From contig NZ_CP017057.1 in assembly GCF_001719165.1 (NCBI RefSeq), forward strand, positions 868,001-932,000: 64,000 nt of DNA. The letters are read 5' to 3'. Source of the DNA: Erythrobacter litoralis. GTDB taxonomy: Bacteria > Pseudomonadota > Alphaproteobacteria > Sphingomonadales > Sphingomonadaceae. Positions within the stretch are counted from its first letter, which is position 1. Each line of letters begins with the position of its first letter. Position numbers and translations under genes: made by a program. The notes beneath the pieces were generated by a model that worked only from the letters and a program-made list of their open reading frames with translations, was not told where the DNA came from and did not search any database. Below are positions 1-64,000 of the stretch, piece after piece.

Positions 1-867
1 CTTGCCGGGCTCGACATCGATTCCCAGACGCTGCTGGCCTCGGTCTTCGCGAGCTATCCGGTGATGCGCACGCGCCGTTCGAGCGCATATCTCGAGGCGG
101 GGTTCGATTTCGTCAATCAGAACGTCGATGCGAACGACATTCGCCTGACCGAGGACCGGGTGCGGATGATCTATGCGCGGGTTTCGGGCGACTGGATCGA
201 TGGCGACAGCATCCGGCGGATCAGCGGCTACACCCCGTTCGAGCCGCGCCTGCGCGTCTATTACGCGGCAGAACTGAGACAGGGTCTTGAGGTCTTTTCC
301 TCAAGCCCGGACTGCCGGCCCAACCTGCTCGCCTGCCTTGTCGGCGGGAATGTCCCGCCGAGCCGGGTCGAAGCCGATCCGACCCCGTTCCTGATCCGCT
401 ATCAGGCCGGCGCCGAATATCGGCCCAACCCGCTTCTCACCTTCTCCCTCGAAGCGCGCGCGCAGGCTACCGACGACCCGCTTCCCGCCTTCGAGGAATT
501 CGCCGGCGGCAGTTTCTCGCTCGGTCGCGGCTACGATCCGGGCGCCATTCTCGGCGACAGCGGCGTCGGGGCCGCTCTGGAATTTCGCTACGGCTCGCTT
601 GCCCCCGAAGGCCCGCAGGCGTTCGCCTGGCAGCCCTATGTCTTCACCGATTTTGCCTATGTCTGGAATGAGGACCCGAGCCGCCGCCCGCTCAATCCCG
701 ATCGGCTCTGGTCGGCCGGCGGCGGGGTCCGGGCTGCGTTCGGTTCGATGATACAGGGGGATTTTCTCGTCGCGGTGCCGCTCGAGCGTCCCGACCTCGC
801 TCCGGAGCGAGGTGACGTGCGCTTCATGTTCTCGCTGACCGCCCGCCTTTTCCCGTGGAGATTTTGA
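1..867 (+). CDS. TpsB/ShlB-family outer-membrane secretion protein, C-terminal part (5' truncated by window)
   Basis: The reading frame is open from base 1, so only the C-terminal ~288 residues are present. The protein looks like the 16-strand barrel of a two-partner-secretion translocator (ShlB/FhaC/HecB family): alternating amphipathic strands, a conserved LGRGYDPG-type segment, a DFAYVWN strand and a terminal aromatic residue after TARLFPWR, as expected for recognition by the BAM complex. The POTRA domains would lie upstream, outside the window. The stop is one base before the start of the TpsA-like gene, so the two form a translocator-substrate operon. Family knowledge: TpsB threads an unfolded beta-helical exoprotein across the outer membrane. 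A general surface-antigen (Omp85-like) barrel is the main alternative, but the neighbour favours TpsB. Confidence 0.8.
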   Translation, partial: LAGLDIDSQTLLASVFASYPVMRTRRSSAYLEAGFDFVNQNVDANDIRLTEDRVRMIYARVSGDWIDGDSIRRISGYTPFEPRLRVYYAAELRQGLEVFSSSPDCRPNLLACLVGGNVPPSRVEADPTPFLIRYQAGAEYRPNPLLTFSLEARAQATDDPLPAFEEFAGGSFSLGRGYDPGAILGDSGVGAALEFRYGSLAPEGPQAFAWQPYVFTDFAYVWNEDPSRRPLNPDRLWSAGGGVRAAFGSMIQGDFLVAVPLERPDLAPERGDVRFMFSLTARLFPWRF

Positions 868-868
868 C

Positions 869-3800
869 ATGGCTTCGATGACGAATAAGCGCGTGCGGCT
901 GATGCTCGGATGCGGTGGGGCGGCGCTGGCGCTGTCGCTCGCGATATCGGCCGAAAAGGCACAGGCGCAGGCATTTCAAGGCAACGAATCCGTCGCCCAG
1001 GGGAACGCATTTCGGACCGTGACGGGCACGAATTCGGAAACGATCACGGTCGACACCCCGACGGCAGTCATCGACTGGCAGCCGATCGACGGGGTCGATT
1101 TCCTGCCCACCGGCGCGGTGGTGACGTTTCAGAACAATGGCAGCGACAGTCCGGGTGCCGATTTCGCGGTCCTCAACCGCATCCTGCCGACCGCCCTCGG
1201 CGGTGTCGTGGTGCTGGACGGAACTGTCGTCTCGCGCATCGTCGATTTCCAGACCGGCTCCGAGGTCGCGGGAGGGACCGTCGCGTTCTATTCGCCGACA
1301 GGCATCCTTGTAGGCGGCAATGCGAGCTTCGATGTCGGCAATCTCATCTTGACCACTCTTGAGCCCGATCTCGCCAGTTTCGACGCTTTCACGACCGCCG
1401 GCGGGACGCTTCAGCTGAACGGGGGCGCTAGCCCGACCGCGCGCATCCAGATCGATGCCGGCGCGCAGATCACCGCCAGTGCTGAAAATTCCTATTTCGC
1501 TGCGATCGCTGCCGACCTGCAGATGCTCGGCACATCCACTGTCAACGGCAGCCAGGCCTATGTTGCGGGCGAAGTGGTCAATCTCACCTTCTCGAACGGC
1601 CTGTTCGATATCGAGGTGCCCATCGGAGCCGCGCTTGGCGGGCAGGTGATGGAGCTGAACGGCAACGTCGGCGGCCCTTCGAGCACGGGGGTGGGCGACA
1701 ACCACCTGATCTATGCCGTCGCAAAGGCTTCGGGCAATCCGATCAGCATGCTGTTCAGCGGCAATCTCGGTTTCGCTCCCGCGGCTACTGCCGGCGTGGT
1801 CAACGGTGAGATCATCCTGTCGGCCAATAACGACGTGTTCGGGCGGACGGTGCAGAACGGGTCGATTTCCGACGGCATAAACGCTGTGTTCGACGAACTG
1901 CCCGATCCTTTCGCATCGCCGATCGCACGGGCCGACATCCTCGTCGAGGATTTCGCCGCGACCAGCAGCCTGCTCGCGATCGGCAGCGATCTTGTCCGGG
2001 TAAGCGCACTGAATTCGGCGAGCTCGGTCGAGGGCAATCTCCTCGTCGTTGGGCGCGAGGGGGCCGAAGTCACCTCGAGCAATGGGCAGGTGTTCGACAT
2101 ATCGGGCGACTTGCTGGCTTCTTCGCGCGCATTCGGCGTGGTCGGATCGAGCCTGCAGGATCCGACGCTCATCAATGCCGCGGGCGGCACGGCCTTGATC
2201 GATGTCTTGAATGGCGGCAACATGACCATTTCGGGCAATGCGCTAGTCACGGCGGACGCCGTGGGGGGTGCCGACGAATCCTCGTTCGAGGCCGGCAGCG
2301 CGACCGGGGGCAGCGCGCAGATCGGCGCCGCGGGCGGCATTATCTCCATTCTCGGCGATACCACGGTCAGCGCCAGGGCGCGCGGAACCACGCGGGTCAG
2401 CCTGATTTCGACCGGCGCGATCTCCACCGGCGGCTTGGCCCAGATCCTCTTGAGCGAGGGTGGATCGCTGACCGCGGACTCGATCGACCTCATCGCCTCG
2501 GCCAATGCCGCAGCAACCATTACAGGGACCAATGGCGGCGATGCCTTTGCCGGCTTGAGCCAGGCGATCATAGAGGGGGGCTCTACGCTCACGCTGGCCG
2601 ATTTCTCCTTCGATGCAACAGCGAGCACGACCGCAGGCGGCGAGACCAGCGCCGGCGAGGCGCTGTTGATGGTGGGCACCAGTGGGGGCGGCGGCCAGGT
2701 GGCAGTCACTGACCGGGTCACCATGGCCGCCGATGCCACCGGCGGCGATCTCAACATAGCCGGGCGGTTCGAGGTCTCGGCCACGAGCGGCCAGGTGAGC
2801 ACGGCCAACCTGATCGGCACGGCGCTGGGCGAAGCGACCGGCGATTTCGCCGAATCGCGCCTCGGCGCGGTGGGCGGCGATATCCTCGTCAGCAACGCAC
2901 TTTCGATCGACGTGTTCGACAGTTTCATCGTGGAGGCGGGGCAGGGCAATCTCATCGGGGGGCCGGACCTCATCGATCCGACGGTCGCGGTCGACATCAC
3001 GTCGCAGGGGACGATCGTTTTCCTCGGAGACAATGACGACGCGATCGATTTCGGCGGCTTGTCGATGACGCTCACGTCGCGTGATATCGCGATCGAGAAC
3101 GGGGCGCGGATCGGCGCAGTGACAATGGATCTCGTCTCGCTCGATGAGACCGCACCCGCGATCCTCGGCGGCGAGGGTACGCCCTCGGGCGAGGTAACGG
3201 GCGAGGGCTACACCCTGATCGCGGAGGAGATCTCGCGGCTCGAAGTGGGCAGTTTCACCTTCACCCAGCCCGTCCTCCCCGGCGCCGGGACGGACGATCC
3301 CGACATCATCCTGCGCGAAGCGACCGCCTTCGGTTCGGCGGATCCCAATGGAGGGGTGTCGGATATCCTCATCCAGACCGGAGATTTCGGCGGCATCATT
3401 CGGGTCGATGGGCTGATCGAACTGGGCAATGCGGCGCCGACCGACACCTTCACGCTCTTGGCGGACAACCGGATCGAAGTCGTGACGCCGGGCGGCATCG
3501 CAATCTCCGATTTCGACGGCTTGCCGACCGGACAGATGCTGCTCGATGCGTCGAACATCTGGGTCGCCGATGCCGACCTCATCACCGCGCTTCAGGCCGA
3601 TCGCAGCTTTGCCGGACGCAATGACGAACTTGCCGTCGCTATTGCCGTAAGCGCCGATCCGCTTGGTTATCTGCGTGCGGGCCGGGTCGATCTCCAGCCC
3701 GGCCAGTCGCTACTGGTCCGCAACACCGGCAGCGAAACCGAACAGGGCGGCATCACGGTCGGCGATGGCGGCTTGTTCATCCGCGCGAACGAGAATTCGG

Positions 3801-4270
3801 AATCGACCCTCGACGTCTTCGCCTATGGCCGCCGCCAGCAGGCGGACGGCAGTTTCGTGACCGGTTCGGATTTCTTCTCCGAGGTCAATTTCAACATCAA
3901 TGTCGGCAACACGGCCTATACCGGGGAGAGCGAGTTAAACGACTGCGTCATCAACACCGCCGAATGCCCGACTGCGGTCACACCGCCGCCCGAGCCTCCG
4001 GTCCAACCGCCCGGGTTCGAGGAAGACATCACCGAAGTGATCGCGGTCCTCAACAACCCGACGACCTTTGAGGAGGTGACCGAGGTCCCGCCCGAGGATC
4101 TGACGCTGACGGAACGGGAGAGCAACGACGAGTTCGGGGTCGATTTTCCGGGCCTGATCGAGGCCCCGCTTCTGTCGGAAGACCCGCTGCTCAACGATCC
4201 GGTGGCGAGCGGCGGCGACAGCTCGGCCTATGGGGCGGGTGGTCCGGAAGGAGGTAGCCATGACGAGTAA
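869..4270 (+). CDS. TpsA-like large beta-helical exoprotein (filamentous haemagglutinin-like)
   Basis: 1133 aa. An N-terminal signal (about residues 10-35, ending near AQAQA) is followed by a domain resembling the TPS secretion domain: a strand containing VLNRI and later GGTVAFYSPTGILVGG. A long Gly/Ala/Ser/Thr-rich body of short strands follows, typical of a right-handed beta-helix. The C-terminal ~100 residues are Pro/Glu/Asp-rich. The mature chain appears cysteine-free except for C1026 and C1033, a C-X6-C pair just before the acidic tail. It starts 1 bp after the TpsB stop, and its own stop overlaps the start of the CHAT gene, so secretion, exoprotein and protease-like genes are translationally linked. 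The role is probably a surface or released adhesin or matrix protein. The substrate or partner is unknown. Confidence 0.75.
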   Translation: MASMTNKRVRLMLGCGGAALALSLAISAEKAQAQAFQGNESVAQGNAFRTVTGTNSETITVDTPTAVIDWQPIDGVDFLPTGAVVTFQNNGSDSPGADFAVLNRILPTALGGVVVLDGTVVSRIVDFQTGSEVAGGTVAFYSPTGILVGGNASFDVGNLILTTLEPDLASFDAFTTAGGTLQLNGGASPTARIQIDAGAQITASAENSYFAAIAADLQMLGTSTVNGSQAYVAGEVVNLTFSNGLFDIEVPIGAALGGQVMELNGNVGGPSSTGVGDNHLIYAVAKASGNPISMLFSGNLGFAPAATAGVVNGEIILSANNDVFGRTVQNGSISDGINAVFDELPDPFASPIARADILVEDFAATSSLLAIGSDLVRVSALNSASSVEGNLLVVGREGAEVTSSNGQVFDISGDLLASSRAFGVVGSSLQDPTLINAAGGTALIDVLNGGNMTISGNALVTADAVGGADESSFEAGSATGGSAQIGAAGGIISILGDTTVSARARGTTRVSLISTGAISTGGLAQILLSEGGSLTADSIDLIASANAAATITGTNGGDAFAGLSQAIIEGGSTLTLADFSFDATASTTAGGETSAGEALLMVGTSGGGGQVAVTDRVTMAADATGGDLNIAGRFEVSATSGQVSTANLIGTALGEATGDFAESRLGAVGGDILVSNALSIDVFDSFIVEAGQGNLIGGPDLIDPTVAVDITSQGTIVFLGDNDDAIDFGGLSMTLTSRDIAIENGARIGAVTMDLVSLDETAPAILGGEGTPSGEVTGEGYTLIAEEISRLEVGSFTFTQPVLPGAGTDDPDIILREATAFGSADPNGGVSDILIQTGDFGGIIRVDGLIELGNAAPTDTFTLLADNRIEVVTPGGIAISDFDGLPTGQMLLDASNIWVADADLITALQADRSFAGRNDELAVAIAVSADPLGYLRAGRVDLQPGQSLLVRNTGSETEQGGITVGDGGLFIRANENSESTLDVFAYGRRQQADGSFVTGSDFFSEVNFNINVGNTAYTGESELNDCVINTAECPTAVTPPPEPPVQPPGFEEDITEVIAVLNNPTTFEEVTEVPPEDLTLTERESNDEFGVDFPGLIEAPLLSEDPLLNDPVASGGDSSAYGAGGPEGGSHDE

Positions 4271-7200
4271 GCGGATGAAAAGGCTCACCTCCCTGATGGT
4301 GGCGGGCGCAGTTGGCGCGGCCGCGATCTGGACCGCTCCCAATGCCGCCCAGACCACGAAGGACACGCCGATCAGTCTGCGCGACACCTTTCAAGTCGGC
4401 AACAACGGATTGTGCGAGGCGCAGATCGTCGAGCCCGAAGCGGGCGCAGGCCTGTTCGACCGGCGCTATTCGATCATATGCCGCGACGCCGCTGCGCCGA
4501 TCGGTACCATGTGGGTGGTCCGGGGAAGCCATGCCGACAAGCCCGAAAGCCGTTTTGGAGTGCCCGGCGCGACTTGTCGCCGGGCCGAGGAAGCGGCCCC
4601 GCTCGAGGGTCTTGCGGGTGCAATCGAACTCGTCTGCGATGCGGCTGACAGTCCGCTGCGCAGCCGGCTGATCGTGGGCGAGATCGGCAATCGCACCTAT
4701 GCCGCAAGCGGTTTCAACGCCTATGCATCGGCGCTGCGGCTTGGGCTTTCCTCGCTCGCGACCGACCGCGTGGCGCAGGGCAGTGTCGACATTCCGCTCA
4801 CCCAGGCGACCGATGCGCTCGCTTTCGCGCGCCAGCAGGCCGAGGCAATTTCGGCCGATCAGGCGCTGCTCGAGGCCTATCGCCGGTCGAACCAGGGCGA
4901 ATTCGCCGAAGCCGCGGAATTCTTCGCCGCGTCGGCGGAGGTCCTGTCCGGCAAGGGCGCCATCGATGCGCGGCTCAACGAAGGTCTGCTGCAATCCAAT
5001 CTCGGCAATTACGCCGAAGCCGAGCGGCTTTTCGGCCTTACCCGGGCGGAGGCGAACAACGATCCGGTACTCTCCCGGTTGCAGCGCAATTACGAAACGA
5101 TTCATGCGCTCAACCAGGGCCGTGCCCAGACTGCGCTCGCGCGGGTGAACGAGCCGCTGGCCAATGAATTCGGCGATCCCGATGCACTGCGCAAGCTCAC
5201 GATCGGCCCGGCCATAGCGAACCGGCTCGAGGCCGAAAGCCAGAGCGCGGGCGGGACCTATTCGGTGACGCTCACTCCGCTCGAACGGGCGCAATTGCTC
5301 GACGGGCAGGCCAATTACCTGCGCGCGACCGCGCTGCGGCTGGTCGGCCGGACAGGCGAGGCGACCCAGTTTCTGCGCGCCGCCGACACCGCGATGGCCG
5401 AGGTGCGCGACGGGCGGGTCGAATCCATAATCTGGCTGCGCGCGCAGGTGCTGGGCGAACTCGCCGAAGTGGCCGAGATCGAGAGTCGCCCGGCAGAGGC
5501 CGAGGGCTTCCACCTTGCAGGTATCGAATTGCTGCAGGGCCGCTATCCCGAAAGCCCGGCGCTGCAGAGCGCGCGCGCCCAGCTTGCCGGGTTCTATGCC
5601 CGTTCGGGCCGGCGCGGCGATGCGCTTGCGCTCTATCGCGGGGTCGTCGAGGACGCAGAAGGCCGCCCGCTGCCCGCGCTGCGCAGCCTGATGACGCCCT
5701 ATTTCAACCTCCTTCTCGGCAGCGAGCAGGGCATTGCGAGCGACGCATCGGCGGCGGCCGACATCTTCGCAGCGAGCCAACTGCTCCAGCGTCCGGGCCT
5801 CGCCCAGACGCAGGCGGTCCTCGCGCGGGAGCTTTCGGTCGGCAGCGACGAGGCGGCGCAATTGTTCCGCAAGACGATCAATATCGGCCGGGCTATCGAA
5901 CGCCTCAGGAGCGGCATCGCCGAAATGGAGCCGGTGGCCGAGATGTCGCGCGAAACCGCCCAGTTGCTGGCCGAGCGGCAGGCCCAGCTCGAACAGCTCC
6001 AGGCCGAACAGGCCCAAGTGCTCGAAAGCCTCGCCCAATATCCCCGTTATCGTGCGGTCACCGGCTCGGCGATCGACCTCGACCAGCTGCGGGGCATCCT
6101 CGAGGCGGGCGAAGTCTATGTGAAGCTCGTCACGCTCGAGGAGCGCAGCTTCGTCATCTACGCGACCAAGGACGATGCGCTCGCCTATGAGGCGGCGATT
6201 GCGCCCGAAGAGCTCGAGGAGGCAGTCGACCGGCTGCGCGAGAGCATCGCCATTGCCGAAGGCGGGCAGGTGCTGACCTTTCCGTTCGACATAGAACGTT
6301 CGCGCAAGCTCTACCTCTCGCTGTTCGAACCCGTCGCCGACCGGCTTTCCGCGCAGCGCCATATCGTGTTCGAGCCCGACGGGGCGATGCTGCGCCTGCC
6401 GATCAACCTGCTGGTGACCGACGATGAAAGCGTGGAGCGCTACAAGGAGCGGCTCGCCGAGAACGGAGACGACTACGACTTCACGGGCACGAAATGGCTC
6501 GGGCGCGGAACGCAGATCAGCACTTCGGTCGCCGCGACCGCGTTCCGTGACGTGCGTGCGGCGGCGCCTTCGGACGGGGCCAAGAGCTATCTCGGGCTCG
6601 GCGAGAACACGCCGATCGGGGAGGGCGCCGGTGCGTCACGCACCCGCGCGGCGCTGGCCGGGGGCGAGGACTGCGTGTGGTCGCCCAATATCTGGGCCAA
6701 TCCGATCGCTGCCGACGAACTTTACACCGCCGCCGAAAGGTTCGGCGCGGGCGCTGCGGTCGTGACGCGCGACGAATTCACCGACAGCAAGATCCGCTCG
6801 CGCGAGGACCTTGCCGATTATCGCATCCTCCATTTTGCGACGCACGGCCTCGTCACCGCCCCGCAGCCCGAATGCCCGCCGCGCCCGGCGCTGCTGACGA
6901 GCTTCGGCGGCGAGGAGGATTCCGATGGCCTGCTCAGCTTCGCCGAGATCTTCGGCCTCAGGATCGATGCCGACCTCGTGATCCTGTCGGCCTGCGACAC
7001 CGCGGGCGGGGCGACGGTAGGGGCGACCCGCGAGGCGGGCGTTACCTCGGGCGGCGATTTCGCGCTCGATGGACTGGTGCGAGCCTTCGTCGGAGCGGGC
7101 GGACGCACCATCCTTGCAAGCCATTGGCCGGTCCCTGACGATTACGATGCGACCAAACGGCTGATCTCGGGCCTGTTCGAAACCGACGGGGCCAGCACTG

Positions 7201-7316
7201 CCGGGGCGCTGCGGACCTCGCAGCTCGAACTGATGGATAGCGCAGAGACCTCGCACCCGTTCTACTGGGCGGCTTTCGCGGTCGTCGGCGACGGCACGAT
7301 ACCGGTGCGGCGCTGA
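4260..7316 (+). CDS. Exported TPR-CHAT domain protein (caspase-like clan CD peptidase candidate)
   Basis: 1018 aa from the ATG at 4260, chosen because GGAGGT lies just upstream and the start overlaps the TpsA stop by 11 bp. An earlier in-frame start at 4230 is unlikely. Residues 1-30 form a signal peptide (basic start, hydrophobic core, ending near PNAAQ), so it should act in the periplasm. The middle carries TPR-like helical repeats (roughly 200-560) and a Gln/Glu-rich coiled stretch near 560-600. The C-terminal CHAT domain has the expected dyad: His in HFATHG (H862) and Cys in ILSACDTAGG (C912). CHAT proteins are caspase-related peptidases or scaffolds. Position beside TpsB/TpsA suggests processing or release of the exoprotein, but that is inference. 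Confidence 0.82.
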   Translation: MTSKRMKRLTSLMVAGAVGAAAIWTAPNAAQTTKDTPISLRDTFQVGNNGLCEAQIVEPEAGAGLFDRRYSIICRDAAAPIGTMWVVRGSHADKPESRFGVPGATCRRAEEAAPLEGLAGAIELVCDAADSPLRSRLIVGEIGNRTYAASGFNAYASALRLGLSSLATDRVAQGSVDIPLTQATDALAFARQQAEAISADQALLEAYRRSNQGEFAEAAEFFAASAEVLSGKGAIDARLNEGLLQSNLGNYAEAERLFGLTRAEANNDPVLSRLQRNYETIHALNQGRAQTALARVNEPLANEFGDPDALRKLTIGPAIANRLEAESQSAGGTYSVTLTPLERAQLLDGQANYLRATALRLVGRTGEATQFLRAADTAMAEVRDGRVESIIWLRAQVLGELAEVAEIESRPAEAEGFHLAGIELLQGRYPESPALQSARAQLAGFYARSGRRGDALALYRGVVEDAEGRPLPALRSLMTPYFNLLLGSEQGIASDASAAADIFAASQLLQRPGLAQTQAVLARELSVGSDEAAQLFRKTINIGRAIERLRSGIAEMEPVAEMSRETAQLLAERQAQLEQLQAEQAQVLESLAQYPRYRAVTGSAIDLDQLRGILEAGEVYVKLVTLEERSFVIYATKDDALAYEAAIAPEELEEAVDRLRESIAIAEGGQVLTFPFDIERSRKLYLSLFEPVADRLSAQRHIVFEPDGAMLRLPINLLVTDDESVERYKERLAENGDDYDFTGTKWLGRGTQISTSVAATAFRDVRAAAPSDGAKSYLGLGENTPIGEGAGASRTRAALAGGEDCVWSPNIWANPIAADELYTAAERFGAGAAVVTRDEFTDSKIRSREDLADYRILHFATHGLVTAPQPECPPRPALLTSFGGEEDSDGLLSFAEIFGLRIDADLVILSACDTAGGATVGATREAGVTSGGDFALDGLVRAFVGAGGRTILASHWPVPDDYDATKRLISGLFETDGASTAGALRTSQLELMDSAETSHPFYWAAFAVVGDGTIPVRR

Positions 7317-7352
7317 CCGCACGGCGCGGCCGGTCGGGGGCAGGGATGGGCA

Positions 7353-9458
7353 ATGGCCGATAGCGGCGATAGCAGGGGCAGCGGCACGACCAGCGCCAGG
7401 CGCGGCAACCTGCTGACGCGCGGCTGGCGCTCCATCCGTGAGGCGGGAACGCTCCAGCTGGCGGGCACTTTCGTCATGCTCCTGCTCGCGCTGACGATCG
7501 CGCGGTTCAGCTGGACGCTGCCCTTTACCGATGTCGCGACCCCGCTCACCAATGCGGCCGAGCGCGCCTTCTACGATTTGCGCAATTACTACGCTGCCGA
7601 CCTGGTCGAACAGGACGACCGCATCCTGATGGTGGTCTACAACGACCAGACGCTGATCAACGCCCAGAAGCGCTCGCCGCTCGATCGCGGCATGCTGGCC
7701 GAGGCGCTGCGCAATCTCGACGAACTCGAGCCCAAGGCGATCGGGATCGATATCCTGTTCGACCAGCCCCAGGCCGAAGATGACGAGCTGATCGAAACGC
7801 TCAGGAACATGAAGACCCCGGTCGCGGTCGGCTATGCCAATGTCGCCACCAACGAGGACGACATCGTCTACGAGCAACAGGTCTTCCTCGATGAATTCAT
7901 GAGCCGCCTCGAAGGCAGCAATGCGCGTCCAGCCAGCATCCGGCTCGACAATTCCTTCGGCGCGACGCGGGTCTGGCCGAGCATCGAGCCCGACCTGCCG
8001 CCGCTGCTGGGCCGCGCGATGCTGCGCGATGCCGGAGTCGATCTGGGGCGGTTCGAAACCTATCGCGGGGCGATCGAATATCGCCGCTCCAAGTTCGAGC
8101 AGCAGGCGGGCCTCGACGAGGCGGAGGTGTCCGAAGACCTGTTCGAATCCGCTGCGATAGACCTGTTCGTCGATCTCGACCCCTCGATCCTGCCTTTCCT
8201 GAAAGAGCAATATGGCGGTCGTTATGTCCTGATCGGGGGCGATATCGTCGACTACGACCGGGTCGAGACTACGTTCAGTTCGATCGACGGAAACGTGCCT
8301 CCGGGTCTTGCGGTCCATGCCGAGATCATCGCCCAGATGCTTGACGGCAAGGCGATGAACCCGGTGCCGAACTGGGCGAAATGGGCGATCGCGGTGCTGG
8401 TCGTGGCGATCGCCGCGCTTGTCGCGCTGCTCGAATGGCCGACCCGCAAGCGGGCTCCGCTTCTGGCGCTCATCTTCGCCATCCTGATCGGTATCCCGCC
8501 TTTGCTCGAAGTGCGAGATGTCGACACCTACGGCCTGCCGGCGGTCGGCTGGCTGCTTGGCTGGGTGCTCGCCTTCACCGCGGTCACCACGACGGCCCGC
8601 GCGGCAGGGGCGAAACAGCGCAGCTTCGCGCAGGGGGCGCTTGGCAAGTATATCCCGCGCGACATCGCGCAGGCGATCATCGACCGGCCCGAACTGCTCT
8701 CGCTCGGCGGCGAGAAGCGCGCGATCTACGTGCTGTTCTCCGATCTCGAGGGCTTCACCAAGATGAGCCACGCGATCCCGCCGGAAATGGTCGCGAAGCT
8801 GCTCAACCGCTATCTCGAGATGCTGAGCAAGGTGGTGCTCGATCATGGCGGGGTGATCGACAAGTTCGTCGGCGACGCGGTGGTCGCCTTCTGGGGCGCG
8901 CCGATCGCGCGGGCCGACGATGCCGAACGGGCCGCAAGGGCCGGCTATGCGATCTGGCAGGCGGGCGAGGAATTCCGCCGCGAGGTCGCGGAAATGGACC
9001 CCTCGCTCCCGCCGATCGGAAAGACTCGCGTCGGGCTCCATTATGGCGAGGCCGTCATCGGCAATTTCGGCGGCGACACGCGCATCCAGTACACCGCGCT
9101 CGGAGACAGCATGAACACCGCCGCGCGTCTGGAGGCTGCGAACAAGCCGCTCCAGTCGAGCGTCATGGCGAGCCGCGAATTTGCCGAACAGAGCGGGCTC
9201 GACTGGTGGCGCGCGATGGGCCGGGTGCAGCTGCGCGGCCGGGCGAAGCCGGTCGACATCTACGAGCCCGCGCCCGATTTCCCGCCCGAGGACCGCGCAC
9301 GGCTGGAGGAAGCGTCGCGGATCGCGGCCGAGGACGCGGCGCAGGCAGCCGCGCTGGTGGCCGACGTCCTCGCTAGGCATTCGGACGACACCGCGCTACA
9401 AAACCTCCAGCACAGAATGAAGAACCTCGATGAAGGGGGAGCCTATGTTCTCGGATAA
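7353..9458 (+). CDS. CHASE2-sensor class III adenylate/guanylate cyclase
   Basis: 701 aa. One membrane helix (about 33-52) leads to a large extracytoplasmic CHASE2 domain (about 55-325, with the FYDLRN and GIDILFDQP blocks typical of CHASE2). Three more helices (about 338-420) follow, then a cytoplasmic class III cyclase domain (about 430-640). The two metal-binding aspartates are visible: D464 in FSDLEGFT and D508 in FVGDAVVAFWGAP, 44 residues apart as in the family. The transition-state Asn/Arg pair lies in GDSMNTAARLE. It should therefore make cAMP (or cGMP) in response to an external or periplasmic cue. It is downstream of the CHAT gene in the same direction and its stop overlaps the next gene. 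A cyclic-nucleotide-binding oxidoreductase and a CpdA-like phosphodiesterase lie 12-18 kb further on. Confidence 0.9.
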   Translation: MADSGDSRGSGTTSARRGNLLTRGWRSIREAGTLQLAGTFVMLLLALTIARFSWTLPFTDVATPLTNAAERAFYDLRNYYAADLVEQDDRILMVVYNDQTLINAQKRSPLDRGMLAEALRNLDELEPKAIGIDILFDQPQAEDDELIETLRNMKTPVAVGYANVATNEDDIVYEQQVFLDEFMSRLEGSNARPASIRLDNSFGATRVWPSIEPDLPPLLGRAMLRDAGVDLGRFETYRGAIEYRRSKFEQQAGLDEAEVSEDLFESAAIDLFVDLDPSILPFLKEQYGGRYVLIGGDIVDYDRVETTFSSIDGNVPPGLAVHAEIIAQMLDGKAMNPVPNWAKWAIAVLVVAIAALVALLEWPTRKRAPLLALIFAILIGIPPLLEVRDVDTYGLPAVGWLLGWVLAFTAVTTTARAAGAKQRSFAQGALGKYIPRDIAQAIIDRPELLSLGGEKRAIYVLFSDLEGFTKMSHAIPPEMVAKLLNRYLEMLSKVVLDHGGVIDKFVGDAVVAFWGAPIARADDAERAARAGYAIWQAGEEFRREVAEMDPSLPPIGKTRVGLHYGEAVIGNFGGDTRIQYTALGDSMNTAARLEAANKPLQSSVMASREFAEQSGLDWWRAMGRVQLRGRAKPVDIYEPAPDFPPEDRARLEEASRIAAEDAAQAAALVADVLARHSDDTALQNLQHRMKNLDEGGAYVLG

Positions 9459-10254
9459 GATGAAACGACGCATTTCCAGGGCCGCGCTGATCGGTGCGGC
9501 GCTTGCCATGCCGGTCGCGGCGGCAGCGGGCGTGGTGGTGAAGTCCTCGGGGCCGTCCGCCGGCACCTACAAGGTCGGAACCAAGGTCGAAGACGGAGCC
9601 AGCATCACGCTTAAGGCGGGCGACAGCGTTACCGTGCTCACCAGCAAGGGCACCCAGGTGCTCAGGGGCGCGGGTACCTATACGGTGGGCGAAAAGCCCA
9701 AGGAGCCGCGTCTGCGCTTTGCCAATTTCACCCGTCAGGGCGCTGCGGGCCGGGTCCGCACCGGGGCCGTGCGCACGGGCGAGACGGGCGAGCTGGAGCG
9801 GCCGAACATGTGGTATGTCGACCTCACCCAGCCCGGCACCACCTGCCTCTACGATTTCGAGACCGTCCGCCTGTGGCGCCCCGATGCGAGCGAGGCGGCG
9901 ACCTATACCATGGTCGAACCTGAACTGGCGGACGCGGTCGAGGTCCATTTCGAAGCGAGGGAAGCTGCCCGTGTCCTCAATTCCGAACGGCTAATGCTGG
10001 CGGAAGGCCGCAGCTATGCGATCCGCGGACCGCTGATTGAGCTTTCCGGCGTCGCCGACGAGGAAGCCGAGAGGGAGACCGCGAGCGACATGCCCGCGGC
10101 CGAGCCCGCGCCCGAAGCGGAACCGGTGCGCATGACGTTCGCCCTCGTGGATGCTTACGAAACGCCCGAACAGCTTGCGGAAATGCTCATCGCGAACGGG
10201 TGCACTTCACAGCTCGCGATGATGGCCGACCGGCTCGAGGCCGACGCAGAATAG
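9445..10254 (+). CDS. Small exported FecR-like/hypothetical protein
   Basis: 269 aa from the ATG at 9445, chosen because AAGGGGGA precedes it and it overlaps the cyclase stop by 14 bp. An in-frame ATG at 9430 is the alternative. A clear signal peptide (about 1-28, ending near AAAAG) is followed by a compact beta-rich stretch (GTYKVGTKVEDGASITLKAG, then VTVLTSKGTQVLRGAG) resembling the start of FecR-type domains. The rest has no motif I recognise, and a Glu/Pro-rich stretch lies near 210-230. No membrane helix beyond the signal is evident, so the location is probably periplasmic. Position at the end of the Tps-CHAT-cyclase operon suggests it senses or binds something for the CHASE2 cyclase or the secretion module. 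The FecR assignment is tentative. Confidence 0.55.
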   Translation: MFSDKMKRRISRAALIGAALAMPVAAAAGVVVKSSGPSAGTYKVGTKVEDGASITLKAGDSVTVLTSKGTQVLRGAGTYTVGEKPKEPRLRFANFTRQGAAGRVRTGAVRTGETGELERPNMWYVDLTQPGTTCLYDFETVRLWRPDASEAATYTMVEPELADAVEVHFEAREAARVLNSERLMLAEGRSYAIRGPLIELSGVADEEAERETASDMPAAEPAPEAEPVRMTFALVDAYETPEQLAEMLIANGCTSQLAMMADRLEADAE

Positions 10255-10277
10255 TTTCCTGCACGCGCGGAACAGTC

Positions 10278-10310
10278 GATGGGCGCCGCGGCCGGGCCGC
10301 GGCGCCCATC
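10278..10310. terminator. Perfect 16-bp inverted repeat between convergent genes
   Basis: GATGGGCGCCGCGGCC is followed, after a single base, by its exact reverse complement. The repeat sits between the stop of the FecR-like gene (+) and the stop of the M24 peptidase (-). Downstream on the + strand is GCGTTTCTTC, a weak T-rich tail. It most likely acts as a bidirectional terminator or mRNA 3'-end stabiliser. Confidence 0.75.
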
Positions 10311-10318
10311 GCGTTTCT

Positions 10319-11704
10319 TCAGTCCGAGGGTATCAGCGTCAGCCGCGTCTGCCGCCCGTCGAGGAAGCGGACGCGTTCCCCGTCGAAGAAGGCATCCTCT
10401 TCCGATCGGAAATCGACCCGCTGGCCGCCCCATTCGGGCACGCTTGCATAGCTGGTGAGTTCGATCGACCACGCCGTGTCCGCCCGCAGGCGATATTCCC
10501 CGCGCGGATCGGGGTCCTGATTGTCCCAGAAACCGATCGCGCTCCCCGCGCCGTGGCCATGTAGACCGATCGGGTGCGAATAGATCGACGGGTCGAGGCC
10601 TTCCGCGACCGCCCGGGCGCGGGCGGCGGCAAGGATCTGGTTGCCGCTTAGCCCGGCTTCGAATTCCTCCATCAGGATGTCCTGCACGCGGTTGGTGTTC
10701 GCAAGGCCCTTTTGCAGTCCCTCGGGGGCCTCGCTCTCGCCGGGTTTCAGCACATAGGCGAGATGCTGGGTGTCGGTGTTGAGCCTGAGATAGGTGATGC
10801 CGAAATCGGTCCACAACAAATCGCCCGGCTCGATCACGACATCGCCGCGCAGCATGCCCTCCTCGCCTTCGCGCTGGATGCCGATCGAGGGGTGAAACCA
10901 TGGCGCGATGCCGAGCCGGGCGAGCCGATCTCGATACCACCATTCGACATCTGCTGCGGTGGTCGCGCCCGGGGTGATGACTGCACGCGACAGGGCCTCG
11001 GCGATGAAGGCGCGGGCGAGCGCGACGATCGCGGGATAGAGTTCCATCTCGTCCGGTATGCGCGTCTCGAGCCAGCGCAGGGCGAGCGTTTCGCCCGGCA
11101 CGATCCGTTCGCGATAGGTCTCGGGCAGGCGGGCGGTCATGGCGCGATACTGGCTCAGCGTCATGCCGTCCGCGAAGGCGGTGAGATCGGAGGTGTTGAT
11201 CGCGATTCGATCCGGGTCGCGCGCGGCGATGATATCGGCGACCGCCTGCCACTGGTCGGGCTGTTCGTCCGGGTTCCAGGCGGGTTCGAACAGGCCGGCA
11301 AGCCCATAGCGGCTGACCGTAAGCCGTTCGATCGGCTTTCCTTCGCCCGGATCGAACAGGACGAGGATGGTGCGCCTTCGCGCGTGCATGCTCCTTGCAT
11401 CGAGCATCGAGGCGACCACCGGCTCCTCGAAATATTCGCGCGCCATCATCACCCACATGTCCACGCCTTCTTCGCGCATGACCTGTGGCAGGACGGTCTC
11501 GAGCCGTTCGGCAAGGATGCCGTCGATGATTGCAGCCCGTTCGCGCATCGGCAGGGTGGTGAGGGTGCCTGCGTCAAGCGCTATGGCTGGCCCTGTGTCC
11601 TGCGCCCCATCGCGCGCCGCCAGCGATGCCGGCGCGAACAGCAGGCCCGCCGCCAGGGCGAGCGAGGCCGCCGCCTTTCCCAATTCCCGTATCGTCGCAC
11701 CCAT
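10319..11704 (-). CDS. Exported M24-family metallopeptidase (Xaa-Pro aminopeptidase/creatinase-like)
   Basis: 461 aa from the ATG at 11704. The frame extends further upstream, but the residues from this Met (MGATIRELGK, then a hydrophobic core ending near APASLAA) form a signal peptide, which fixes the start. An N-terminal creatinase-like domain (about 30-210) precedes the pita-bread M24 domain. The metal ligands can be read: the first Asp in WTDFGITY, the second in NTDTQHLAY, His in GLHGHGAGS, Glu in SIELTSY and a final Glu in the FRSEED segment. The enzyme should remove N-terminal residues ahead of proline, or act on a related substrate, in the periplasm. It stands alone between two + strand operons. 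Confidence 0.85.
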   Translation of the reverse strand: MGATIRELGKAAASLALAAGLLFAPASLAARDGAQDTGPAIALDAGTLTTLPMRERAAIIDGILAERLETVLPQVMREEGVDMWVMMAREYFEEPVVASMLDARSMHARRRTILVLFDPGEGKPIERLTVSRYGLAGLFEPAWNPDEQPDQWQAVADIIAARDPDRIAINTSDLTAFADGMTLSQYRAMTARLPETYRERIVPGETLALRWLETRIPDEMELYPAIVALARAFIAEALSRAVITPGATTAADVEWWYRDRLARLGIAPWFHPSIGIQREGEEGMLRGDVVIEPGDLLWTDFGITYLRLNTDTQHLAYVLKPGESEAPEGLQKGLANTNRVQDILMEEFEAGLSGNQILAAARARAVAEGLDPSIYSHPIGLHGHGAGSAIGFWDNQDPDPRGEYRLRADTAWSIELTSYASVPEWGGQRVDFRSEEDAFFDGERVRFLDGRQTRLTLIPSD

Positions 11705-11988
11705 GGCGCTGCCCCTCCGATCGCTCGACCCTTGCCCCTCTTGTGGGCGGGGACCATGGAGTTCGCCTGCCCGGCCTGTCAAACGCTCGCTTTGCGCGTT
11801 GCGGGGGAGCCGGAATTCCCGCGCCTTGGCGGGACCTTACAAGCCGCGGGGATAGAGCGCTGATAGCTTGCGTTTGATGCTGCGGGTGATAGGCTCGCCG
11901 CCCGTCGCCGGGACCGGGTCGCCATTGGGATGGACGGCCCGTTCCGCAACGGAAATGGCGGGCCTTGGACATCTCGCGGGGGGATGGG

Positions 11989-13398
11989 ATGACGACATTG
12001 CTGGGCAGGAATTTCGCCCGGATTCGCGCGGCGCTGCGGCAGGGGGCCGGCCATCATGGTGCCGGGCTGATGCGTGTCGCCGCCCTGTGCGCGCTTGCCA
12101 TCCTCTATCCCGCCACCTTCGCCAGCGGCAACGCGACCTATGAAGGCGTTGCAAGCTGCGCCGGATCGACCTGCCACGGCCGCGCCGAAGGAAACGGTGC
12201 GGTGGTCCGGCAGGACGAGATCGCGACCTGGCAGAACCCGGCTTCGCAGAGCGGCGCGCATTCCCGCGCCTATGCCGCCCTCGCGACGCTGCGCGGGCAG
12301 CAGATCGCCGACAGCCTCGGCCTTGGCCGCGCGACCGAGGCACCGGCCTGTCTCGGCTGCCACGCGACCTTCGCTCCAGCCTCGCAGCGGGGTGACCGTT
12401 TCATCCTGTCCGAAGGTGTGGGCTGCGAATCGTGCCACGGTCCTTCGGGCAAGTGGCTCGCCGAACATTACGCCCGGCCCGCGACCCATGCCTCGAACGT
12501 GGCGGCCGGCCTCGTCCCGCTGGAAAACCCGCAGTCGCGCGCCAATGTCTGTCTCGACTGCCATTACGGCTCTGCGAACCGGGGGCAGTTCGTCACGCAT
12601 TCGATGATGGCGGCGGGCCATCCGCGCGTTTCGTTCGAACTCGACCTGTTCAGCGCGCTCCAGCAGCATCACGACGTCGACGGCGACTACATCGATCGCA
12701 AGGACCGGCCCGATGCGGTGCGGTTCTGGGCGGTCGGCCAGGCCGAGGCGGTGCGGCGGGCGACCGGCCTGTTCGCGCAGCCGCGCTTCGCGATGGAGGG
12801 CGCGTTTCCGCAATTCTATTTCTACGACTGCCATTCCTGCCACCGCACGATCACCGATGCGGCCCAGAGGAAGCTCACTTTCGAAACCAATCCGGGCCGG
12901 CCGATCCCCTTTGGCAACCCGCCCTTCAATGACGAGAACATCATCATGCTGTCCGCGGTCGCGGGCGCGCTGGTGCCTGCGCAGGCGGAGGAATTCCGCA
13001 CTGCAAGCCGCGGCTTTCACAAGGCGATGGGCGAAGGGCCCGAGGCCGCGCGCGAGGCGGCGAAGCTCCTTTCGGCCCGCGCGGGGGCGCTCTCGAGCGC
13101 GCTGAATTCGCGAGCCTATGGCAATGAGGATGCGTTCCGGGTGATCCGCGTGATCGCGGACGAGGCGACGTCGGCGCGCTTCACCGATTATGCGGGGTCG
13201 GTGCAGGCGGTGATGGCGATCGACACGCTTCTGAATGCGCTGGTCAAGGACGGGCGCGTGACCATGGCGGCCGCCGCCGGCATCCGCGCCGACATCAACC
13301 GCGCCTACCGGGCCGTGGCCGAGCCCAATTCCTACCGCCCGGCACAGTTCCGCAGCGCGCTGCGCACCGCAGCGGGCGCGATCGGCAGGCTCGGCTGA
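11989..13398 (+). CDS. Pentahaem c-type cytochrome
   Basis: 469 aa from the ATG at 11989, preceded by a purine-rich GGGGGGATGGG. A TTG at 11965 is also in frame. A hydrophobic segment at about 28-46 is a signal or anchor. Five haem-attachment motifs are seen. The first is CAGSTCH (C57), which is CX4CH rather than CX2CH. Then come CLGCH (C121), CESCH (C146), CLDCH (C188) and CHSCH (C281). The region after ~330 is helical with no haem motif. The arrangement resembles cytochrome c554-type multihaem proteins. It is the first gene of a + strand operon with a lipoprotein, a barrel and a decahaem protein, and its TGA overlaps the ATG of the next gene. Likely role: periplasmic electron carrier for that complex. 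Confidence 0.87.
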   Translation: MTTLLGRNFARIRAALRQGAGHHGAGLMRVAALCALAILYPATFASGNATYEGVASCAGSTCHGRAEGNGAVVRQDEIATWQNPASQSGAHSRAYAALATLRGQQIADSLGLGRATEAPACLGCHATFAPASQRGDRFILSEGVGCESCHGPSGKWLAEHYARPATHASNVAAGLVPLENPQSRANVCLDCHYGSANRGQFVTHSMMAAGHPRVSFELDLFSALQQHHDVDGDYIDRKDRPDAVRFWAVGQAEAVRRATGLFAQPRFAMEGAFPQFYFYDCHSCHRTITDAAQRKLTFETNPGRPIPFGNPPFNDENIIMLSAVAGALVPAQAEEFRTASRGFHKAMGEGPEAAREAAKLLSARAGALSSALNSRAYGNEDAFRVIRVIADEATSARFTDYAGSVQAVMAIDTLLNALVKDGRVTMAAAAGIRADINRAYRAVAEPNSYRPAQFRSALRTAAGAIGRLG

Positions 13399-15356
13399 TG
13401 CGATTTCGGGGGGGGACAGCTCTCTTCGCGGCGAGCGCGCTGGTGCTCGCCTCCTGCGGGGGCGGGGACAGCAATGCGCCAACGGGCGGCGGAACGGGCG
13501 GCGCGCCTGCGAACCCGCCGCCACCGCCGCCACCGCCGACGGGCGCGCTGTATTCGGTCCCCGCGGCCGAAAGCCTTTCCGCCGCCGATGTTGGACGCGT
13601 CGTCGCGCAGGCCGCTGCTCAGGCCGATGCCCAGGGCGCGTCCGCGGTGATCGCGGTGACCGACCGGGTAGGCAATGTCCTTGCGGTATTCAGGATGCCC
13701 GGCGCACCCGCGCTCGCCAGCATTCCCGATGCGCCCAACGGGCAGAACATCGACGCGCAGGGGCTCGACGTGCCCGCCGAGGCCGCGGCCATCGCCAAGG
13801 CGATCACCGGGGCCTATCTCTCGAGCGGCGGCAATGCCTTTTCATCCCGCACCGCCAGCATGATCGTGCAGGAGCATTTCCCGCCCGCACCCACGACCGT
13901 CGGCCTCGAAAGCGGGCCGCTGTTCGGGGTGCAGTTCAGCCAGCTTCCCTGTTCCGACCTCGTGCGCCGCGCGAGCGACGGGCCGATCGGGCCGAAGCGC
14001 TCTCCGCTCGGCCTGTCGGCGGACCCGGGCGGTTTCCCGCTCTACAAGAACGGTGTCGTCGTCGGCGGAGTCGGCGTCATGGCGGACGGGGTCTATGGCT
14101 CCGATCCCAACGTTCTCGACATGGACGTGGACACGGACGAGGCGATCGCACTGGCAGGCACGATCGGGTTCGAGGCACCCGTCAGCATCCGCGCGGACCG
14201 GATCTTCGCCGACGGGACGAGCCTGCGGTTCTCGGACACGAGCTACACCATGCTCGCCAATGTCGCGGGCGCCAGTTTCGCGGGAACGGCAGGAACGCTC
14301 GTTCCGGTGACGGGCTATTACCCGGGCGGCGCGCTGCGGGCAGGTTCGACATACGGCACCGAAAGCTCCGGGATCAGGCCTTCGACCGCGGCGGAATTCT
14401 CGATTCCCGACGCCTTCGTGTTGACCGACGGGGCGGGCAACAACCGCTATCCCGTGCGCGGCGGGACGGACGGGGCGGAAATCGCCGCGCCGATCAGCGA
14501 GGGTGAGGCGCGTGCGATCCTCGAGGAAGCCTTCACGGTCATGAGCCGCGCGCGCGCGCAGATCCGGCAACCGCTGGACAGCCGCGCGCAGGTGACGATC
14601 AGCCTCGTCGATACGCGCGGCCGCGTGCTCGGCATCGTGCGGTCTCCCGATGCGCCGATCTTCGGCACGGATGTGAGCCTGCAGAAGGCTCGCACCGCCA
14701 ATTTCTTCTCCGCACCCTTTGCCGCCAGCGAATTGCTCGCCGCGCAGGGCGAGGTTCCCGACTTCGTCCAGCGGGTGAGGAGTTTCCTCGGCGATCCGAA
14801 TGCGCTGACGGGCAGCTTCGCTTTCGCCGACCGGTCCGGCGGGAACCTGTCGCGGCCCTATTTCCCCGATGGCGAGGTGGGCCAGCCGCACGGGCCGCTG
14901 TCGCGCCCGATCGAACAGTTCAATCCGTTCTCCACGGGGCTTCAGTCGGCGCTGATCGTCGACAATCTAGCGCAGCATCTCGGCTTCGTCACCGGAGCGG
15001 CCGCAAGCGACACGCCCAACAATTGCACGACCCTGCCCGAGGTGACGCCCGGCGCAACGCGGCTCGACAACGGCATCCAGATCTTTCCCGGTTCGGTCCC
15101 CGTCTATCGCGGCAACGTGCTTATCGGTGGAATCGGCGTGTCGGGCGACGGGATCGACCAGGACGACATGATCAGCTTTTTGGGCCTCCACAATGCCGGG
15201 CAGAGGGTCGGCAGCATGGGCAATGCGCCGAAGGAAATCCGAGCCGACCGCATCGTGGCGCAGGTGGGCGGCCGGCAGGTGCGGCTGCGCTATGTGAACT
15301 GCCCGTTTGCGCCGTTCCTCGATACGGCCGAGCAGAATGTCTGCGAGGGGCTCTAG
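13398..15356 (+). CDS. Lipoprotein with two HbpS/GlcG-like (DUF336) domains
   Basis: 652 aa. The signal peptide ends in the lipobox LASC (Cys ~20), followed by a Gly/Thr/Pro linker with a polyproline run, so the protein should be lipidated. Two copies of an HbpS/GlcG-like domain can be recognised: about 45-260 (ADVGRVVAQAA, then AVIAVTDRVGNVLAVFRMP and GGVGVMADGVYG) and about 365-640 (EGEARAILEEA, then ISLVDTRGRVLGIVRSPDAP and GGIGVSGDGID). Family knowledge: HbpS of Streptomyces binds haem and senses iron or redox stress; many homologues are uncharacterised. The start codon overlaps the stop of the pentahaem cytochrome and the stop is 3 bp before the barrel gene, so it belongs to the cytochrome operon. 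A haem-binding or redox-sensing accessory role is inferred. Confidence 0.78.
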   Translation: MRFRGGTALFAASALVLASCGGGDSNAPTGGGTGGAPANPPPPPPPPTGALYSVPAAESLSAADVGRVVAQAAAQADAQGASAVIAVTDRVGNVLAVFRMPGAPALASIPDAPNGQNIDAQGLDVPAEAAAIAKAITGAYLSSGGNAFSSRTASMIVQEHFPPAPTTVGLESGPLFGVQFSQLPCSDLVRRASDGPIGPKRSPLGLSADPGGFPLYKNGVVVGGVGVMADGVYGSDPNVLDMDVDTDEAIALAGTIGFEAPVSIRADRIFADGTSLRFSDTSYTMLANVAGASFAGTAGTLVPVTGYYPGGALRAGSTYGTESSGIRPSTAAEFSIPDAFVLTDGAGNNRYPVRGGTDGAEIAAPISEGEARAILEEAFTVMSRARAQIRQPLDSRAQVTISLVDTRGRVLGIVRSPDAPIFGTDVSLQKARTANFFSAPFAASELLAAQGEVPDFVQRVRSFLGDPNALTGSFAFADRSGGNLSRPYFPDGEVGQPHGPLSRPIEQFNPFSTGLQSALIVDNLAQHLGFVTGAAASDTPNNCTTLPEVTPGATRLDNGIQIFPGSVPVYRGNVLIGGIGVSGDGIDQDDMISFLGLHNAGQRVGSMGNAPKEIRADRIVAQVGGRQVRLRYVNCPFAPFLDTAEQNVCEGL

Positions 15357-15359
15357 GCC

Positions 15360-17204
15360 ATGTCGCTGCTTCTCCTGCCCGCGGCCCTGTTCGCCCAGAG
15401 CGCCCCTCCGCCGGAAGAGCCGGACAAGCCTGCCGACCAGCAGCAGCCCGAATGGGAAAAGGACGCCCCGCCGGTCGATCCGGAGATCATCGAGGGGCGC
15501 GAACGGCCGGGCTTCAACGACGAGCTGCCGGAGGAAATCGAACAAGACAATCCAGGCGCGGTGCGCGCCCCGCCGCCGCAGGCTTTCCCCAAGGACCAGC
15601 TGCCCATCCCCGACCGCTGGCGGCTGATCGAGAGCCTTGGCCTCGTGCGCGAAAGCCTCATCGATCCCTACAACCAGAACACCTACAAGGGCGACCGCCC
15701 GATCAACCCGGACAAGGTGCCGTGGCTGCCGATCACGGGGGACGACTGGTTCTTCGTCGCGAACCTCATTTCCGACACGGTCTACGAACCGCGCACCTTT
15801 CCCATTCCGGTGGGCATCCAGACGACCGAGGACCCGGACCGGCTCGACGTGTTCGGCGACGATTTCTCGACCGTTCTGTCGCAGACCTTCATCGCGGGTT
15901 TCGCGCTTCTCAAGGGCTCGACCGCGTACAAGCCTCCCAGCGTCGAATACCGCGTCACGCTCGCCTACAACGTCAACTATGTCGACGTGCCCGAACGGCG
16001 CGTGCTGTTCGTCGAGCCATCACTGGAAAGCGACCGGCTCGACCATTTCCTGGGCGTGCAGGAAGCCTTCGTCGATTACCACTTCACTCAGTTCGACACC
16101 TCGCGCTTCGACTTCATCTCGATCCGGGCAGGCATCCAGCCGTTCCAGTCCGATTTCCGCGGCTTCCTGTTCAACGACCAGCAATTGGGCGTGCGGCTGT
16201 TCGGGTCGCGCGACAACAACCGGGTGCAGTTCAATCTCGGCGCGTTCTGGCGGCTGGAGAAGGACACCAATTCGGGCCTCAACTCGATCGTGCAATCCCC
16301 CCGCGACGACCTCGTTTTCGTTGCCAATCTCTACCGGCAGGATTTCCTGATCCCGGCGCTCACGAGCCAGTTCACCGTCGTCTACAACCGCAATCGCGAA
16401 GCCGACGATATCGAGATCGACGACAACGGTTTCCCGGTGCGCCCGGCATTGCTCGGCAATCTGCGCGGGCGGGATTACGACGTCGTCTATCTCGGCTACA
16501 ATGCCGACGGGCGGATCGGGCGGGTCAACATCACCGCAAGCGCATATTGGGCGCTGGGCGAGAACCGGGACAATTTCTTCACAGGCCGCCCGTCCGACAT
16601 CAACGCGCAGTTCTATGCCGCCGAACTCAGCTACGACAAGGACTGGATGCGCTTCCGCCTGTCGGGCGCCTATCAGAGCGGCGACAGCGACCCGTTCGAC
16701 GATGACGAGACGGGGTTCGATGCAATCTTCGAGAACCCGGTCTTTGCCGGCGCGGACACGTCCTACTGGATCAGGCAGACCATCCCCTTTGCCGGCGGCG
16801 GGCGCGCGGTGTCGGTGAACGGGCGCAATGGGCTTTTGAACAACCTGCGCTCCAGCAAGGAGCAGGGGCAGTCCAATTTCAACAATCCGGGCCTCATCCT
16901 CGCCGGGGTGGGCGCGGACTTCGACCTCACGCCCGAATTCCGCCTGTCGGCCAATGCCAACCACCTCTGGTTCGAGGACACGGCGGTGGTCGAGACGCTG
17001 CGCAACGAAGGGTCGATCCCGCGCGAAATCGGCTTCGACCTGTCGGCGGCGGCGATCTGGCGGCCCAAGGCGACGCAGAACATCGTCGTGCGCCTGTCGG
17101 CGGCGACGCTGCTGGCGGGCGACGGCTTTCGCGACCTGTTCGATAATCTCGGAGGGCAGAACGAATTCTATTCCGTCCTCGCAAACGTGGTGCTGACCTA
17201 CTGA
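15360..17204 (+). CDS. Outer-membrane beta-barrel protein of the multihaem operon
   Basis: 614 aa. A short signal peptide (about 1-14, ALFAQS) leads to a Pro/Glu/Asp-rich periplasmic extension (about 15-90). A long run of alternating strands follows, with aromatic girdle residues and acidic turns such as DDDETGFD. The last residues, NVVLTY, end on an aromatic as outer-membrane barrels do. No haem motif is present. I do not recognise the exact family. The sequence resembles the DUF1302-like or general porin type of large barrel. It lies between a lipoprotein and a decahaem cytochrome, and its stop overlaps the cytochrome start. This makes it a candidate for the barrel component of a porin-cytochrome conduit, analogous to MtrB/PioB in role but not clearly in sequence. 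Confidence 0.7.
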   Translation: MSLLLLPAALFAQSAPPPEEPDKPADQQQPEWEKDAPPVDPEIIEGRERPGFNDELPEEIEQDNPGAVRAPPPQAFPKDQLPIPDRWRLIESLGLVRESLIDPYNQNTYKGDRPINPDKVPWLPITGDDWFFVANLISDTVYEPRTFPIPVGIQTTEDPDRLDVFGDDFSTVLSQTFIAGFALLKGSTAYKPPSVEYRVTLAYNVNYVDVPERRVLFVEPSLESDRLDHFLGVQEAFVDYHFTQFDTSRFDFISIRAGIQPFQSDFRGFLFNDQQLGVRLFGSRDNNRVQFNLGAFWRLEKDTNSGLNSIVQSPRDDLVFVANLYRQDFLIPALTSQFTVVYNRNREADDIEIDDNGFPVRPALLGNLRGRDYDVVYLGYNADGRIGRVNITASAYWALGENRDNFFTGRPSDINAQFYAAELSYDKDWMRFRLSGAYQSGDSDPFDDDETGFDAIFENPVFAGADTSYWIRQTIPFAGGGRAVSVNGRNGLLNNLRSSKEQGQSNFNNPGLILAGVGADFDLTPEFRLSANANHLWFEDTAVVETLRNEGSIPREIGFDLSAAAIWRPKATQNIVVRLSAATLLAGDGFRDLFDNLGGQNEFYSVLANVVLTY

Positions 17205-20200
17205 TGGCTCCTTTCCGCTCCCTTTGCCTCCGCCACATCGCGCTGCTGGTCGCGGCGCTGACGCTCGGCCTCGCGATGCTTGGGGGCGAGGTGATGGCGG
17301 CGGACAAGGAAAAGCCGGTCAAGCGGGACTATTCCCGAGTCATCGCGCCGCCCGCGCCGGCCCGGCAATCGGTCGTCGAGATGATGGCGAAGTCGGAAGG
17401 CTGCAACACCTGCCACGTTAAGGCGGACGCGCCGACCATGCACGCAACGCCCGCCGTGCGCCTCGGCTGCACCGATTGCCATGGCGGCGATGCGAGCGTG
17501 CGCGGCAATAGCGAGCTTCCGCACGACCATCCCGACTATGTCGCCGCGCGCGACCGGGCGCATGTCCTGCCCAAATATCCCGATAGCTGGCACTGGCCGT
17601 CCTCCGCCAATCCCAAGCGGTCCTATGCCCTGCTTAACAAGGAATCGCCCGAATACGTCAAGTTCATCAACCCGTCCGATTACCGCGTCGCGCGCGAGGC
17701 CTGCGGGGCGTGCCACATGCAGGCGATCGAGGCGTCCGAACGATCGATCATGGCGACGGGCGCGATGCTGTGGGGCGGGGCGAGCTACAATAACGGGATC
17801 CTGCCGTTCAAGAACTACCTCCTGGGCGAAGCCTATACGAGGAATGGCGAAGCGGCGAAGATCGTGACCCCGACCGGGCCGAGCGGCGAGTTGACCGAAG
17901 CGCAGAAGAAGCGCGGCGTGCTCGCAGAGATGTATCCGCTGCCGACATGGCACGTGATCCCGCCGGGCGACATCTTCCGCGTGTTCGAGCGCGGCGGGCG
18001 CACCATCAACTCGCAATTTCCCGAAATCGCCATTCCGAACCCGACCGGACAGATCCAGCGGCTGGAGGAACCGGGCCGGCCCGATCTCAAGCAGTCGAAC
18101 CGCGGCCCGGGCACCGGTCTGCGGGTGGCGATCCCGGTGCTCAACATCCACAAGACGCGCCTCAACGATCCCTTCACCTGGTTCATGGGGACGAACGACC
18201 AGCCGGGCGATTATCGCCATTCGGGCTGTGCGAGCTGCCATGTCGTCTATGCGAACGACCGCGAGCCGCGCCATTCGCTGATCTACGCCAAATATGGCCG
18301 CGACGGGCAGTCGATCACCGTCGATCCGACCATCGCGGGCAAAGCCGAGGAAGGTCATAACGACAAGGACGCGAAGGCGAGCGGCCATGGCGGGCTGAAG
18401 CAGCCGGGCGTGACCTACGACGAGGAGCCCGCGCTCGGCGCAGCGGCAGGCATGAAGAACGAGGAGGACGGCCTCCTCACCCCGGACGGCAGGCCGAAGG
18501 AAAAGGGCCACCCTCTCCAGCACGTCTTCACCCGTTCGATTCCGACCGCGCAGTGCATGAACTGCCACATGCACCAGCCCAACATCTTCCTGAATTCCTA
18601 TCTCGGTTACACGATGTGGGATTACGAGAGCGACGCGCCGCATATGTGGCCGGCGAAACAGAAATACCCCACTGCCAAGGAAATGCGCGAAGTGCTCGAC
18701 CGCAATCCCGAAGGCGCTGCGCCGCGGGGCAAGTGGGCCGATCTCGATTTCCTGCGCAATGTCTACGATCTCAACCCCGAGCTCAGCGACACGCAGTTCG
18801 CCGACTATCACGGCCACGGCTGGAATTTCCGCGCGATCTTCAAGCGCGACCGCGATGGCAACCTGCTCGATGCGGACGGGAACGTCGTCGACAATGACGA
18901 TCCCGAGAAATGGCGCCGCGAAGGCGAGGGCAAGTTCGTCGAACCGGGCACCAATCCGGGCAAGGCGGTCCACCTCATGAGCATCCATGCCGAAAAGGGC
19001 ATGCAATGCGCCGACTGCCATTTCGAACAGGACAGCCACGGCAACGGCCTGATCTACGGAGAAGTCGCGAACGCGATCGAGATCGGGTGCAAGGATTGCC
19101 ACGGCACCGCCGATGCCTATCCGACGCTGCGCACCAGCGGGCCTGCGGCTCCGCCCAAGGGCCACGACCTCTCGCTCCTGCGCAATCCCGACGGCAAGCG
19201 CCGGTTCGAATGGGTGGAGGGCGATGGCGGTACGCGCCGCCTGATCCAGCGCTCGATCGTCGATCCCAAGCTCGAATGGGACGTCAGCCTCGTCAAGAAC
19301 AGCGTCGATCCCGCGACGCCCGAATTCAACGCCAAGGCCGCGCGCGCCAAGCTGATGAGCAAATACGGCGCGGAGACCGGCAATTACGAATTCGGCACCG
19401 GCATCGCCGCCGAGGACCGCGCCCACCGCGACGGGGAGATGGCGTGCTTCACCTGCCACCTGTCATGGACGACGAGCTGCGGCGGGTGCCACCTGCCGAT
19501 CGAGGCCAACTGGAAGACCAAGTCGCACCGCTATGAAGGCGGCGAAACGCGCAATTTCGCGACCTACAACCCGCAGGTCGCGCGCGACCAGATGTTCCAG
19601 CTGGGCAAGCACCAGACCACCAAGGGCAGCCAGATCGCGCCCGTGCGCTCGTCCAGCGCGCTGGTCCTGTCCTCGACCAACATCAACCGCGAGCGGATCT
19701 ACGTCCAGCAGCCGCCGATCAGCGCGATCGGCTTCTCTTCACAAGCCTTCGCGCCGCATTTCCCGCACACCGTGCGCACGACCGAGACCAAGACCTGTTC
19801 GGACTGCCACCTGTCTGAAAAGGACGACAACAACGCGATCATGGCGCAGCTGCTGCTGCTCGGCACGAATTACGTGAACTTCGTCGGGATGCACGCCTGG
19901 ACCGGCCTCGAAGGAGGCTTCACCGCGATCCGCGTCACCGAATATGACGAGCCGCAGGCCGTGCTCGGCTCCTATCTGCACAAATACGCCTATCCCGATT
20001 ACTGGAAGCTCCACGTCGAGGACAATGACCGCGAGCTGAAGGACTGGGTGCGTGGGCGTACCTTCGATGAAGACCTGTCGGGCGAGACCAAGCCGTTCGA
20101 GGAATTCGTCAACGCGCATGAAGGCACGAGCGACCGCGTGGGATGCCTGCAATTGCGCGGCGAATACATGTTCGTCGCCGAAGGAAAGGGCGGCTTCCGC

Positions 20201-21358
20201 GCCTATGACGTCGCCTCGATCGCGAACAAGGGCGTGTCCGAACGGATCCTGACCGCGCCGTTCTCGGCACTGGGCCATGACACCCATGTCGACACCGAGA
20301 ATGCGACCTGCATGGCGCTCGCCACCAACCAGCCGATCGCGCCGGATCGCAACACGCCGGAAATGCGCGAGATGAACGAGGAACAGCCGTTCCTGCCGGT
20401 CTACGACTATGCAGTCGTCACCGATGCGGTGGAGGGGCTGGTGCTGGTGAACGTCAACACGCTTGCCGACGGGGAATTCCGCAACAACAAGTTCGAGCGG
20501 ATGACCTTCGCCGACGGGTCGGATGCGTGGAACCCGGGCGGGGTGCTGAACGGCGCGCGGCACATCCACCTTGCGGGCGAAGTCGCCTATGTCACGGCCG
20601 AGCGCGGCCTCGTCGTCGTCGATCTCGCCGATCCGTCTCGCCCGAAAGTCGCCGCCTTGCGCGAGCTTACCGACGCGCGGGCGAGCGCGATCCAGTTCCG
20701 TTATCTCTGGGTATCGGATGCCGAAGGCGTCAAGCTGTTCGACGTGACGAGCCTGCGCAATCCGGTGGCCGTTCCCGAAGCCACGGTGCCGCTGGCCGAT
20801 GCGCGGCGGATCTATGTCGCGCGCACCTATGCCTATGTCGCGGCGAAAGGCGACGGCCTCGTCATTCTCGACGTCGAGAAACCGCGCGCGCCGAAGGTCT
20901 TCCGCAAGTTGACGCTCGGCGGGACTTTGAACGATGCCGAGGACGTGATCGTCGCTTCCACCAACGCCTCGCTCTTCGCCTATGTCGCGGACGGGCGGAA
21001 CGGGGTGAAGGTGCTCCAGCTCACAAGCCCCGACAGCCAGCGCAATTTCTACGGCTTCAGCCCGGCGCCCGTGCCGGAAATGATCGCCTGGGCTAAGACC
21101 TCCTCACCCGCCATCGCGCTGTCCAAAGGGCTCGACCGCGACCGCGCCGTCGACGAGACGGGCGGGCAGATCGCGGTGTTCGGCCGCCTCGGCTCGCGGC
21201 CGTTTACAAGGGACGAGATGGAGCGGCTGTTCATGACAAGCTCGGGCGTGCCGTGGAAGGTATCGGACGCGGTCGACATGAACCGCTGGGTCGGCCGAGA
21301 AGTCGCCGCGCCCCGGCGCGCGCAGGCACCTGCGTGGGCCATGATCGGCGGGAAATAG
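17204..21358 (+). CDS. Decahaem c-type cytochrome fused to an LVIVD-repeat beta-propeller
   Basis: 1384 aa, start overlapping the barrel stop (TGATG). Signal peptide about 10-33 (ending GEVMAAD). Ten CXXCH motifs are seen, with first cysteines at about 67, 89, 167, 342, 451, 602, 629, 748, 759 and 865. From about residue 980 to the C-terminus there are repeated blade-like units (VTDAVEGLVLVNV, AYVTAERGLVVVDLADPSRPK, LWVSDAEGVKLFDVTSLRNP, AYVAAKGDGLVILDVEKPR). These match LVIVD repeats, which build a beta-propeller on surface or periplasmic proteins. The protein would be exported and haem-loaded by the Ccm system. It is the last gene of the operon and converges with the cpdA-like gene 49 bp away. 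Likely role: terminal, possibly surface-exposed, electron-transfer protein. Confidence 0.9.
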   Translation: MAPFRSLCLRHIALLVAALTLGLAMLGGEVMAADKEKPVKRDYSRVIAPPAPARQSVVEMMAKSEGCNTCHVKADAPTMHATPAVRLGCTDCHGGDASVRGNSELPHDHPDYVAARDRAHVLPKYPDSWHWPSSANPKRSYALLNKESPEYVKFINPSDYRVAREACGACHMQAIEASERSIMATGAMLWGGASYNNGILPFKNYLLGEAYTRNGEAAKIVTPTGPSGELTEAQKKRGVLAEMYPLPTWHVIPPGDIFRVFERGGRTINSQFPEIAIPNPTGQIQRLEEPGRPDLKQSNRGPGTGLRVAIPVLNIHKTRLNDPFTWFMGTNDQPGDYRHSGCASCHVVYANDREPRHSLIYAKYGRDGQSITVDPTIAGKAEEGHNDKDAKASGHGGLKQPGVTYDEEPALGAAAGMKNEEDGLLTPDGRPKEKGHPLQHVFTRSIPTAQCMNCHMHQPNIFLNSYLGYTMWDYESDAPHMWPAKQKYPTAKEMREVLDRNPEGAAPRGKWADLDFLRNVYDLNPELSDTQFADYHGHGWNFRAIFKRDRDGNLLDADGNVVDNDDPEKWRREGEGKFVEPGTNPGKAVHLMSIHAEKGMQCADCHFEQDSHGNGLIYGEVANAIEIGCKDCHGTADAYPTLRTSGPAAPPKGHDLSLLRNPDGKRRFEWVEGDGGTRRLIQRSIVDPKLEWDVSLVKNSVDPATPEFNAKAARAKLMSKYGAETGNYEFGTGIAAEDRAHRDGEMACFTCHLSWTTSCGGCHLPIEANWKTKSHRYEGGETRNFATYNPQVARDQMFQLGKHQTTKGSQIAPVRSSSALVLSSTNINRERIYVQQPPISAIGFSSQAFAPHFPHTVRTTETKTCSDCHLSEKDDNNAIMAQLLLLGTNYVNFVGMHAWTGLEGGFTAIRVTEYDEPQAVLGSYLHKYAYPDYWKLHVEDNDRELKDWVRGRTFDEDLSGETKPFEEFVNAHEGTSDRVGCLQLRGEYMFVAEGKGGFRAYDVASIANKGVSERILTAPFSALGHDTHVDTENATCMALATNQPIAPDRNTPEMREMNEEQPFLPVYDYAVVTDAVEGLVLVNVNTLADGEFRNNKFERMTFADGSDAWNPGGVLNGARHIHLAGEVAYVTAERGLVVVDLADPSRPKVAALRELTDARASAIQFRYLWVSDAEGVKLFDVTSLRNPVAVPEATVPLADARRIYVARTYAYVAAKGDGLVILDVEKPRAPKVFRKLTLGGTLNDAEDVIVASTNASLFAYVADGRNGVKVLQLTSPDSQRNFYGFSPAPVPEMIAWAKTSSPAIALSKGLDRDRAVDETGGQIAVFGRLGSRPFTRDEMERLFMTSSGVPWKVSDAVDMNRWVGREVAAPRRAQAPAWAMIGGK

Positions 21359-21407
21359 GGCAAGGGGAGGCTCGGCCCGCGGCCAGCGCCCCGGGAAAGG
21401 CCCGCGC

Positions 21408-22292
21408 CTATTCGCGCTCGGCGTTGAGCCCCTGCATCATCGGTACGAGCTTGTCCTCGTAGCGGGCGAGCGTCGGCCAGTCGCCGACTGGCTGGAAATG
21501 CGTCACCAGCGCGCCTTCGTGCCAGCGATGCAGGCTGAAGAAGGGCGGCTCGGCGGTCACGATAGCGCGAGCATCCGCATGGTCGAAATCGAGCGGGCTG
21601 AGATCGAGCGCCACGGCCGGAGCCACCGCGGGCGTCACCGAAACCGGGATGTGCCCGACCATCGCGTGCAGCGGGCGGTGGAGGTGGCCGCAGCGGATGC
21701 CGACGATCTGGCGGTGCGCCGCGACCGTTTCATGGAAGCGCCGGAACCAGTCCTCGTGCGGGCGCGGGTCCATCCAGTCGATCCCGGCGACGACCGGCGG
21801 GTGATGGATGAAAAGCACGGTGGGCGTTTCGGGATGCGCTTCGAGTTCGGCGGTGAGCCAGGCTGCGCGGGTTTCGCAGAAGGCCCCGCCGTGGCGGCCT
21901 TCCTCGAGACTGTCGAGGCAGATGACGCGCAGGCCCCGGCATGCGGCGGTGAACTGCACGAAGCCGTTCGGGTCGGCATATTCGGGAAAGGCACGCAGCA
22001 ATTCGCCGCGGGCATCGTGGTTTCCCGCCATCGGATAGACCGGGAACGGGCAGCGTTCGACGGCGGACTTTAGCCGCGCGTAGCAATCGGGATCGCCGTT
22101 GTCGGCAAGGTCGCCGGAAAGCACCAGCATGTCCGGCTGGCTCGGCAAGGCGAGGATGGCGTCGAGCACGGCGAGGCAGCGTAGATAGTTGAACTCCGCC
22201 TCGCCCGCACCCGGATCGTATCCGATATGCGTGTCGGTCACCTGCGCGATGATCACGCCGGCCTTGCTGTCATCCCCCCTCGCCATGCTCAT
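21408..22292 (-). CDS. cpdA: CpdA-like metallophosphoesterase (cAMP phosphodiesterase)
   Basis: 294 aa, no signal peptide, so cytoplasmic. All calcineurin-like motifs are present in order: DTH (D20, H22), GDLADNG (D61), GNHD (N91-D93), a later IHHPP and GHLHRPL. Length and motif spacing fit the class III cyclic-nucleotide phosphodiesterases of the CpdA group. The start overlaps the stop of the FHA-decahaem gene (ATGA), so it is the last gene of a four-gene operon that begins with a cyclic-nucleotide-binding oxidoreductase. This supports cAMP as substrate. Other calcineurin-like enzymes (for example UDP-diacylglucosamine hydrolases) are less likely given the motifs and context. Substrate specificity cannot be proved from sequence. 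Confidence 0.83.
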   Translation of the reverse strand: MSMARGDDSKAGVIIAQVTDTHIGYDPGAGEAEFNYLRCLAVLDAILALPSQPDMLVLSGDLADNGDPDCYARLKSAVERCPFPVYPMAGNHDARGELLRAFPEYADPNGFVQFTAACRGLRVICLDSLEEGRHGGAFCETRAAWLTAELEAHPETPTVLFIHHPPVVAGIDWMDPRPHEDWFRRFHETVAAHRQIVGIRCGHLHRPLHAMVGHIPVSVTPAVAPAVALDLSPLDFDHADARAIVTAEPPFFSLHRWHEGALVTHFQPVGDWPTLARYEDKLVPMMQGLNAERE

Positions 22293-24067
22293 TTCCTTAC
22301 CACACCAAGCCTTGCCGCAATGTTATCTTTCGGCATTTCGGGGAGGTCGGGGTGGTCTTCCGGTTTCCACGGCATGGTCGGCGTGTGATAGCCGTGGCAC
22401 ATCGCGCAGGAGGAGGGGACGATTTCGCTGGTCTTCACCGCGCTCGCCCCCTTGTGGCAGTCCTGGCAGCTTTCGAGGTCGGGGATGAGAAGATCGGTCG
22501 CCGCCTTCGAAGTCGCCGCCTCGTGGCAGTCGGTGCATTTCTCGTCCTCATGCGCCTTGTGGCTGAAGAACCCGTGCATGAGGAAGCGGTCGGGCAGGTT
22601 GACAGGGACGAGGTCGGGCCTGCCGCCGGTCGTCGTGCGGATGTGGCATTCGGCGCAGACGCCGCCTTCCTGCAGCGCGTTGTTGACACTGATGAGCGAG
22701 CGCACGGGCCGTCCGAAATCGCTGTAATAGGCCCCGCCGCGGGCGAACTCGCCGGGCCGTTGCCGCCTGCCGCCGAGCTGCGGGCGGGGCGAGCGCGAAA
22801 GGCTTGCCATGTCCTCGCGGAAATCATCGAGGTCGCCGTGGCGCAGCGAGCGGAAACCGCTGGCGGTGCGGGCGAAGACGAGGCTGTGGCAGCTTTCGCA
22901 GGCGTCTTCCATCTCGACCTCCTGAAATCCGATCCCCTCGGGTCCTTCCTCGTGGCAGTCCGCGCATTCGAGCGGTGCGCCGTATTCGGGCAGGCTCAGC
23001 GCCATGCGCGCCGCGCCGCCCTGTCTGTCCATGTGGACGTCGTGCGGGAACTTGAGCCCGCTGCGTTCGACGGGCTCCCGCTCGAGCGAGACCCTCATCG
23101 GCTTTTCTGCGCCCAATCGGGTGTAGAAGGTCGGACGGAATTGCGGGTGCTTCTTTCCGAAATCATGCGCATTGCCGAGCCGCGTATCGGTCAGGCGCGT
23201 GTCGAGATCCCCGTGGCAATCCGCACAGAACTGCTCGCTCGCCGCCTCGAGCCTGACCGGGCCTTCGTGTTCGGAATGGCACGATACGCAGCCCAGCGGC
23301 CCTTCCTTGCCTAGCGTTTCGGCGATCCGCCACTGGATCGCATCGCCCTGACTGAGCGGCGGCATCCCGGCGGCAAGGCGCGGCATTTTCGCGTGGTCGC
23401 CCAGCTCCTCGTGACAGGTGAGGCAGGTTGCGTCCTGCACGCTGACGAAGGGGGTCGCGTGGCAGGCCTCGCAATTGTTCTCGAGATCGTGATGGGCCAT
23501 CGACAATTCGCCCGAGGACCACGCGTCATCGAACACCACCTGCCCGGGCATGTCGCTTTCGGGATCGTTCTCGACCGGCGTTCGGGTGAGATGGGTGACG
23601 ATCGGCACCGACAGCAGCAGGACGAGGATCGCGCCGGCAAACGTCCAGCTCATCGCTCGCTTGCTCGGCAGGGCGCTTGCGAGCTGGAAGCCGGCCAACG
23701 CGTCGCCCTTGCCCTCCCGGCTTTCCGCCTGGCGGATTGTGATGCTGACCGTGCCGTCCGGTTCGCGCGCGATGGCGAGCAGGGCGGAGCCCAGCTCGAT
23801 CTCCGCCCCTTCGCGCGGATCGATCGTTTCGGCCTGAGTCGTCCTGCCATTGAGGCCGAATCCGAGCGTTCCGACCGCTTCGACCTTGAGCGCATCGGGG
23901 CCGATCGCGGTAATCGTCACGTGGTTCTGTTCGACCGCGAGATCGGGCAGGTGGATCGCGTTCTCGGCCGCGCGCCCGACCCCGATCCGGTCCTCGGCGA
24001 CGGTTCGTTCGCGCACGATCTCGCGCCCGGCGGCGGTGTAATCGATGGTGCGGATCAGGAACGCCAT
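22289..24067 (-). CDS. FHA domain, membrane anchor, decahaem c-type cytochrome
   Basis: 592 aa. Residues ~20-105 form an FHA-like domain (VGRAAENAIHL with R32 kept, then VEQNHVTI, where the usual Ser-Arg before His is Glu-Gln). One membrane helix lies at about 139-160. Residues 170-592 hold ten CXXCH motifs with first cysteines at 199, 215, 260, 281, 368, 390, 471, 511, 534 and 554. The layout predicts a cytoplasmic FHA domain and a periplasmic decahaem domain anchored in the inner membrane, similar in position to NapC/CymA-type quinol dehydrogenases but unrelated in design. It lies 10 bp after the di-haem-b gene and its stop overlaps the cpdA-like start. FHA domains usually bind phosphothreonine, so kinase-dependent control or assembly is possible. 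No kinase is seen in the window. Confidence 0.9.
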   Translation of the reverse strand: MAFLIRTIDYTAAGREIVRERTVAEDRIGVGRAAENAIHLPDLAVEQNHVTITAIGPDALKVEAVGTLGFGLNGRTTQAETIDPREGAEIELGSALLAIAREPDGTVSITIRQAESREGKGDALAGFQLASALPSKRAMSWTFAGAILVLLLSVPIVTHLTRTPVENDPESDMPGQVVFDDAWSSGELSMAHHDLENNCEACHATPFVSVQDATCLTCHEELGDHAKMPRLAAGMPPLSQGDAIQWRIAETLGKEGPLGCVSCHSEHEGPVRLEAASEQFCADCHGDLDTRLTDTRLGNAHDFGKKHPQFRPTFYTRLGAEKPMRVSLEREPVERSGLKFPHDVHMDRQGGAARMALSLPEYGAPLECADCHEEGPEGIGFQEVEMEDACESCHSLVFARTASGFRSLRHGDLDDFREDMASLSRSPRPQLGGRRQRPGEFARGGAYYSDFGRPVRSLISVNNALQEGGVCAECHIRTTTGGRPDLVPVNLPDRFLMHGFFSHKAHEDEKCTDCHEAATSKAATDLLIPDLESCQDCHKGASAVKTSEIVPSSCAMCHGYHTPTMPWKPEDHPDLPEMPKDNIAARLGVVRK

Positions 24068-24077
24068 CGCCTCCGCC

Positions 24078-24953
24078 TCACCAATAGTAGAACACGCTCA
24101 CGACATGCGCGAGCAGGGCGGCGAGCAGTGCGATCGTCGCCGGGATGTGAATGAAGAGCCAGATTTCGAGAGCCGCGCGAATCCGCAGGTGGCGCCGGAT
24201 CTGGGCGAGCTGTTCGGACCGGCGGGCAAGGAGCGCATTGACCCTTTCGAGCGCCTGCCCTGCATCGCCGCTCGCATTATCGGGCATCCGGCGGATCGCC
24301 CTCGCTGTGGCGCAGCGGGGATAGGACCCGGTCAGCCTGCCCCACGCCCCGCCATGAAACACGTCCTGTTCGAGCGCGGCGATGACGAGATCGGATTCGC
24401 TGCGCCCCAGCGGCTGCGCGGCGGCTTCGAGCTGGCGGTCGATCGCGGTCAGGCTTTCGAGCATCTGCGCGCGCGTCATCTCGCCGCGGTTGGAGGACAG
24501 GCTTTTCGGCAGGGTCGCATATGCATAGACGCCGTAAATGCCGGTGAAGATAACCAGCAGCATCAGCGCATAGGCGAGCGTGTGGACATTCCAGCCGACC
24601 TGGAAACCGGTGTGCAGCGTGCCGATCACGATGAGCGACAGGCCGAGCCAGACATGCGCGCTGGTCCAGGCCTTGAGCGACCAGTTGCCGGTCGTGATGT
24701 AGCGCTTGCGCACTCCCAGCAAAGACAGCCACACGATCAGGACGAGGCCGACGGTGCCCAGCGTATAACCGTACCACGACCCGCCATTGGGCCGGGGCTG
24801 CTGGTCGATCAGCGCATAGCCCAGTCCCGCGACCACGCTCAGCAGGAGCGCGAGTTTGAGCCACCGCCAGTTCCTGTGCTTGAGGAAGCTGACATGGTCG
24901 GCATCGCGCCGCTTTTCGTCGAGGTGGTAGCGATTGGTGGCCTTGGTAGCCAT
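24078..24953 (-). CDS. Di-haem b membrane protein (cytochrome b561/ferric-reductase-like)
   Basis: 291 aa from the ATG at 24953, which overlaps the stop of the preceding FAD/iron-sulfur gene. An upstream extension in the same frame would run into that gene. Five hydrophobic helices: about 31-49, 61-80, 98-115, 124-145 and 262-289, with a long cytoplasmic helical loop at 150-258. Two helices each carry a His pair spaced by 13 residues: H100/H114 and H269/H283. That H-X13-H pattern in two helices is what NOX/ferric-reductase-type proteins use to stack two b haems across the membrane. H124 is additional. The likely role is to carry electrons from the cytoplasmic FAD/iron-sulfur protein to the periplasmic FHA-decahaem protein. 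The haem ligands are inferred from spacing only. Confidence 0.78.
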   Translation of the reverse strand: MATKATNRYHLDEKRRDADHVSFLKHRNWRWLKLALLLSVVAGLGYALIDQQPRPNGGSWYGYTLGTVGLVLIVWLSLLGVRKRYITTGNWSLKAWTSAHVWLGLSLIVIGTLHTGFQVGWNVHTLAYALMLLVIFTGIYGVYAYATLPKSLSSNRGEMTRAQMLESLTAIDRQLEAAAQPLGRSESDLVIAALEQDVFHGGAWGRLTGSYPRCATARAIRRMPDNASGDAGQALERVNALLARRSEQLAQIRRHLRIRAALEIWLFIHIPATIALLAALLAHVVSVFYYW

Positions 24954-27397
24954 CACTCCACGTCCTCGGTCAGCTTGGTATAGGTCAGGAACTTGTCGGG
25001 CGAGACGCGGATAGCCGCGCCCGTCGGGCACGCGCGCACGCAGGCGGGGCCGCCTTCAATGCCTGAACACATGTCGCACTTGATCGCCTGTTTCGGCTCT
25101 TCGGGATCGCCGTGCTTCTTGCGCCACGCATAGGACGCCTCGCCCGGTCCCGGGCCTTTGCCGAACAGCAGCCATTGCAGGAAGGATGGCTTCTTCGGCG
25201 GCTTGGGATCCATCCGGATCACGTCATAGGGGCAGTTGCGCTGGCAATTGCCGCAGCCGATGCAGGTCTCGTCGATGAACACCTCGCCGTCCGGCCCGCG
25301 ATGGATCGCATTGGGCGGGCAGTCGGCCATGCAATGCGGGTGCTCGCAGTGGCGGCACGATGTCGGCACGTGGAGATGGGCGTAGGTCCGCCCCGCCTCG
25401 CGGTCCAGTCGAGAGAGGCCCTCATGCGCGTCGGCACAGGCCTTTTCGCAATTGTCGCAGCCGATGCACAGCGTCTCGTCGATCAGCAGCACGTCGGTCG
25501 CTTCGCCGAGCCCCTGGTCGACGAGGAATTGCGCGGTTTCCGAATACATGTCGACCGCGCCTTCGAAATCGTCCTTGCGGCTTTCGATGAAGGCGTTGAT
25601 CTCGCGCCGCTTGGCCATTTCCTTCAACGCCGTGTCGCGCAGCGTGGGATGTTCGTCGAGCAGCTTGACGAAGCCTTCGCCCGGCAGGCGGATCACCTCG
25701 GCCTTGATCGCCGCCTTGACCGTCGCGGTGCGTTTCGACCCGTCGATCGCGGCCATTTCCCCGACATAACTGCCCGCCGGGAGATAGGAGAGGAAGACCT
25801 GCCGCCCGCCGATGTTCTTTTCGACGATCATCGATCCGCGCCGGATGATGAAGATGTCCTTGTCCTCGGCCCCTTCCTCGATGATGACCTGTCCCGCGCG
25901 CACATCGACGACCTTGGCGCTGTCGACCAGCGGGGCGACGTCCTGCTTGGTCAGGCCCGATCCGAACATCTGGAGCAATTGGCGTTCGATCGAGATGCGG
26001 GTGACCGCGCGCGCTGCGCCGGGCGATGTGGCGATCAGCTTCAATGCGGCGGTGCGCGACAGTTCGAGCGCGACGACCGGCTCCGCCGCGCGGATCGTCG
26101 CGCCGCGCCGTCGGCCGGAGATGAGGCCGACCTCGCCGAAGATCTCGCCCTCGCCGATCGGCACCGTGACAGAGGGGTCATTCGGGTTCACCTCGACCGC
26201 GACCGAACCCTGCGCGATCGCGAACATCGAGGAGCCCGGCTCGTTGCGGCGGAAGATCACCTCGCCCGGCTCGTAGGCGTGGCAGCGCGAATCCAGCATC
26301 AGTTCGCGCAATTGCAGCGGGGAGAGGTCGGCGAGGATCGAGACATTGTCGCCATAGACGCCGAGCCAGTGATCGACATCGTGATTGCCGGGCAGGTTTG
26401 CAAATTTTTCGGCGAGGATCGGCTCGTCGGCGGGCTTGAGATCGAGATTTCCGCCCAGGAACTCGATCACGTCATAACCCTGGTTCATGCAATGCTTGAT
26501 CAGCGGGTAGCCCGCCAGCGCGCCGATCACGTGGATGCCGGGCTTGGTCGTCTCGAACACGGGGGAGAGCTTGGGAAAGGCACCGCGATCCTCGCCGGTG
26601 AACTCGATCCCCATCGCCTCGACGAAGCCGCGCGGCGGCTGCGATCCGGTGCGCGCGATGATGCGGTCGCAGCGGATCGTCTCCTGCCCGTCGCGCGTGT
26701 CGAGGACGAGCTCGCCCTCCTTCACCTCGGCCGGCTGGGTTTCGCGCCGGACGATGATCCGCCCGTCGCGCTCGGCCTCTTCGAGCAGGGCGACATTGTC
26801 CTTCTTCGCGCGGGCGAAGCTGTCGCCGCGATTGAGGATCGTCACCACGTTGCGCTGCGCATCGTCGGCGGCGAGGCCCAGGGCGTTCTCGATCCCCGCA
26901 TCGCCCGATCCGACGACGGTGATGTGCTCGTCGTAATATTCGCCGGGATCGTCGAGCTGGTATTGGATCATGGGTGAATCCGCGCCGGGGCAGCGCAGCT
27001 TGTTGGGATTGCCCTGCGTCCCGATGGCGAGCACGATCGCCTCCGCCCGCACCGTCTCGCCGCTTTTAAGCTTGAGCTGGAAATCGCCCTTGTCGCCGGT
27101 CACCTCGGCGACTTCGGCGTTCATCTTCACGTTCACGCCCTGTCCGGCGGCCTGTTCGTCCCAGACGCCGAGGATCGTCTCGCGCTTGCCGGCGGCGAAA
27201 TCGAAATCGCTGCGCAGCACGAGGTTCGAGGGCGTCGCCATGACGTGCTTGCCCTTCTGGTACTTGAAGATGGTGTCGGAGAGGTGGTCGGTTTTCTCCA
27301 GCAGCACATGGCTCATGCCGAGCGCAGCCGCCCGCGCCGCCGCGCTCAATCCCGCGGGGCCCGATCCAACAATGGCGACTTTATACAAATCCGACAA
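24953..27397 (-). CDS. FAD/NAD(P) oxidoreductase, two cyclic-nucleotide-binding domains, four-[4Fe-4S] ferredoxin fusion
   Basis: 814 aa from a TTG at 27397. The open frame reaches back to 27796, but that would cover the divergent TPR gene, and a strong G-rich ribosome site lies just before the TTG. Domain 1 (1-325) is a thioredoxin-reductase-like FAD/NAD(P) fold with GSGPAG (11-16) and GSGDAG (163-168), lacking a redox CXXC. Domains 2 and 3 (about 352-470 and 480-595) are CRP-type cyclic-nucleotide-binding folds. Their phosphate cassettes are FGEVGL...RRGAT (420-434) and VGEMAA...KRTATV (545-560). Domain 4 has 16 cysteines in four clusters: 644/647/650/654, 681/684/689/693, 712/715/718/722 and 774/777/786/790, in the style of HybA/NrfC/DmsB subunits. 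No signal or helix, so cytoplasmic. It starts the operon with the cytochrome b and decahaem genes. Confidence 0.92.
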   Translation of the reverse strand: MSDLYKVAIVGSGPAGLSAAARAAALGMSHVLLEKTDHLSDTIFKYQKGKHVMATPSNLVLRSDFDFAAGKRETILGVWDEQAAGQGVNVKMNAEVAEVTGDKGDFQLKLKSGETVRAEAIVLAIGTQGNPNKLRCPGADSPMIQYQLDDPGEYYDEHITVVGSGDAGIENALGLAADDAQRNVVTILNRGDSFARAKKDNVALLEEAERDGRIIVRRETQPAEVKEGELVLDTRDGQETIRCDRIIARTGSQPPRGFVEAMGIEFTGEDRGAFPKLSPVFETTKPGIHVIGALAGYPLIKHCMNQGYDVIEFLGGNLDLKPADEPILAEKFANLPGNHDVDHWLGVYGDNVSILADLSPLQLRELMLDSRCHAYEPGEVIFRRNEPGSSMFAIAQGSVAVEVNPNDPSVTVPIGEGEIFGEVGLISGRRRGATIRAAEPVVALELSRTAALKLIATSPGAARAVTRISIERQLLQMFGSGLTKQDVAPLVDSAKVVDVRAGQVIIEEGAEDKDIFIIRRGSMIVEKNIGGRQVFLSYLPAGSYVGEMAAIDGSKRTATVKAAIKAEVIRLPGEGFVKLLDEHPTLRDTALKEMAKRREINAFIESRKDDFEGAVDMYSETAQFLVDQGLGEATDVLLIDETLCIGCDNCEKACADAHEGLSRLDREAGRTYAHLHVPTSCRHCEHPHCMADCPPNAIHRGPDGEVFIDETCIGCGNCQRNCPYDVIRMDPKPPKKPSFLQWLLFGKGPGPGEASYAWRKKHGDPEEPKQAIKCDMCSGIEGGPACVRACPTGAAIRVSPDKFLTYTKLTEDVE

Positions 27398-27402
27398 TCT
27401 AT

Positions 27403-27412
27403 CCCCCCCCTT
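27403..27412 (-). promoter_or_regulatory. G-rich ribosome-binding site that sets a TTG start
   Basis: On the minus strand AAGGGGGGGG lies about 5-6 bases upstream of TTG at 27397. The first residues from that TTG (LSDLYKVAIVGSGPAG) place the FAD-binding glycine motif at residue 10, as in the family. No ATG or GTG start fits between here and the domain. Confidence 0.65.
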
Positions 27413-27507
27413 ACGGATAGATTTTTTCCCGCTCCACCATAGGGAAATCGCGGGTGGATGCCAGAGAGAATTGCCCGTTTCTCCCAGCGCTGCTAGCGCC
27501 TCGATCC

Positions 27508-28458
27508 ATGGCTGGAGACACCGACAAGACTGCGGGCGGGACGAATTCGAAGGCGGGCTGGGTCCTGCTGGGCGCGGCGGCGCTGCTGGCGGCGGGTTCG
27601 ATCGGGTACAATGTGCTCGGCACCGGCGATAGCGGGACCGCGACACAGGGGGCGGAGGCTGGCGAACCGACGCTAGACGAATTGCGCGCCGCCGCTGCGG
27701 CTTCGCCCGACAATGCCGAACCGTGGGCTGCGCTCGGCTTTGCGCTGTTCGCGCGCGACGATTACGAGGGCGCGGCAGAGGCCTATGGCCGCGCAACCGA
27801 GATCGACGGCGAGGCGGCGGTGCTGTTCTCGGCGCTCGGTGAGGCGCTGCTCTATGCCGAGGATGCGAACGCGCCCGATGCCGACCCGATGCCCGCGCCC
27901 GCTCTCACCGCGTTCCGGCGCGCGGTCGAACTCGACCCGACCGATCCGCGCGCGCGCTATTTCCTCGGCGTGAAGAAGGATCTCGACGGTGATCACGAAG
28001 GCGCGATTGCCGACTGGCTCGACCTGCTTTCCGACACGCCGCCCGGTGCGCCGTGGGAAGCCAATCTCGTCCAGACCATCCGCCAGATCGGCCAGATCAA
28101 CGAAATCGAAGTCGACCAGCGCATCGCCGCGGCGATGGACGGACGCCTGCCGCCGATGATGGCAGGCGGGGGAGGGGGCGCTGCCGCCCCCAACGGCCCG
28201 ACCCCGGCCCAGATCGCCGCCGCGCAGGATATGTCGCAGGACGATCGGGACGCGATGATCGAAGGCATGGTCACCCAGCTCGAAGCGCGGCTCGAAAACG
28301 TGCCCGGCGATCTCAACGGGTGGGTGATGCTGATGAGGAGCCGCGTCAATCTGGGCGAGGCGGACAAGGCGCGCGCCGCGCTGGAGCGGGCGATAGCGGC
28401 CAATCCGGGCGAAGAGCAGGAATTGCGGCGGCAGGCGCAGATGCTCGGGATCCGCTAG
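27508..28458 (+). CDS. CcmI/NrfG-like TPR protein (cytochrome c assembly chaperone candidate)
   Basis: 316 aa from the ATG at 27508. A GTG at 27454 with AGGG upstream is an alternative start adding 18 residues. One membrane helix at about 16-38 anchors a periplasmic TPR domain. The repeat DPRARYFLGVKKDLDGDHEG followed by AIADWLDLL matches the C-terminal TPR part of CcmI/CycH and NrfG, which present apocytochromes to the haem ligation machinery. A low-complexity Gly/Ala stretch sits near 210-225, and a last TPR-like unit (GWVMLMRSRVNLGEADKA) ends the protein. It is divergent from the FAD/iron-sulfur gene with only 110 bp between the starts, so the two may share control. A dedicated assembly role for the local multihaem proteins is inferred. 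Confidence 0.75.
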   Translation: MAGDTDKTAGGTNSKAGWVLLGAAALLAAGSIGYNVLGTGDSGTATQGAEAGEPTLDELRAAAAASPDNAEPWAALGFALFARDDYEGAAEAYGRATEIDGEAAVLFSALGEALLYAEDANAPDADPMPAPALTAFRRAVELDPTDPRARYFLGVKKDLDGDHEGAIADWLDLLSDTPPGAPWEANLVQTIRQIGQINEIEVDQRIAAAMDGRLPPMMAGGGGGAAAPNGPTPAQIAAAQDMSQDDRDAMIEGMVTQLEARLENVPGDLNGWVMLMRSRVNLGEADKARAALERAIAANPGEEQELRRQAQMLGIR

Positions 28459-28495
28459 CGTCTGCGTTCGGCGCGGGACCTCTTGCGCGCAAGGG

Positions 28496-29371
28496 TCAGC
28501 CCGGTTCGCCGAGCGCGGCGACGAGCGCCGCGATATGAGCCGGCCCGACTTCGCAGCACCCGCCGATCACGCTCGCGCCGGCATCCCGCCACTCCTTCGC
28601 GAATGCCGCATAGGCCGCCGGGTCGAGATCCTCGCGCGCTTCGAGCCGGTCGACATGGGCGCCTTCGCGCAGCGCCTCGACCGATACGAAACCGTTGGCG
28701 TAGACGCCGAATTCCCGCGCCTGCCCTGATAGGATTTCGGTTGATTTCGAGATCGCCTCGGGCGGCGAGCAATTGGCTAGCACCACGCTCGCTCCTTCCT
28801 GCGCCGCGGCCTCGGCAGCGGCGGCGAGGTCCTCTCCCGAACGAAGGCGGCCCCCGTCTTGTTCGTCTACCGTCACCGAGGTCCAGACCGGCAGCCCGCT
28901 CGCGGCAGCGGCGCGGGTCGCGATCCTGGCTTCATCGATCGACGGCAGGGTTTCGCACAGGAAAAGGTCGACGCCATCTGCCTGCGCTTCGACGATCCGG
29001 TCATACTCCGACCTTGCCGCCTGCGGTTCGAGACGCTCTTCCGGGCGATAGTCGCGCGCCAGCGGGGGCAGGGTCCCGGCGATCTGGCCTCGTCCTGCCT
29101 TGTCGCGCGCGCGGCGTGCCGCAGATAGTGCAGCGGACTGGTAGGTCCCGAACTGCGCCGCATGGCCCAGCCGGTCGAGCCGGGTCGGGGTCGCGGCATA
29201 GCTCGCGAGCGTGATCACGTCGCAGCCCGAAGCGAGAAAATCGCGGTGGACTTCCTCAACGAGCCGGGGCCTTTGCGCCAGCACCTTGACCGACCACAGG
29301 GGCGAGGCTGTCTCGCCCGCTCGTTTGACCAGTTCCTGCCCGGTGCCGCCATCAAGTATCGTTGCCGCCAT
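28496..29371 (-). CDS. Homocysteine S-methyltransferase family protein
   Basis: 291 aa. It begins with the family's ILDGGTGQEL block. The three zinc-ligand cysteines can be read: one in LANCSPPEAI and two in the GGCCEVGP block near the C-terminus. The barrel core VITLASYAATPTRL is also typical. The enzyme transfers a methyl group to homocysteine to give methionine, usually from S-methylmethionine or S-adenosylmethionine in this short, cobalamin-free branch. It is cytoplasmic and transcribed alone, converging with the TPR gene. Which methyl donor is used cannot be told from the sequence. Confidence 0.85.
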   Translation of the reverse strand: MAATILDGGTGQELVKRAGETASPLWSVKVLAQRPRLVEEVHRDFLASGCDVITLASYAATPTRLDRLGHAAQFGTYQSAALSAARRARDKAGRGQIAGTLPPLARDYRPEERLEPQAARSEYDRIVEAQADGVDLFLCETLPSIDEARIATRAAAASGLPVWTSVTVDEQDGGRLRSGEDLAAAAEAAAQEGASVVLANCSPPEAISKSTEILSGQAREFGVYANGFVSVEALREGAHVDRLEAREDLDPAAYAAFAKEWRDAGASVIGGCCEVGPAHIAALVAALGEPG

Positions 29372-29467
29372 GCGTCTTCAACGCAGAGCGGCGGTCGATC
29401 GTTTCCAGCCCCACCGGTCGCGCCGCCCCGGGATTTGCCCGCATGCGCCGCGTGAGGACCAGCCCGC

Positions 29468-30835
29468 TCAGACCACGCCGAAGGCGAGCATGGCGTCGGC
29501 GACCTTCTTGAAGCCCGCGATATTCGCGCCCTTCACGTAGTCGACATAGGCGCCGCCGCCCTTCGAACCTTCGCTGCCATATTCGACGCATTTCTCGTGA
29601 ATGCCGTCCATCAGTTCGGTCAGCATGTCGCCGAGCCGTTCCTGGTTCCAGCTGATCCGCTCGGCGTTCTGGCTCATCTCGAGTCCGGAGACCGCGACCC
29701 CGCCGGCATTGGCCGCCTTGCCGGGGCCGTACATGATCTTCGCATCGTGGAAGACCTTAACCCCGTCGAGCGTGGTCGGCATGTTCGCGCCCTCGGACAC
29801 GGCGATGCAGCCATTGTCGACCAGCGCCTTCGCCTCTTCCTCGTTGAGCTCGTTCTGCGTCGCGCAGGGCAGGGCGAGGTCGGCCTTGACCTGCCACGGC
29901 CGCGCGCCTTCGTGGAAGCTCGCATTGGGGAAGTGGTCGGCATATTCGGAAATGCGCCCGCGCGTGTGGGTCTTGTGATGCTTGACCCAGTCGATCTTCT
30001 CCTGGTCGATGCCGTCGGGATCGTAGATGAAACCGCCCGAATCCGACAGGGTCAGCACCTTCCCGCCGAGCTGCACGATCTTTTCCGCCGCGTGCGTCGC
30101 GACATTGCCCGAACCGGAAATCACCGCGCTCTTGCCCTCGATGTCCTGGCCCGAATGCTTGAGCATGTTGCGCAGGAAATAGACCGCGCCATATCCGGTC
30201 GCCTCCGGGCGCATCTGCGAACCGCCATATTCCAGTGCCTTGCCCGTCAGCACGCCTTCCCAGCGGTTGGTGATCCGCTTGTACTGCCCGAACATGTAGC
30301 CGATCTCGCGCCCGCCCACGCCGATATCGCCTGCCGGCACGTCGATTTCGGGGCCGATATGGCGATAGAGTTCGGTCATGAAGCTCTGGCAGAACCGCAT
30401 CACCTCGCTGTCCGACTTGCCCTTGGGATTGAAGTTCGAACCGCCCTTGCCGCCACCCATGGGAAGGCTGGTGAGCGAATTCTTGAAAGTCTGCTCGAAG
30501 GCGAGGAATTTCAGAACGCTTTCATTCACGCTCGGATGGAAGCGAATGCCGCCCTTGTAGGGGCCGATCGCATTGTTGTTCTGGACCCGCCAGCCGCGCT
30601 GGACGCGGATGTTGTGGTTGTCGTCCTCCCAGCACACGCGGAACGAGACGACGCGGTCGGGTTCGGCGATGCGGCGCAGGATCTGTGCCTCGTGATAGCG
30701 AACCTTGTCGTCGATGAATTCGTAGATGTCCTGCGCGACCTCCTGCACCGCCTGGATGAATTCGGTCTGCCCGGGATTGCGCTTCTTCACTCCCGCCATG
30801 AACTGGTCGAGGTCGACGTGATCGGATACGGCCAT
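29468..30835 (-). CDS. gdhA: NADP-specific glutamate dehydrogenase
   Basis: 455 aa from the ATG at 30835, which has AAAGGGGGGAAAT just upstream. The frame runs further upstream but without family sequence. Length matches the hexameric bacterial NADP enzymes. Signature regions are present: GPYKGGIRFHPSVN, then SLPMGGGKGGSNF with the substrate-binding and catalytic lysines, and PAGDIGVGGREIGYMFGQYK. A Rossmann GSGNVA motif begins the cofactor domain. It interconverts 2-oxoglutarate plus ammonium and glutamate, and would serve ammonium assimilation. It faces away from the BCCT transporter across a 413-bp intergenic region. Confidence 0.95.
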   Translation of the reverse strand: MAVSDHVDLDQFMAGVKKRNPGQTEFIQAVQEVAQDIYEFIDDKVRYHEAQILRRIAEPDRVVSFRVCWEDDNHNIRVQRGWRVQNNNAIGPYKGGIRFHPSVNESVLKFLAFEQTFKNSLTSLPMGGGKGGSNFNPKGKSDSEVMRFCQSFMTELYRHIGPEIDVPAGDIGVGGREIGYMFGQYKRITNRWEGVLTGKALEYGGSQMRPEATGYGAVYFLRNMLKHSGQDIEGKSAVISGSGNVATHAAEKIVQLGGKVLTLSDSGGFIYDPDGIDQEKIDWVKHHKTHTRGRISEYADHFPNASFHEGARPWQVKADLALPCATQNELNEEEAKALVDNGCIAVSEGANMPTTLDGVKVFHDAKIMYGPGKAANAGGVAVSGLEMSQNAERISWNQERLGDMLTELMDGIHEKCVEYGSEGSKGGGAYVDYVKGANIAGFKKVADAMLAFGVV

Positions 30836-31248
30836 GGATTTCCCCCCTTTGCTGCGCGTCGGCCCGAGGACGACGGCGGCGCGCGTTCCCGCGGCATGTA
30901 TCCTCCCAAGACCCGTCCTATGCAAGCGCGGTTTCGCAAATTGGCGCATGGTTACATGAGCGCCTCGTGTCGGCTCAGCATGGGCATTGCCGGAACCGAC
31001 AGGCCCTGCGGAGGGTTGCAAATGTTAGTGGTCGCTTTAGGAAGGCGGCCACAGACTTCCGCACGCGCAGGGTTGCGGGACCGGGCCGTTTCGGGCCTGT
31101 CCCCTTGTGCCGATGCCCTCGTCGAAGGGTGCACCCCCTGCCTCACACGAGCAGCGGACACGACCAATGGGCCGGGCATCACCGCCTGCCGGCAGCGTGG
31201 TTACAGCGTCGCCCAAAGCCCCAGCGGTCCGTCCGGGACGGGAACGCG
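30836..31248. other. Divergent intergenic region between gdhA and BCCT transporter
   Basis: No convincing gene. Both frames that extend into it are N-terminal overhangs of the flanking genes. It should hold the promoters of both. The only clear structure is a hairpin at 31028-31052: GTGGTCGCTTT, a 3-base loop, then AAGGCGGCCAC. Its 11 pairs include two G-U wobbles, which would suit an RNA structure in the BCCT leader. I see no recognisable riboswitch or operator. Confidence 0.5.
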
Positions 31249-32991
31249 ATGAGCAGCAGGGCCGGCGAAGCAACGCCGCAGATCAGTGAGCGAGCCATCG
31301 AAGACGCCGACTGGCCGATCGATCCGCCGCTGGTCGACCTCGACATCGACACCCACGATCGCGGTTTCTACGAAGGTTTCAGCCGCGAAGTGACGATCCC
31401 CGGCAAGGTGATCGTCTCGCTGCTGATCATGTGGGCGATCTTTTTCCCGGTCAGCGCGAACGAGACGCTGACCGCCGCCAATTCGACGATCATCGCGACG
31501 TTCGGCGGCTGGTATGTCTATCTCGTCGCTTTCCTGATCGTCACCAGCCTCGTCCTCGCGCTCCTGCCCAAGGTCGGGTCGCTGCGCATCGGACCGCCCG
31601 ACGAAGCCCCCGAATTCAGCCGGTTCTCATGGTTCTCTATGCTGTTTGGGGCAGGAATCGGGATCGGGATGCTGACCTATTCGACCGGCGAGCCGCTGGC
31701 CCATTTCGTCAACAATCCGGACATCATCCGCGGCAGTGTCGACGCGCAGAGCGCCGAGGCGGTGCGCCCTGCCTACATGTACACCTTCCTTCACTGGGGC
31801 CTCGGCGCGTGGTGCACCTATGCGCTGGTCGGGCTCGCGATCGGATATGTCGCGCATCGCCGCGGCCTGCCGCTGACGATCCGATCCGCCCTTGCGCCGC
31901 TGTTCGGGCGGGTGATGGAAGGGCCGGTCGGCCACGTGGTCGACATCGTCGCGGTGGTAGCGACGATTCTCGGCGTGGCGGTGACCATGGGGCTGGGCGT
32001 CGAACAATTCGTCGCCGGGCTTGCGCGGCTGGGGCTGGGAGACTGGCTGCTGTCCGCCGACGGGTCGGCCTCGCCGCTCGCGATCGTGGTCTCGCTGGTG
32101 GCGCTGGTTGGTGCATCGACGATCAGCGCGCTGTCCGGTGTCGGGCGCGGGATCAAGTGGCTTTCCAATCTCAACATGGGCCTGTCGGTCGGCCTGCTCG
32201 CGCTGTTCGGCGCGCTGGGCGCGGGGCTTTACGGGCTGCAATTGCTGGGCATCGGCCTGTGGGATTATGTCCGGACGCTGCCGCAGCAATCGCTCAGCCT
32301 GCTCGGCGGCGACGGAACCGAAACGGGCGCGGCGCTGCGCCAGTGGCAGCTCGACTGGACGGTGTTCTACTGGGCGTGGTGGATCGCCTTTGCGCCGTTC
32401 GTCGGCATGTTCATCGCGCGCATTTCGCGCGGGCGCACGATCCGCGAATATATCCTCGGCGTGACGATCGTGCCCTCGCTGATGTGTTTCGTGTGGATGG
32501 CCCTGGTCGGCGGGACCGCGATCGAGCTGGAACTGTCGGGCGTCGCCGGTGGCCGGATCGTCGGTGCGGCCATGTCGGACCAGCTCTATGCGACGCTCGC
32601 CGTCCTGTTCGAGCCGGGCTTCGCCCTGATCGTCTCGAGCCTCGTGGTGCTGCTCTTGATGACCTATCTCGTGACTTCGGCCGACAGCGCGATCCTGATC
32701 GTCAACACGATCAACGGTGCAGGCGACGATGAAGGCAGCCGCCGCTACCACATCTTGTTCTGGGGCGCGGCGATCGCCTTCGTGGTCGGTTCGATGCTGA
32801 TCCTGGGCGGGATCGACGCCATTCGCATCACGATGATCATCGGCGCGCTGCCGTTTTCCTTCGTGGTGGCGGTGATGTGCGTGTCGATCCTCAAGGCGGT
32901 GGCATACGACCTGATCCGCAAGAAGCACGGCGTGCCGACCACGGCGCAGGGCTGCGAGGAATGGGCCGGGAAAGTATCCCCCGCCGAATAA
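31249..32991 (+). CDS. BCCT-family (betaine/choline/carnitine) transporter
   Basis: 580 aa from the ATG at 31249 (GGGACGGGA upstream; an earlier GTG or TTG start would add ~94 non-homologous residues). A hydrophilic N-terminus of ~55 residues is followed by twelve predicted helices. The BCCT core FSMLFGAGIGIGMLTYSTGEP and the helix-8 signature WTVFYWAWWIAFAPFVGMF then RISRGRTIREYI are present. The family imports quaternary ammonium osmolytes or their precursors with Na+ or H+, or exchanges them. The specific substrate cannot be assigned. A rho-independent terminator follows 3 bp after the stop, so it is probably a single-gene transcript. Confidence 0.93.
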   Translation: MSSRAGEATPQISERAIEDADWPIDPPLVDLDIDTHDRGFYEGFSREVTIPGKVIVSLLIMWAIFFPVSANETLTAANSTIIATFGGWYVYLVAFLIVTSLVLALLPKVGSLRIGPPDEAPEFSRFSWFSMLFGAGIGIGMLTYSTGEPLAHFVNNPDIIRGSVDAQSAEAVRPAYMYTFLHWGLGAWCTYALVGLAIGYVAHRRGLPLTIRSALAPLFGRVMEGPVGHVVDIVAVVATILGVAVTMGLGVEQFVAGLARLGLGDWLLSADGSASPLAIVVSLVALVGASTISALSGVGRGIKWLSNLNMGLSVGLLALFGALGAGLYGLQLLGIGLWDYVRTLPQQSLSLLGGDGTETGAALRQWQLDWTVFYWAWWIAFAPFVGMFIARISRGRTIREYILGVTIVPSLMCFVWMALVGGTAIELELSGVAGGRIVGAAMSDQLYATLAVLFEPGFALIVSSLVVLLLMTYLVTSADSAILIVNTINGAGDDEGSRRYHILFWGAAIAFVVGSMLILGGIDAIRITMIIGALPFSFVVAVMCVSILKAVAYDLIRKKHGVPTTAQGCEEWAGKVSPAE

Positions 32992-32994
32992 CTT

Positions 32995-33014
32995 GAGCCG
33001 CGAGGGGCTCTTTT
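32995..33014 (+). terminator. Rho-independent terminator after the BCCT gene
   Basis: GAGCC, a six-base loop GCGAGG, then GGCTC followed directly by TTTT. It begins three bases after the transporter stop codon. Confidence 0.8.
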
Positions 33015-33343
33015 GCAGGACATAAGAAAAATATTCTTCGCTTCGCAGCGCCCATGGCGCGCGCGTAGATAATTTTTCTAAGACTAATCCTATTAATTGA
33101 AGATCGGCCAAAAATAGGCTGAATGAAATTTTAAGAAAAATACTACAATTCGCCCATGTTGTCATTTTGCAACATCAATCGGCGTGATTGTGAAAATTGT
33201 GGGAAACCCTGTGGCATATCCGCGTTTGGCTTGATACCGGGCCGCTCACATATGCTGTGCTTTTTATGCACGCGCTGTTTATTGGGACGCGATTTTGCAG
33301 ACCTGCATCGCGCTCCTCCTCTCAACTCTCAAAGGGGTTACAC
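33015..33343 (+). promoter_or_regulatory. AT-rich leader and promoter region of the TonB receptor
   Basis: This ~330-bp stretch is visibly richer in A/T than the surrounding genes. It contains the direct repeat TAAGAAAAATA (near 33024 and 33132) and a 6-bp inverted repeat ATGTTG-8-CAACAT at 33156-33175, which could be a regulator site. TTGGCT, 18-19 bases, then TATGCT near 33227-33257 is a possible sigma70 promoter. No gene is supported in it. The in-frame upstream start at 33197 reads through this leader and is not credible. Confidence 0.5.
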
Positions 33344-36013
33344 ATGAAAAAGATCATCGGCGGCGCGTCTGTCAGCGCGCTTGCGATTGCCGTTGCCGCA
33401 CCGGCCATGGCGCAGGACGCACCGGCCACCCAGAGCGCACCGGCCACCCAGAGCGCGCAGAAGCGCCAGGGCGGCGTCCGCACCATCGTCGTCACCGCGC
33501 AGAAGAAGACCGAGGATCTGCAGGATGTGCCGATTTCGGTCTCGGCGATCGGTCAGGAAGAGCTTCAGGAGCTCAACATCTCGACCTTCGACGACTATCT
33601 CGAGCAGCTTCCCTCGGTTACCGCGGGCGGAACCGGGCCGGGGCAGAACCAGATCTACATCCGCGGTCTTGCCTCGACCACGCCCAACCTGACCACGGCC
33701 GGCGTCGCGGGTCTTGCGCCCAACGTCGCCTTCTATCTCGATGAACAGCCGCTCGCCCAGCCGGGCCGCAACCTCGACGTCTATGCCGCCGACATCCAGC
33801 GGATCGAAGTCCTTTCGGGTCCGCAGGGCACGCTGTTCGGCGCGAGCTCGCAGGCGGGCGTCGTCCGTCTCATCACCAACAAGCCCGACCTTGCGGCTTT
33901 CGACGCGTCCTTCTCGGCCAGCACCTCCTTCACCAAGGGTGGCGAGGAAAGCTATTCCGCCGAAGTCATGCTCAACGTCCCCGTGACGAGCAATTTCGGC
34001 CTGCGCGGCGTCTTTTATCTCGATGACCAGGGCGGCTATATCGACAACGTGCAGGGCACCCGCGATCTTTCCGAAAGCGCGCGCTTCCGGCCCGAAGGCA
34101 CGGTCCGTGCGAACGGCGTGCCGGTCAACGCCAACCGCGCCGGCTTCCAGTCGACGTCGGACCTTTCGGACGTGACCTTCCTCGAGACCGACAATTCCGG
34201 CCTCGTCGAGAACGATTTCAACGACACGCAATACACCGGTTTCCGCGCGACCGCGCTGTGGGAAGTGACGCCCGACTGGACCATCACCGTCGCCCACACC
34301 CGCCAGAGCCTCGAGACCGACGGCGTGTTCTTCGCCGATCCGGAACTGGGCGGTCTCGACGATCTTGAAATCCAGCGCTTCGAGGACGACCGTCTGGAAG
34401 ACGATTTCTCGAACACCAGCTGGACGGTCGAAGGGCGCATCGCGATGCTCGATGTCGTCTATACCGGCGCCTATACCGACCGCCGTACCGACCAGCGGAT
34501 CGACTACACCGACTATCTCTTCGTCGGCCAGTACCTGCCCTATTACATCTGCGATGGTTCGGTGAGCTATCCGGGCGCAGCCGATCCGTCGGGCACCTGC
34601 CAGGAACCGAACCTCTACGTCACCTCGGACAGCGAGCTTGAGGTGTTCACGCAGGAGTTGCGCTTCTCGACGCCGGAAGAATGGCCGGTGCGCGTGACGG
34701 CGGGCGGGTTCTATTCGGACCTCGAACTGCGTGAGCGCAATGACTTCAACTATCCGGGCAATGTCGATGCGGCGCCGTTCGGCGGCTTCGCACCGAACTT
34801 CCCGTTCCCGGGTTCGTTCAACACCGATGCCGGGCCGTTCCCGCGCGACACGATCTTCCGCAACGACATCCGCCGCACCGACGAACAGTTCGGCATCTTC
34901 GGCGAAGCATCGGTTGACGTCGTGCCGGACCTTCTCACCGTGACGCTGGGCGCGCGCTATTACGACGTCGAAGTCGATCTCGAAGGCGGCGCCAATGCCA
35001 GCTTCTGCAACACCAGCGGCAATGACGAGGACGCCTTCGGCACCAATATCGGCGATCTTTACGACGGCGACGGGGAATTCTTCTTCAACCTGTCGTGTTC
35101 GGAAGCGCTGCGTCAGAACTTCACACTGGACGACAGCCTTGCCGATATCGAGGCCGCCGGGCTTTCGCCGACACAGGCCCAGCGGGTGTTCAACTCGGTC
35201 CGTGCGCCCGACGTGGCGGCGACCAGCGGGACCATCCTGAAGGGCACGATCACGCTGACGCCGAGCGATGACACGCTGTTCTATGCGACCTATTCGGAAG
35301 GCTTCCGTCCCGGCCTGCTCAACCGTCCGGGCGGTGCGCCGGGGCCCAACAACTTCACGGTGCCCTTCGAACTGGCCACCGACGAGGTGAAGAACTACGA
35401 ACTGGGCTGGAAACTCGACCTCATCGACGGTCAGCTGCGCTTCAACGGCAGCGCCTTCTATGTCGATATCTCGGACCTCCAGACCACGATCTTCGATCCC
35501 TCGATCACCAACCTCTTCTTCTCGGCCAATGCCGCTGATGCGGAGATCTACGGGGTCGAGGCGGACTTCACCTTCGCGCCCTATGCGGTGCCGGGGCTGA
35601 CGGTCGCGGGGGCGTTCTCGATCCTCGATACCGAGATCACCGACGTGCTGATCCCGACCGATGACGTGGTCGAAGGTGCGGAACTGGCCTTCGCGCCGTC
35701 CTTCCAGGGCAATCTGCGCGTGCGCTACGAATTCGACCTCACCAACACGCTGGGCGCCTATGTCATGCCGCAGGTGACCCATTCGGCGTCGAAGTTCACC
35801 GACATCATCGAGATCAACCGGCTCGAACTCGACAGCTACACGGTCGTCGACCTCGCCTTCGGGATCGAAAAGGACCAGTGGAACGTCGAGATCTTCGGTG
35901 AGAACATGTTCGACGAGCGCGCCCAGATCTCGGGCAATTTCGTCAACGACCGCGCGCGGATCGTGACCAACCGTCCGCTGACGGTCGGCCTCAGGGTCGG
36001 TTACGACTACTGA
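33344..36013 (+). CDS. TonB-dependent outer-membrane receptor
   Basis: 889 aa from the ATG at 33344, preceded by AAAGGGG. Signal peptide 1-23 (ending PAMAQ), then a short repeated linker (APATQS twice). A TonB-box-like segment, RTIVVTAQKKTEDLQDVPIS, leads into the plug domain (IYIRGLAS; GPQGTLFGASSQAG) and a 22-strand barrel ending in an aromatic (GLRVGYDY). This is the large sphingomonad subgroup of receptors with the VTAQKK start. Members import siderophores, glycans or other large substrates; the ligand here is unknown. A strong terminator follows the stop. The next gene on the same strand is a TPR-sulfotransferase, an association commonly seen with these receptors. Confidence 0.93.
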   Translation: MKKIIGGASVSALAIAVAAPAMAQDAPATQSAPATQSAQKRQGGVRTIVVTAQKKTEDLQDVPISVSAIGQEELQELNISTFDDYLEQLPSVTAGGTGPGQNQIYIRGLASTTPNLTTAGVAGLAPNVAFYLDEQPLAQPGRNLDVYAADIQRIEVLSGPQGTLFGASSQAGVVRLITNKPDLAAFDASFSASTSFTKGGEESYSAEVMLNVPVTSNFGLRGVFYLDDQGGYIDNVQGTRDLSESARFRPEGTVRANGVPVNANRAGFQSTSDLSDVTFLETDNSGLVENDFNDTQYTGFRATALWEVTPDWTITVAHTRQSLETDGVFFADPELGGLDDLEIQRFEDDRLEDDFSNTSWTVEGRIAMLDVVYTGAYTDRRTDQRIDYTDYLFVGQYLPYYICDGSVSYPGAADPSGTCQEPNLYVTSDSELEVFTQELRFSTPEEWPVRVTAGGFYSDLELRERNDFNYPGNVDAAPFGGFAPNFPFPGSFNTDAGPFPRDTIFRNDIRRTDEQFGIFGEASVDVVPDLLTVTLGARYYDVEVDLEGGANASFCNTSGNDEDAFGTNIGDLYDGDGEFFFNLSCSEALRQNFTLDDSLADIEAAGLSPTQAQRVFNSVRAPDVAATSGTILKGTITLTPSDDTLFYATYSEGFRPGLLNRPGGAPGPNNFTVPFELATDEVKNYELGWKLDLIDGQLRFNGSAFYVDISDLQTTIFDPSITNLFFSANAADAEIYGVEADFTFAPYAVPGLTVAGAFSILDTEITDVLIPTDDVVEGAELAFAPSFQGNLRVRYEFDLTNTLGAYVMPQVTHSASKFTDIIEINRLELDSYTVVDLAFGIEKDQWNVEIFGENMFDERAQISGNFVNDRARIVTNRPLTVGLRVGYDY

Positions 36014-36034
36014 TCGGTCCCTATCGACACGCAG

Positions 36035-36070
36035 CGGCGGGGGTGGACGGATGTTCACTCCCGCCGTTTT
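36035..36070 (+). terminator. Rho-independent terminator after the TonB receptor
   Basis: CGGCGGGGGTGG pairs with TCACTCCCGCCG (12 pairs, two of them G-U), with an 8-base loop, and is followed by TTTT. It overlaps the far-upstream start option (36051) of the next gene, which argues for that gene starting at 36090. Confidence 0.75.
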
Positions 36071-36089
36071 GCGTGTAGGACCTGATGTC

Positions 36090-38096
36090 ATGACGTCAGA
36101 AACGATACCGGACACCGATCCCCGCGAGGCGCAGCTGAGGGCGGCGCAGGGGGAGATGCAGGCGGGCCGCTTTGCCGAGGGGCTGGCGCTGGCGCGCGCG
36201 CTGCTCGATCGCGATGCGCTCGATGCCGAGGCGCTCTATCTCGCCGCGGTCGCGGCGCGTTATCTGAAGGATTACGAAGCGGCTGCGGGCTGGCTCGACA
36301 GGCTGCACGCGGCGAGCCCGGAATATGGCCGCGCGTGGCAGGAAGCGGGGCATCTCGCGCTCGCTCGCGGGCGCGAGGCGGAGGCGCTTGCGGCCTTTGC
36401 GCGCGCGACGCGCTTCAACCCCGCGCTCGAGGCGAGCTGGCGCGAACAGGCAAGGCTCTTGGCGGCTTCGGGCCGCAAGGCGCAGGCCGAGCTTGCCGCC
36501 CGCCAGCAACAGCGCCTCGCCCGCCTGCCGCGCGAACTGGTCGCGGTCACCAACCACCTTGCCGAGGGGCGGCTGCTGAGGGCCGAGGAACTCTGCCGCC
36601 ATTACCTGCGCACGCATCCGCAGCGTGATGCGAACCATATCGAGGGGATGCGCCTGCTGGCGAAGATCGGGATCGAATTCGGCGTGTTGGAAGAGGCGGA
36701 ATTCCTCCTCGAAAGCGCGCTCGCCTTCGCGCCCGACGACGTGCAATTGAGGCTTGATTACATCGACGCGCTGAGGCGGCGGCAGAATTTCGCGAAGGCG
36801 CGCGAAGAGGCGGAAAGGCTTTACGAACACGATCCTGAAAGCCCGGTCTTCCAGTCGCGGCTAGCGATCGAGAGCATGGCGGTGGGCGATTACGAGCGCG
36901 GGCTCGACCTGTTCGACAAGGTGCTCGAAAAGCTGCCCGGGGACCCCGCCAACCTCACCAGCAAGGGCCACGCGCTCAAGACCACCGGCGCGCGCGAGGA
37001 AGCGATCGAAAGCTACCGCGCCGCGATCGCTGCGAAACCCGACCACGGCGATGCGTGGTATGCGCTGGCGAATCTCAAGACCTACAGCTTCACCGATGCG
37101 GAACTCGACGCGATGAAGGAACAGGCCGCGCGCGCCGACCTTTCCTTCATGGACCGGGTCCATATCGCCTTCGCTCTCGGCAAGGCGCATGAGGATAGCG
37201 GCGAATATGCCATGAGTTTCGCGGCTTACGAGGAAGGCAATGCCCTCAAGCGCGCGCAGACCCGCTACAGCGCGGATGCGATGAGCGAGGAACTGGCCCG
37301 CCAGCGCGAGATGGTGACGCGCGAGCTGCTGGAGAGCAGGGCGGGGGCCGGGCATGACGCCCCAGATCCGATCTTCATCCTCGGCCTGCCGCGCGCAGGC
37401 TCCACGCTGCTCGAACAGATCCTTGCCAGCCACAGCCAGGTTGATGGAACGTTGGAACTTCCCAACATCCTCGCGCTTGCCCACAGGCTTCGCGGAAGGC
37501 GCGTCGGCGAAAACCGCTACCCGCGCGTATTACGCGAACTAAGCGACGAGCAGTTGGAGAAATTCGGGCGGGATTTCATCGAGAACACCCGCATCCACCG
37601 CGCCGGCGCGCCGTTCTTCATCGACAAGATGCCGAACAATTTCCGCCACATCGGCCTCATCCACCTGATCCTGCCCAATGCGAAGATCATCGACGCGCGG
37701 CGCGCGTCCATGGATTGCTGCTTTTCGGGATTCAAGCAGCTCTTCGCCGAGGGCCAGGAATTCACCTACGGCCTGACCGAGGTCGGCCGCTATTACGCCG
37801 ATTACGTCGCACTGATGGACCATTGGGACGCGGTCCTGCCGGGCAAGGTCCTGCGCGTGAGCCACGAGGACGTGCTCGACGACCTGGAAGGGCAGACGCG
37901 GCGGATGCTCGATCATCTGGGGCTGCCGTTCGAGCAGGCCTGCCTCGACTTTCACCGGACCGAGCGCGCCGTGCGCACCGCTTCGAGCGAGCAGGTGCGC
38001 CAGCCCATCAATCGCAAGGGGCAGGGCGCATGGAAGCCGTTCGAGCCGTGGCTGGACGAATTGAAGGAGGCGCTCGGCGAACTCGCGCCCGAGTGA
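36090..38096 (+). CDS. TPR-containing sulfotransferase
   Basis: 668 aa from the ATG at 36090. An ATG at 36051 lies inside a terminator hairpin and is less likely. The N-terminal ~400 residues are TPR repeats (for example AEALYLAAVAARYLKDYEAA and GDAWYALANLKTY). The C-terminal ~250 residues are a PAPS-dependent sulfotransferase: 5'-phosphosulfate loop in LGLPRAGSTLLEQIL (about residue 427-441) and the 3'-phosphate region in DARRASMDCCFSGFKQ. No signal or helix is evident. The acceptor is unknown. Such proteins are often next to TonB receptors in sphingomonads. The gene converges with csaA, three bases apart. Confidence 0.88.
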   Translation: MTSETIPDTDPREAQLRAAQGEMQAGRFAEGLALARALLDRDALDAEALYLAAVAARYLKDYEAAAGWLDRLHAASPEYGRAWQEAGHLALARGREAEALAAFARATRFNPALEASWREQARLLAASGRKAQAELAARQQQRLARLPRELVAVTNHLAEGRLLRAEELCRHYLRTHPQRDANHIEGMRLLAKIGIEFGVLEEAEFLLESALAFAPDDVQLRLDYIDALRRRQNFAKAREEAERLYEHDPESPVFQSRLAIESMAVGDYERGLDLFDKVLEKLPGDPANLTSKGHALKTTGAREEAIESYRAAIAAKPDHGDAWYALANLKTYSFTDAELDAMKEQAARADLSFMDRVHIAFALGKAHEDSGEYAMSFAAYEEGNALKRAQTRYSADAMSEELARQREMVTRELLESRAGAGHDAPDPIFILGLPRAGSTLLEQILASHSQVDGTLELPNILALAHRLRGRRVGENRYPRVLRELSDEQLEKFGRDFIENTRIHRAGAPFFIDKMPNNFRHIGLIHLILPNAKIIDARRASMDCCFSGFKQLFAEGQEFTYGLTEVGRYYADYVALMDHWDAVLPGKVLRVSHEDVLDDLEGQTRRMLDHLGLPFEQACLDFHRTERAVRTASSEQVRQPINRKGQGAWKPFEPWLDELKEALGELAPE

Positions 38097-38099
38097 TCC

Positions 38100-38438
38100 T
38101 CAGGCGAGCCGAGCGCCGTCGGGAACCTCGCCCCTGGGCGCGGCGAGCACGATCGCGCCGTCCGCATCGGGAAAGCCCAGCACCAGCACTTCCGACATGA
38201 ACGGGCCGATCTGGCGCGGCGGGAAATTCACCACCGCCATGACCTTGCGCCCGACAAGGCTTTCGGGCGTGTAATGGTCGGTGATCTGGGCGCTGCTTTT
38301 CCTGCGGCCGATTTCGGGGCCGAAATCGACCATCAGCTTGATCGCGGGCTTTCTCGCTTCGGGAAAGGGCTGCGCGTCCACCACGGTCCCGGCGCGGATG
38401 TCGACCGCAAGGAAATCGTCGATCGTGATCGTGTCCAT
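38100..38438 (-). CDS. csaA: CsaA-type tRNA-binding domain protein
   Basis: 112 aa from the ATG at 38438; the longer frame upstream is non-homologous. It has the OB-fold EMAP-II/tRNA-binding pattern of CsaA: the opening [18 protein letters not shown], the [17 protein letters not shown] region, [20 protein letters not shown] and the ending [14 protein letters not shown]. Length matches the family (~110 aa). CsaA binds tRNA-like structures and has been described as a secretion-related chaperone in Bacillus. It is probably a single gene. Confidence 0.92.
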
Positions 38439-38482
38439 GGCCGCGAACCTAGCCGCCATGGCGGGCTGCGCAACCCGGCGCT

Positions 38483-39793
38483 TCAGATGGCCGAACTGAA
38501 CCTGTGCTGGGTCGCCTCGCGGTAGGAGTCGAACAGCGATGCGATCACGCGGGCATAGGGCAGGCCTTCCTGCGTGATCGCAAGCTCGAGCCCGTCGAGG
38601 CGCGCAAGGCCGCGCTCGATGAAGGGATGAAGCCGCGACTGGGCCTGCGCGAAAAGGCACGGCGAAAGCTCGACCTTCCCGCGGCACAGCAATTGCTCGA
38701 TCAGGCGCGCGCGCATCCGGTCCTCAGGTGAGCGGGCGATGCCGACAGCGGCCGAAAGGTCTCCTTGCGAAGAGATCATCCTGTAGCGGCCATTGTTCTT
38801 CTCGTTCTGCGCGATGAGGCCGGGAAAGCCGCTGATCGCGCTCGACCCGAAGCCGATGAGGACTTCGCCAGAATCGCAGGTGAAGCCCTGGAAATTGCGC
38901 CTGAGCGTACCTTCGCGGGTCGCCGTCGCCATCGGGTCGGAAGGCAGCGCGAAATGGTCGAAGCCGACTGCTTCGTAACCGTGGCCCGTCAGGAAGGCAT
39001 AACCCTGCTCGGCCATCTCGAAGCGTTCCTCCGCTCCCGGAAGATCGCTCGCGTCGATCATCGTCTGGCGCGGCACCATGTGGGGGACATGGGCATAGCC
39101 GAACACCGCGACCCGGTCCGCGCCCATGCGGCGGGTCTTCTCGAGACTGTCGGCAAGGTCCCCGCGCGTCTGGCCGGGCAGGCCGTACATGAGGTCGAAA
39201 TTCATCGAGGTCACGCCGGCGGCCCGCAGCCAGTCGACGCTGCGCGCGATCAGCGCATCGTCCTGTTCGCGCCCGATCGCCTTTTGCAGATGGGGCGAGA
39301 AGGTTTGCACTCCCATGCTCGCCCGCGTTACCCCGACTTCGCCGAGAGTGCGGCCCCATTCGGTGGTCATCGTGCGCGGGTCGAGTTCGATCGACCAGTC
39401 CGGATTCGCAAGCGGGAGCTGGCGGTGGAGGCAGTCCACCATTTCGAGAAATTCGTGCGGCTCGATCGCGTTGGGGCTGCCTCCGCCGAAGGCGACGCGC
39501 CTTACCCGCGTGTCCGAGGGTAACAGGCGGGCGACCACCGCGATCTCTTCATGCAATGCCGCGAGGTAGCTTTCGACCCGGCTGCGCCGCCCGGAAGCGC
39601 CGGTATTGCAGCCGCAGTAATAGCAGATCTTCTCGCAAAAAGGGATGTGAAGGTAGAGCGAGATGTCGCCCGATGCCCCCTCGATCGCGCGCTCGATCGC
39701 GCCCTGGGGGAGGGGGCCGAAATCGGCGGCGGTGGGATAGCTCGTATAGCGCGGGACGGGCTTGGCGAGCAGGTCTGGGTGATAGGTCCACAT
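38483..39793 (-). CDS. hemN: Oxygen-independent coproporphyrinogen III oxidase
   Basis: 436 aa. The radical-SAM cluster motif is [10 protein letters not shown] near residue 53, followed by the GGGSPN glycine motif and the HemN-specific [10 protein letters not shown] start. It converts coproporphyrinogen III to protoporphyrinogen IX with S-adenosylmethionine when oxygen is scarce. The gene is the last in the run behind the cbb3 oxidase genes, with 45 bp separating it from the small exported protein, a logical partner for haem-requiring, low-oxygen respiration. I see no Fnr box of its own, so it may be read from the cco promoter. Confidence 0.95.
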
Positions 39794-39838
39794 GCCAGCC
39801 GTTAGAGCGGTCCCGGGGGACGGGGTCTTTGCGCGAAA

Positions 39839-40060
39839 TCAAATGCGCGTACGCGGCGGCCTTTCCTTGGTCTTTTCGCGGCAGTTCGCGGCATGGCAGG
39901 CCTTGGGATCGCAGGTGCGCTCGGGCGTGTCACCGTCGCCGAGCGGAATCGTGATCCTGCCGCCCCCGCACAGGCCGATCGTGAGGGCCTTCTCCTCCTG
40001 CGGCGCAGGGCCGGTCGCAAGCGGGATGAGCGCGGCGACAGCGAGGGCCGCCCCGTTCAT
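39839..40060 (-). CDS. Small exported hypothetical protein in the cbb3 operon
   Basis: 73 aa. Its start overlaps the ccoS stop (ATGA), so it is translationally coupled. A short signal-like hydrophobic start (about 3-19, ending near ATGPAP) is followed by a short chain with four cysteines: one in GLCGGG and three in the CDPKACHAANC stretch, then a basic tail. No family is recognised. The cysteine pattern could bind metal or form disulfides in the periplasm, which would fit a role near oxidase copper assembly, but this is speculation from context. Confidence 0.6.
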   Translation of the reverse strand: MNGAALAVAALIPLATGPAPQEEKALTIGLCGGGRITIPLGDGDTPERTCDPKACHAANCREKTKERPPRTRI

Positions 40061-40212
40061 TCGTCCTCCTCCCCATCCTCGTCGATCAGGATGCGGTTCG
40101 CCGCCCCGTCGAGATCGTCATACTGGCCGCTCTTCATGCTCCAGAAGAACGCGGCGAGCCCAAGGATGCCCATGCCGAGCGCGATCGGGATGAGGAAGGT
40201 GAGCCCTGTCAT
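40057..40212 (-). CDS. ccoS: cbb3 oxidase maturation protein CcoS/FixS
   Basis: 51 aa. One membrane helix (LTFLIPIALGMGILGLAAFFW) and the SMKSGQYDDLDGAANRIL segment typical of CcoS, with an acidic tail. The start overlaps the ccoI stop (ATGA) and the stop overlaps the next gene. CcoS is needed for cofactor insertion into the cbb3 catalytic subunit. Confidence 0.93.
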   Translation of the reverse strand: MTGLTFLIPIALGMGILGLAAFFWSMKSGQYDDLDGAANRILIDEDGEEDE

Positions 40213-42341
40213 GCCGCGTCCTTCGCCGAGCCCGCCAGACGGAGAGAATTGGCGACCACGACGAGGGAGGAGAGCGACATCGCGATGGCGGCGATCAGCG
40301 GGGTGACATAGCCGAACAGCGCCAGCGGGATCGCGAGCAGGTTGTAGCCGATTGCAAAGACGAAATTCTGCCGCACGATCCGCATGGTCGAACGCGCCAC
40401 CCTGATCGCGAGCGCGACCGGCATCAGCTTCTCGCCGATGAAGACCGCGTCGGCCGCCTGCTGGCTCGCGTCCGAAGCCGTGCCCGGCGCGATCGAGGCA
40501 TGAGCGGCAGCAAGCGCCGGGCCGTCATTCAATCCGTCGCCCACCATCAGCGGGCGGCGGCCTTCCTCGCGCAGGGCTTCGAGTACGGCGAGCTTGTCCT
40601 GCGGGCTGGCGGCCGCCCGGGCTTCGAGGCCGAGCTGGCCGGCGACCTCCGCCACGGCCTGTTCGCGGTCGCCCGAAAGGATCCTCGCCGAAAGGCCCGC
40701 TTCGCCAAGCGCGGCCAGAGTTTCGGCGCTGTCGGTACGAAGCGGATCGGTGAAGGCGAGCGTCACAGCGCGCTCGCCCATGCGAAGGCGGGCGGCAAGC
40801 GCGACGCCTGCATCATCGGGCCGCTCGAGCGCAACGGGAACGCCGTTCCATTTGCCCGAAAGGCCAGTCCCGGTTTCCTCGTGCACATCGGCGATCGCGG
40901 CCGCCTCCACTCCCTCGGCCCGCAGCGCATCGGCAAGGCCCCGGCTGAGCGGGTGGCGGCTGTTCTGTGCAAGGCCCAGCGCCACGGCGCGGTCCTCTGC
41001 CGAAAGCCCGGAAATGTCGGGGCGGGGTTCGCCGAGCGTCAGCGTCCCGGTCTTGTCGAACAGGGCGACATCGCATTCGGCGAGGCGTTCCAGAGCGCTG
41101 CCGTCCTTGACTAGGAGGCCGCGCTTCAGCAGGGCTCCGGATGCGACCACCTGCGCGGCCGGGACGGCGAGGCCCATGGCGCAGGGGCATGTGATGATGA
41201 GCACCGCAATCGCGATGACCGCCGACTGATACCAGCCGGCACCCGCGATCATCCAGCCCACGAAGGCAAGCGCTGCGAGGCTGTGGACCACCGGCGCATA
41301 GGCGCGGCTGGCGCGGTCGGCGATGCGCACGTAATGGCTGCGCGACTGGCCTGCCTCGTCCATCAGCCGGGCGATCTCGGCGATGGCGGTGTCCTCTGCC
41401 GTGCGGGTCAGGCGCACGCGGATCGGCGCGCCGAGATTGATAGCGCCTGCATGGACCTCGCTGCCCTTGCCGACGGGTTCCGGCGTGCTTTCCCCGGTCA
41501 GCATGGAATTGTCGATACTGGAGGAGCCTTCCTCCACCTCGCCATCGGCGGCGAGCGCTTCGCCTGCGGCCACCAGGACCAGCATGCCGGGTTCGAGATC
41601 CTGCGCAACGACGCGCCGGGTCGCCCCGTCGGGGCCGATCACGCTCGCAGCTTTTCCCATCCGGCCGAGCAGCGCGCCGATCCCGGCGCGGGTGCGGGTG
41701 CGCATTTCCGCATCGAGCGCGCGGCCTGCAAGCAGGAAGAAGAGCAGCATGACCGCGCTCTCGAAAAAGGCATGCTCGCCCCCGGTGATCGTTTCGTAGA
41801 GGCTGAGCGCGGTGGCGAGGATCACCCCGATCGCGATCGGCACGTCCATGTTCGTGCGGCGATACCTGAGCGCCATCAGCGCGCTCGAGAAGAAGGGGCG
41901 GCCCGAATAGGCGATGACGGGCAGGGCGATCAGCGCGGAAAGCCAGTGAAACAATTCGCGCGTGGCGCCCTCCGCCCCGGCCCAGACGCTGACCGAAAGC
42001 AGCATCACGTTCATCATGCCGAAGCCCGCGACGCCCAGCGCGCGGGTCAGCTGCTTTTTCTCCGCCTCCTCCTGGCCGAGCGGGTTTTCGGCGACCGGCT
42101 GCGCCTCGAAACCGAGTTCGCGCAGCGCTTCGGAAATGCGTTCCTCATCGAGACCGGGCAGATGGTGCACCGCGACCCGCTTGGAGGAGAAATTCACGCG
42201 CGCCGCCTCGATCCCTTCGACCTTGGGCAATTCGCGCTCGATCTTGGCGATGCAGCCCGCGCAGCGCATTCCAGGCACGGTGAAGCGGGTGCCGACGAGC
42301 TTCGCCGCTCCGCTTTCATCGAGGGCAACCGGGGCGTTCAC
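40209..42341 (-). CDS. ccoI: Copper-transporting P-type ATPase CcoI/FixI
   Basis: 710 aa from a GTG start at 42341, directly after the ccoH stop. An N-terminal metal-binding domain with GMRCAGC, then eight predicted helices. The intramembrane CPC motif (ITCPCAMGLA), phosphorylation motif DKTGTL, phosphatase loop TGES and hinge GDGLNDGPAL are all present. In the ccoGHIS context this is the P1B ATPase that supplies copper for cbb3 oxidase assembly rather than a detoxification pump. Confidence 0.95.
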   Translation of the reverse strand: MNAPVALDESGAAKLVGTRFTVPGMRCAGCIAKIERELPKVEGIEAARVNFSSKRVAVHHLPGLDEERISEALRELGFEAQPVAENPLGQEEAEKKQLTRALGVAGFGMMNVMLLSVSVWAGAEGATRELFHWLSALIALPVIAYSGRPFFSSALMALRYRRTNMDVPIAIGVILATALSLYETITGGEHAFFESAVMLLFFLLAGRALDAEMRTRTRAGIGALLGRMGKAASVIGPDGATRRVVAQDLEPGMLVLVAAGEALAADGEVEEGSSSIDNSMLTGESTPEPVGKGSEVHAGAINLGAPIRVRLTRTAEDTAIAEIARLMDEAGQSRSHYVRIADRASRAYAPVVHSLAALAFVGWMIAGAGWYQSAVIAIAVLIITCPCAMGLAVPAAQVVASGALLKRGLLVKDGSALERLAECDVALFDKTGTLTLGEPRPDISGLSAEDRAVALGLAQNSRHPLSRGLADALRAEGVEAAAIADVHEETGTGLSGKWNGVPVALERPDDAGVALAARLRMGERAVTLAFTDPLRTDSAETLAALGEAGLSARILSGDREQAVAEVAGQLGLEARAAASPQDKLAVLEALREEGRRPLMVGDGLNDGPALAAAHASIAPGTASDASQQAADAVFIGEKLMPVALAIRVARSTMRIVRQNFVFAIGYNLLAIPLALFGYVTPLIAAIAMSLSSLVVVANSLRLAGSAKDAA

Positions 42342-42806
42342 CTAGAGCTCGCTTTCGCCGGTCCACACGTCGTCTCCGGCGGTGATGGTAAGGCGCATGA
42401 GCCAGCGCCCCGCATCGAGCGGCGCGCGCGAGCGGTAGCGCCCGTCGCGGCCCGGATCAAAGACGAGGCTATCGAATTGTTTCTCACCCAGCGGGCGGCG
42501 CAATTCCGCCTCGACCCGCGCGCCGGCGGGCACATTGGCGGTCTCGATGATCACGTGGCCGTCCTCGCCGCGACCGGGGCGGACTTCCCAGCCCAGCGCG
42601 CGGGCTTTTTCCGCCTCGGCCAGCCAGGTGTTGAACTTCTGGCTCGCGACATAGGAATTCTCGACCACCACGCCGTGGAAACCGCCGACGGCAAGGCTCG
42701 CCATGTAGAAATTGACCGCGGCGACGATGGCGAAGCCGCCCACCAGCACCAGCGCCATGTGCCGGCCGGTGAATTCGCCCGTGCGGCGCGGTTTGCCGGC
42801 CATCAT
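42342..42806 (-). CDS. ccoH: cbb3 assembly protein CcoH/FixH
   Basis: 154 aa from the ATG at 42806, overlapping the ccoG stop (ATGA); a second Met at 42803 is equally possible. One membrane helix at about 17-40, then a periplasmic FixH domain with the NSYVASQKFNTWLAEAEKAR region and the ending DDVWTGESEL. It is required for oxidase assembly together with CcoG, CcoI and CcoS. Confidence 0.92.
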   Translation of the reverse strand: MMAGKPRRTGEFTGRHMALVLVGGFAIVAAVNFYMASLAVGGFHGVVVENSYVASQKFNTWLAEAEKARALGWEVRPGRGEDGHVIIETANVPAGARVEAELRRPLGEKQFDSLVFDPGRDGRYRSRAPLDAGRWLMRLTITAGDDVWTGESEL

Positions 42807-44362
42807 TCGCCTCCCGGCCCGGTGAAGGTCGTCGGCTGGATGTCGGTTTCGCCCTGCTCGTCGAGTGAGGTCAGGACGAAATCGAACGCCTCGGGGTTCG
42901 CGCCAGCGGGGACGGTGACATAGGCGCGCACGATCCGGGTCTCGTTCGCCGGAACGGTGAAGACCTGCTCGGGCGCGGCGTCCTCTGCGTTGATCGCATC
43001 GGTCCACATCACGGCGCCCGCCGGAAGGCCAGACAAGGCCACTTCCATCTCGCGCGGGCGCGCTTCCATGTTGCGCAGGCGCAGCGTGTACGAATTCCTG
43101 ACCGATCCGTCCTTCATCAGCATGAAGGGCGGATTGCGGTCGGGCGAGACGGTGAGATCGGTGTGGCTGCGCGTGCCGAGAGCGAAGAGCATGGCAAGGC
43201 CGATCGCGGCCCAGACGCCGAAATAGATGAAGATGCGCGGGCGCACGAGCGCCTTCCAGGCGGGCGATGCGGGTTCGCCCGCGGCCTCTTTTTCGCATTG
43301 TTCGAGCGTCGCGTAATCGATTAGACCGCGCGGGCGGCCGACCTCGGCCATGACCTGGTCGCAGGCATCGATGCACAGCGCGCAGGTGATGCAGCCGATC
43401 TGCTGGCCTTCGCGGATGTCGATGCCGGTCGGGCAGACGGCGACGCACATGTTGCAGTCGATGCAGTCGCCGTATTCGTCCGGGTTCTTCGCCGCCTTCT
43501 TGAGGCTGCCGCGCTTTTCCCCGCGCCAGTCCTTGTAGGTGACGATGAGCGATTTTTCATCGAGCATCGCGGTCTGGATGCGCGGCCAGGGGCACATGTA
43601 GATGCACACCTGTTCGCGCATGAACCCGCCGAGCCAGAAGGTCGTGCCGGCGAGGATCCCGACCGTCGCATAGGCGACGAAGGCCGCCTCTCCGGTGAAG
43701 AAGTCCACGAACAGCGTGGGCGCATCGGCGAAATAGAGGATCCATGCCCCGCCCGTCGCCACGCTGATGAGAAGATAGACCGACCATTTCGACAGGCGGC
43801 GGGTTATCTTGCCCACGGTCCACGGCGCCTTGTCGAGGCGCATGCGGGCATTGCGGTCGCCGTCGAAGAAGCGGTCGACGTGCTGGAACAGGTCGGTCCA
43901 GACGGTCTGCGGGCAGGCATAGCCGCACCACGCCCGGCCGACCGCGCTGGTGACGAGGAACAGGCCGATCCCTGCCATGATCAGCATGCCGGCGACGAAA
44001 TAGAATTCGTGCGGCCAGATCTCGATGTCGAACATGTAGAAACGGCGATTGGCGAGGTCGATCAGCACCGCCTGGTCCGGGGCGTAGGGCCCGCGGTCCC
44101 AGCGGATCCAGGGCGTGCCCCAGTAGATCGTCAGCGTGACGAACATGACAAACCACTTGAACCGCCGGAAAGGTCCGTCGATCCGCTTGTTGTGGACCGC
44201 CTTGCGCTTTTCGTAGAGGCTGCCGGTGCTCGCGGCAGGCTGGCTCGGAGCGTGGCGCTGGGTCGTCGCCGCAGGATCGGCCTCGGCCGGGCCAAGGGCG
44301 CCGCCCCAGTCCCGGCCTTCAGGCTTTGCCTGCGGTTTCTCGAGTTCCTCAGAGCTTGGCAT
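42803..44362 (-). CDS. ccoG: cbb3 assembly iron-sulfur protein CcoG/FixG/RdxA
   Basis: 519 aa. The N-terminal ~70 residues are hydrophilic. Five membrane helices follow. Cysteine motifs include CGYACPQTVW, CIYMCPWPR and two [4Fe-4S] sets, CIDCNMCVAVCP and CITCALCIDAC. The C-terminal ~100 residues form a periplasmic immunoglobulin-like domain, as in the family. CcoG is thought to reduce copper for oxidase assembly. The start lies inside the end of ccoP (14-bp overlap). Confidence 0.95.
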   Translation of the reverse strand: MPSSEELEKPQAKPEGRDWGGALGPAEADPAATTQRHAPSQPAASTGSLYEKRKAVHNKRIDGPFRRFKWFVMFVTLTIYWGTPWIRWDRGPYAPDQAVLIDLANRRFYMFDIEIWPHEFYFVAGMLIMAGIGLFLVTSAVGRAWCGYACPQTVWTDLFQHVDRFFDGDRNARMRLDKAPWTVGKITRRLSKWSVYLLISVATGGAWILYFADAPTLFVDFFTGEAAFVAYATVGILAGTTFWLGGFMREQVCIYMCPWPRIQTAMLDEKSLIVTYKDWRGEKRGSLKKAAKNPDEYGDCIDCNMCVAVCPTGIDIREGQQIGCITCALCIDACDQVMAEVGRPRGLIDYATLEQCEKEAAGEPASPAWKALVRPRIFIYFGVWAAIGLAMLFALGTRSHTDLTVSPDRNPPFMLMKDGSVRNSYTLRLRNMEARPREMEVALSGLPAGAVMWTDAINAEDAAPEQVFTVPANETRIVRAYVTVPAGANPEAFDFVLTSLDEQGETDIQPTTFTGPGGE

Positions 44363-45305
44363 CGTTCCTTGCCTTTTCGGCCTCAGCGACCTCTTCCGAG
44401 GTCTCCATGGTTTCCTCGATCACGTCCTCGGTCGCCTCGGTCGTCTGGCCGCCGCCACGCGAGTGGACATAGGCCGCCAGCATCTTGATCGTCACCGGAT
44501 CGAGCCTGCCCGACCAGCCCGGCATCACGCCGTGACGGGGGGCGAGGATCTGGCGGCGGATGTCGTCCTTCTCGCCGCCATAGAGCCAGATCGCATCGTT
44601 CAGCGCCGGCGCGCCCTGCTGCGGATCGCCGCCGCCATTCGCGCCGTGGCAGACCGAGCAGTTCTGCTCGAAAAGCTGCGCGCCCTGGGCATTGCCTTCC
44701 GCCTTGCCGGAAAGCGAGAGGACGTGGCTGGTCACCGCGTCGATCTGGGCATTGTCGAGAATGCCTTCGAAGGCTGGCATATAGGCAAGCCGCGTCTGGT
44801 TTGAACCCTCCCAGCGGATGCCGTGATTGAGCGTGTACTCGATTTCCTCGAGCGTGCCGCCCCAGATCCAGTCGTCGTCGTTGAGGTTGGGATATCCGTA
44901 TTCCTCATAACCCGCCGCGCCCGCGCCATGGCACTGGACGCAGTTGACCTTGAACGCGGCCGCGCCCCCGGCGATCGCCTGGCCCAGCAGTTCGGGCGAG
45001 GCGGCGAGCTTGTCGAGATCGGTTGCGGCGATCCGCTCGAAGGTGTCGCGCCGGGCGAGTTCGGCGGTGCTCATTTCCTTGGCGAGCTGGCCGCGGCTCG
45101 ACCAGTCGAGCACGCCCTCGGTCGCCTGGTTCACCATCGGCCAGGCGGGATAGAGCACGACATAGACCGCCGCCCAGGCGCAGGTCGCGTAGAAGGTCCA
45201 CAGCCACCAGCGCGGCAGCGGAGTGTTCAGCTCCTCGATGCCGTCCCATTCGTGACCGACGGTTTCGGTGCCGGTCGGCTCGTCGATGCGCTTATCAGTT
45301 GCCAT
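44349..45305 (-). CDS. ccoP: cbb3 cytochrome c oxidase subunit III (di-haem c) CcoP/FixP
   Basis: 318 aa. An N-terminal membrane helix region (RWWLWTFYATCAWAAVYVV) with the preceding DGIEELNTPLPRWW signature, then two cytochrome c domains with CVQCH and CSVCH and their distal methionines (AYMPAF and GVMPGW). The C-terminal ~35 residues are Glu-rich and cytoplasmic or tail-like. It passes electrons from soluble cytochromes to the catalytic subunit. It overlaps ccoQ by 11 bp and ccoG by 14 bp. Confidence 0.96.
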   Translation of the reverse strand: MATDKRIDEPTGTETVGHEWDGIEELNTPLPRWWLWTFYATCAWAAVYVVLYPAWPMVNQATEGVLDWSSRGQLAKEMSTAELARRDTFERIAATDLDKLAASPELLGQAIAGGAAAFKVNCVQCHGAGAAGYEEYGYPNLNDDDWIWGGTLEEIEYTLNHGIRWEGSNQTRLAYMPAFEGILDNAQIDAVTSHVLSLSGKAEGNAQGAQLFEQNCSVCHGANGGGDPQQGAPALNDAIWLYGGEKDDIRRQILAPRHGVMPGWSGRLDPVTIKMLAAYVHSRGGGQTTEATEDVIEETMETSEEVAEAEKARNDAKL

Positions 45306-45459
45306 CGTGGTCGTCCTTGAAAATCGAATGCTTGGCCGCGTCCACGTGGCGGCCAGCGCCCGGGCGGAAATGCCACAGGCACAAAATCAGGTAGAGCGAG
45401 AAGATCGCCACGAGGCCGTAGCTGTCGGCGAGGTGGCGCAGGGTTTCGTAGAAGCTCAC
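45295..45459 (-). CDS. ccoQ: cbb3 oxidase subunit IV CcoQ/FixQ
   Basis: 54 aa from a GTG that overlaps the ccoO stop. The single helix [22 protein letters not shown] is followed by a short hydrophilic tail ([10 protein letters not shown]), exactly the CcoQ plan. It stabilises the oxidase complex. Confidence 0.9.
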
Positions 45460-46223
45460 CGGCCCTTCTCCTCGGCCAGTTCCTCCTGCGCCGCGACACT
45501 GTCGACATCGACCAGCGTGCCGAGCATCTGGAGATAGGCGATGAGCGCGTCCATCTCGGTCACGACGTCGGGATTGCCGTCGAAATCACGGATCTGCGTC
45601 TTGGGATAGCGTTCTTCCAGATCGCCCGCGTCAAGATCGGGATCGGCCTGCGCGAAAAGGTCGGTCTTCGCCATTTCGATGTCGATGTCGGAATAGGGCA
45701 CGCCCACCCGGCGCAGCGCGGTGAGCGTGGCCGAGGCGTCGGGTACTTCGAGTGGGGTTTCCGCGAGGAAGGAATAGGGCGGCATGATGCTTTCGGGCAC
45801 CACGCTCCTCGGGTCGATCAGGTGCTGGACGTGCCAGGCATCCGAATAGCGCCCGCCGACGCGAGCGAGGTCCGGCCCGGTGCGCTTCGAGCCCCATTGG
45901 AACGGATGATCGTACATCGATTCCGCGGCAAGGCTGTAATGGCCGTAACGTTCAACCTCGTCCCTGAAGGGCCGGATCATCTGGCTGTGGCAGACATAGC
46001 ACCCTTCGCGGATGTAGATGTCGCGCCCGGCCTGTTCGAGCGGGGTGTAGGGGCGCATGCCTTCCACCTCCTCGATCGTGTTGTCGATCCAGAACAGCGG
46101 TGCGATCTCGACGATCCCCCCGATCGCCACCGTCACGAAAGTCGCGGCGGCGAGCAGGGTGATGTTCTTCTCGAGCTTCTTGTGGCCCTCGAAGGGTTCT
46201 TTCTTCGGCTTGTCGTTGCTCAT
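45456..46223 (-). CDS. ccoO: cbb3 cytochrome c oxidase subunit II (mono-haem c) CcoO/FixO
   Basis: 255 aa. An N-terminal membrane anchor (about 20-45), the [20 protein letters not shown] haem c site, a distal methionine in ESIMPPYSF, and the [15 protein letters not shown] block are all characteristic. It is the haem c subunit next to the catalytic core. It sits between ccoN and ccoQ as in other proteobacteria. Confidence 0.97.
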
Positions 46224-46241
46224 TGTGCTTGTCCTGAGAGC

Positions 46242-47924
46242 TTATTCTGCGGGCTCGGCCTGCGGGCGGGCGCCCTGCGGCTGCGGGACGACCGGGCGGT
46301 CGGCCGCCTCGTCGTGCGGCGTGTCGCCCATCGGGGCTTCCTCGCGCTGGTAGCCGGCGATCGTCATCCAGATGTTGTAGGCCATGATGATCGCACCGGA
46401 GAGGTAGAGGAGGCCGCCGAAAGCGCGCATCCAGTACATCGGGTTCAATGCCGCGACCGTGTCGACGAAGCTGTTCACGAGGAACCCGTCGGAGCCGTAT
46501 TCGCGCCACATCAGGCCCTGCGTGATCCCGGCGACCCACATCGAGGAGGCGTAGAAGACGATCCCCAAAGTCGCGAGCCAGAAGTGCCAGTTGATCATCC
46601 GCAGCGAATAGAGCCGCTCCTTCTGCCACAGCCGCGGCACGAGGAAGTAGACGCAGGCGAAGGTGATCATCCCGTTCCAGCCCAGCGCGCCGGAATGGAC
46701 GTGGCCGATGGTCCAGTCGGTGTAGTGCGACAGCGAATTCACCGCCTTGATCGACAGCATCGGGCCTTCGAAGGTGCTCATCCCGTAGAAGGCCAGCGCG
46801 AGGACCATCATGCGGATGATCGGGTCGGTGCGGACCTTGTCCCAGGCGCCGTTCAGCGTCATCAGCCCGTTGATCATCCCGCCCCAGGACGGCATCCACA
46901 GCATGATCGAGAACACCATGCCCAGCGTCTGCGCCCAGTCCGGGAGCGCCGTGTAATGGAGGTGGTGCGGACCCGCCCAGATGTAGAGGAAGATCAGCGA
47001 CCAGAAGTGGATGATCGAAAGGCGGTAGGAATAGACCGGCCGGTTCGCCTGCTTCGGCACGAAGTAGTACATCATCGCGAGGAATCCCGCGGTGAGGAAG
47101 AAGCCGACCGCATTGTGGCCGTACCACCACTGGGTGAGCGCATCCTGCACGCCTGCAAAGGCCGAATAGCTGCGCGTGCCCAGCAGGCTCACCGGCATTG
47201 CGAGATTGTTGACCACGTGCAGCATCGCGATTGTCACGATGAAGGCGAGGTAGAACCAGTTCGCGACGTAGATGTGCGGTTCGTGCCGGCGCAGCAGCGT
47301 GCCGACGAAGACCGCGAGATAGGCGAGCCAGACCACGGTCAGCCACAGGTCGACATACCATTCGGGCTCGGCATATTCCTTCGACTGGGTGATGCCGAGG
47401 AGATAGCCGGTCGCGGCCAGCACGATGAAGAGCTGGTAACCCCAGAACACGAAGCGGGCCATGCCGGGGAAGGCGAGCGTAGTGCGGCAGGTGCGCTGGA
47501 CCACGTAGAAACTCGTCGCGATCAGCGCATTGCCGCCGAAGGCAAAGATGACCGCGCTGGTGTGGAGCGGGCGGAGGCGGCCGAAATTGAACCAGGGTTC
47601 GAAATTGATCCACGGATAGGCGAGCTGGACCGCGATCACCACGCCCGCGAGCAGGCCGGCAAGGCCCCAGAACATCGTCGCGATGACGCCCCAGCGCACG
47701 ATGTCGTCATCGTAGCGTGATGGTCCGGGCGGCATCTTGAAGATGCTCTGCGCCTTAGCCATCGGGTCGTAGCTGTTGAGCGTGACCACGATCAGGATCA
47801 GCGCAACCGCTGCGACGATCCCCATGTGGATGGCAAAGCCCGCATCCTGCGCGCCCGCAATGGCCGCGATGGCCGCCAAAAGGACAAGGGCCCAGATACC
47901 GAGCCGGCTGAGTACTGCTTCCAT
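46242..47924 (-). CDS. ccoN: cbb3 cytochrome c oxidase catalytic subunit CcoN/FixN
   Basis: 560 aa, about 14 membrane helices. The haem- and copper-binding histidines are in conserved blocks: [52 protein letters not shown] and [17 protein letters not shown]. It is the proton-pumping, high-affinity O2 reductase of microaerobic respiration. Its start is 61 bp from the centre of a perfect Fnr box, so it is probably induced at low oxygen. It heads the ccoNOQPGHIS run. Confidence 0.97.
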
Positions 47925-47978
47925 TTCTTACGATCCCTTCCGTCAGCGCGGCCTTACGCGCCCCCGTGTCTTCCTTAA

Positions 47979-47992
47979 TTGATCTGGATCAA
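47979..47992 (-). promoter_or_regulatory. Perfect Fnr/FixK box upstream of ccoN
   Basis: TTGATCTGGATCAA matches the consensus TTGAT-N4-ATCAA exactly. Its centre is 61 bp before the ccoN start codon, which leaves room for a class II promoter with the box near -41. The fnr stop codon lies inside the box. Confidence 0.9.
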
Positions 47993-48768
47993 TTTTTGAA
48001 CGTCCCGTTCCTCGCCTGACCCGTCCCGGCTTCTTCGGCCAGTTTTTCGAGATCGGTCAATCGCACGATCGAACGGCCCTCCGTCTCGACCAGCCCCGCC
48101 TCGCGCAATTCGGAGAACTGACGGCTGACGGTCTCGATCGTGAGGCCCAGGCTGTCGCCTATGTCCCTCCTGCTCATCGGTAGCAATACCTCGCATTTCC
48201 CGCAGGTTGACCCTGCCAGCCGCTCCGCCATCGAGACCAGGAAATCCGCGATCCGCTGGCGCGCGGACCGGTGGCCCAATTGCATCATCTTGGTCCGGCT
48301 GCGGTGCAGCGCCTGCAGCGAACGGGCAAGAACCGAGCGCAAGATGACCGGGTCGTCCTGCGCGACATCGAGAAATTCGTCCGATGCAAAGATCACAAGT
48401 TCCAGATCATTGAGCGCAACGAGCCGGAAATCGCCATCCGACTGGCGCAGGACGGAAACGATATCGCCTGCGAAATGGAATGCGAGGACGTGGTTGTGCG
48501 AGCGCACCGATTCGCTGTCGATGCCGTTCGCTTCGCTCGCATTGCGGGCGGCGGCCGACTGGCCGACCAGCTTGGCCGCGCCCGAGGCGACGAACACCAG
48601 CCGGTCGCCGACCGGATCGGCGGCGAGTTCCTCACCCTTGGGGATGAAGCGATATTCGCCTGCACAGCACAGCCGATCAGCCGTCCGCGAGGCACCATGG
48701 CAACCGGGCATGGCATCGCGAAACGCGGCCATGCTCAGTTTTTCGGCGGGTTGGACAAGCGTCGCCAT
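47989..48768 (-). CDS. Crp/Fnr-family transcriptional regulator (Fnr/FnrL/FixK type)
   Basis: 259 aa. An N-terminal cyclic-nucleotide-type beta-roll (about 40-145), a dimerisation helix (about 146-185) and a winged helix-turn-helix with LPMSRRDIGDSLGLTIETVSR, whose E212, S215 and R216 are the Fnr-type DNA-recognition residues. It should therefore read TTGAT-N4-ATCAA boxes, three of which flank the gene. Cysteines are C23, C34, C35, C189 and C192. Two or three are N-terminal, but the spacing is unlike E. coli FNR (C20, C23, C29, C122), so oxygen sensing by a [4Fe-4S] cluster is plausible but not certain. It lies directly upstream of ccoN on the same strand. Confidence 0.9.
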   Translation of the reverse strand: MATLVQPAEKLSMAAFRDAMPGCHGASRTADRLCCAGEYRFIPKGEELAADPVGDRLVFVASGAAKLVGQSAAARNASEANGIDSESVRSHNHVLAFHFAGDIVSVLRQSDGDFRLVALNDLELVIFASDEFLDVAQDDPVILRSVLARSLQALHRSRTKMMQLGHRSARQRIADFLVSMAERLAGSTCGKCEVLLPMSRRDIGDSLGLTIETVSRQFSELREAGLVETEGRSIVRLTDLEKLAEEAGTGQARNGTFKN

Positions 48769-48806
48769 AACGAGAGGCTGTCTGCCGCTGCGCCTGCCCT
48801 TCGTCT

Positions 48807-48820
48807 TTGATCCCGATCAA
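48807..48820. promoter_or_regulatory. Fnr box, fnr-proximal
   Basis: TTGATCCCGATCAA is a perfect consensus site centred 45 bp upstream of the fnr start. It could mediate autoregulation. It is the exact reverse complement of the second box 18 bases away. Confidence 0.85.
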
Positions 48821-48838
48821 GCGCGGCGTTTGCGGGTT

Positions 48839-48852
48839 TTGATCGGGATCAA
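48839..48852. promoter_or_regulatory. Fnr box, ompW-proximal
   Basis: TTGATCGGGATCAA is a second perfect site, 32 bp centre-to-centre from the first (about three helical turns) and 104 bp before the ompW start, consistent with activation of ompW at low oxygen. Confidence 0.85.
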
Positions 48853-48948
48853 TGAGGCGCCGGCGATGCTGCGGCAATCGACCACCACGGGCAGCAAGCA
48901 TCCTGGGTCGCGGAGGGCGACCACTGCTGCCTTCGCAGGAAAGGGAAA

Positions 48949-49632
48949 ATGAAAACACTCCTGATGATCACGGGCGCCGCTCTCGCGCTCGCAGCCAACC
49001 CCGCCACCGCCCAGGACCGTTCGAATGACCGCGCGGGCGATATCCAGTTCAAGGTGCTCGGCACCGCGGTCCTGCCCGATGGCGAGATCGAGCAAGTCAA
49101 TGTGGACATCGTCGGCCTGCCCGCGAACACGCAGACCGCGGCAAGCGACAATTACGTGCCGACCATCGCAGTCGAATATTTCGTCACGCACAATTTTTCG
49201 GTCGAGACGATCGCAGGGATAACCCAGCACGATGTCGACGCGGTCTCGGGCCTTCCCGGCGCCGAACTGGTTTCCGACGCGCAGCTGATCCCGGCAACGG
49301 TAACCGCCAAGCTCCACTTCGATCTCGGCGACAGCATCAAGCCTTATGTCGGCGCGGGTCCGACCTATTTCCTGTGGGTCAGCGACAAGCCCGGTGCGGC
49401 GACCATACCGCTCGGCGTGACCGATACCGACCTTTCCGACGAGTTCGGTGTCGCGCTGCAGGCGGGCGTCGACGTGGCGCTCGGCGATGACGGGTTCGGA
49501 CTTACACTCGATGCCAAGCGCTATTTCATCGGCACGACAGCGCGCTGGTTCGCAGGCGACGTTCTCGCGATCGAGACCGAGCACAATATCGACCCCTGGG
49601 TCCTCTCGGCGGGCGTAAGCTACCGCTTCTGA
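48949..49632 (+). CDS. OmpW-family outer-membrane protein
   Basis: 227 aa. Signal peptide 1-21 (ending NPATA). The OmpW pattern is clear: NYVPTIAVEYFVTHNFSVET, then IPATVTAKLHF, IKPYVGAGPTYFLW and the terminal WVLSAGVSYRF, an eight-stranded small barrel ending in Phe. AAAGGGAAA precedes the ATG. OmpW proteins pass small hydrophobic molecules through the outer membrane. In enterobacteria ompW is under Fnr control, and the upstream Fnr box here points the same way. Confidence 0.92.
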   Translation: MKTLLMITGAALALAANPATAQDRSNDRAGDIQFKVLGTAVLPDGEIEQVNVDIVGLPANTQTAASDNYVPTIAVEYFVTHNFSVETIAGITQHDVDAVSGLPGAELVSDAQLIPATVTAKLHFDLGDSIKPYVGAGPTYFLWVSDKPGAATIPLGVTDTDLSDEFGVALQAGVDVALGDDGFGLTLDAKRYFIGTTARWFAGDVLAIETEHNIDPWVLSAGVSYRF

Positions 49633-49663
49633 TCTGCAGCGGGTATTCGCTCGGACACGAAAT

Positions 49664-49695
49664 CGGCCCCGCCCGGCGATGCGTCGGCGGGGCCG
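49664..49695 (+). terminator. Ten-bp perfect hairpin after ompW
   Basis: CGGCCCCGCC, a 12-base loop, then GGCGGGGCCG. It begins 31 bp after the ompW stop and has no T-run, so it may be a rho-dependent or 3'-stabilising hairpin rather than a classical terminator. Confidence 0.6.
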
Positions 49696-49796
49696 AACCA
49701 CGTCCGGAATCCCGCTGAGCGAAGCCCTGCGCAAGGGCATTGTCAGCGAACGCGCTGCGTGTAGGGTTCGCCCTTGAGAGAAGAGGGAGACTCGAA

Positions 49797-51728
49797 ATGC
49801 TGCACGCCGTCGCACGGCCGCAATCCGACGCGCCCACCCATTGCGTGGCCGAGCAATATGCCGACATGTATCGCCGCTCGATCGAGGATCCTGACGGCTT
49901 CTGGCTCGAACAGGCTCAGCGGCTCGACTGGTACCGGGTGCCGACCAGGGGCGGCGAGTGGTCATGGGACCCGGTCGACATTAAGTGGTTTGCCGACGGC
50001 TCGCTCAACCTGTGCCACAATGCGGTCGACCGCCACCTGGAGGTGCGCGGCGATGATACGGCGATCATTTTCGAACCCGACGATCCATCCGGCGATGGCC
50101 GTACACTCAGCTATCGTGAACTCCACCGCGAAGTGGTGCGGATGGCGAACGCGCTCAAGGCGATGGGCGTCGCGAAGGGCGACCGGGTCACGATCTACAT
50201 GCCCATGATCGTCGAGGGCGTCACCGCCATGCTCGCCTGCGCGCGGATCGGGGCGGTTCACTCGGTCGTCTTCGGCGGCTTCTCGCCCGAGGCGCTCGCC
50301 GGCCGGATCGAGGATTGCGAGAGCCGCTTCGTCGTCACCGCCGATGAAGGCCTGCGCGGCTCGAAACGGGTGCCCTTGAAGGCCAATGTCGATGCCGCTC
50401 TCGCCGAGCCCGATCACGACACGCCGATCGACGGGATGCTCGTCATTCGCCACACGGGGGCCGACATAGCCATGACCGAGGGGCGCGACCACTGGTTCCA
50501 CGAGGTCGCCTCGGACGCCGACTGCCCCTGCGAGGAAATGGCGGCGGAGGATCCGTTGTTTATCCTCTACACCTCCGGATCGACCGGCAAGCCCAAGGGC
50601 GTGCTGCACACGACCGGCGGTTATGGCGTGTGGACCGCGACGACGTTCCACTACGTCTTCGACTACCGGCCGGGCGAGATCTACTGGTGCACCGCCGATA
50701 TCGGCTGGGTCACCGGGCACAGCTATATCGTCTACGGCCCGCTGATGAACGGGGCTACCAGCCTCGTGTTCGAAGGCGTGCCGAACTATCCCGATCATGG
50801 CCGATTCTGGGAAGTGGTGGACCGGCACAAGGTCAATATCCTCTACACCGCGCCCACCGCGATCCGGGCGCTGATGCGCGAAGGGGACGATCACGTGCGG
50901 CAACGCGATCGCTCCTCGCTCCGCCTGCTCGGCAGCGTGGGCGAGCCGATCAATCCCGAGGCATGGCGCTGGTATTTCGACGTCGTGGGCGAGGGTCGCG
51001 CACCCATAGTCGACACCTGGTGGCAGACCGAGACGGGAGGGGTGATGATCACCACGCTTCCTGCCGCTCACGACATGAAACCGGGCAGCGCGGGGCTCCC
51101 CTTCTTCGGGATCGAGCCGCAATTGGTGGACAACGAGGGCGCGGTTCTTGAGGGCGAGGCTGAGGGCAATCTGTGCATCACCGCCAGCTGGCCCGGACAG
51201 GCGCGCACGGTCTACGGCGACCATGAACGCTTCGTGCAGACCTATTTCACCGCCTACAAAGCGAAGTATTTCACCGGCGACGGCTGCAAGCGCGACGCGG
51301 ACGGCTATTACTGGATCACCGGGCGGGTCGACGATGTCATCAACGTCTCCGGCCACCGCATGGGGACCGCCGAGGTCGAGAGCGCGCTGGTGCTCCATCC
51401 CAAGGTCGCGGAAGCGGCGGTGGTGGGCTATCCGCACGACATCAAGGGGCAGGGCATCTACTGCTACGTCACCCTCAATGCGGGCGAGGAAGGCTCGGAC
51501 GAGCTCTACGCGGAGCTGCGCAACTGGGTCAGGCAGGAGATCGGCCCGATCGCGACGCCCGATCACATGCAGTTCACCGACGGGCTGCCCAAGACACGCT
51601 CAGGCAAGATCATGCGCCGCATCCTCAGGAAAGTGGCGGAGAACGATTACGGCGCGCTGGGCGACACGTCGACGCTCGCCGATCCATCGCTGGTCGACCG
51701 CCTTATCGACGGTCGCAGGAACCGCTGA
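49797..51728 (+). CDS. acs: Acetyl-CoA synthetase
   Basis: 643 aa from the ATG at 49797 (GAGGGAGA upstream); an earlier in-frame start adds 19 non-homologous residues. Length and motifs fit AMP-forming Acs: P-loop [27 protein letters not shown], the hinge and GDG region ([19 protein letters not shown]) and the C-terminal TRSGKIMRR with the catalytic lysine that is the usual acetylation switch. It activates acetate to acetyl-CoA. It is a single gene converging with the tolC-like gene, three bases apart. Confidence 0.95.
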
Positions 51729-51731
51729 CCT

Positions 51732-53258
51732 CTATTCGAGGCCGAGTTCGTCGAGGTTCATCGTCGCCGCATTGTAGCTTGCGGTTGCAAGGCGCCCGAT
51801 CAGGTCGGCGCGGATCGCGCGGATCTGGGCATCGGCAGCGCGCTCCTCGCGCAGGTTGACGAGGAAGAAATCCCCCGCTCCGAGGCGGAAACGCTTGCGC
51901 TCGGCTTCGACCATCGTGGTCGCCTGTTCCACCTCGTCGTCGGCGAGGTCGGCGAGCCGCAGCGCGGCGTCGAGATTGGTGAGGATATTGTCGAGTTCGA
52001 CCGAGATCTCGTCGGCGATCCTTTGCTGTTCGAGCTGGCGTGCGCGCAATTCCGCCTCGGCCCGGCGCAGGCGGCCTCGTGCCTCGCGCCGCTGGAGCGG
52101 AACGGTGAAGGTAAGGCCGACGACGGTGTCGGTCGAATCGAAGCTCGGCCCGCCATCGCCCACCGGGCCGAAATCGCGCGACAGTTCGACTTCGAAATCG
52201 AGCCGCGGCTTGAGATCGTTGCGCCTCAATTCGACCCGGTTTTCGGCGCGTTCGATTGCAAGGCGCAGGGTTTCGAGTTCGGGCCGCTCTTCGAGTACGA
52301 ACCGGCGGCGATCGGCCAACAGGGCGTTCATGTCCGGCAGATTGCTGAGCAGTTCCGCGCTCGGCAATTGCTCGCGGGTCGGCACGAACAGATTGCCGTC
52401 GCCGTCGCGCAGATAGAAGGACAGGCTGTTCGCCGCGGTCTGGAAATCGCGCTGCGCCTCGGCCAGCAGGCTGCGGCGGCGGATCAAGTTCTGTTCGTTT
52501 TCGGTCAGTGCGATTGCCGGCAGCGCCCCTTCGCGTACCTGGCGTGCGAGACCGATCGCCCGGGCCTCGGCGATTTCGAGCAATTCCTCATAGACCCGTA
52601 TCTCATTTCCCGCCGCGACCCAGGACCAGTAGGCCTGCAGCGCCTCGTACTGCACATTGAGCTGGACCAGCAGCACGTCGAGGCGCGCCTGGCTCGCCGC
52701 GAGCCGCGTATCCTGAAGGGCGAAGCGGCGATCGTCGATCGTGCTGTCGCGCAGCAGCGAAAGCAGCGCGCCGACCTTGAATTCGCCGAGCTCGTTGGTG
52801 TTGAAGATATTCTCGTAGATCGGGAAATCGCCATCCGAAAGCTTGTAGCTGCCGAACACCTTGGCCCCGAACGGACGCAGCGGCTGGGTCGCCTTGAACT
52901 CGGCAAAGCCACCCGAATAGAACCCGCTCACGCGGTCATAGGCCTGGGCATCGAGCATCAGATCGAACGCTCCGTCGGCGGCGAGCTGGTCGCCGCGCGC
53001 GGCCGCCTCGCGCTCGAAGCTTTCAAGGATCGCGGGGAAGGTTAGCGCGGACGACCGCAGCACCTCGTCTGGCAGCAGCGGCCCGTTTTTGAGTACGACC
53101 TCGATTGGATCGGCAACGGGTTCGATGTCCTGCGCGGCAAGCGGAAGGGTGGACCCGAGCGACAGCGGCAGGCACAGCACCGCCGCCGAGCGGCGCAACC
53201 TGCGGCGCAAGGACTCCGGACCGGACCGCCCAGCCTTCCTGTCCGACGCTCGGCGCAT
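51732..53258 (-). CDS. TolC-family outer-membrane channel
   Basis: 508 aa. A basic start and signal peptide (about 20-42, ending LPLAAQ), then two long helical repeats with heptad character rich in Arg/Glu/Leu (VQLNVQYEALQAYWSWVAAG; RLRRAEAELRARQLEQQRI). This is the alpha-barrel plan of TolC-like proteins. It is the last gene of a three-gene operon with an HlyD-type adaptor and an ABC-like protein, and would form the outer-membrane exit duct. Confidence 0.85.
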   Translation of the reverse strand: MRRASDRKAGRSGPESLRRRLRRSAAVLCLPLSLGSTLPLAAQDIEPVADPIEVVLKNGPLLPDEVLRSSALTFPAILESFEREAAARGDQLAADGAFDLMLDAQAYDRVSGFYSGGFAEFKATQPLRPFGAKVFGSYKLSDGDFPIYENIFNTNELGEFKVGALLSLLRDSTIDDRRFALQDTRLAASQARLDVLLVQLNVQYEALQAYWSWVAAGNEIRVYEELLEIAEARAIGLARQVREGALPAIALTENEQNLIRRRSLLAEAQRDFQTAANSLSFYLRDGDGNLFVPTREQLPSAELLSNLPDMNALLADRRRFVLEERPELETLRLAIERAENRVELRRNDLKPRLDFEVELSRDFGPVGDGGPSFDSTDTVVGLTFTVPLQRREARGRLRRAEAELRARQLEQQRIADEISVELDNILTNLDAALRLADLADDEVEQATTMVEAERKRFRLGAGDFFLVNLREERAADAQIRAIRADLIGRLATASYNAATMNLDELGLE

Positions 53259-53260
53259 GA

Positions 53261-54295
53261 TCAGGCCGACGTCCCCGCAGGTTCGGCCCCGGCGGGAAGC
53301 TCGGGTGGGAAATTGTTGAGCTGGCGCCAGATTTCATAGCCCACCGGCACGGTCTCGAGCAGGATCCAGGCGCGGACCGAAGCGCCGAAGCGGGCATAGC
53401 GCTCCTTTGGCCAGGCATGCGGATCGGACTTGTCTTCGGAGATGAGAACGCGGAACCGTCCGTCGGCCTGCGCCGACTGGTCGACCGCGGTTACGATGCC
53501 ACCGAAAGTGCCGACCGCGACCGAAGGCCAGCCGCTGAACTGAACGACGGGCCAGCCTTCGAACTGCACGCGTGCCTTGTCGCCGACCTGGACGAGACCG
53601 ACATCGCGCCCGTCGACGAAGATCTCGATCACCCGCTCGGCCGATTGGGGAACGAAGGTGACCAGCACGTCACCGGCGTTGACGATCGTTGCGACGTCGC
53701 CCGCATTGACGCTCTGGATGAAACCGTCGCGCGGCGCGGTGACGAGCTGGGAGGACTGGCGGGAGAGGCTTGTCTGGGTGCGGGTCAGATTGGCCTGCGC
53801 TTCGGCCACGCTGCCGCGCAGCTGTTCTACCCGTATCTGCGCCTGTTCGTAATCGCGCCGCGCGGCCAGCCCTTCACGGAACAGTTCGGCCATCCGCCGT
53901 TCGTCGATTTCAGCGGTGGCGAGCGCGTTGCGCGCGGCCTGTAGCTGGATCTCGACCTGCTGACGTTCGGCTTCGAGCCGCTCCACGAGCTGCGGATCGA
54001 TGTCCGCGATGCGCGCGATCGGGTCGCCTTTTTTCACCTGGCTCCCGTCGCGAACGTAGAATTCCTCGATCCGGCCTGACACCAGCGCGTTGAGTTCCTG
54101 CTGGCGTTCATTTGGATTGAGCGTGGTCACGACGCCCTGCCCGCTCGTGGTCTGGACCCAGGGTACGTAGATAAGGAAGCCGACCGTGGCGATGAAGCCG
54201 AACAGCAGGATCAGGAACACCGTGCGCATGACGCGCGGCGTCTTGACGCTGTCGAGCGCAGTGAATTGCGGGATATCTTGGGCGAGCACGGCCAT
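53261..54295 (-). CDS. HlyD-family periplasmic adaptor
   Basis: 344 aa. One N-terminal membrane helix (about 26-47), a biotinyl-lipoyl-like half (ALVSGRIEEFYVRDGSQVKKG), a long coiled hairpin (about 95-185, EAERQQVEIQLQAARNALAT), the second lipoyl half (TAPRDGFIQSVNAGD) and a beta-barrel domain (VVQFSGWPSVAVGTFGGIV). It links an inner-membrane partner with the TolC-like duct. It lies between those two genes with 2- and 3-bp gaps. Confidence 0.88.
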   Translation of the reverse strand: MAVLAQDIPQFTALDSVKTPRVMRTVFLILLFGFIATVGFLIYVPWVQTTSGQGVVTTLNPNERQQELNALVSGRIEEFYVRDGSQVKKGDPIARIADIDPQLVERLEAERQQVEIQLQAARNALATAEIDERRMAELFREGLAARRDYEQAQIRVEQLRGSVAEAQANLTRTQTSLSRQSSQLVTAPRDGFIQSVNAGDVATIVNAGDVLVTFVPQSAERVIEIFVDGRDVGLVQVGDKARVQFEGWPVVQFSGWPSVAVGTFGGIVTAVDQSAQADGRFRVLISEDKSDPHAWPKERYARFGASVRAWILLETVPVGYEIWRQLNNFPPELPAGAEPAGTSA

Positions 54296-54298
54296 TTT

Positions 54299-56080
54299 CT
54301 ATTCTCCCACCACGTTCGCCTTGCCGGGCGCATCTTCGGCCTTGAGCAGGCGCGGGCCGCCCGGCCGGCGCGGCGGCTTCTGGTTCACGGCGAGGCAGAA
54401 ATCCTCGAAATCGCCGAAATAGCGTTGCTGCTTAGCCTCGAGGAAGAGGAAGCGGTCGAAGCCGAGATCGATCCGGCGGTTCGAGAAGCAGATCACGGTG
54501 GTGTAGGCCTGTTCGCGCAGTTCGGTGACCGCACGGGCGAGGTTTTCCTCGTCGAGCAGGTCGAACAGGCGTGAAAGCACCAGCACACGCGGCTGTTCAA
54601 GCAGGGCATTGGCGAGCTTCAATTGCTGCAATTCGACCGATGAGAGCGGATAGCCGGTCGAGGCGATCGGCGTGTCGAGCCCTTTTTCGAAAGTCGATAT
54701 CGTATCGACGAGGCCGACCGTCTCGAGCGCGGCAATCATCCGCCTGGTCGCGCTTTCGGGGCAGGACAGGCTGAGATATTCGCGGATCGTCATGCCGACG
54801 AAAGTCGGCCGATCGAGCACGTGGATGTTCTTGCGCAGATTGTGCGCTTCGATGTTCATGAGGTCGATGCCGCCCATCGTCGCGAAACCGCTTTCGGGCA
54901 GTTCGTGCATCTTGAGCAGGTTGGTGAAGAGCCGCTGCACGCCGTGATGGCTGGCCGCAGCCATCACGATCGCGCCGCTCGGTATCTCGAGATTGAATTC
55001 CGCGTCTTCGTGCCGGGCGCGCCCGCGGACTCCTTCGAAAACGAGCGTGTGATCGTCGCCGTGCATCGGATCCGCCCCGGAGGGTTCCTCCTGCTGTACG
55101 TCGTAGAACAGCGACAGCTCTTCGATCGCGGCGCACAGATCGTAGAAATAGGTGAGATAGGTGCCGAGCTGGGCGACGCCGAAAAACGCGACCGACAGGA
55201 CCAGCTCCGCCGCCACCAACTGGCCGAGCGTAAGCTGCCCCTGGATCACCAGCCACCCGCCAAGTCCCAGCAGCACCGCGCTTGCCAGCGCGTAAAGCAC
55301 GAGGAAAGAGATCGTCTGCGAGAAATGCTGCCGGAAATGGCGCTTGCGCTCTGTCAGGTAATTGGCGGTGAAATCATTGGTCCGATCGAAGGCATATTCG
55401 ATCCGGCGCTGCGACTTGAAGAAGCCGTTCGAGCCGCCGATCGTCTCGACCCAGGCGGCTGTCGCGTGCTTGGCGTGCGAAAGATCGATGCCGGTTCGGA
55501 TCGCCTTGTTGCCCCAGACCGCCCAGATGATCCAGATCAGCGCCGCCATGACCAGCGTGAAAAGCAGGAACAGCGGGTGGTAGAGCGATACGAGGATGAA
55601 ACCGACCACGATCTGCAGCACCACGGTAAAGCCGTTGATGAAAAGGACCGGGGTCGCGATCTGCACGTTGATCACGTCGAAATAGCGGTTGAAGAGCGAG
55701 CCGCGATTGGTGTCGTTGAAGAACGGGTTCTGCGCATGCACCGAAATCAGCGCGATCTCGGCCACCATTCGGGCGTAGAAACGTCGCGCGAACAGTTCCA
55801 TCAGGTGAACCCGCAAGGCATAAAGCAGGCCGGACAGCATCAGCAGCCCGAACAGGGTCAGCGAAAGCATCACAAGCGGCGCGGTGAGCGCGGTGTTCGC
55901 GACCGTGTTGATCAGCATCTGGACCGAGATCGGTGTCGCCAGCGAGAGCAGGCTGATGCCGATGCCGTACACGATCGCCAGCCAGTAGAAATTGCCTTCG
56001 GGCTTCAGGATCTCGAAGAATCGCCGAAAGAACTTCACCAGCGAGATGCGGTCGCCATAGGAGGGGTTATGGGCTGCCAT
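54299..56080 (-). CDS. ABC-transporter-like membrane protein with a degenerate ATPase domain
   Basis: 593 aa. Six predicted helices (about 35-310) of a type I exporter fold (AELVLSVAFFGVAQLGTYLTY), then a region that aligns in order with an ABC nucleotide-binding domain (about 335-590). The catalytic motifs are all altered. Walker A reads MAAASHHGVQRLF (no GK[ST]), the Q-loop position reads VLDRPTFVGMT, the signature reads LSSVELQQ, Walker B reads VLVLSRLFDLLD (no Asp-Glu pair) and the switch His region reads CFSNRRID. It therefore looks unable to hydrolyse ATP in the normal way. It heads the operon with HlyD- and TolC-like genes. No RTX-like substrate or peptidase domain is nearby. Function unknown. 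Confidence 0.82.
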   Translation of the reverse strand: MAAHNPSYGDRISLVKFFRRFFEILKPEGNFYWLAIVYGIGISLLSLATPISVQMLINTVANTALTAPLVMLSLTLFGLLMLSGLLYALRVHLMELFARRFYARMVAEIALISVHAQNPFFNDTNRGSLFNRYFDVINVQIATPVLFINGFTVVLQIVVGFILVSLYHPLFLLFTLVMAALIWIIWAVWGNKAIRTGIDLSHAKHATAAWVETIGGSNGFFKSQRRIEYAFDRTNDFTANYLTERKRHFRQHFSQTISFLVLYALASAVLLGLGGWLVIQGQLTLGQLVAAELVLSVAFFGVAQLGTYLTYFYDLCAAIEELSLFYDVQQEEPSGADPMHGDDHTLVFEGVRGRARHEDAEFNLEIPSGAIVMAAASHHGVQRLFTNLLKMHELPESGFATMGGIDLMNIEAHNLRKNIHVLDRPTFVGMTIREYLSLSCPESATRRMIAALETVGLVDTISTFEKGLDTPIASTGYPLSSVELQQLKLANALLEQPRVLVLSRLFDLLDEENLARAVTELREQAYTTVICFSNRRIDLGFDRFLFLEAKQQRYFGDFEDFCLAVNQKPPRRPGGPRLLKAEDAPGKANVVGE

Positions 56081-56221
56081 TGCCGTTAGTGTTCCGTTCG
56101 CTCCGAAGCCTGGGCACGACCATGCCCTAATCCTTTCGCCCGCGACACCCCGAACCGCGGATCCTTGAACCCGTCAGGCCGCCCCGCTGTTACGAGATAT
56201 TGTCTGGTCCGAATGCCGCGA

Positions 56222-56260
56222 AACCGGATTCGAGGAGGAACGGTTTCCTCCTTCCGGGTT
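56222..56260. other. Extended hairpin
   Basis: Inner arms AGGAGGAA and TTCCTCCT (4-base loop CGGT) are flanked by AACCGGA and TCCGGGTT, giving a long imperfect stem. It could be a leader structure or terminator. No T-run follows. Confidence 0.45.
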
Positions 56261-56415
56261 CCGGTGGCACTCGGGCGGCGCGGCCAGCGTGTCTTGTGCA
56301 GGTGCGAAGTGTCGCGATTCATGTCGTTTATCAAGCCCGGATTGTAAAAACCTATCCACTTTGCACACGATTTCGGCACCGACAGGGCGGTGAAATCGGG
56401 CACGATCGATGCTAG

Positions 56416-56440
56416 GGTTCAGATTGATCCTAGCTGAACC
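56416..56440. promoter_or_regulatory. Inverted repeat, possible operator of eda
   Basis: GGTTCAG, 11 bases, then CTGAACC, with a second nested pair CTAGG/CCTAG. It is 48 bp upstream of the eda start codon, a usual place for a dimeric regulator site. No regulator gene is adjacent. Confidence 0.4.
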
Positions 56441-56488
56441 GGATATCGTTGCGCCGGGGGGCTGGCCTTGCTGACAAGTGGAGCACCG

Positions 56489-57148
56489 ATGAGCCAAGCC
56501 GACAGCATCAGTGCGGCACTTGCCGCCGCCCCGGTCGTCCCGCTCGTCGACAGCGGGGATCCTGATCAAGCCGTCGCCACGGCCCGCGCTCTGCTCGAAG
56601 GCGGCCTTGCCGTGCAGGAAGTCGTGCTGCGCCGGCCCGGCGCGCTCGATGCGATGCGCTCGATGGCGCAAAGGCGCGCGGACATCGGCGAGGGCCTGAT
56701 CGTCGGGGCAGGGACCGTCCTCACTCTCGAGCAGGCCAAAGCCGTGCACAAGGCTGGAGCTGAATTCATCGTCTCGCCCGGCCTGCTCGATGAGATCGTG
56801 CACTATTGCATGGACGAGGGCCTGCCGGTCTTTCCCGGCACCGCCACCGCCAGCGAGGTCCAGCGCGCCCATGCCCTCGGCCTTCGCGCGGTGAAGTTCT
56901 TTCCCGCGTCACTTGCCGGGGGCGTGCCGATGCTGAAGGCGCTGTCCTCGGTCTTTTCCGCAATGCGCTTCATGCCGACCGGCGGTATATCGGCAGCGAA
57001 CCTGCACGAATATCTCGCTCTTCCAGGCGTGATCGCCTGCGGGGGAAGCTGGCTGACCCCGCGCGAGGTGATCGCGGCAGGGGATTATGACGCGGTCACG
57101 GGACTGGCGCGCGAGGCAGTTGCGATCGCCCGGGCGGCCCGGGATTAG
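56489..57148 (+). CDS. eda: KDPG/KHG aldolase family protein
   Basis: 219 aa from the ATG at 56489 (a TTG at 56468 is also in frame). A class I aldolase barrel: VVPLVDSGDPDQAVATARAL, general base Glu E44 in QEVVLRRP, the IVGAGTVL strand, Schiff-base Lys K136 in VKFFPAS, and a C-terminal phosphate-binding GGISAANL. The usual LRT after the Glu is LRR here. It should split 2-keto-3-deoxy-6-phosphogluconate to pyruvate and glyceraldehyde 3-phosphate (Entner-Doudoroff). No other pathway gene is adjacent, so a related 2-oxo acid aldolase activity is possible. Confidence 0.85.
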   Translation: MSQADSISAALAAAPVVPLVDSGDPDQAVATARALLEGGLAVQEVVLRRPGALDAMRSMAQRRADIGEGLIVGAGTVLTLEQAKAVHKAGAEFIVSPGLLDEIVHYCMDEGLPVFPGTATASEVQRAHALGLRAVKFFPASLAGGVPMLKALSSVFSAMRFMPTGGISAANLHEYLALPGVIACGGSWLTPREVIAAGDYDAVTGLAREAVAIARAARD

Positions 57149-57161
57149 GCGGCACCGCCGC

Positions 57162-58301
57162 GTGAGGCCCCCATCGAAGCACCTCCTGCTGGTGGGCGGC
57201 GGCCATGCCCATGTCGCGGTGCTGGCCGACTGGATCGAGAACGGCCCGCCTCCAGGAGCGCGCGCCACTCTCCTCACCCCACACCCGGCGCTGCGTTATT
57301 CGGGCATGGTGCCCGGCTGGATGGTTGGCGATCATGAGCGGCTGCGCGGGATCGTCGATTGCGCCGGGCTGGCCGGCCGGGCAGGAGTCGAACTGGTTCT
57401 CGCGCGCGCGAGCGCGATCGACCCGGACGCTCGGGCGATCACGACCGATGCCGGTGAGCGGATCGGCTTCGACCTGGCCTCGCTCGATGTCGGCGGGACC
57501 GGCCATGCCGCAGCCACGCTGGGCGAGGATCCGCGCCTGATCGAAATTCGCCCGATCGAACGGTTCGTCGAACGGCTCGCGCAGTGGCGAGCGGAATTGC
57601 TTGCGGCTGACCCGGCGCCCTTTGTGCGAGCCGCGGTGATCGGTGGAGGAGCGGGGGGTGTGGAACTTGCCTTTGCGATGCGCAATCTCGCCGGGCTGGA
57701 GACGCGCCCCGAGGTGACGCTGGTGGCAGGGAGCGCAGGGCTGGTGCCGACGATGTCGCGCGCCGTCCGCCGCAAGGTAGCCAGCGAACTCGCGCGGCAG
57801 GAGATCGCGGTGGTCGCGCAGGATGCGCGGTTCGGCGAGGGAACCCTGCGCGCCGGGAAGATCGCGCTCGAGCCGTTCGACATCGTTCTGGCCGCGCTAG
57901 GCAGCGCGGCTCCCGATTGGCCGAGCGAGGGCGGGCTCGCAACGGACCCGGCGGGCTTCATAGCGGTGGACGCGTTCCAGCGCTCAATCTCTCACCCGCA
58001 TGTCTTCGCGGTCGGAGACGTCGCTGCGCGGCAGGACCGCGAGGTTCCTCATTCCGGGGTCCACGCGGTCTTCGCCGGCCCGAAGCTTGCTGCGAACCTT
58101 CGCGCCGCGCTCGCCGATCGGGCCGTATCCGAACGCTATCGCCCGCGGTTCAACAGTCTCTATCTCCTGTCGACCGGAAATGGCGCCGCGATTGCGAGCT
58201 ACGGGCCGCTCGCGGCAAGGGGGCGCTGGGTCGCCATGCTCAAGCGATGGATAGACTTGCGCTGGATCGACACCTACGCAGGGCTCGCGGGGTCGGCCTG
58301 A
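57162..58301 (+). CDS. FAD-dependent NDH-2-like oxidoreductase (SelD N-terminal-like)
   Basis: 379 aa from a GTG at 57162, 14 bp after the eda stop; the frame upstream overlaps eda. It opens with the FAD motif VGGGHAHV, which is seen in the NADH-dehydrogenase-like domain fused to some SelD proteins. A second Rossmann motif VIGGGAGGVELA and the FAD-closing VFAVGDVAA follow. No membrane helix is obvious and no kinase domain follows. A redox role is clear; donor and acceptor are unknown. It is probably co-transcribed with eda and the next flavoprotein gene. Confidence 0.8.
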   Translation: MRPPSKHLLLVGGGHAHVAVLADWIENGPPPGARATLLTPHPALRYSGMVPGWMVGDHERLRGIVDCAGLAGRAGVELVLARASAIDPDARAITTDAGERIGFDLASLDVGGTGHAAATLGEDPRLIEIRPIERFVERLAQWRAELLAADPAPFVRAAVIGGGAGGVELAFAMRNLAGLETRPEVTLVAGSAGLVPTMSRAVRRKVASELARQEIAVVAQDARFGEGTLRAGKIALEPFDIVLAALGSAAPDWPSEGGLATDPAGFIAVDAFQRSISHPHVFAVGDVAARQDREVPHSGVHAVFAGPKLAANLRAALADRAVSERYRPRFNSLYLLSTGNGAAIASYGPLAARGRWVAMLKRWIDLRWIDTYAGLAGSA

Positions 58302-58348
58302 GCCGTCTCAAGCCCGCGCATCCGCCAGCAAAGCTTCGGGGTCGAAAG

Positions 58349-60487
58349 ATGAAGAAAATCCTTGTCGTCGCCCTGATCGCCGCTCTCATCGCGGCCTATT
58401 TCGCGTTCGACCTCGGCGATTACCTGACATTGGACGGAATAAAGGCGGTCGCGGGCCGCATCGATGCCTTCTACGCCGATAATCCCGCATTGGTGATCGG
58501 CGGCTTTTTCCTCGCCTATGTCGCGGTGACCGCCGCTTCGCTGCCGGGGGCTGCGATCATGACGCTCGCCGCGGGGGCGCTGTTCGGGCTGGTGCTCGGA
58601 ACGGTGATTGTGTCCTTCGCCTCGACCATCGGGGCAACGCTTGCCTTTCTCGCCTCGCGCTATGTCCTGCGCGACTGGGTCGAGGCGCGCTTCGGCAAAA
58701 GGCTCAAGGGTGTGAACGAGGGGCTTGAGCGCGATGGGGCGTTCTATCTCTTCACCATCCGCATGATCCCGCTGTTCCCGTTCTTCGTGGTCAATCTCGT
58801 CATGGGGCTGACCCGCATCCGCACCTGGACTTTCGCCTGGGTAAGCCAGGTGGGCATGCTGCTGGGCACGATCGCCTACGTCAACGCGGGGACGCAGCTC
58901 GGCCGGATCGAAAGCACGAGCGGGCTGCTTTCGCCCGGGCTGATCGGCTCCTTCGTCGTGCTCGGCTTCGTGCCGTGGATCGGCAAGGGCGTGGTCGGCG
59001 TGATCCGACGCCGGCGGGTCTATCGCGGCTTTTCCAGGCCAAAGAGGTTCGACCGCAATCTCGTGGTCATCGGCGCGGGTTCGGCGGGGCTGGTTGCGGC
59101 CTATATCGCGGCGCAGGTGAAAGCGAAGGTCACGCTTGTCGAGGCGGAGAAGATGGGCGGCGATTGCCTCAACACCGGCTGCGTGCCGTCGAAGGCGCTG
59201 ATCAAGAGCGCGAAGGCGGCCGCGACCATGCGCCATGCCGACCGGTACGGTCTTCGCCCGGTCGAACCGCAAGTCGCTTTCGGCGAGACCATGGCGCGCG
59301 TGCGGCGCGTGATCGAGACAATCGAGCCGCATGACAGCATCGAGCGCTACGAGGGGCTGGGCGTCGACGTGGTCAAGGGCCGCGCGCGGATCGTCGATCC
59401 CTGGACCGTCGAGATCGCGCGCGACGACGGCCAAACGCAGCGCCTGACCACGCGCGGAATCGTCATCGCAACCGGGGCCGAGCCGGTCGTCCCGCCGATA
59501 CCCGGGATCGAAGCGTCGGATTATCTCACCAGCGAGACCTTGTGGGAGGCCTTTGAAAAGAGGGAGGAAGTGCCGCGCCGCATCGCTGTCCTCGGCGGCG
59601 GCCCGATCGGGTGCGAATTGTCGCAGGCACTCGCACGCCTGGGGGCCGATGTGACGCAGGTCGAGCAGGGCGAGCGAGTGCTCGCGCGGGAGGACGAGGA
59701 AGTCTCTGACCTTGCCCGCGAACTGCTGGAAGAAGCCGGGGTCACGGTGTTGACCGGCCACGAGGCGGTGCGTTTCGAGGACGGAGCGCTCATTGCCGAA
59801 AGCGCTGCTGGCATGGCCCGGATCGAATATGACGCAGCCATAGTCGCGGTCGGACGCAAGGCGCGGCTGTCCGGTTTCGGGTTGGAGGAAATTGGCATCG
59901 ACACGGACAGGACGGTCAGCACGGACGAATTTCTCGCCACGAAATTTCCCAACATCTATGCCGCCGGCGATGTCGCGGGGCCGTTCCAGTACACCCACGC
60001 CGCAAGTCATCAGGCCTGGTATGCCAGCGTCAACGCCTTGTTCGGACAGTTCTGGCGCTTCAAGGCCGATTACCGCGTGATGCCCGCCGTCACCTTCCTC
60101 GATCCCGAATTCGCCCGCGTCGGTCTGAACGAGCGGGAAGCAAGGGATGCCGACACCGAATACGAGGTAACGACCTACCGGATCGACGATCTCGATCGCG
60201 CGATCGCGGAAAGCGAGACACGGGGCTTCGTCAAGGTGCTGACCGTGCCTGGCAAGGACACCATCCTCGGCGTGACCATCATCGCCGCCCATGCGGGCGA
60301 GCTGCTTGCCGAATACGTGCTGGCGATGAAGCACGGGATCGGGCTCAACAAGATCCTCGGCACGATCCATTCCTATCCCACCATGGCCGAGGCGAACAAA
60401 TACGCCGCCGGCGACTGGAAGCGCGCGCACAAGCCCGAGGGACTGCTTGGCATCGTCGAGCGCTATCATGGCTGGCGGCGCGGGTGA
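58349..60487 (+). CDS. TVP38/TMEM64 membrane domain fused to a dihydrolipoamide-dehydrogenase-like flavoprotein
   Basis: 712 aa from the ATG at 58349 (the long upstream frame overlaps the previous gene). Residues 1-230: helices with the TVP38/DedA-like core SLPGAAIMTLAAGALFG and the FTIRMIPLFPFFVVN segment. Residues 237-712: a class I pyridine-nucleotide disulfide reductase with FAD motif GAGSAGL, redox pair CLNTGC, NAD(P) motif GGGPIGCELS, FAD-closing YAAGDVAG and a dimerisation domain with the HSYPTMAE His-Glu pair. It resembles mercuric-reductase or lipoamide-dehydrogenase relatives, but no MerA-type C-terminal Cys pair is seen. Likely an inner-membrane-tethered disulfide/thiol or quinone reductase. 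The stop overlaps the NupC-like start (GTGA). Confidence 0.88.
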   Translation: MKKILVVALIAALIAAYFAFDLGDYLTLDGIKAVAGRIDAFYADNPALVIGGFFLAYVAVTAASLPGAAIMTLAAGALFGLVLGTVIVSFASTIGATLAFLASRYVLRDWVEARFGKRLKGVNEGLERDGAFYLFTIRMIPLFPFFVVNLVMGLTRIRTWTFAWVSQVGMLLGTIAYVNAGTQLGRIESTSGLLSPGLIGSFVVLGFVPWIGKGVVGVIRRRRVYRGFSRPKRFDRNLVVIGAGSAGLVAAYIAAQVKAKVTLVEAEKMGGDCLNTGCVPSKALIKSAKAAATMRHADRYGLRPVEPQVAFGETMARVRRVIETIEPHDSIERYEGLGVDVVKGRARIVDPWTVEIARDDGQTQRLTTRGIVIATGAEPVVPPIPGIEASDYLTSETLWEAFEKREEVPRRIAVLGGGPIGCELSQALARLGADVTQVEQGERVLAREDEEVSDLARELLEEAGVTVLTGHEAVRFEDGALIAESAAGMARIEYDAAIVAVGRKARLSGFGLEEIGIDTDRTVSTDEFLATKFPNIYAAGDVAGPFQYTHAASHQAWYASVNALFGQFWRFKADYRVMPAVTFLDPEFARVGLNEREARDADTEYEVTTYRIDDLDRAIAESETRGFVKVLTVPGKDTILGVTIIAAHAGELLAEYVLAMKHGIGLNKILGTIHSYPTMAEANKYAAGDWKRAHKPEGLLGIVERYHGWRRG

Positions 60488-61767
60488 GCGTGGAACTGGT
60501 CGACCAATTGCGCGGGGCTCTGGGCATCGCGGTGCTGCTCGCGATAGCGTGGGTGCTGAGCGAGGATCGCGCGGCAAACCCCGGTTGGCGCTGGATAGCG
60601 GGCGCGCTGGCGCTGCAGGGTGCGCTCGCTCTGCTGATTGTGCGCGTGCCCTTCGTCTGGGCGGCGATGGGCTATGCCAATGCGGCCGTCTCCGCGATCG
60701 AGCGGGCAACGCTCGATGGGTCCTCCTACATGTTCGGCTATCTCGGCGGTGCGCCGCTGCCCTTCGAATTGAAGGAGGGAGTCACACCGCCCGTCATCAT
60801 CGCCTTCCAGATCCTTCCGCTTGTCATCGTCTTCTCCGCACTTGCCGCGCTGCTGTGGCACTGGGGCGTGCTGCGATGGCTGGTGAACGGCCTTTCCTTC
60901 CTTTTGCGCCGGACATTGGGCGTGAGCGGTGTCGTCGGTCTTTCGGGCGGCGCGAACCTTTTCCTCGGGGTGGTCGAGAGTCCCCTCGTCGTGCGCGCCT
61001 ATTTCGCAAGGATGAGCCGCGCCGAGCTGTTTCAGGTCATGGTGCTTGCCATGGCGACCATTTCGGGCGCGATCCTCATCCTGTATGCCACCACCTTGTC
61101 CGCGACCGTGCCCGATGCGGTCGGCCACATGATCTCCGCCTCGCTTGTTTCACTGCCCGCAGCCTTGCTGATCGCGAAGTTGATGGTACCCGGAAGCGGG
61201 CAGGATCCGGGAACGGAGGTCGAGAAGGAGGAGCCGGGGCTTCGCTACGAATCGAGCATCGACGCGATCGTGAAAGGCACGATGGACGGCATGCAGCTCT
61301 TCCTCGCGGTGGTCGCGGTGATCATCGTCGTCTTCGCTCTGGTCTCGCTCGCCGACCAGGCGCTCGCGCTGCTGCCCGCCGTCGCCGATGAACCGCTTAC
61401 CCTCAAGCGTCTGCTGGGCTGGCTGTTCGCGCCGCTGATGTGGCTGATCGGAGTGCCATGGGCCGAAGCCGAGGCTGCCGGCGCATTGATGGGCACCAAG
61501 GCGATCCTCAACGAATATGTCGCCTATCTCGAACTCGCCGCTCTGCCCGAGGGCACGCTGGGCGTGCGCGGGCTTCTTATCGTTACATATGCCCTTTGCG
61601 GCGTGGCCAACCTCGCGAGCGTCGGCCTGCTCGTCTCGACCATCGGCACCCTGTGCCCGGAACAGCGGGCGGAGGCGGCGGGGCTTGGTATCAGGAGCTG
61701 GATCGCCGGGAACATGGCAAGCGCGATGACCGGAGCATGGATCGGGCTCGTGACAGTGGGCGGATAG
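60484..61767 (+). CDS. Concentrative nucleoside transporter (NupC family)
   Basis: 427 aa from a GTG overlapping the previous stop. About ten helices. CNT signatures are present: PLPFELKEGVTPPVIIAFQI near the N-terminus, GLSGGANLFLGVVESPLVVR (the GXXES-type motif) and the later GTKAILNEYVAYLEL motif with its conserved NEYVAY. It imports nucleosides with H+ or Na+. It lies between a flavoprotein and a phosphatidyltransferase, with no obvious pathway link. Confidence 0.93.
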   Translation: MSVELVDQLRGALGIAVLLAIAWVLSEDRAANPGWRWIAGALALQGALALLIVRVPFVWAAMGYANAAVSAIERATLDGSSYMFGYLGGAPLPFELKEGVTPPVIIAFQILPLVIVFSALAALLWHWGVLRWLVNGLSFLLRRTLGVSGVVGLSGGANLFLGVVESPLVVRAYFARMSRAELFQVMVLAMATISGAILILYATTLSATVPDAVGHMISASLVSLPAALLIAKLMVPGSGQDPGTEVEKEEPGLRYESSIDAIVKGTMDGMQLFLAVVAVIIVVFALVSLADQALALLPAVADEPLTLKRLLGWLFAPLMWLIGVPWAEAEAAGALMGTKAILNEYVAYLELAALPEGTLGVRGLLIVTYALCGVANLASVGLLVSTIGTLCPEQRAEAAGLGIRSWIAGNMASAMTGAWIGLVTVGG

Positions 61768-61775
61768 GGACGGAC

Positions 61776-62378
61776 ATGTTCGACGCGAAGCTGCGCCCGC
61801 TGATCGATCCGCCGCTCAACCGGGCGGGAAAGGTGCTTGCCGCGTGGGGCGTCACGGCAAATGCGCTGACATTGGCGGGCCTTGCGCTTGGCCTCGCGGG
61901 GGCTGCCGCCATCGCTTTCGGGGAGATCGGCGCGGGGCTCGCCCTGATCCTCGCCAATCGGCTTCTTGACGGGCTCGACGGGGCGGTGGCGCGCGCGAAC
62001 GGTCCGACTTCTTTCGGCGGCTATCTCGACATCGTCGCGGACTTTGCCTTCTACGTGGCCGTCCCGCTCGGCTTCGGCGTGCTGGCGGAGGCGAACACGC
62101 TTCCCGCGCTGGTGCTGGTGGCGAGTTTCGTGCTGACCGGGGTGAGCTTCCTCGCATTCGCCGCGATCGCCGCGACGCGCGGCGAGGAAACCGAGGCGCA
62201 CGGGAAGAAGAGCTTCTTCTATTCGACCGGGCTCGCCGAAGGAGGCGAGACGATCGCGATATTCATCGCCATGTGCCTGTTTCCCGGCTGGTTCGGGCCG
62301 ATTGTGTATGGCTATGCCGCGTTGTGCATCCTCACCGTCTTCCAGCGCAGCGCGCTCGCGCTGGCGCGGTTCGGGTAA
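61776..62378 (+). CDS. CDP-alcohol phosphatidyltransferase family protein
   Basis: 200 aa from the ATG at 61776, preceded by GGGACGG and 8 bp after the transporter stop. The family motif D-X2-DG-X2-AR-X8-G-X3-D-X3-D is complete within DGLDGAVARANG then FGGYLDIVAD. About five or six helices. It transfers a phosphatidyl group from a CDP-activated lipid to an alcohol in the inner membrane. The acceptor cannot be told; it lacks the signs of a classic PgsA or PssA. Confidence 0.9.
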   Translation: MFDAKLRPLIDPPLNRAGKVLAAWGVTANALTLAGLALGLAGAAAIAFGEIGAGLALILANRLLDGLDGAVARANGPTSFGGYLDIVADFAFYVAVPLGFGVLAEANTLPALVLVASFVLTGVSFLAFAAIAATRGEETEAHGKKSFFYSTGLAEGGETIAIFIAMCLFPGWFGPIVYGYAALCILTVFQRSALALARFG

Positions 62379-62381
62379 CCC

Positions 62382-63170
62382 TTAAAGGCGCTCAGCAATT
62401 GCGGCACGCAGGGCTCGCAGTCGTTCTGCGTTGGCGCCGAGATCGCTCTGCCCGACTCGGCTGACCGAACGCAGGTCGATCTCGCCATCAGCGACACGCG
62501 CAACTACGTCGTCTCTGAAGCCGAACCAGAAGGTCTGTGCGACGCCCTCGACCCGGCCCGCTTCGATATCCGCTTCGACACCTGAAAGTCCGATGTCCAC
62601 CATCGCTGCACGCACCGCTTCCACCGCTTCGTCCGAAGGACCGGTAAAGGCGATCGGTTCGAGATCGGGGTAGCGTTCGGCGATGACCTCGGCATGGCTC
62701 TGCGCGGCCAGCGTCTGATCGGCTTCGCGCCACATGTCGAGTTCGCCCAGTGGGATCGAATAGTCGTTGAGCGGATTGGCTCCCGTCTCCTGTCGCGCAG
62801 TGAGAGTTTCAGCCGAGAATTGCGGCGGGTCAGCGGTATCGGTCGCCACATCATGGATGGGGTTCGCGCTTCCCTTGGCGGCTGCCGATAGGCCAAGCCC
62901 GACGAAGCCCAGCGGGATGACGAGTGCTACAAGCGCCAGCGGCCAGCCGGTGCGCGGGGACTTGCGCACGATCAGCACCAGGGAAACGATCGCGAGCAGC
63001 GCCGTCACCGCGATCAGCAGCAACCCGCCGCCGAAAGTGAGCGCGAGCAGACCGGTCTGCCAGTCCCACGCTCCGTATTTCGTTCCGAGCGCCGAGATGG
63101 CGAGATAGAGGGGGATGAACAGCGCAAGACCAAGCGCGATTCGAGCGTGAAGCGGGGATTTTTTCTCCAT
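62382..63170 (-). CDS. DUF1499 membrane protein
   Basis: 262 aa. Three N-terminal helices (about 10-28, 38-67, 75-98), then a soluble domain matching DUF1499: NPIHDVATDTADPPQF at its start, and FWFGFRDDVVARVADG then SVSRVGQSDLGANAERL at its end. Function of the family is not known. It converges with the CDP-alcohol gene, three bases apart. Confidence 0.85.
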   Translation of the reverse strand: MEKKSPLHARIALGLALFIPLYLAISALGTKYGAWDWQTGLLALTFGGGLLLIAVTALLAIVSLVLIVRKSPRTGWPLALVALVIPLGFVGLGLSAAAKGSANPIHDVATDTADPPQFSAETLTARQETGANPLNDYSIPLGELDMWREADQTLAAQSHAEVIAERYPDLEPIAFTGPSDEAVEAVRAAMVDIGLSGVEADIEAGRVEGVAQTFWFGFRDDVVARVADGEIDLRSVSRVGQSDLGANAERLRALRAAIAERL

Positions 63171-63399
63171 AGAGGCTGTTTAGCGCCTCGCCGTGCGGGG
63201 GCAATGGCGGGTTGCGACTTGCAATCAATAACGTCTCCGGGCAATCCTTCGGAAACGCATCGGATTTCATGCGTTGTCGGGTCTGAGGTTCGCGGGGGCG
63301 CGAGGTCGAATTGACATCACGCTCCCGCTTTCAATGGCCTTCAATGTGGTTTAATGCCCGCAGCTTCCGCGGGGAATGTTTGTCCAAAGAGGGAAATCT

Positions 63400-64000
63400 A
63401 TGATGAAGCGTACCACTTTCCTGAGCGCCGTGGCGCTCGCCAGCCTCGTGACGCTGTCGGCTTGCGGCGGCGGCAACCAGGAAACTCCGGCCGCTCCGGC
63501 CGGCGAAGAAACCGAAGCCGCTCCTGCCGCCGAAGAAACGGCTGCTGCGGAGGAAGAGGCCGCTCCGGTTCCTGAAGTCGAAGCCAACGGCACGGTGCAC
63601 GAAATCCAGATGCTGACCCGCGATCCCGACGGCAGCGGCCTGCAGGTCTTCAAGCCGCGCCTGATCACCGCCGAAGTCGGCGACACGATCAAGTTCGTCC
63701 CGACCGACCCGACGCACCAGTCCTCGTCGATTCCCGAAATGCTGCCCGCCGGCGTCACCGGCTGGGAAGGTGAGATCAACAAGGAAGTCAGCTACGTCGT
63801 GCCGACTCCGGGTATCTACGGCTACAAGTGCGTGCCGCACTATGCCGCGGGCATGATCGGCATGGTCGTCGTCAAGGGCGATGGAATGACCGACAATCTC
63901 GAAGAAGCGAAGGCTGTGAGCCACCCGGGTCTCGCCGGACGCGAATTCAACGAGATCTTCGAGACTGCCGAAGCGAGGGAATGCTTTCTTCGTAAGCTTC
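63400..64000 (+). CDS. Pseudoazurin-like type 1 copper lipoprotein (3' end beyond window)
   Basis: 200 residues are visible before the window ends, with no stop yet. AGAGGGAAATCT precedes the ATG pair at 63400/63403. The signal peptide ends in the lipobox LSAC (Cys ~22), followed by an Ala/Glu/Pro-rich linker of ~40 residues. The cupredoxin domain starts near EANGTVHEIQML. The copper ligands of pseudoazurin can be read: His in DPTHQSS, then Cys, His and Met in KCVPHYAAGM. Pseudoazurins are periplasmic one-electron carriers, often serving nitrite or nitrous oxide reductases, or cytochrome oxidases. The lipid anchor and linker would tether it to a membrane. It may donate to local cytochromes, but this is inference. 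The antisense frame over it is a shadow. Confidence 0.88.
   Translation, partial: MMKRTTFLSAVALASLVTLSACGGGNQETPAAPAGEETEAAPAAEETAAAEEEAAPVPEVEANGTVHEIQMLTRDPDGSGLQVFKPRLITAEVGDTIKFVPTDPTHQSSSIPEMLPAGVTGWEGEINKEVSYVVPTPGIYGYKCVPHYAAGMIGMVVVKGDGMTDNLEEAKAVSHPGLAGREFNEIFETAEARECFLRKL

Follow-up and report, generated by a model that had tools for sequence, protein, structure and literature searches.

The sequence studied is a 64,000-nt window of Erythrobacter litoralis (GCF_001719165.1, contig NZ_CP017057.1, forward-strand positions 868,001-932,000). The feature described here occupies window positions 7353..28458, with all coordinates counted from the window start, and is built around two convergent operons, a plus-strand output operon from 11965 and a minus-strand input operon from 27397. 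The genes are as follows:

7353..9458, plus strand: CHASE2-sensor class III adenylate cyclase (Pfam E 3e-25 and 9e-14)
9430..10254, plus strand: gene for an exported 'FecR-like' cyclase partner, named by reading; the ORF overlaps the cyclase
11782-10319, minus strand: M24 peptidase, between the cyclase and the plus-strand operon
11965..13398, plus strand: periplasmic pentahaem c554-like cytochrome (one CX4CH and four CXXCH)
13398..15356, plus strand: lipoprotein with HbpS-like haem-binding-type domains (PF03928, E 2e-21)
15360..17204, plus strand: predicted outer-membrane beta-barrel, 614 aa (AlphaFold2 model, 18 strands)
17204..21358, plus strand: exported decahaem cytochrome with a C-terminal LVIVD propeller, 1384 aa (ten CXXCH and LVIVD)
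21408..22292, minus strand: CpdA/SpdA-like metallophosphoesterase, 294 aa (Pfam E 3e-14)
22289..24067, minus strand: FHA-like domain, one membrane span and periplasmic decahaem cytochrome, 592 aa (ten CXXCH)
24078..24953, minus strand: inner-membrane protein with ligands for two b haems, 291 aa (two WX3HX13H)
24953..27397, minus strand: cytoplasmic FAD/NAD(P)H oxidoreductase with two cNMP domains and four [4Fe-4S] clusters, 814 aa, TTG start (Pfam)
27454..28458, plus strand: CcmI/CycH-like TPR protein (cytochrome c maturation), divergent neighbour (PF23914, E 5e-16)

Adjacent genes overlap by 1 nt at 13398, 17204 and 24953 and by 4 nt at 22289-22292, or are separated by gaps of 3 and 10 nt. 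Together with the Pfam matches and CXXCH counts, these overlaps confirm the two operons and the domain and haem contents given in the initial annotation; domain matches likewise bear out the CHASE2 cyclase before the plus-strand operon and the divergent CcmI-like TPR gene, the latter matched in 67 of 80 related loci. The genes for the HbpS-like lipoprotein and the M24 peptidase were lacking from that annotation. The peptidase, matched in 0 of 20 related loci, is a passenger.

The input protein matches the cNMP (4e-36), Pyr_redox_3 (9e-30) and Fer4_11 (PF13247, 3.6e-11) families, and its gene lies directly upstream of that for the di-haem-b membrane protein. Its domain relatives are YpdA/thioredoxin-reductase flavoproteins and PKA/PKG-type tandem cNMP regulators, with the tandem cNMP domains located between the flavin part and the Fe-S part. 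The 89 homologues aligned, at identities down to about 42%, all retain the 16 Fe-S cysteines and, in both cNMP sites, the Glu and Arg that we take to be the key residues of an intact phosphate-binding cassette. Among the best 60 of 162 PDB matches, cyclic-nucleotide-dependent kinases and regulatory subunits are top for the tandem cNMP domains, and no chain combines flavin/cNMP domains with four [4Fe-4S] clusters. The membrane protein, with five helices by eye, is of the 'IMP' type of He et al.; two WX3HX13H motifs occur in 85 of 86 matches and [ST]GxxG in all 86, the window protein reading TGIYG rather than SGXXG. In L115 and L116 (two genomes of one genus), the input and membrane proteins form one fused ORF. 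The membrane protein and the FHA-decahaem protein are matched in 79 of 80 loci, the remaining contig stopping 136 bases past the input gene. Across 19 aligned homologues of the FHA-decahaem protein, the ten haem motifs are joined by ten further invariant histidines. The decahaem part of the initial description stands on its ten CXXCH motifs; an FHA domain is suggested by a weak Pfam match (Yop-YscD_cpl, 3e-4) and by the Gly-Arg pair of the FHA-type site, which is invariant in the same alignment.

All four output genes (pentahaem, lipoprotein, barrel and decahaem-LVIVD) are matched in 20 of 20 loci. The true start of the pentahaem protein is probably an internal ATG; its match is partial in L167 and contains a stop in L166, and the protein was not found in L207. 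A lipobox is present in the eight HbpS-like lipoprotein orthologues looked at. The barrel has no Pfam match; its AlphaFold2 model (pLDDT 67.8, pTM 0.70) has an AlgE/OprD-like fold, nearest to AlgE in a PDB fold search, and MtrB is absent from the best 50 of 862 fold matches. All ten haem motifs of the decahaem-LVIVD protein are invariant in 30 aligned sequences; its fold prediction is of low confidence (pLDDT 35), and its putative surface position is read from its signal sequence and neighbour genes.

We consider it rather probable that these genes encode a trans-envelope electron conduit with a cytoplasmic input controlled by cyclic nucleotide. Electrons would pass from NAD(P)H through FAD, the 4Fe-4S chain and the two b haems to the FHA-decahaem protein in the periplasm and then, through a pentahaem/decahaem relay, to the decahaem-LVIVD protein at the outer membrane or cell surface and an extracellular or bulky acceptor. 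Binding of cAMP from the CHASE2 cyclase to the tandem cNMP domains would open or close the flavin-to-Fe-S step and the phosphoesterase would reset the signal, while the FHA domain may contribute phospho-dependent docking. Of the path from NAD(P)H to the surface drawn in the initial annotation, the stretch from the cytoplasm through the di-haem-b protein to the periplasmic haems is upheld by the invariant ligands and the fused ORF. The outer-membrane crossing has less support than the annotation gives it: the barrel model is 18-stranded and AlgE-like, and a haem wire through it is conjectural.

The cyclic-nucleotide link is supported, at the level of sequence, by the intact binding cassettes and a recurring CHASE2 neighbour, and the CHASE2 cyclase is the likely signal source. 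Of 30 genomes, 21 have a CHASE2-domain gene no more than 30 kb away, versus about 1.8 expected; this is a count of domain genes, most of them not checked as cyclases, in related genomes, with the limit set after the list was seen and the positive genomes G179 and G295 left out. The window-type cyclase and its 'FecR-like' partner, which has no Pfam match, are matched together in the same 8 of 20 loci, and five Phenylobacterium-type loci (L094, L100, L101, L102 and L174) carry a different CHASE2 cyclase and a phosphoesterase approximately 5 kb from the input module. The phosphoesterase is matched in 73 of 80 related loci, in four of them (L094, L100, L101 and L102) approximately 5 kb beyond the module. 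It is a metallophosphoesterase, but its naming as CpdA-like is less secure: the SpdA (2',3'-cyclic-nucleotide) model scores better (1e-35, 123.7 bits, cut-off 400) than the CpdA NCBIfam equivalog model (7e-23, 81.6 bits, cut-off 225), both far below their cut-offs. SpdA is not known to act on 3',5'-cAMP, and the window enzyme may lack specificity for 3',5'-cyclic nucleotides. The conduit could also run outwards with cNMP domains that are structural or bind another ligand, cAMP acting, if at all, transcriptionally via CRP. CNB domains can indeed be structural, and in Shewanella cAMP-CRP controls electron-transfer genes by transcription; moreover, 9 of the 30 genomes lack a CHASE2 gene inside the 30-kb limit, G296 lacks any, and the second CNB is degenerate in PCC4-like relatives. 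Nevertheless, the invariant Glu and Arg of both cassettes and the kinase and regulatory-subunit matches of the tandem argue against a structural role, and CRP-site matches in the window are no more numerous than chance would give (9 versus 10.8 expected), so that we regard this alternative as unlikely, albeit deserving of weight.

The initial annotation was aware of no earlier description of a system that combines these parts. However, the PCC4 porin-cytochrome clusters, a simpler relative predicted in 2017 by He et al. (PMC5566968), combine similar parts, namely, in the consulted sections of that paper, a porin, 4-, 5- and 10-haem cytochromes, a PF13247 Fe-S protein and a membrane protein whose TM3 and TM5 each bear WX3HX13H and whose TM4 bears SGXXG; the three cytochromes are periplasmic, without an extracellular multihaem cytochrome, and in Subgroup II the Fe-S gene is upstream of the membrane-protein gene. 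The window membrane protein has the corresponding motifs, and a PF13247 protein is encoded upstream of it, though fused to FAD and cNMP domains; the haem motifs number 5, 10 and 10, and neither operon has a 4-haem gene. In PCC4-like loci the membrane protein is homologous (profile match E 6e-21; WX3HX13H on two helices in both), a CNB-4x[4Fe-4S] protein is likewise encoded upstream of it (E 1e-50), and a barrel is shared, as is an NAD(P)H reductase-type protein in the two loci scanned for it, L208 (assigned to PCC4 by gene content) and L209. The c554-like and decahaem cytochromes match more weakly, driven by haem motifs, and the window barrel shows no similarity to the single PCC4-like porin candidate compared (L208:2-1444, itself without Pfam match; hhalign E 0.62). 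Whereas the window system joins a flavin domain of the thioredoxin-reductase/YpdA type to the CNB-Fe-S part in one protein, L208 and L209 use a separate reductase gene (an NAD-binding_1 and 2Fe-2S protein, with FAD_binding_6 too in L209), so that the NAD(P)H input function is seen twice. Both CNBs are intact in the window system, unlike the second CNB of the PCC4-like relatives, and it further differs from PCC4 in the FHA-like part on the decahaem protein, the extra HbpS lipoprotein and decahaem-LVIVD protein, and the CHASE2 and phosphoesterase neighbours. The terms 'cNMP', 'cyclic', 'FAD' and 'FHA' are absent from the main text of He et al. (PMC5566968), and the literature searched yielded no description of a conduit linked to a cyclic-nucleotide sensor or of the PCC4 CNB-Fe-S subunit as such. 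The claim of novelty is right in part: the system is of a kind already predicted, and what is new is the fusion of the NAD(P)H-flavin input, the FHA-like domain, the predicted 18-strand barrel and the decahaem-propeller end.

Other conduits are less similar in several respects. PCC3, in the consulted portions of its descriptions (PMC5566968; PMC10734462), shares an inner-membrane protein with two HX13H, a porin, and periplasmic and extracellular multihaem cytochromes, the extracellular one being putative in the window. However, PCC3 cytochromes carry 21-27 (periplasmic) and 10-35 haems in Gallionellaceae (same sources), and those of the PCC3-like loci L216-L219 pair as 21/8 (the 8 cut by a contig end), 24/19, 24/27 and 24/34, versus at most ten per protein in the window. 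No match to the CNB-Fe-S protein was found in L216-L219, only flavin-domain matches several kb away (L218 and L219). Mtr/Mto/Pio systems also combine a beta-barrel with multihaem cytochromes in the periplasm and the outer membrane, a placement that is predicted for the window proteins; these match MtrA/MtrC-type families below cut-off only, with DmsE-family matches, expected of an MtrA-type decahaem in an MtrB barrel, far below it. The Mtr-type system is entered through the quinol dehydrogenase CymA, whereas entry here would be an NAD(P)H-flavin/Fe-S/di-haem-b chain.

By analogy with NADPH oxidases, outward flow is likelier, because the membrane potential, inside negative and outside positive, helps electron exit. 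Uptake, in which the wire would draw electrons into the cell from an external donor such as Fe(II) or Mn(II), would agree with the PCC3/PCC4 models, in which an extracellular donor feeds the quinone pool, and with the occurrence of PCC3 in a Mn(II)-oxidising Erythrobacter (consulted sections of PMC5566968). The input protein has an NAD(P)H-flavin domain, and we infer that bringing electrons from high-potential metal donors inwards to NAD(P)+ would be uphill in both redox and membrane potential; we judge uptake improbable. An equally improbable use of the genes is, instead of a respiratory conduit, a surface or periplasmic reductase for iron/haem acquisition or detoxification (e.g. ferric or tellurite), with the HbpS-like lipoprotein holding haem or iron. 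The constancy of that lipoprotein in the 20 output operons fits such a role, as do weak resemblances of the membrane protein to ferric reductases (PF01794, 4e-3, below cut-off) and of the decahaem-LVIVD protein to ExtM (54 bits against a cut-off of 800), which belongs to selenite/tellurite operons. However, the ExtM match is confined to some 50 residues surrounding two haem motifs, and twenty-five c haems are unusual in an assimilatory reductase.

The initial annotation had raised the question of whether the fusion proteins occur mostly apart in other genomes. They do not: of 147 Sphingomonadales genomes, the 25 that encode the input protein are precisely those that encode the decahaem-LVIVD protein, which makes it well supported, by gene distribution, that the two operons form one system. 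A chance juxtaposition of two independent redox operons in the window genome is very improbable: although the input and LVIVD genes are unlinked in 9 of the 25 genomes (hundreds of kb apart in five, on separate draft contigs in four) and the input module is present without a decahaem-LVIVD match in four distant genomes (G147, G179, G295 and G296), five genera contain both double-positive and double-negative genomes, the two halves share one strand in L206 and L207 (two other families), and the output operon alone was not seen in 147 + 299 genomes.

About eight genes form a conserved set in soil and water bacteria of the Sphingomonadales and Phenylobacterium. More tentatively, and with slightly less than even confidence, we propose that cAMP from the periplasm-sensing CHASE2 cyclase gates NAD(P)H-driven electron export by acting on the protein, not on transcription, and that the same control may extend throughout the PCC4 class. 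Most knowledge of extracellular electron transfer comes from metal-breathing specialists, and its control is generally placed at gene expression; the Sphingomonadales/Phenylobacterium system has its own predicted cyclic-nucleotide sensor within the redox chain. Orphan PCC4 clusters would become tied to an NAD(P)H source, and the system offers a genetically accessible case for asking whether a second messenger can open and close a transmembrane electron path. If the proposal is true, gating of an electron wire across the membrane is a direct effect of a second messenger.

Domain searches of the window (positions 868001-932000 of a 3.25-Mb single-contig genome) recovered all of the domains named in the initial annotation. 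The corresponding genes, with the FAD/cNMP/4Fe-4S protein heading the input operon and the decahaem-LVIVD protein ending the output operon, are arranged as follows (L and G handles below denote fetched loci and genomes, respectively):

27397-24953, minus strand, FAD/cNMP/4Fe-4S protein (input protein), first gene of the minus-strand (input) operon
24953-24078, minus strand, membrane protein, same operon
24067-22289, minus strand, decahaem protein with an FHA-like part, same operon
22292-21408, minus strand, metallophosphoesterase, last gene of that operon
11965-13398, plus strand, pentahaem protein, convergent plus-strand (output) operon
13398-15356, plus strand, lipoprotein with HbpS-like domains, same operon
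15360-17204, plus strand, barrel, same operon
17204-21358, plus strand, decahaem-LVIVD protein (output protein), end of that operon
7353-10254, CHASE2 cyclase and exported partner; an M24 peptidase gene on the other strand lies between this pair and the plus-strand operon

Genes within the operons overlap by 1-4 nt or are separated by 3-10 nt, and a consensus scan identified no terminator between the convergent operons. The plus-strand genes named initially are all in place; the HbpS-like lipoprotein gene of that operon had been overlooked.

Relatives of the input protein are encoded in at least 288 confirmed stretches, and linkage was assessed in the best 80, which, being all at ≥64% identity, represent a sample of near relatives. 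The membrane protein and the FHA-decahaem protein were each matched in 79 of these 80 loci; the only locus lacking both, L055, ends 136 bases past the input gene. Matches to the phosphoesterase were found in 73 loci (some 5 kb further on in L094, L100, L101 and L102), to the CcmI-like gene in 67 and, within the fetched flanks, to the decahaem-LVIVD gene in 43. Carriers among the 80 records include Erythrobacter, Alteraurantiacibacter, Novosphingobium, Sphingobium, Sphingomonas, Sphingopyxis, Blastomonas and Phenylobacterium. The input gene is present on twelve plasmid records (0.88-1.28 Mb) from Sphingobium. Plasmid pMSHV of S. herbicidovorans MH carries both halves, arranged convergently like those of the window, separated by two small genes and annotated only piecemeal: the input half as cyclic nucleotide-binding protein, hypothetical protein, cytochrome c3 family and metallophosphoesterase, the output half as multiheme c-type cytochrome, hypothetical, heme-binding protein and cytochrome c family. 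In the Phenylobacterium locus L094, CcmF- and CcmH-like ORFs (6903-9918, named by eye) separate the input module from the CcmI-like gene, placing this module at a cytochrome c maturation locus.

Co-occurrence of the fusion proteins, the check proposed with the initial annotation, was assessed in 147 genomes of the order. The input protein (E 1e-60 or better) and the decahaem-LVIVD protein (E 1e-50 or better) are each encoded in 25 genomes, and these are the same 25. In five of them (G035, G065, G080, G110 and G119) the input and LVIVD genes share a contig but are separated by hundreds of kb, and in four (G074, G097, G121 and G133) they fall on different contigs of draft assemblies. Among the genomes listed, a set that leaves out 102 of the negative ones, five genera (g1, g3, g5, g6 and g15) mix positive and negative members, and within each of these genera the two proteins occur jointly or not at all. 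The pentahaem, HbpS and barrel genes were matched in all 20 LVIVD loci, drawn from 20 of the 24 positive genomes besides that of the window, although the pentahaem match is partial in L167 and contains an internal stop in L166. In L206 (G504) and L207 (G496), which represent two further families, the two halves share a strand, in the order input protein, membrane protein, FHA-decahaem, pentahaem (L206 only), HbpS, barrel and decahaem-LVIVD; in L206, the analysis covered all but ~1.4 kb separating the pentahaem frame from the HbpS frame, and the LVIVD gene is cut by the fetched span. Chance adjacency of the two operons was rejected on the basis of this one-strand layout and of the identical distribution in 25 of 147 genomes.

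Among 299 genomes of the phylum, nine encode the input protein and five, all among those nine, the output protein (E 1e-20 or better). The four genomes with an input protein but no LVIVD match (G147, G179, G295 and G296), in which the former is distant (44-51% identity), are the main evidence against strict input-output pairing. G296 has HbpS and barrel matches downstream of the input gene, near a contig end; no HbpS or barrel was found in the 15.7 to 19.9 kb around the input gene of the other three, whose whole genomes were searched for LVIVD alone. Contig C17 of G147 encodes a second copy of the input protein (L114, 9545-11929), with no membrane-protein or decahaem match in the 19 kb fetched and a cyclase match ~4 kb away.

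The neighbouring gene for the M24 peptidase was rejected as a component, being matched in 0 of the 20 related loci and 0 of the 80 input loci (most of the 80 are too short to reach it). That for a CHAT-domain TPR protein (4230-7316; PF12770, 2e-48) directly upstream of the CHASE2 cyclase, matched in 2 of 20 and 4 of 80, was not counted as part of the system. CHAT, CHASE2 and FecR-like genes also occur together in L111 and L152. The CHAT-TPR gene is preceded by a 1133-aa ORF with no Pfam match (869-4270), and a glutamate dehydrogenase gene (PF00208, 29468-31021) lies beyond the system; look-alikes of the latter were seen by eye near the system in L058 and L174.

Conservation of the input protein was followed in 89 aligned sequences, from the window, the 80 loci, L113-L118, L206 and L207; the last eight share 42-57% identity with the window protein, except for L118 (65%). 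All 16 Fe-S cysteines are invariant, and the glycine motifs for FAD and NAD(P) show one gap and four Ala in total. In the nucleotide fold, the residues that follow its second strand (NR..F.RAK) resemble the NADPH motif of thioredoxin reductases. Of the 88 loci used, 86 gave a match to the membrane protein, which has two WX3HX13H motifs in 85 of the 86 (one in L059) and [ST]GxxG in all; He et al. (PMC5566968) interpret these motifs as two b haems. In the FHA-decahaem protein, ten haem motifs are kept in 19 aligned homologues (in L115 and L116, one of the ten is CX4CH). Exactly ten other His are invariant, which fits the expectation for bis-His haems. Furthermore, in L115 and L116 (G295 and G179) the input and membrane proteins form a single uninterrupted ORF of 1123 and 1118 codons, respectively, which argues for direct contact of the two proteins. 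Given that these loci are from one genus, the fusion possibly reflects one event, and, because both have Met codons near the joint, the two parts might still be translated separately. The parts, their conservation, their co-occurrence and one kind of fusion are direct observations.

In all 89 input proteins, both cNMP domains keep Gly-Glu and Arg of the phosphate-binding cassette, and, in the best 60 of 162 structure matches, the tandem domains resemble PKG and PKA regulatory subunits. A CHASE2 family search yielded 68 matches in 29 of 30 genomes, these 30 being all but G179 and G295 of 32 known to encode the input protein. A CHASE2 gene lies within 30 kb of either half in 21 of the 30 versus 1.8 expected at random placement (no simulation out of 200,000 reached 21), a figure that serves as a guide because the 30-kb limit was set post hoc, the genomes are related and most of the genes are unconfirmed as cyclases; genomes with no such gene within 30 kb are G019, G065, G080, G116, G121, G127, G133, G147 and G296. 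Next to the output operon, 8 of 20 loci have a homologue of the window CHASE2 cyclase, and in the Phenylobacterium-type loci L094, L100, L101, L102 and L174 a phosphoesterase and, after it, a different CHASE2 cyclase are found at a distance of some 5 kb from the input module. Residues expected of an adenylate cyclase (metal, Lys, Asn and Arg) are present in the window cyclase. In the homologue near the input module of L174 (11308-13167, G395), the catalytic Asn seems to be replaced, so that this cyclase may be inactive, perhaps a sensor no longer making cAMP. CRP-like sites show no excess over chance in the window. The metallophosphoesterase at the end of the input operon, labelled CpdA-like in the initial annotation, matched the SpdA model better than CpdA, both below cut-off, so that any 3',5'-cAMP turnover by this protein is putative.

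Among the output proteins, the decahaem-LVIVD protein keeps all ten haem motifs in 30 aligned sequences; the predicted structure of its decahaem part (946 aa, 30 sequences) has a pLDDT of 35 and a pTM of 0.29, and a sequence search of solved structures gave no match. The same search matched the pentahaem protein to cytochrome c554 alone (E 0.0095). The barrel model has 18 strands (pLDDT 67.8, pTM 0.70, with residues 1-112 and some loops poorly modelled). Among solved folds, AlgE and OprD-type channels come closest to it, and MtrB is not among the best 50 of 862 fold matches, so that the model supports an outer-membrane barrel but not an MtrAB-like arrangement with a haem protein threading it.

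A profile of the membrane protein had matches in 38 of 398 genomes of the phylum, and stretches were fetched around 16 places. By gene content, we assigned these to the full system (L206 and L207), to PCC4-like (seven) and PCC3-like (four) loci, after the porin-cytochrome clusters predicted by He et al. (2017; PMC5566968), and to neither (L212, L215 and L221). The PCC3-like loci L216-L219 are alike in haem-rich cytochromes adjoining the membrane protein, with 21/8 (the 8 cut by a contig end), 24/19, 24/27 and 24/34 haem motifs. The PCC4-like loci (L208-L211, L213, L214 and L220) encode a protein of CNB-4Fe-4S type, the membrane protein and a ten-motif multihaem protein (six motifs in the portion of L211 before its contig end), with a c554-like protein bearing 3-4 CXXCH upstream in six of the seven and a 5-CXXCH protein further upstream in L209, L214 and L220. 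In the two loci scanned, the set is preceded by a FAD_binding_6/NAD_binding_1/2Fe-2S protein (L209) or by one with NAD_binding_1 and 2Fe-2S matches (L208). The content of these seven loci fits the description of PCC4 by He et al.: a porin, 4-, 5- and 10-haem cytochromes, other redox proteins and, upstream of the membrane protein, a PF13247 Fe-S protein. The words 'cNMP', 'cyclic', 'FAD' and 'FHA' are absent from the main text of that paper, although its supplementary domain figure may show such features. PCC4 occurs in two of the open-licence PMC papers listed, and PMC13264449 mentions it once. No description of the present system was found among the open-licence PMC papers listed on multihaem proteins and EET, also in Sphingomonadales, on LVIVD, on porin-cytochrome systems and on cNMP with 4Fe-4S; the two papers listed with LVIVD concern other subjects, judging by their titles.

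Profile comparisons indicate that window-type and PCC4-like proteins are homologous in both the membrane protein (E 6e-21) and the CNB-Fe-S part (E 1e-50); all seven PCC4-like CNB-Fe-S proteins have Gly-Glu and Arg in the first cassette, and their second cassette is degenerate. By contrast, the flavin part of the window protein is of another family, fused on; the FHA-like part, the HbpS lipoprotein and the decahaem-LVIVD protein are additions; and the barrel shows no homology to the sole PCC4-like porin candidate tried. Given these differences, the window system appears to stand beside PCC4 rather than inside it. Judging from the protein families, electrons would pass from NAD(P)H through FAD, the [4Fe-4S] clusters and the b haems to the decahaem protein, and may then move outward across the outer membrane to a propeller protein that may be exposed at the surface, at a rate that cAMP, as the putative ligand of the input protein, might alter.
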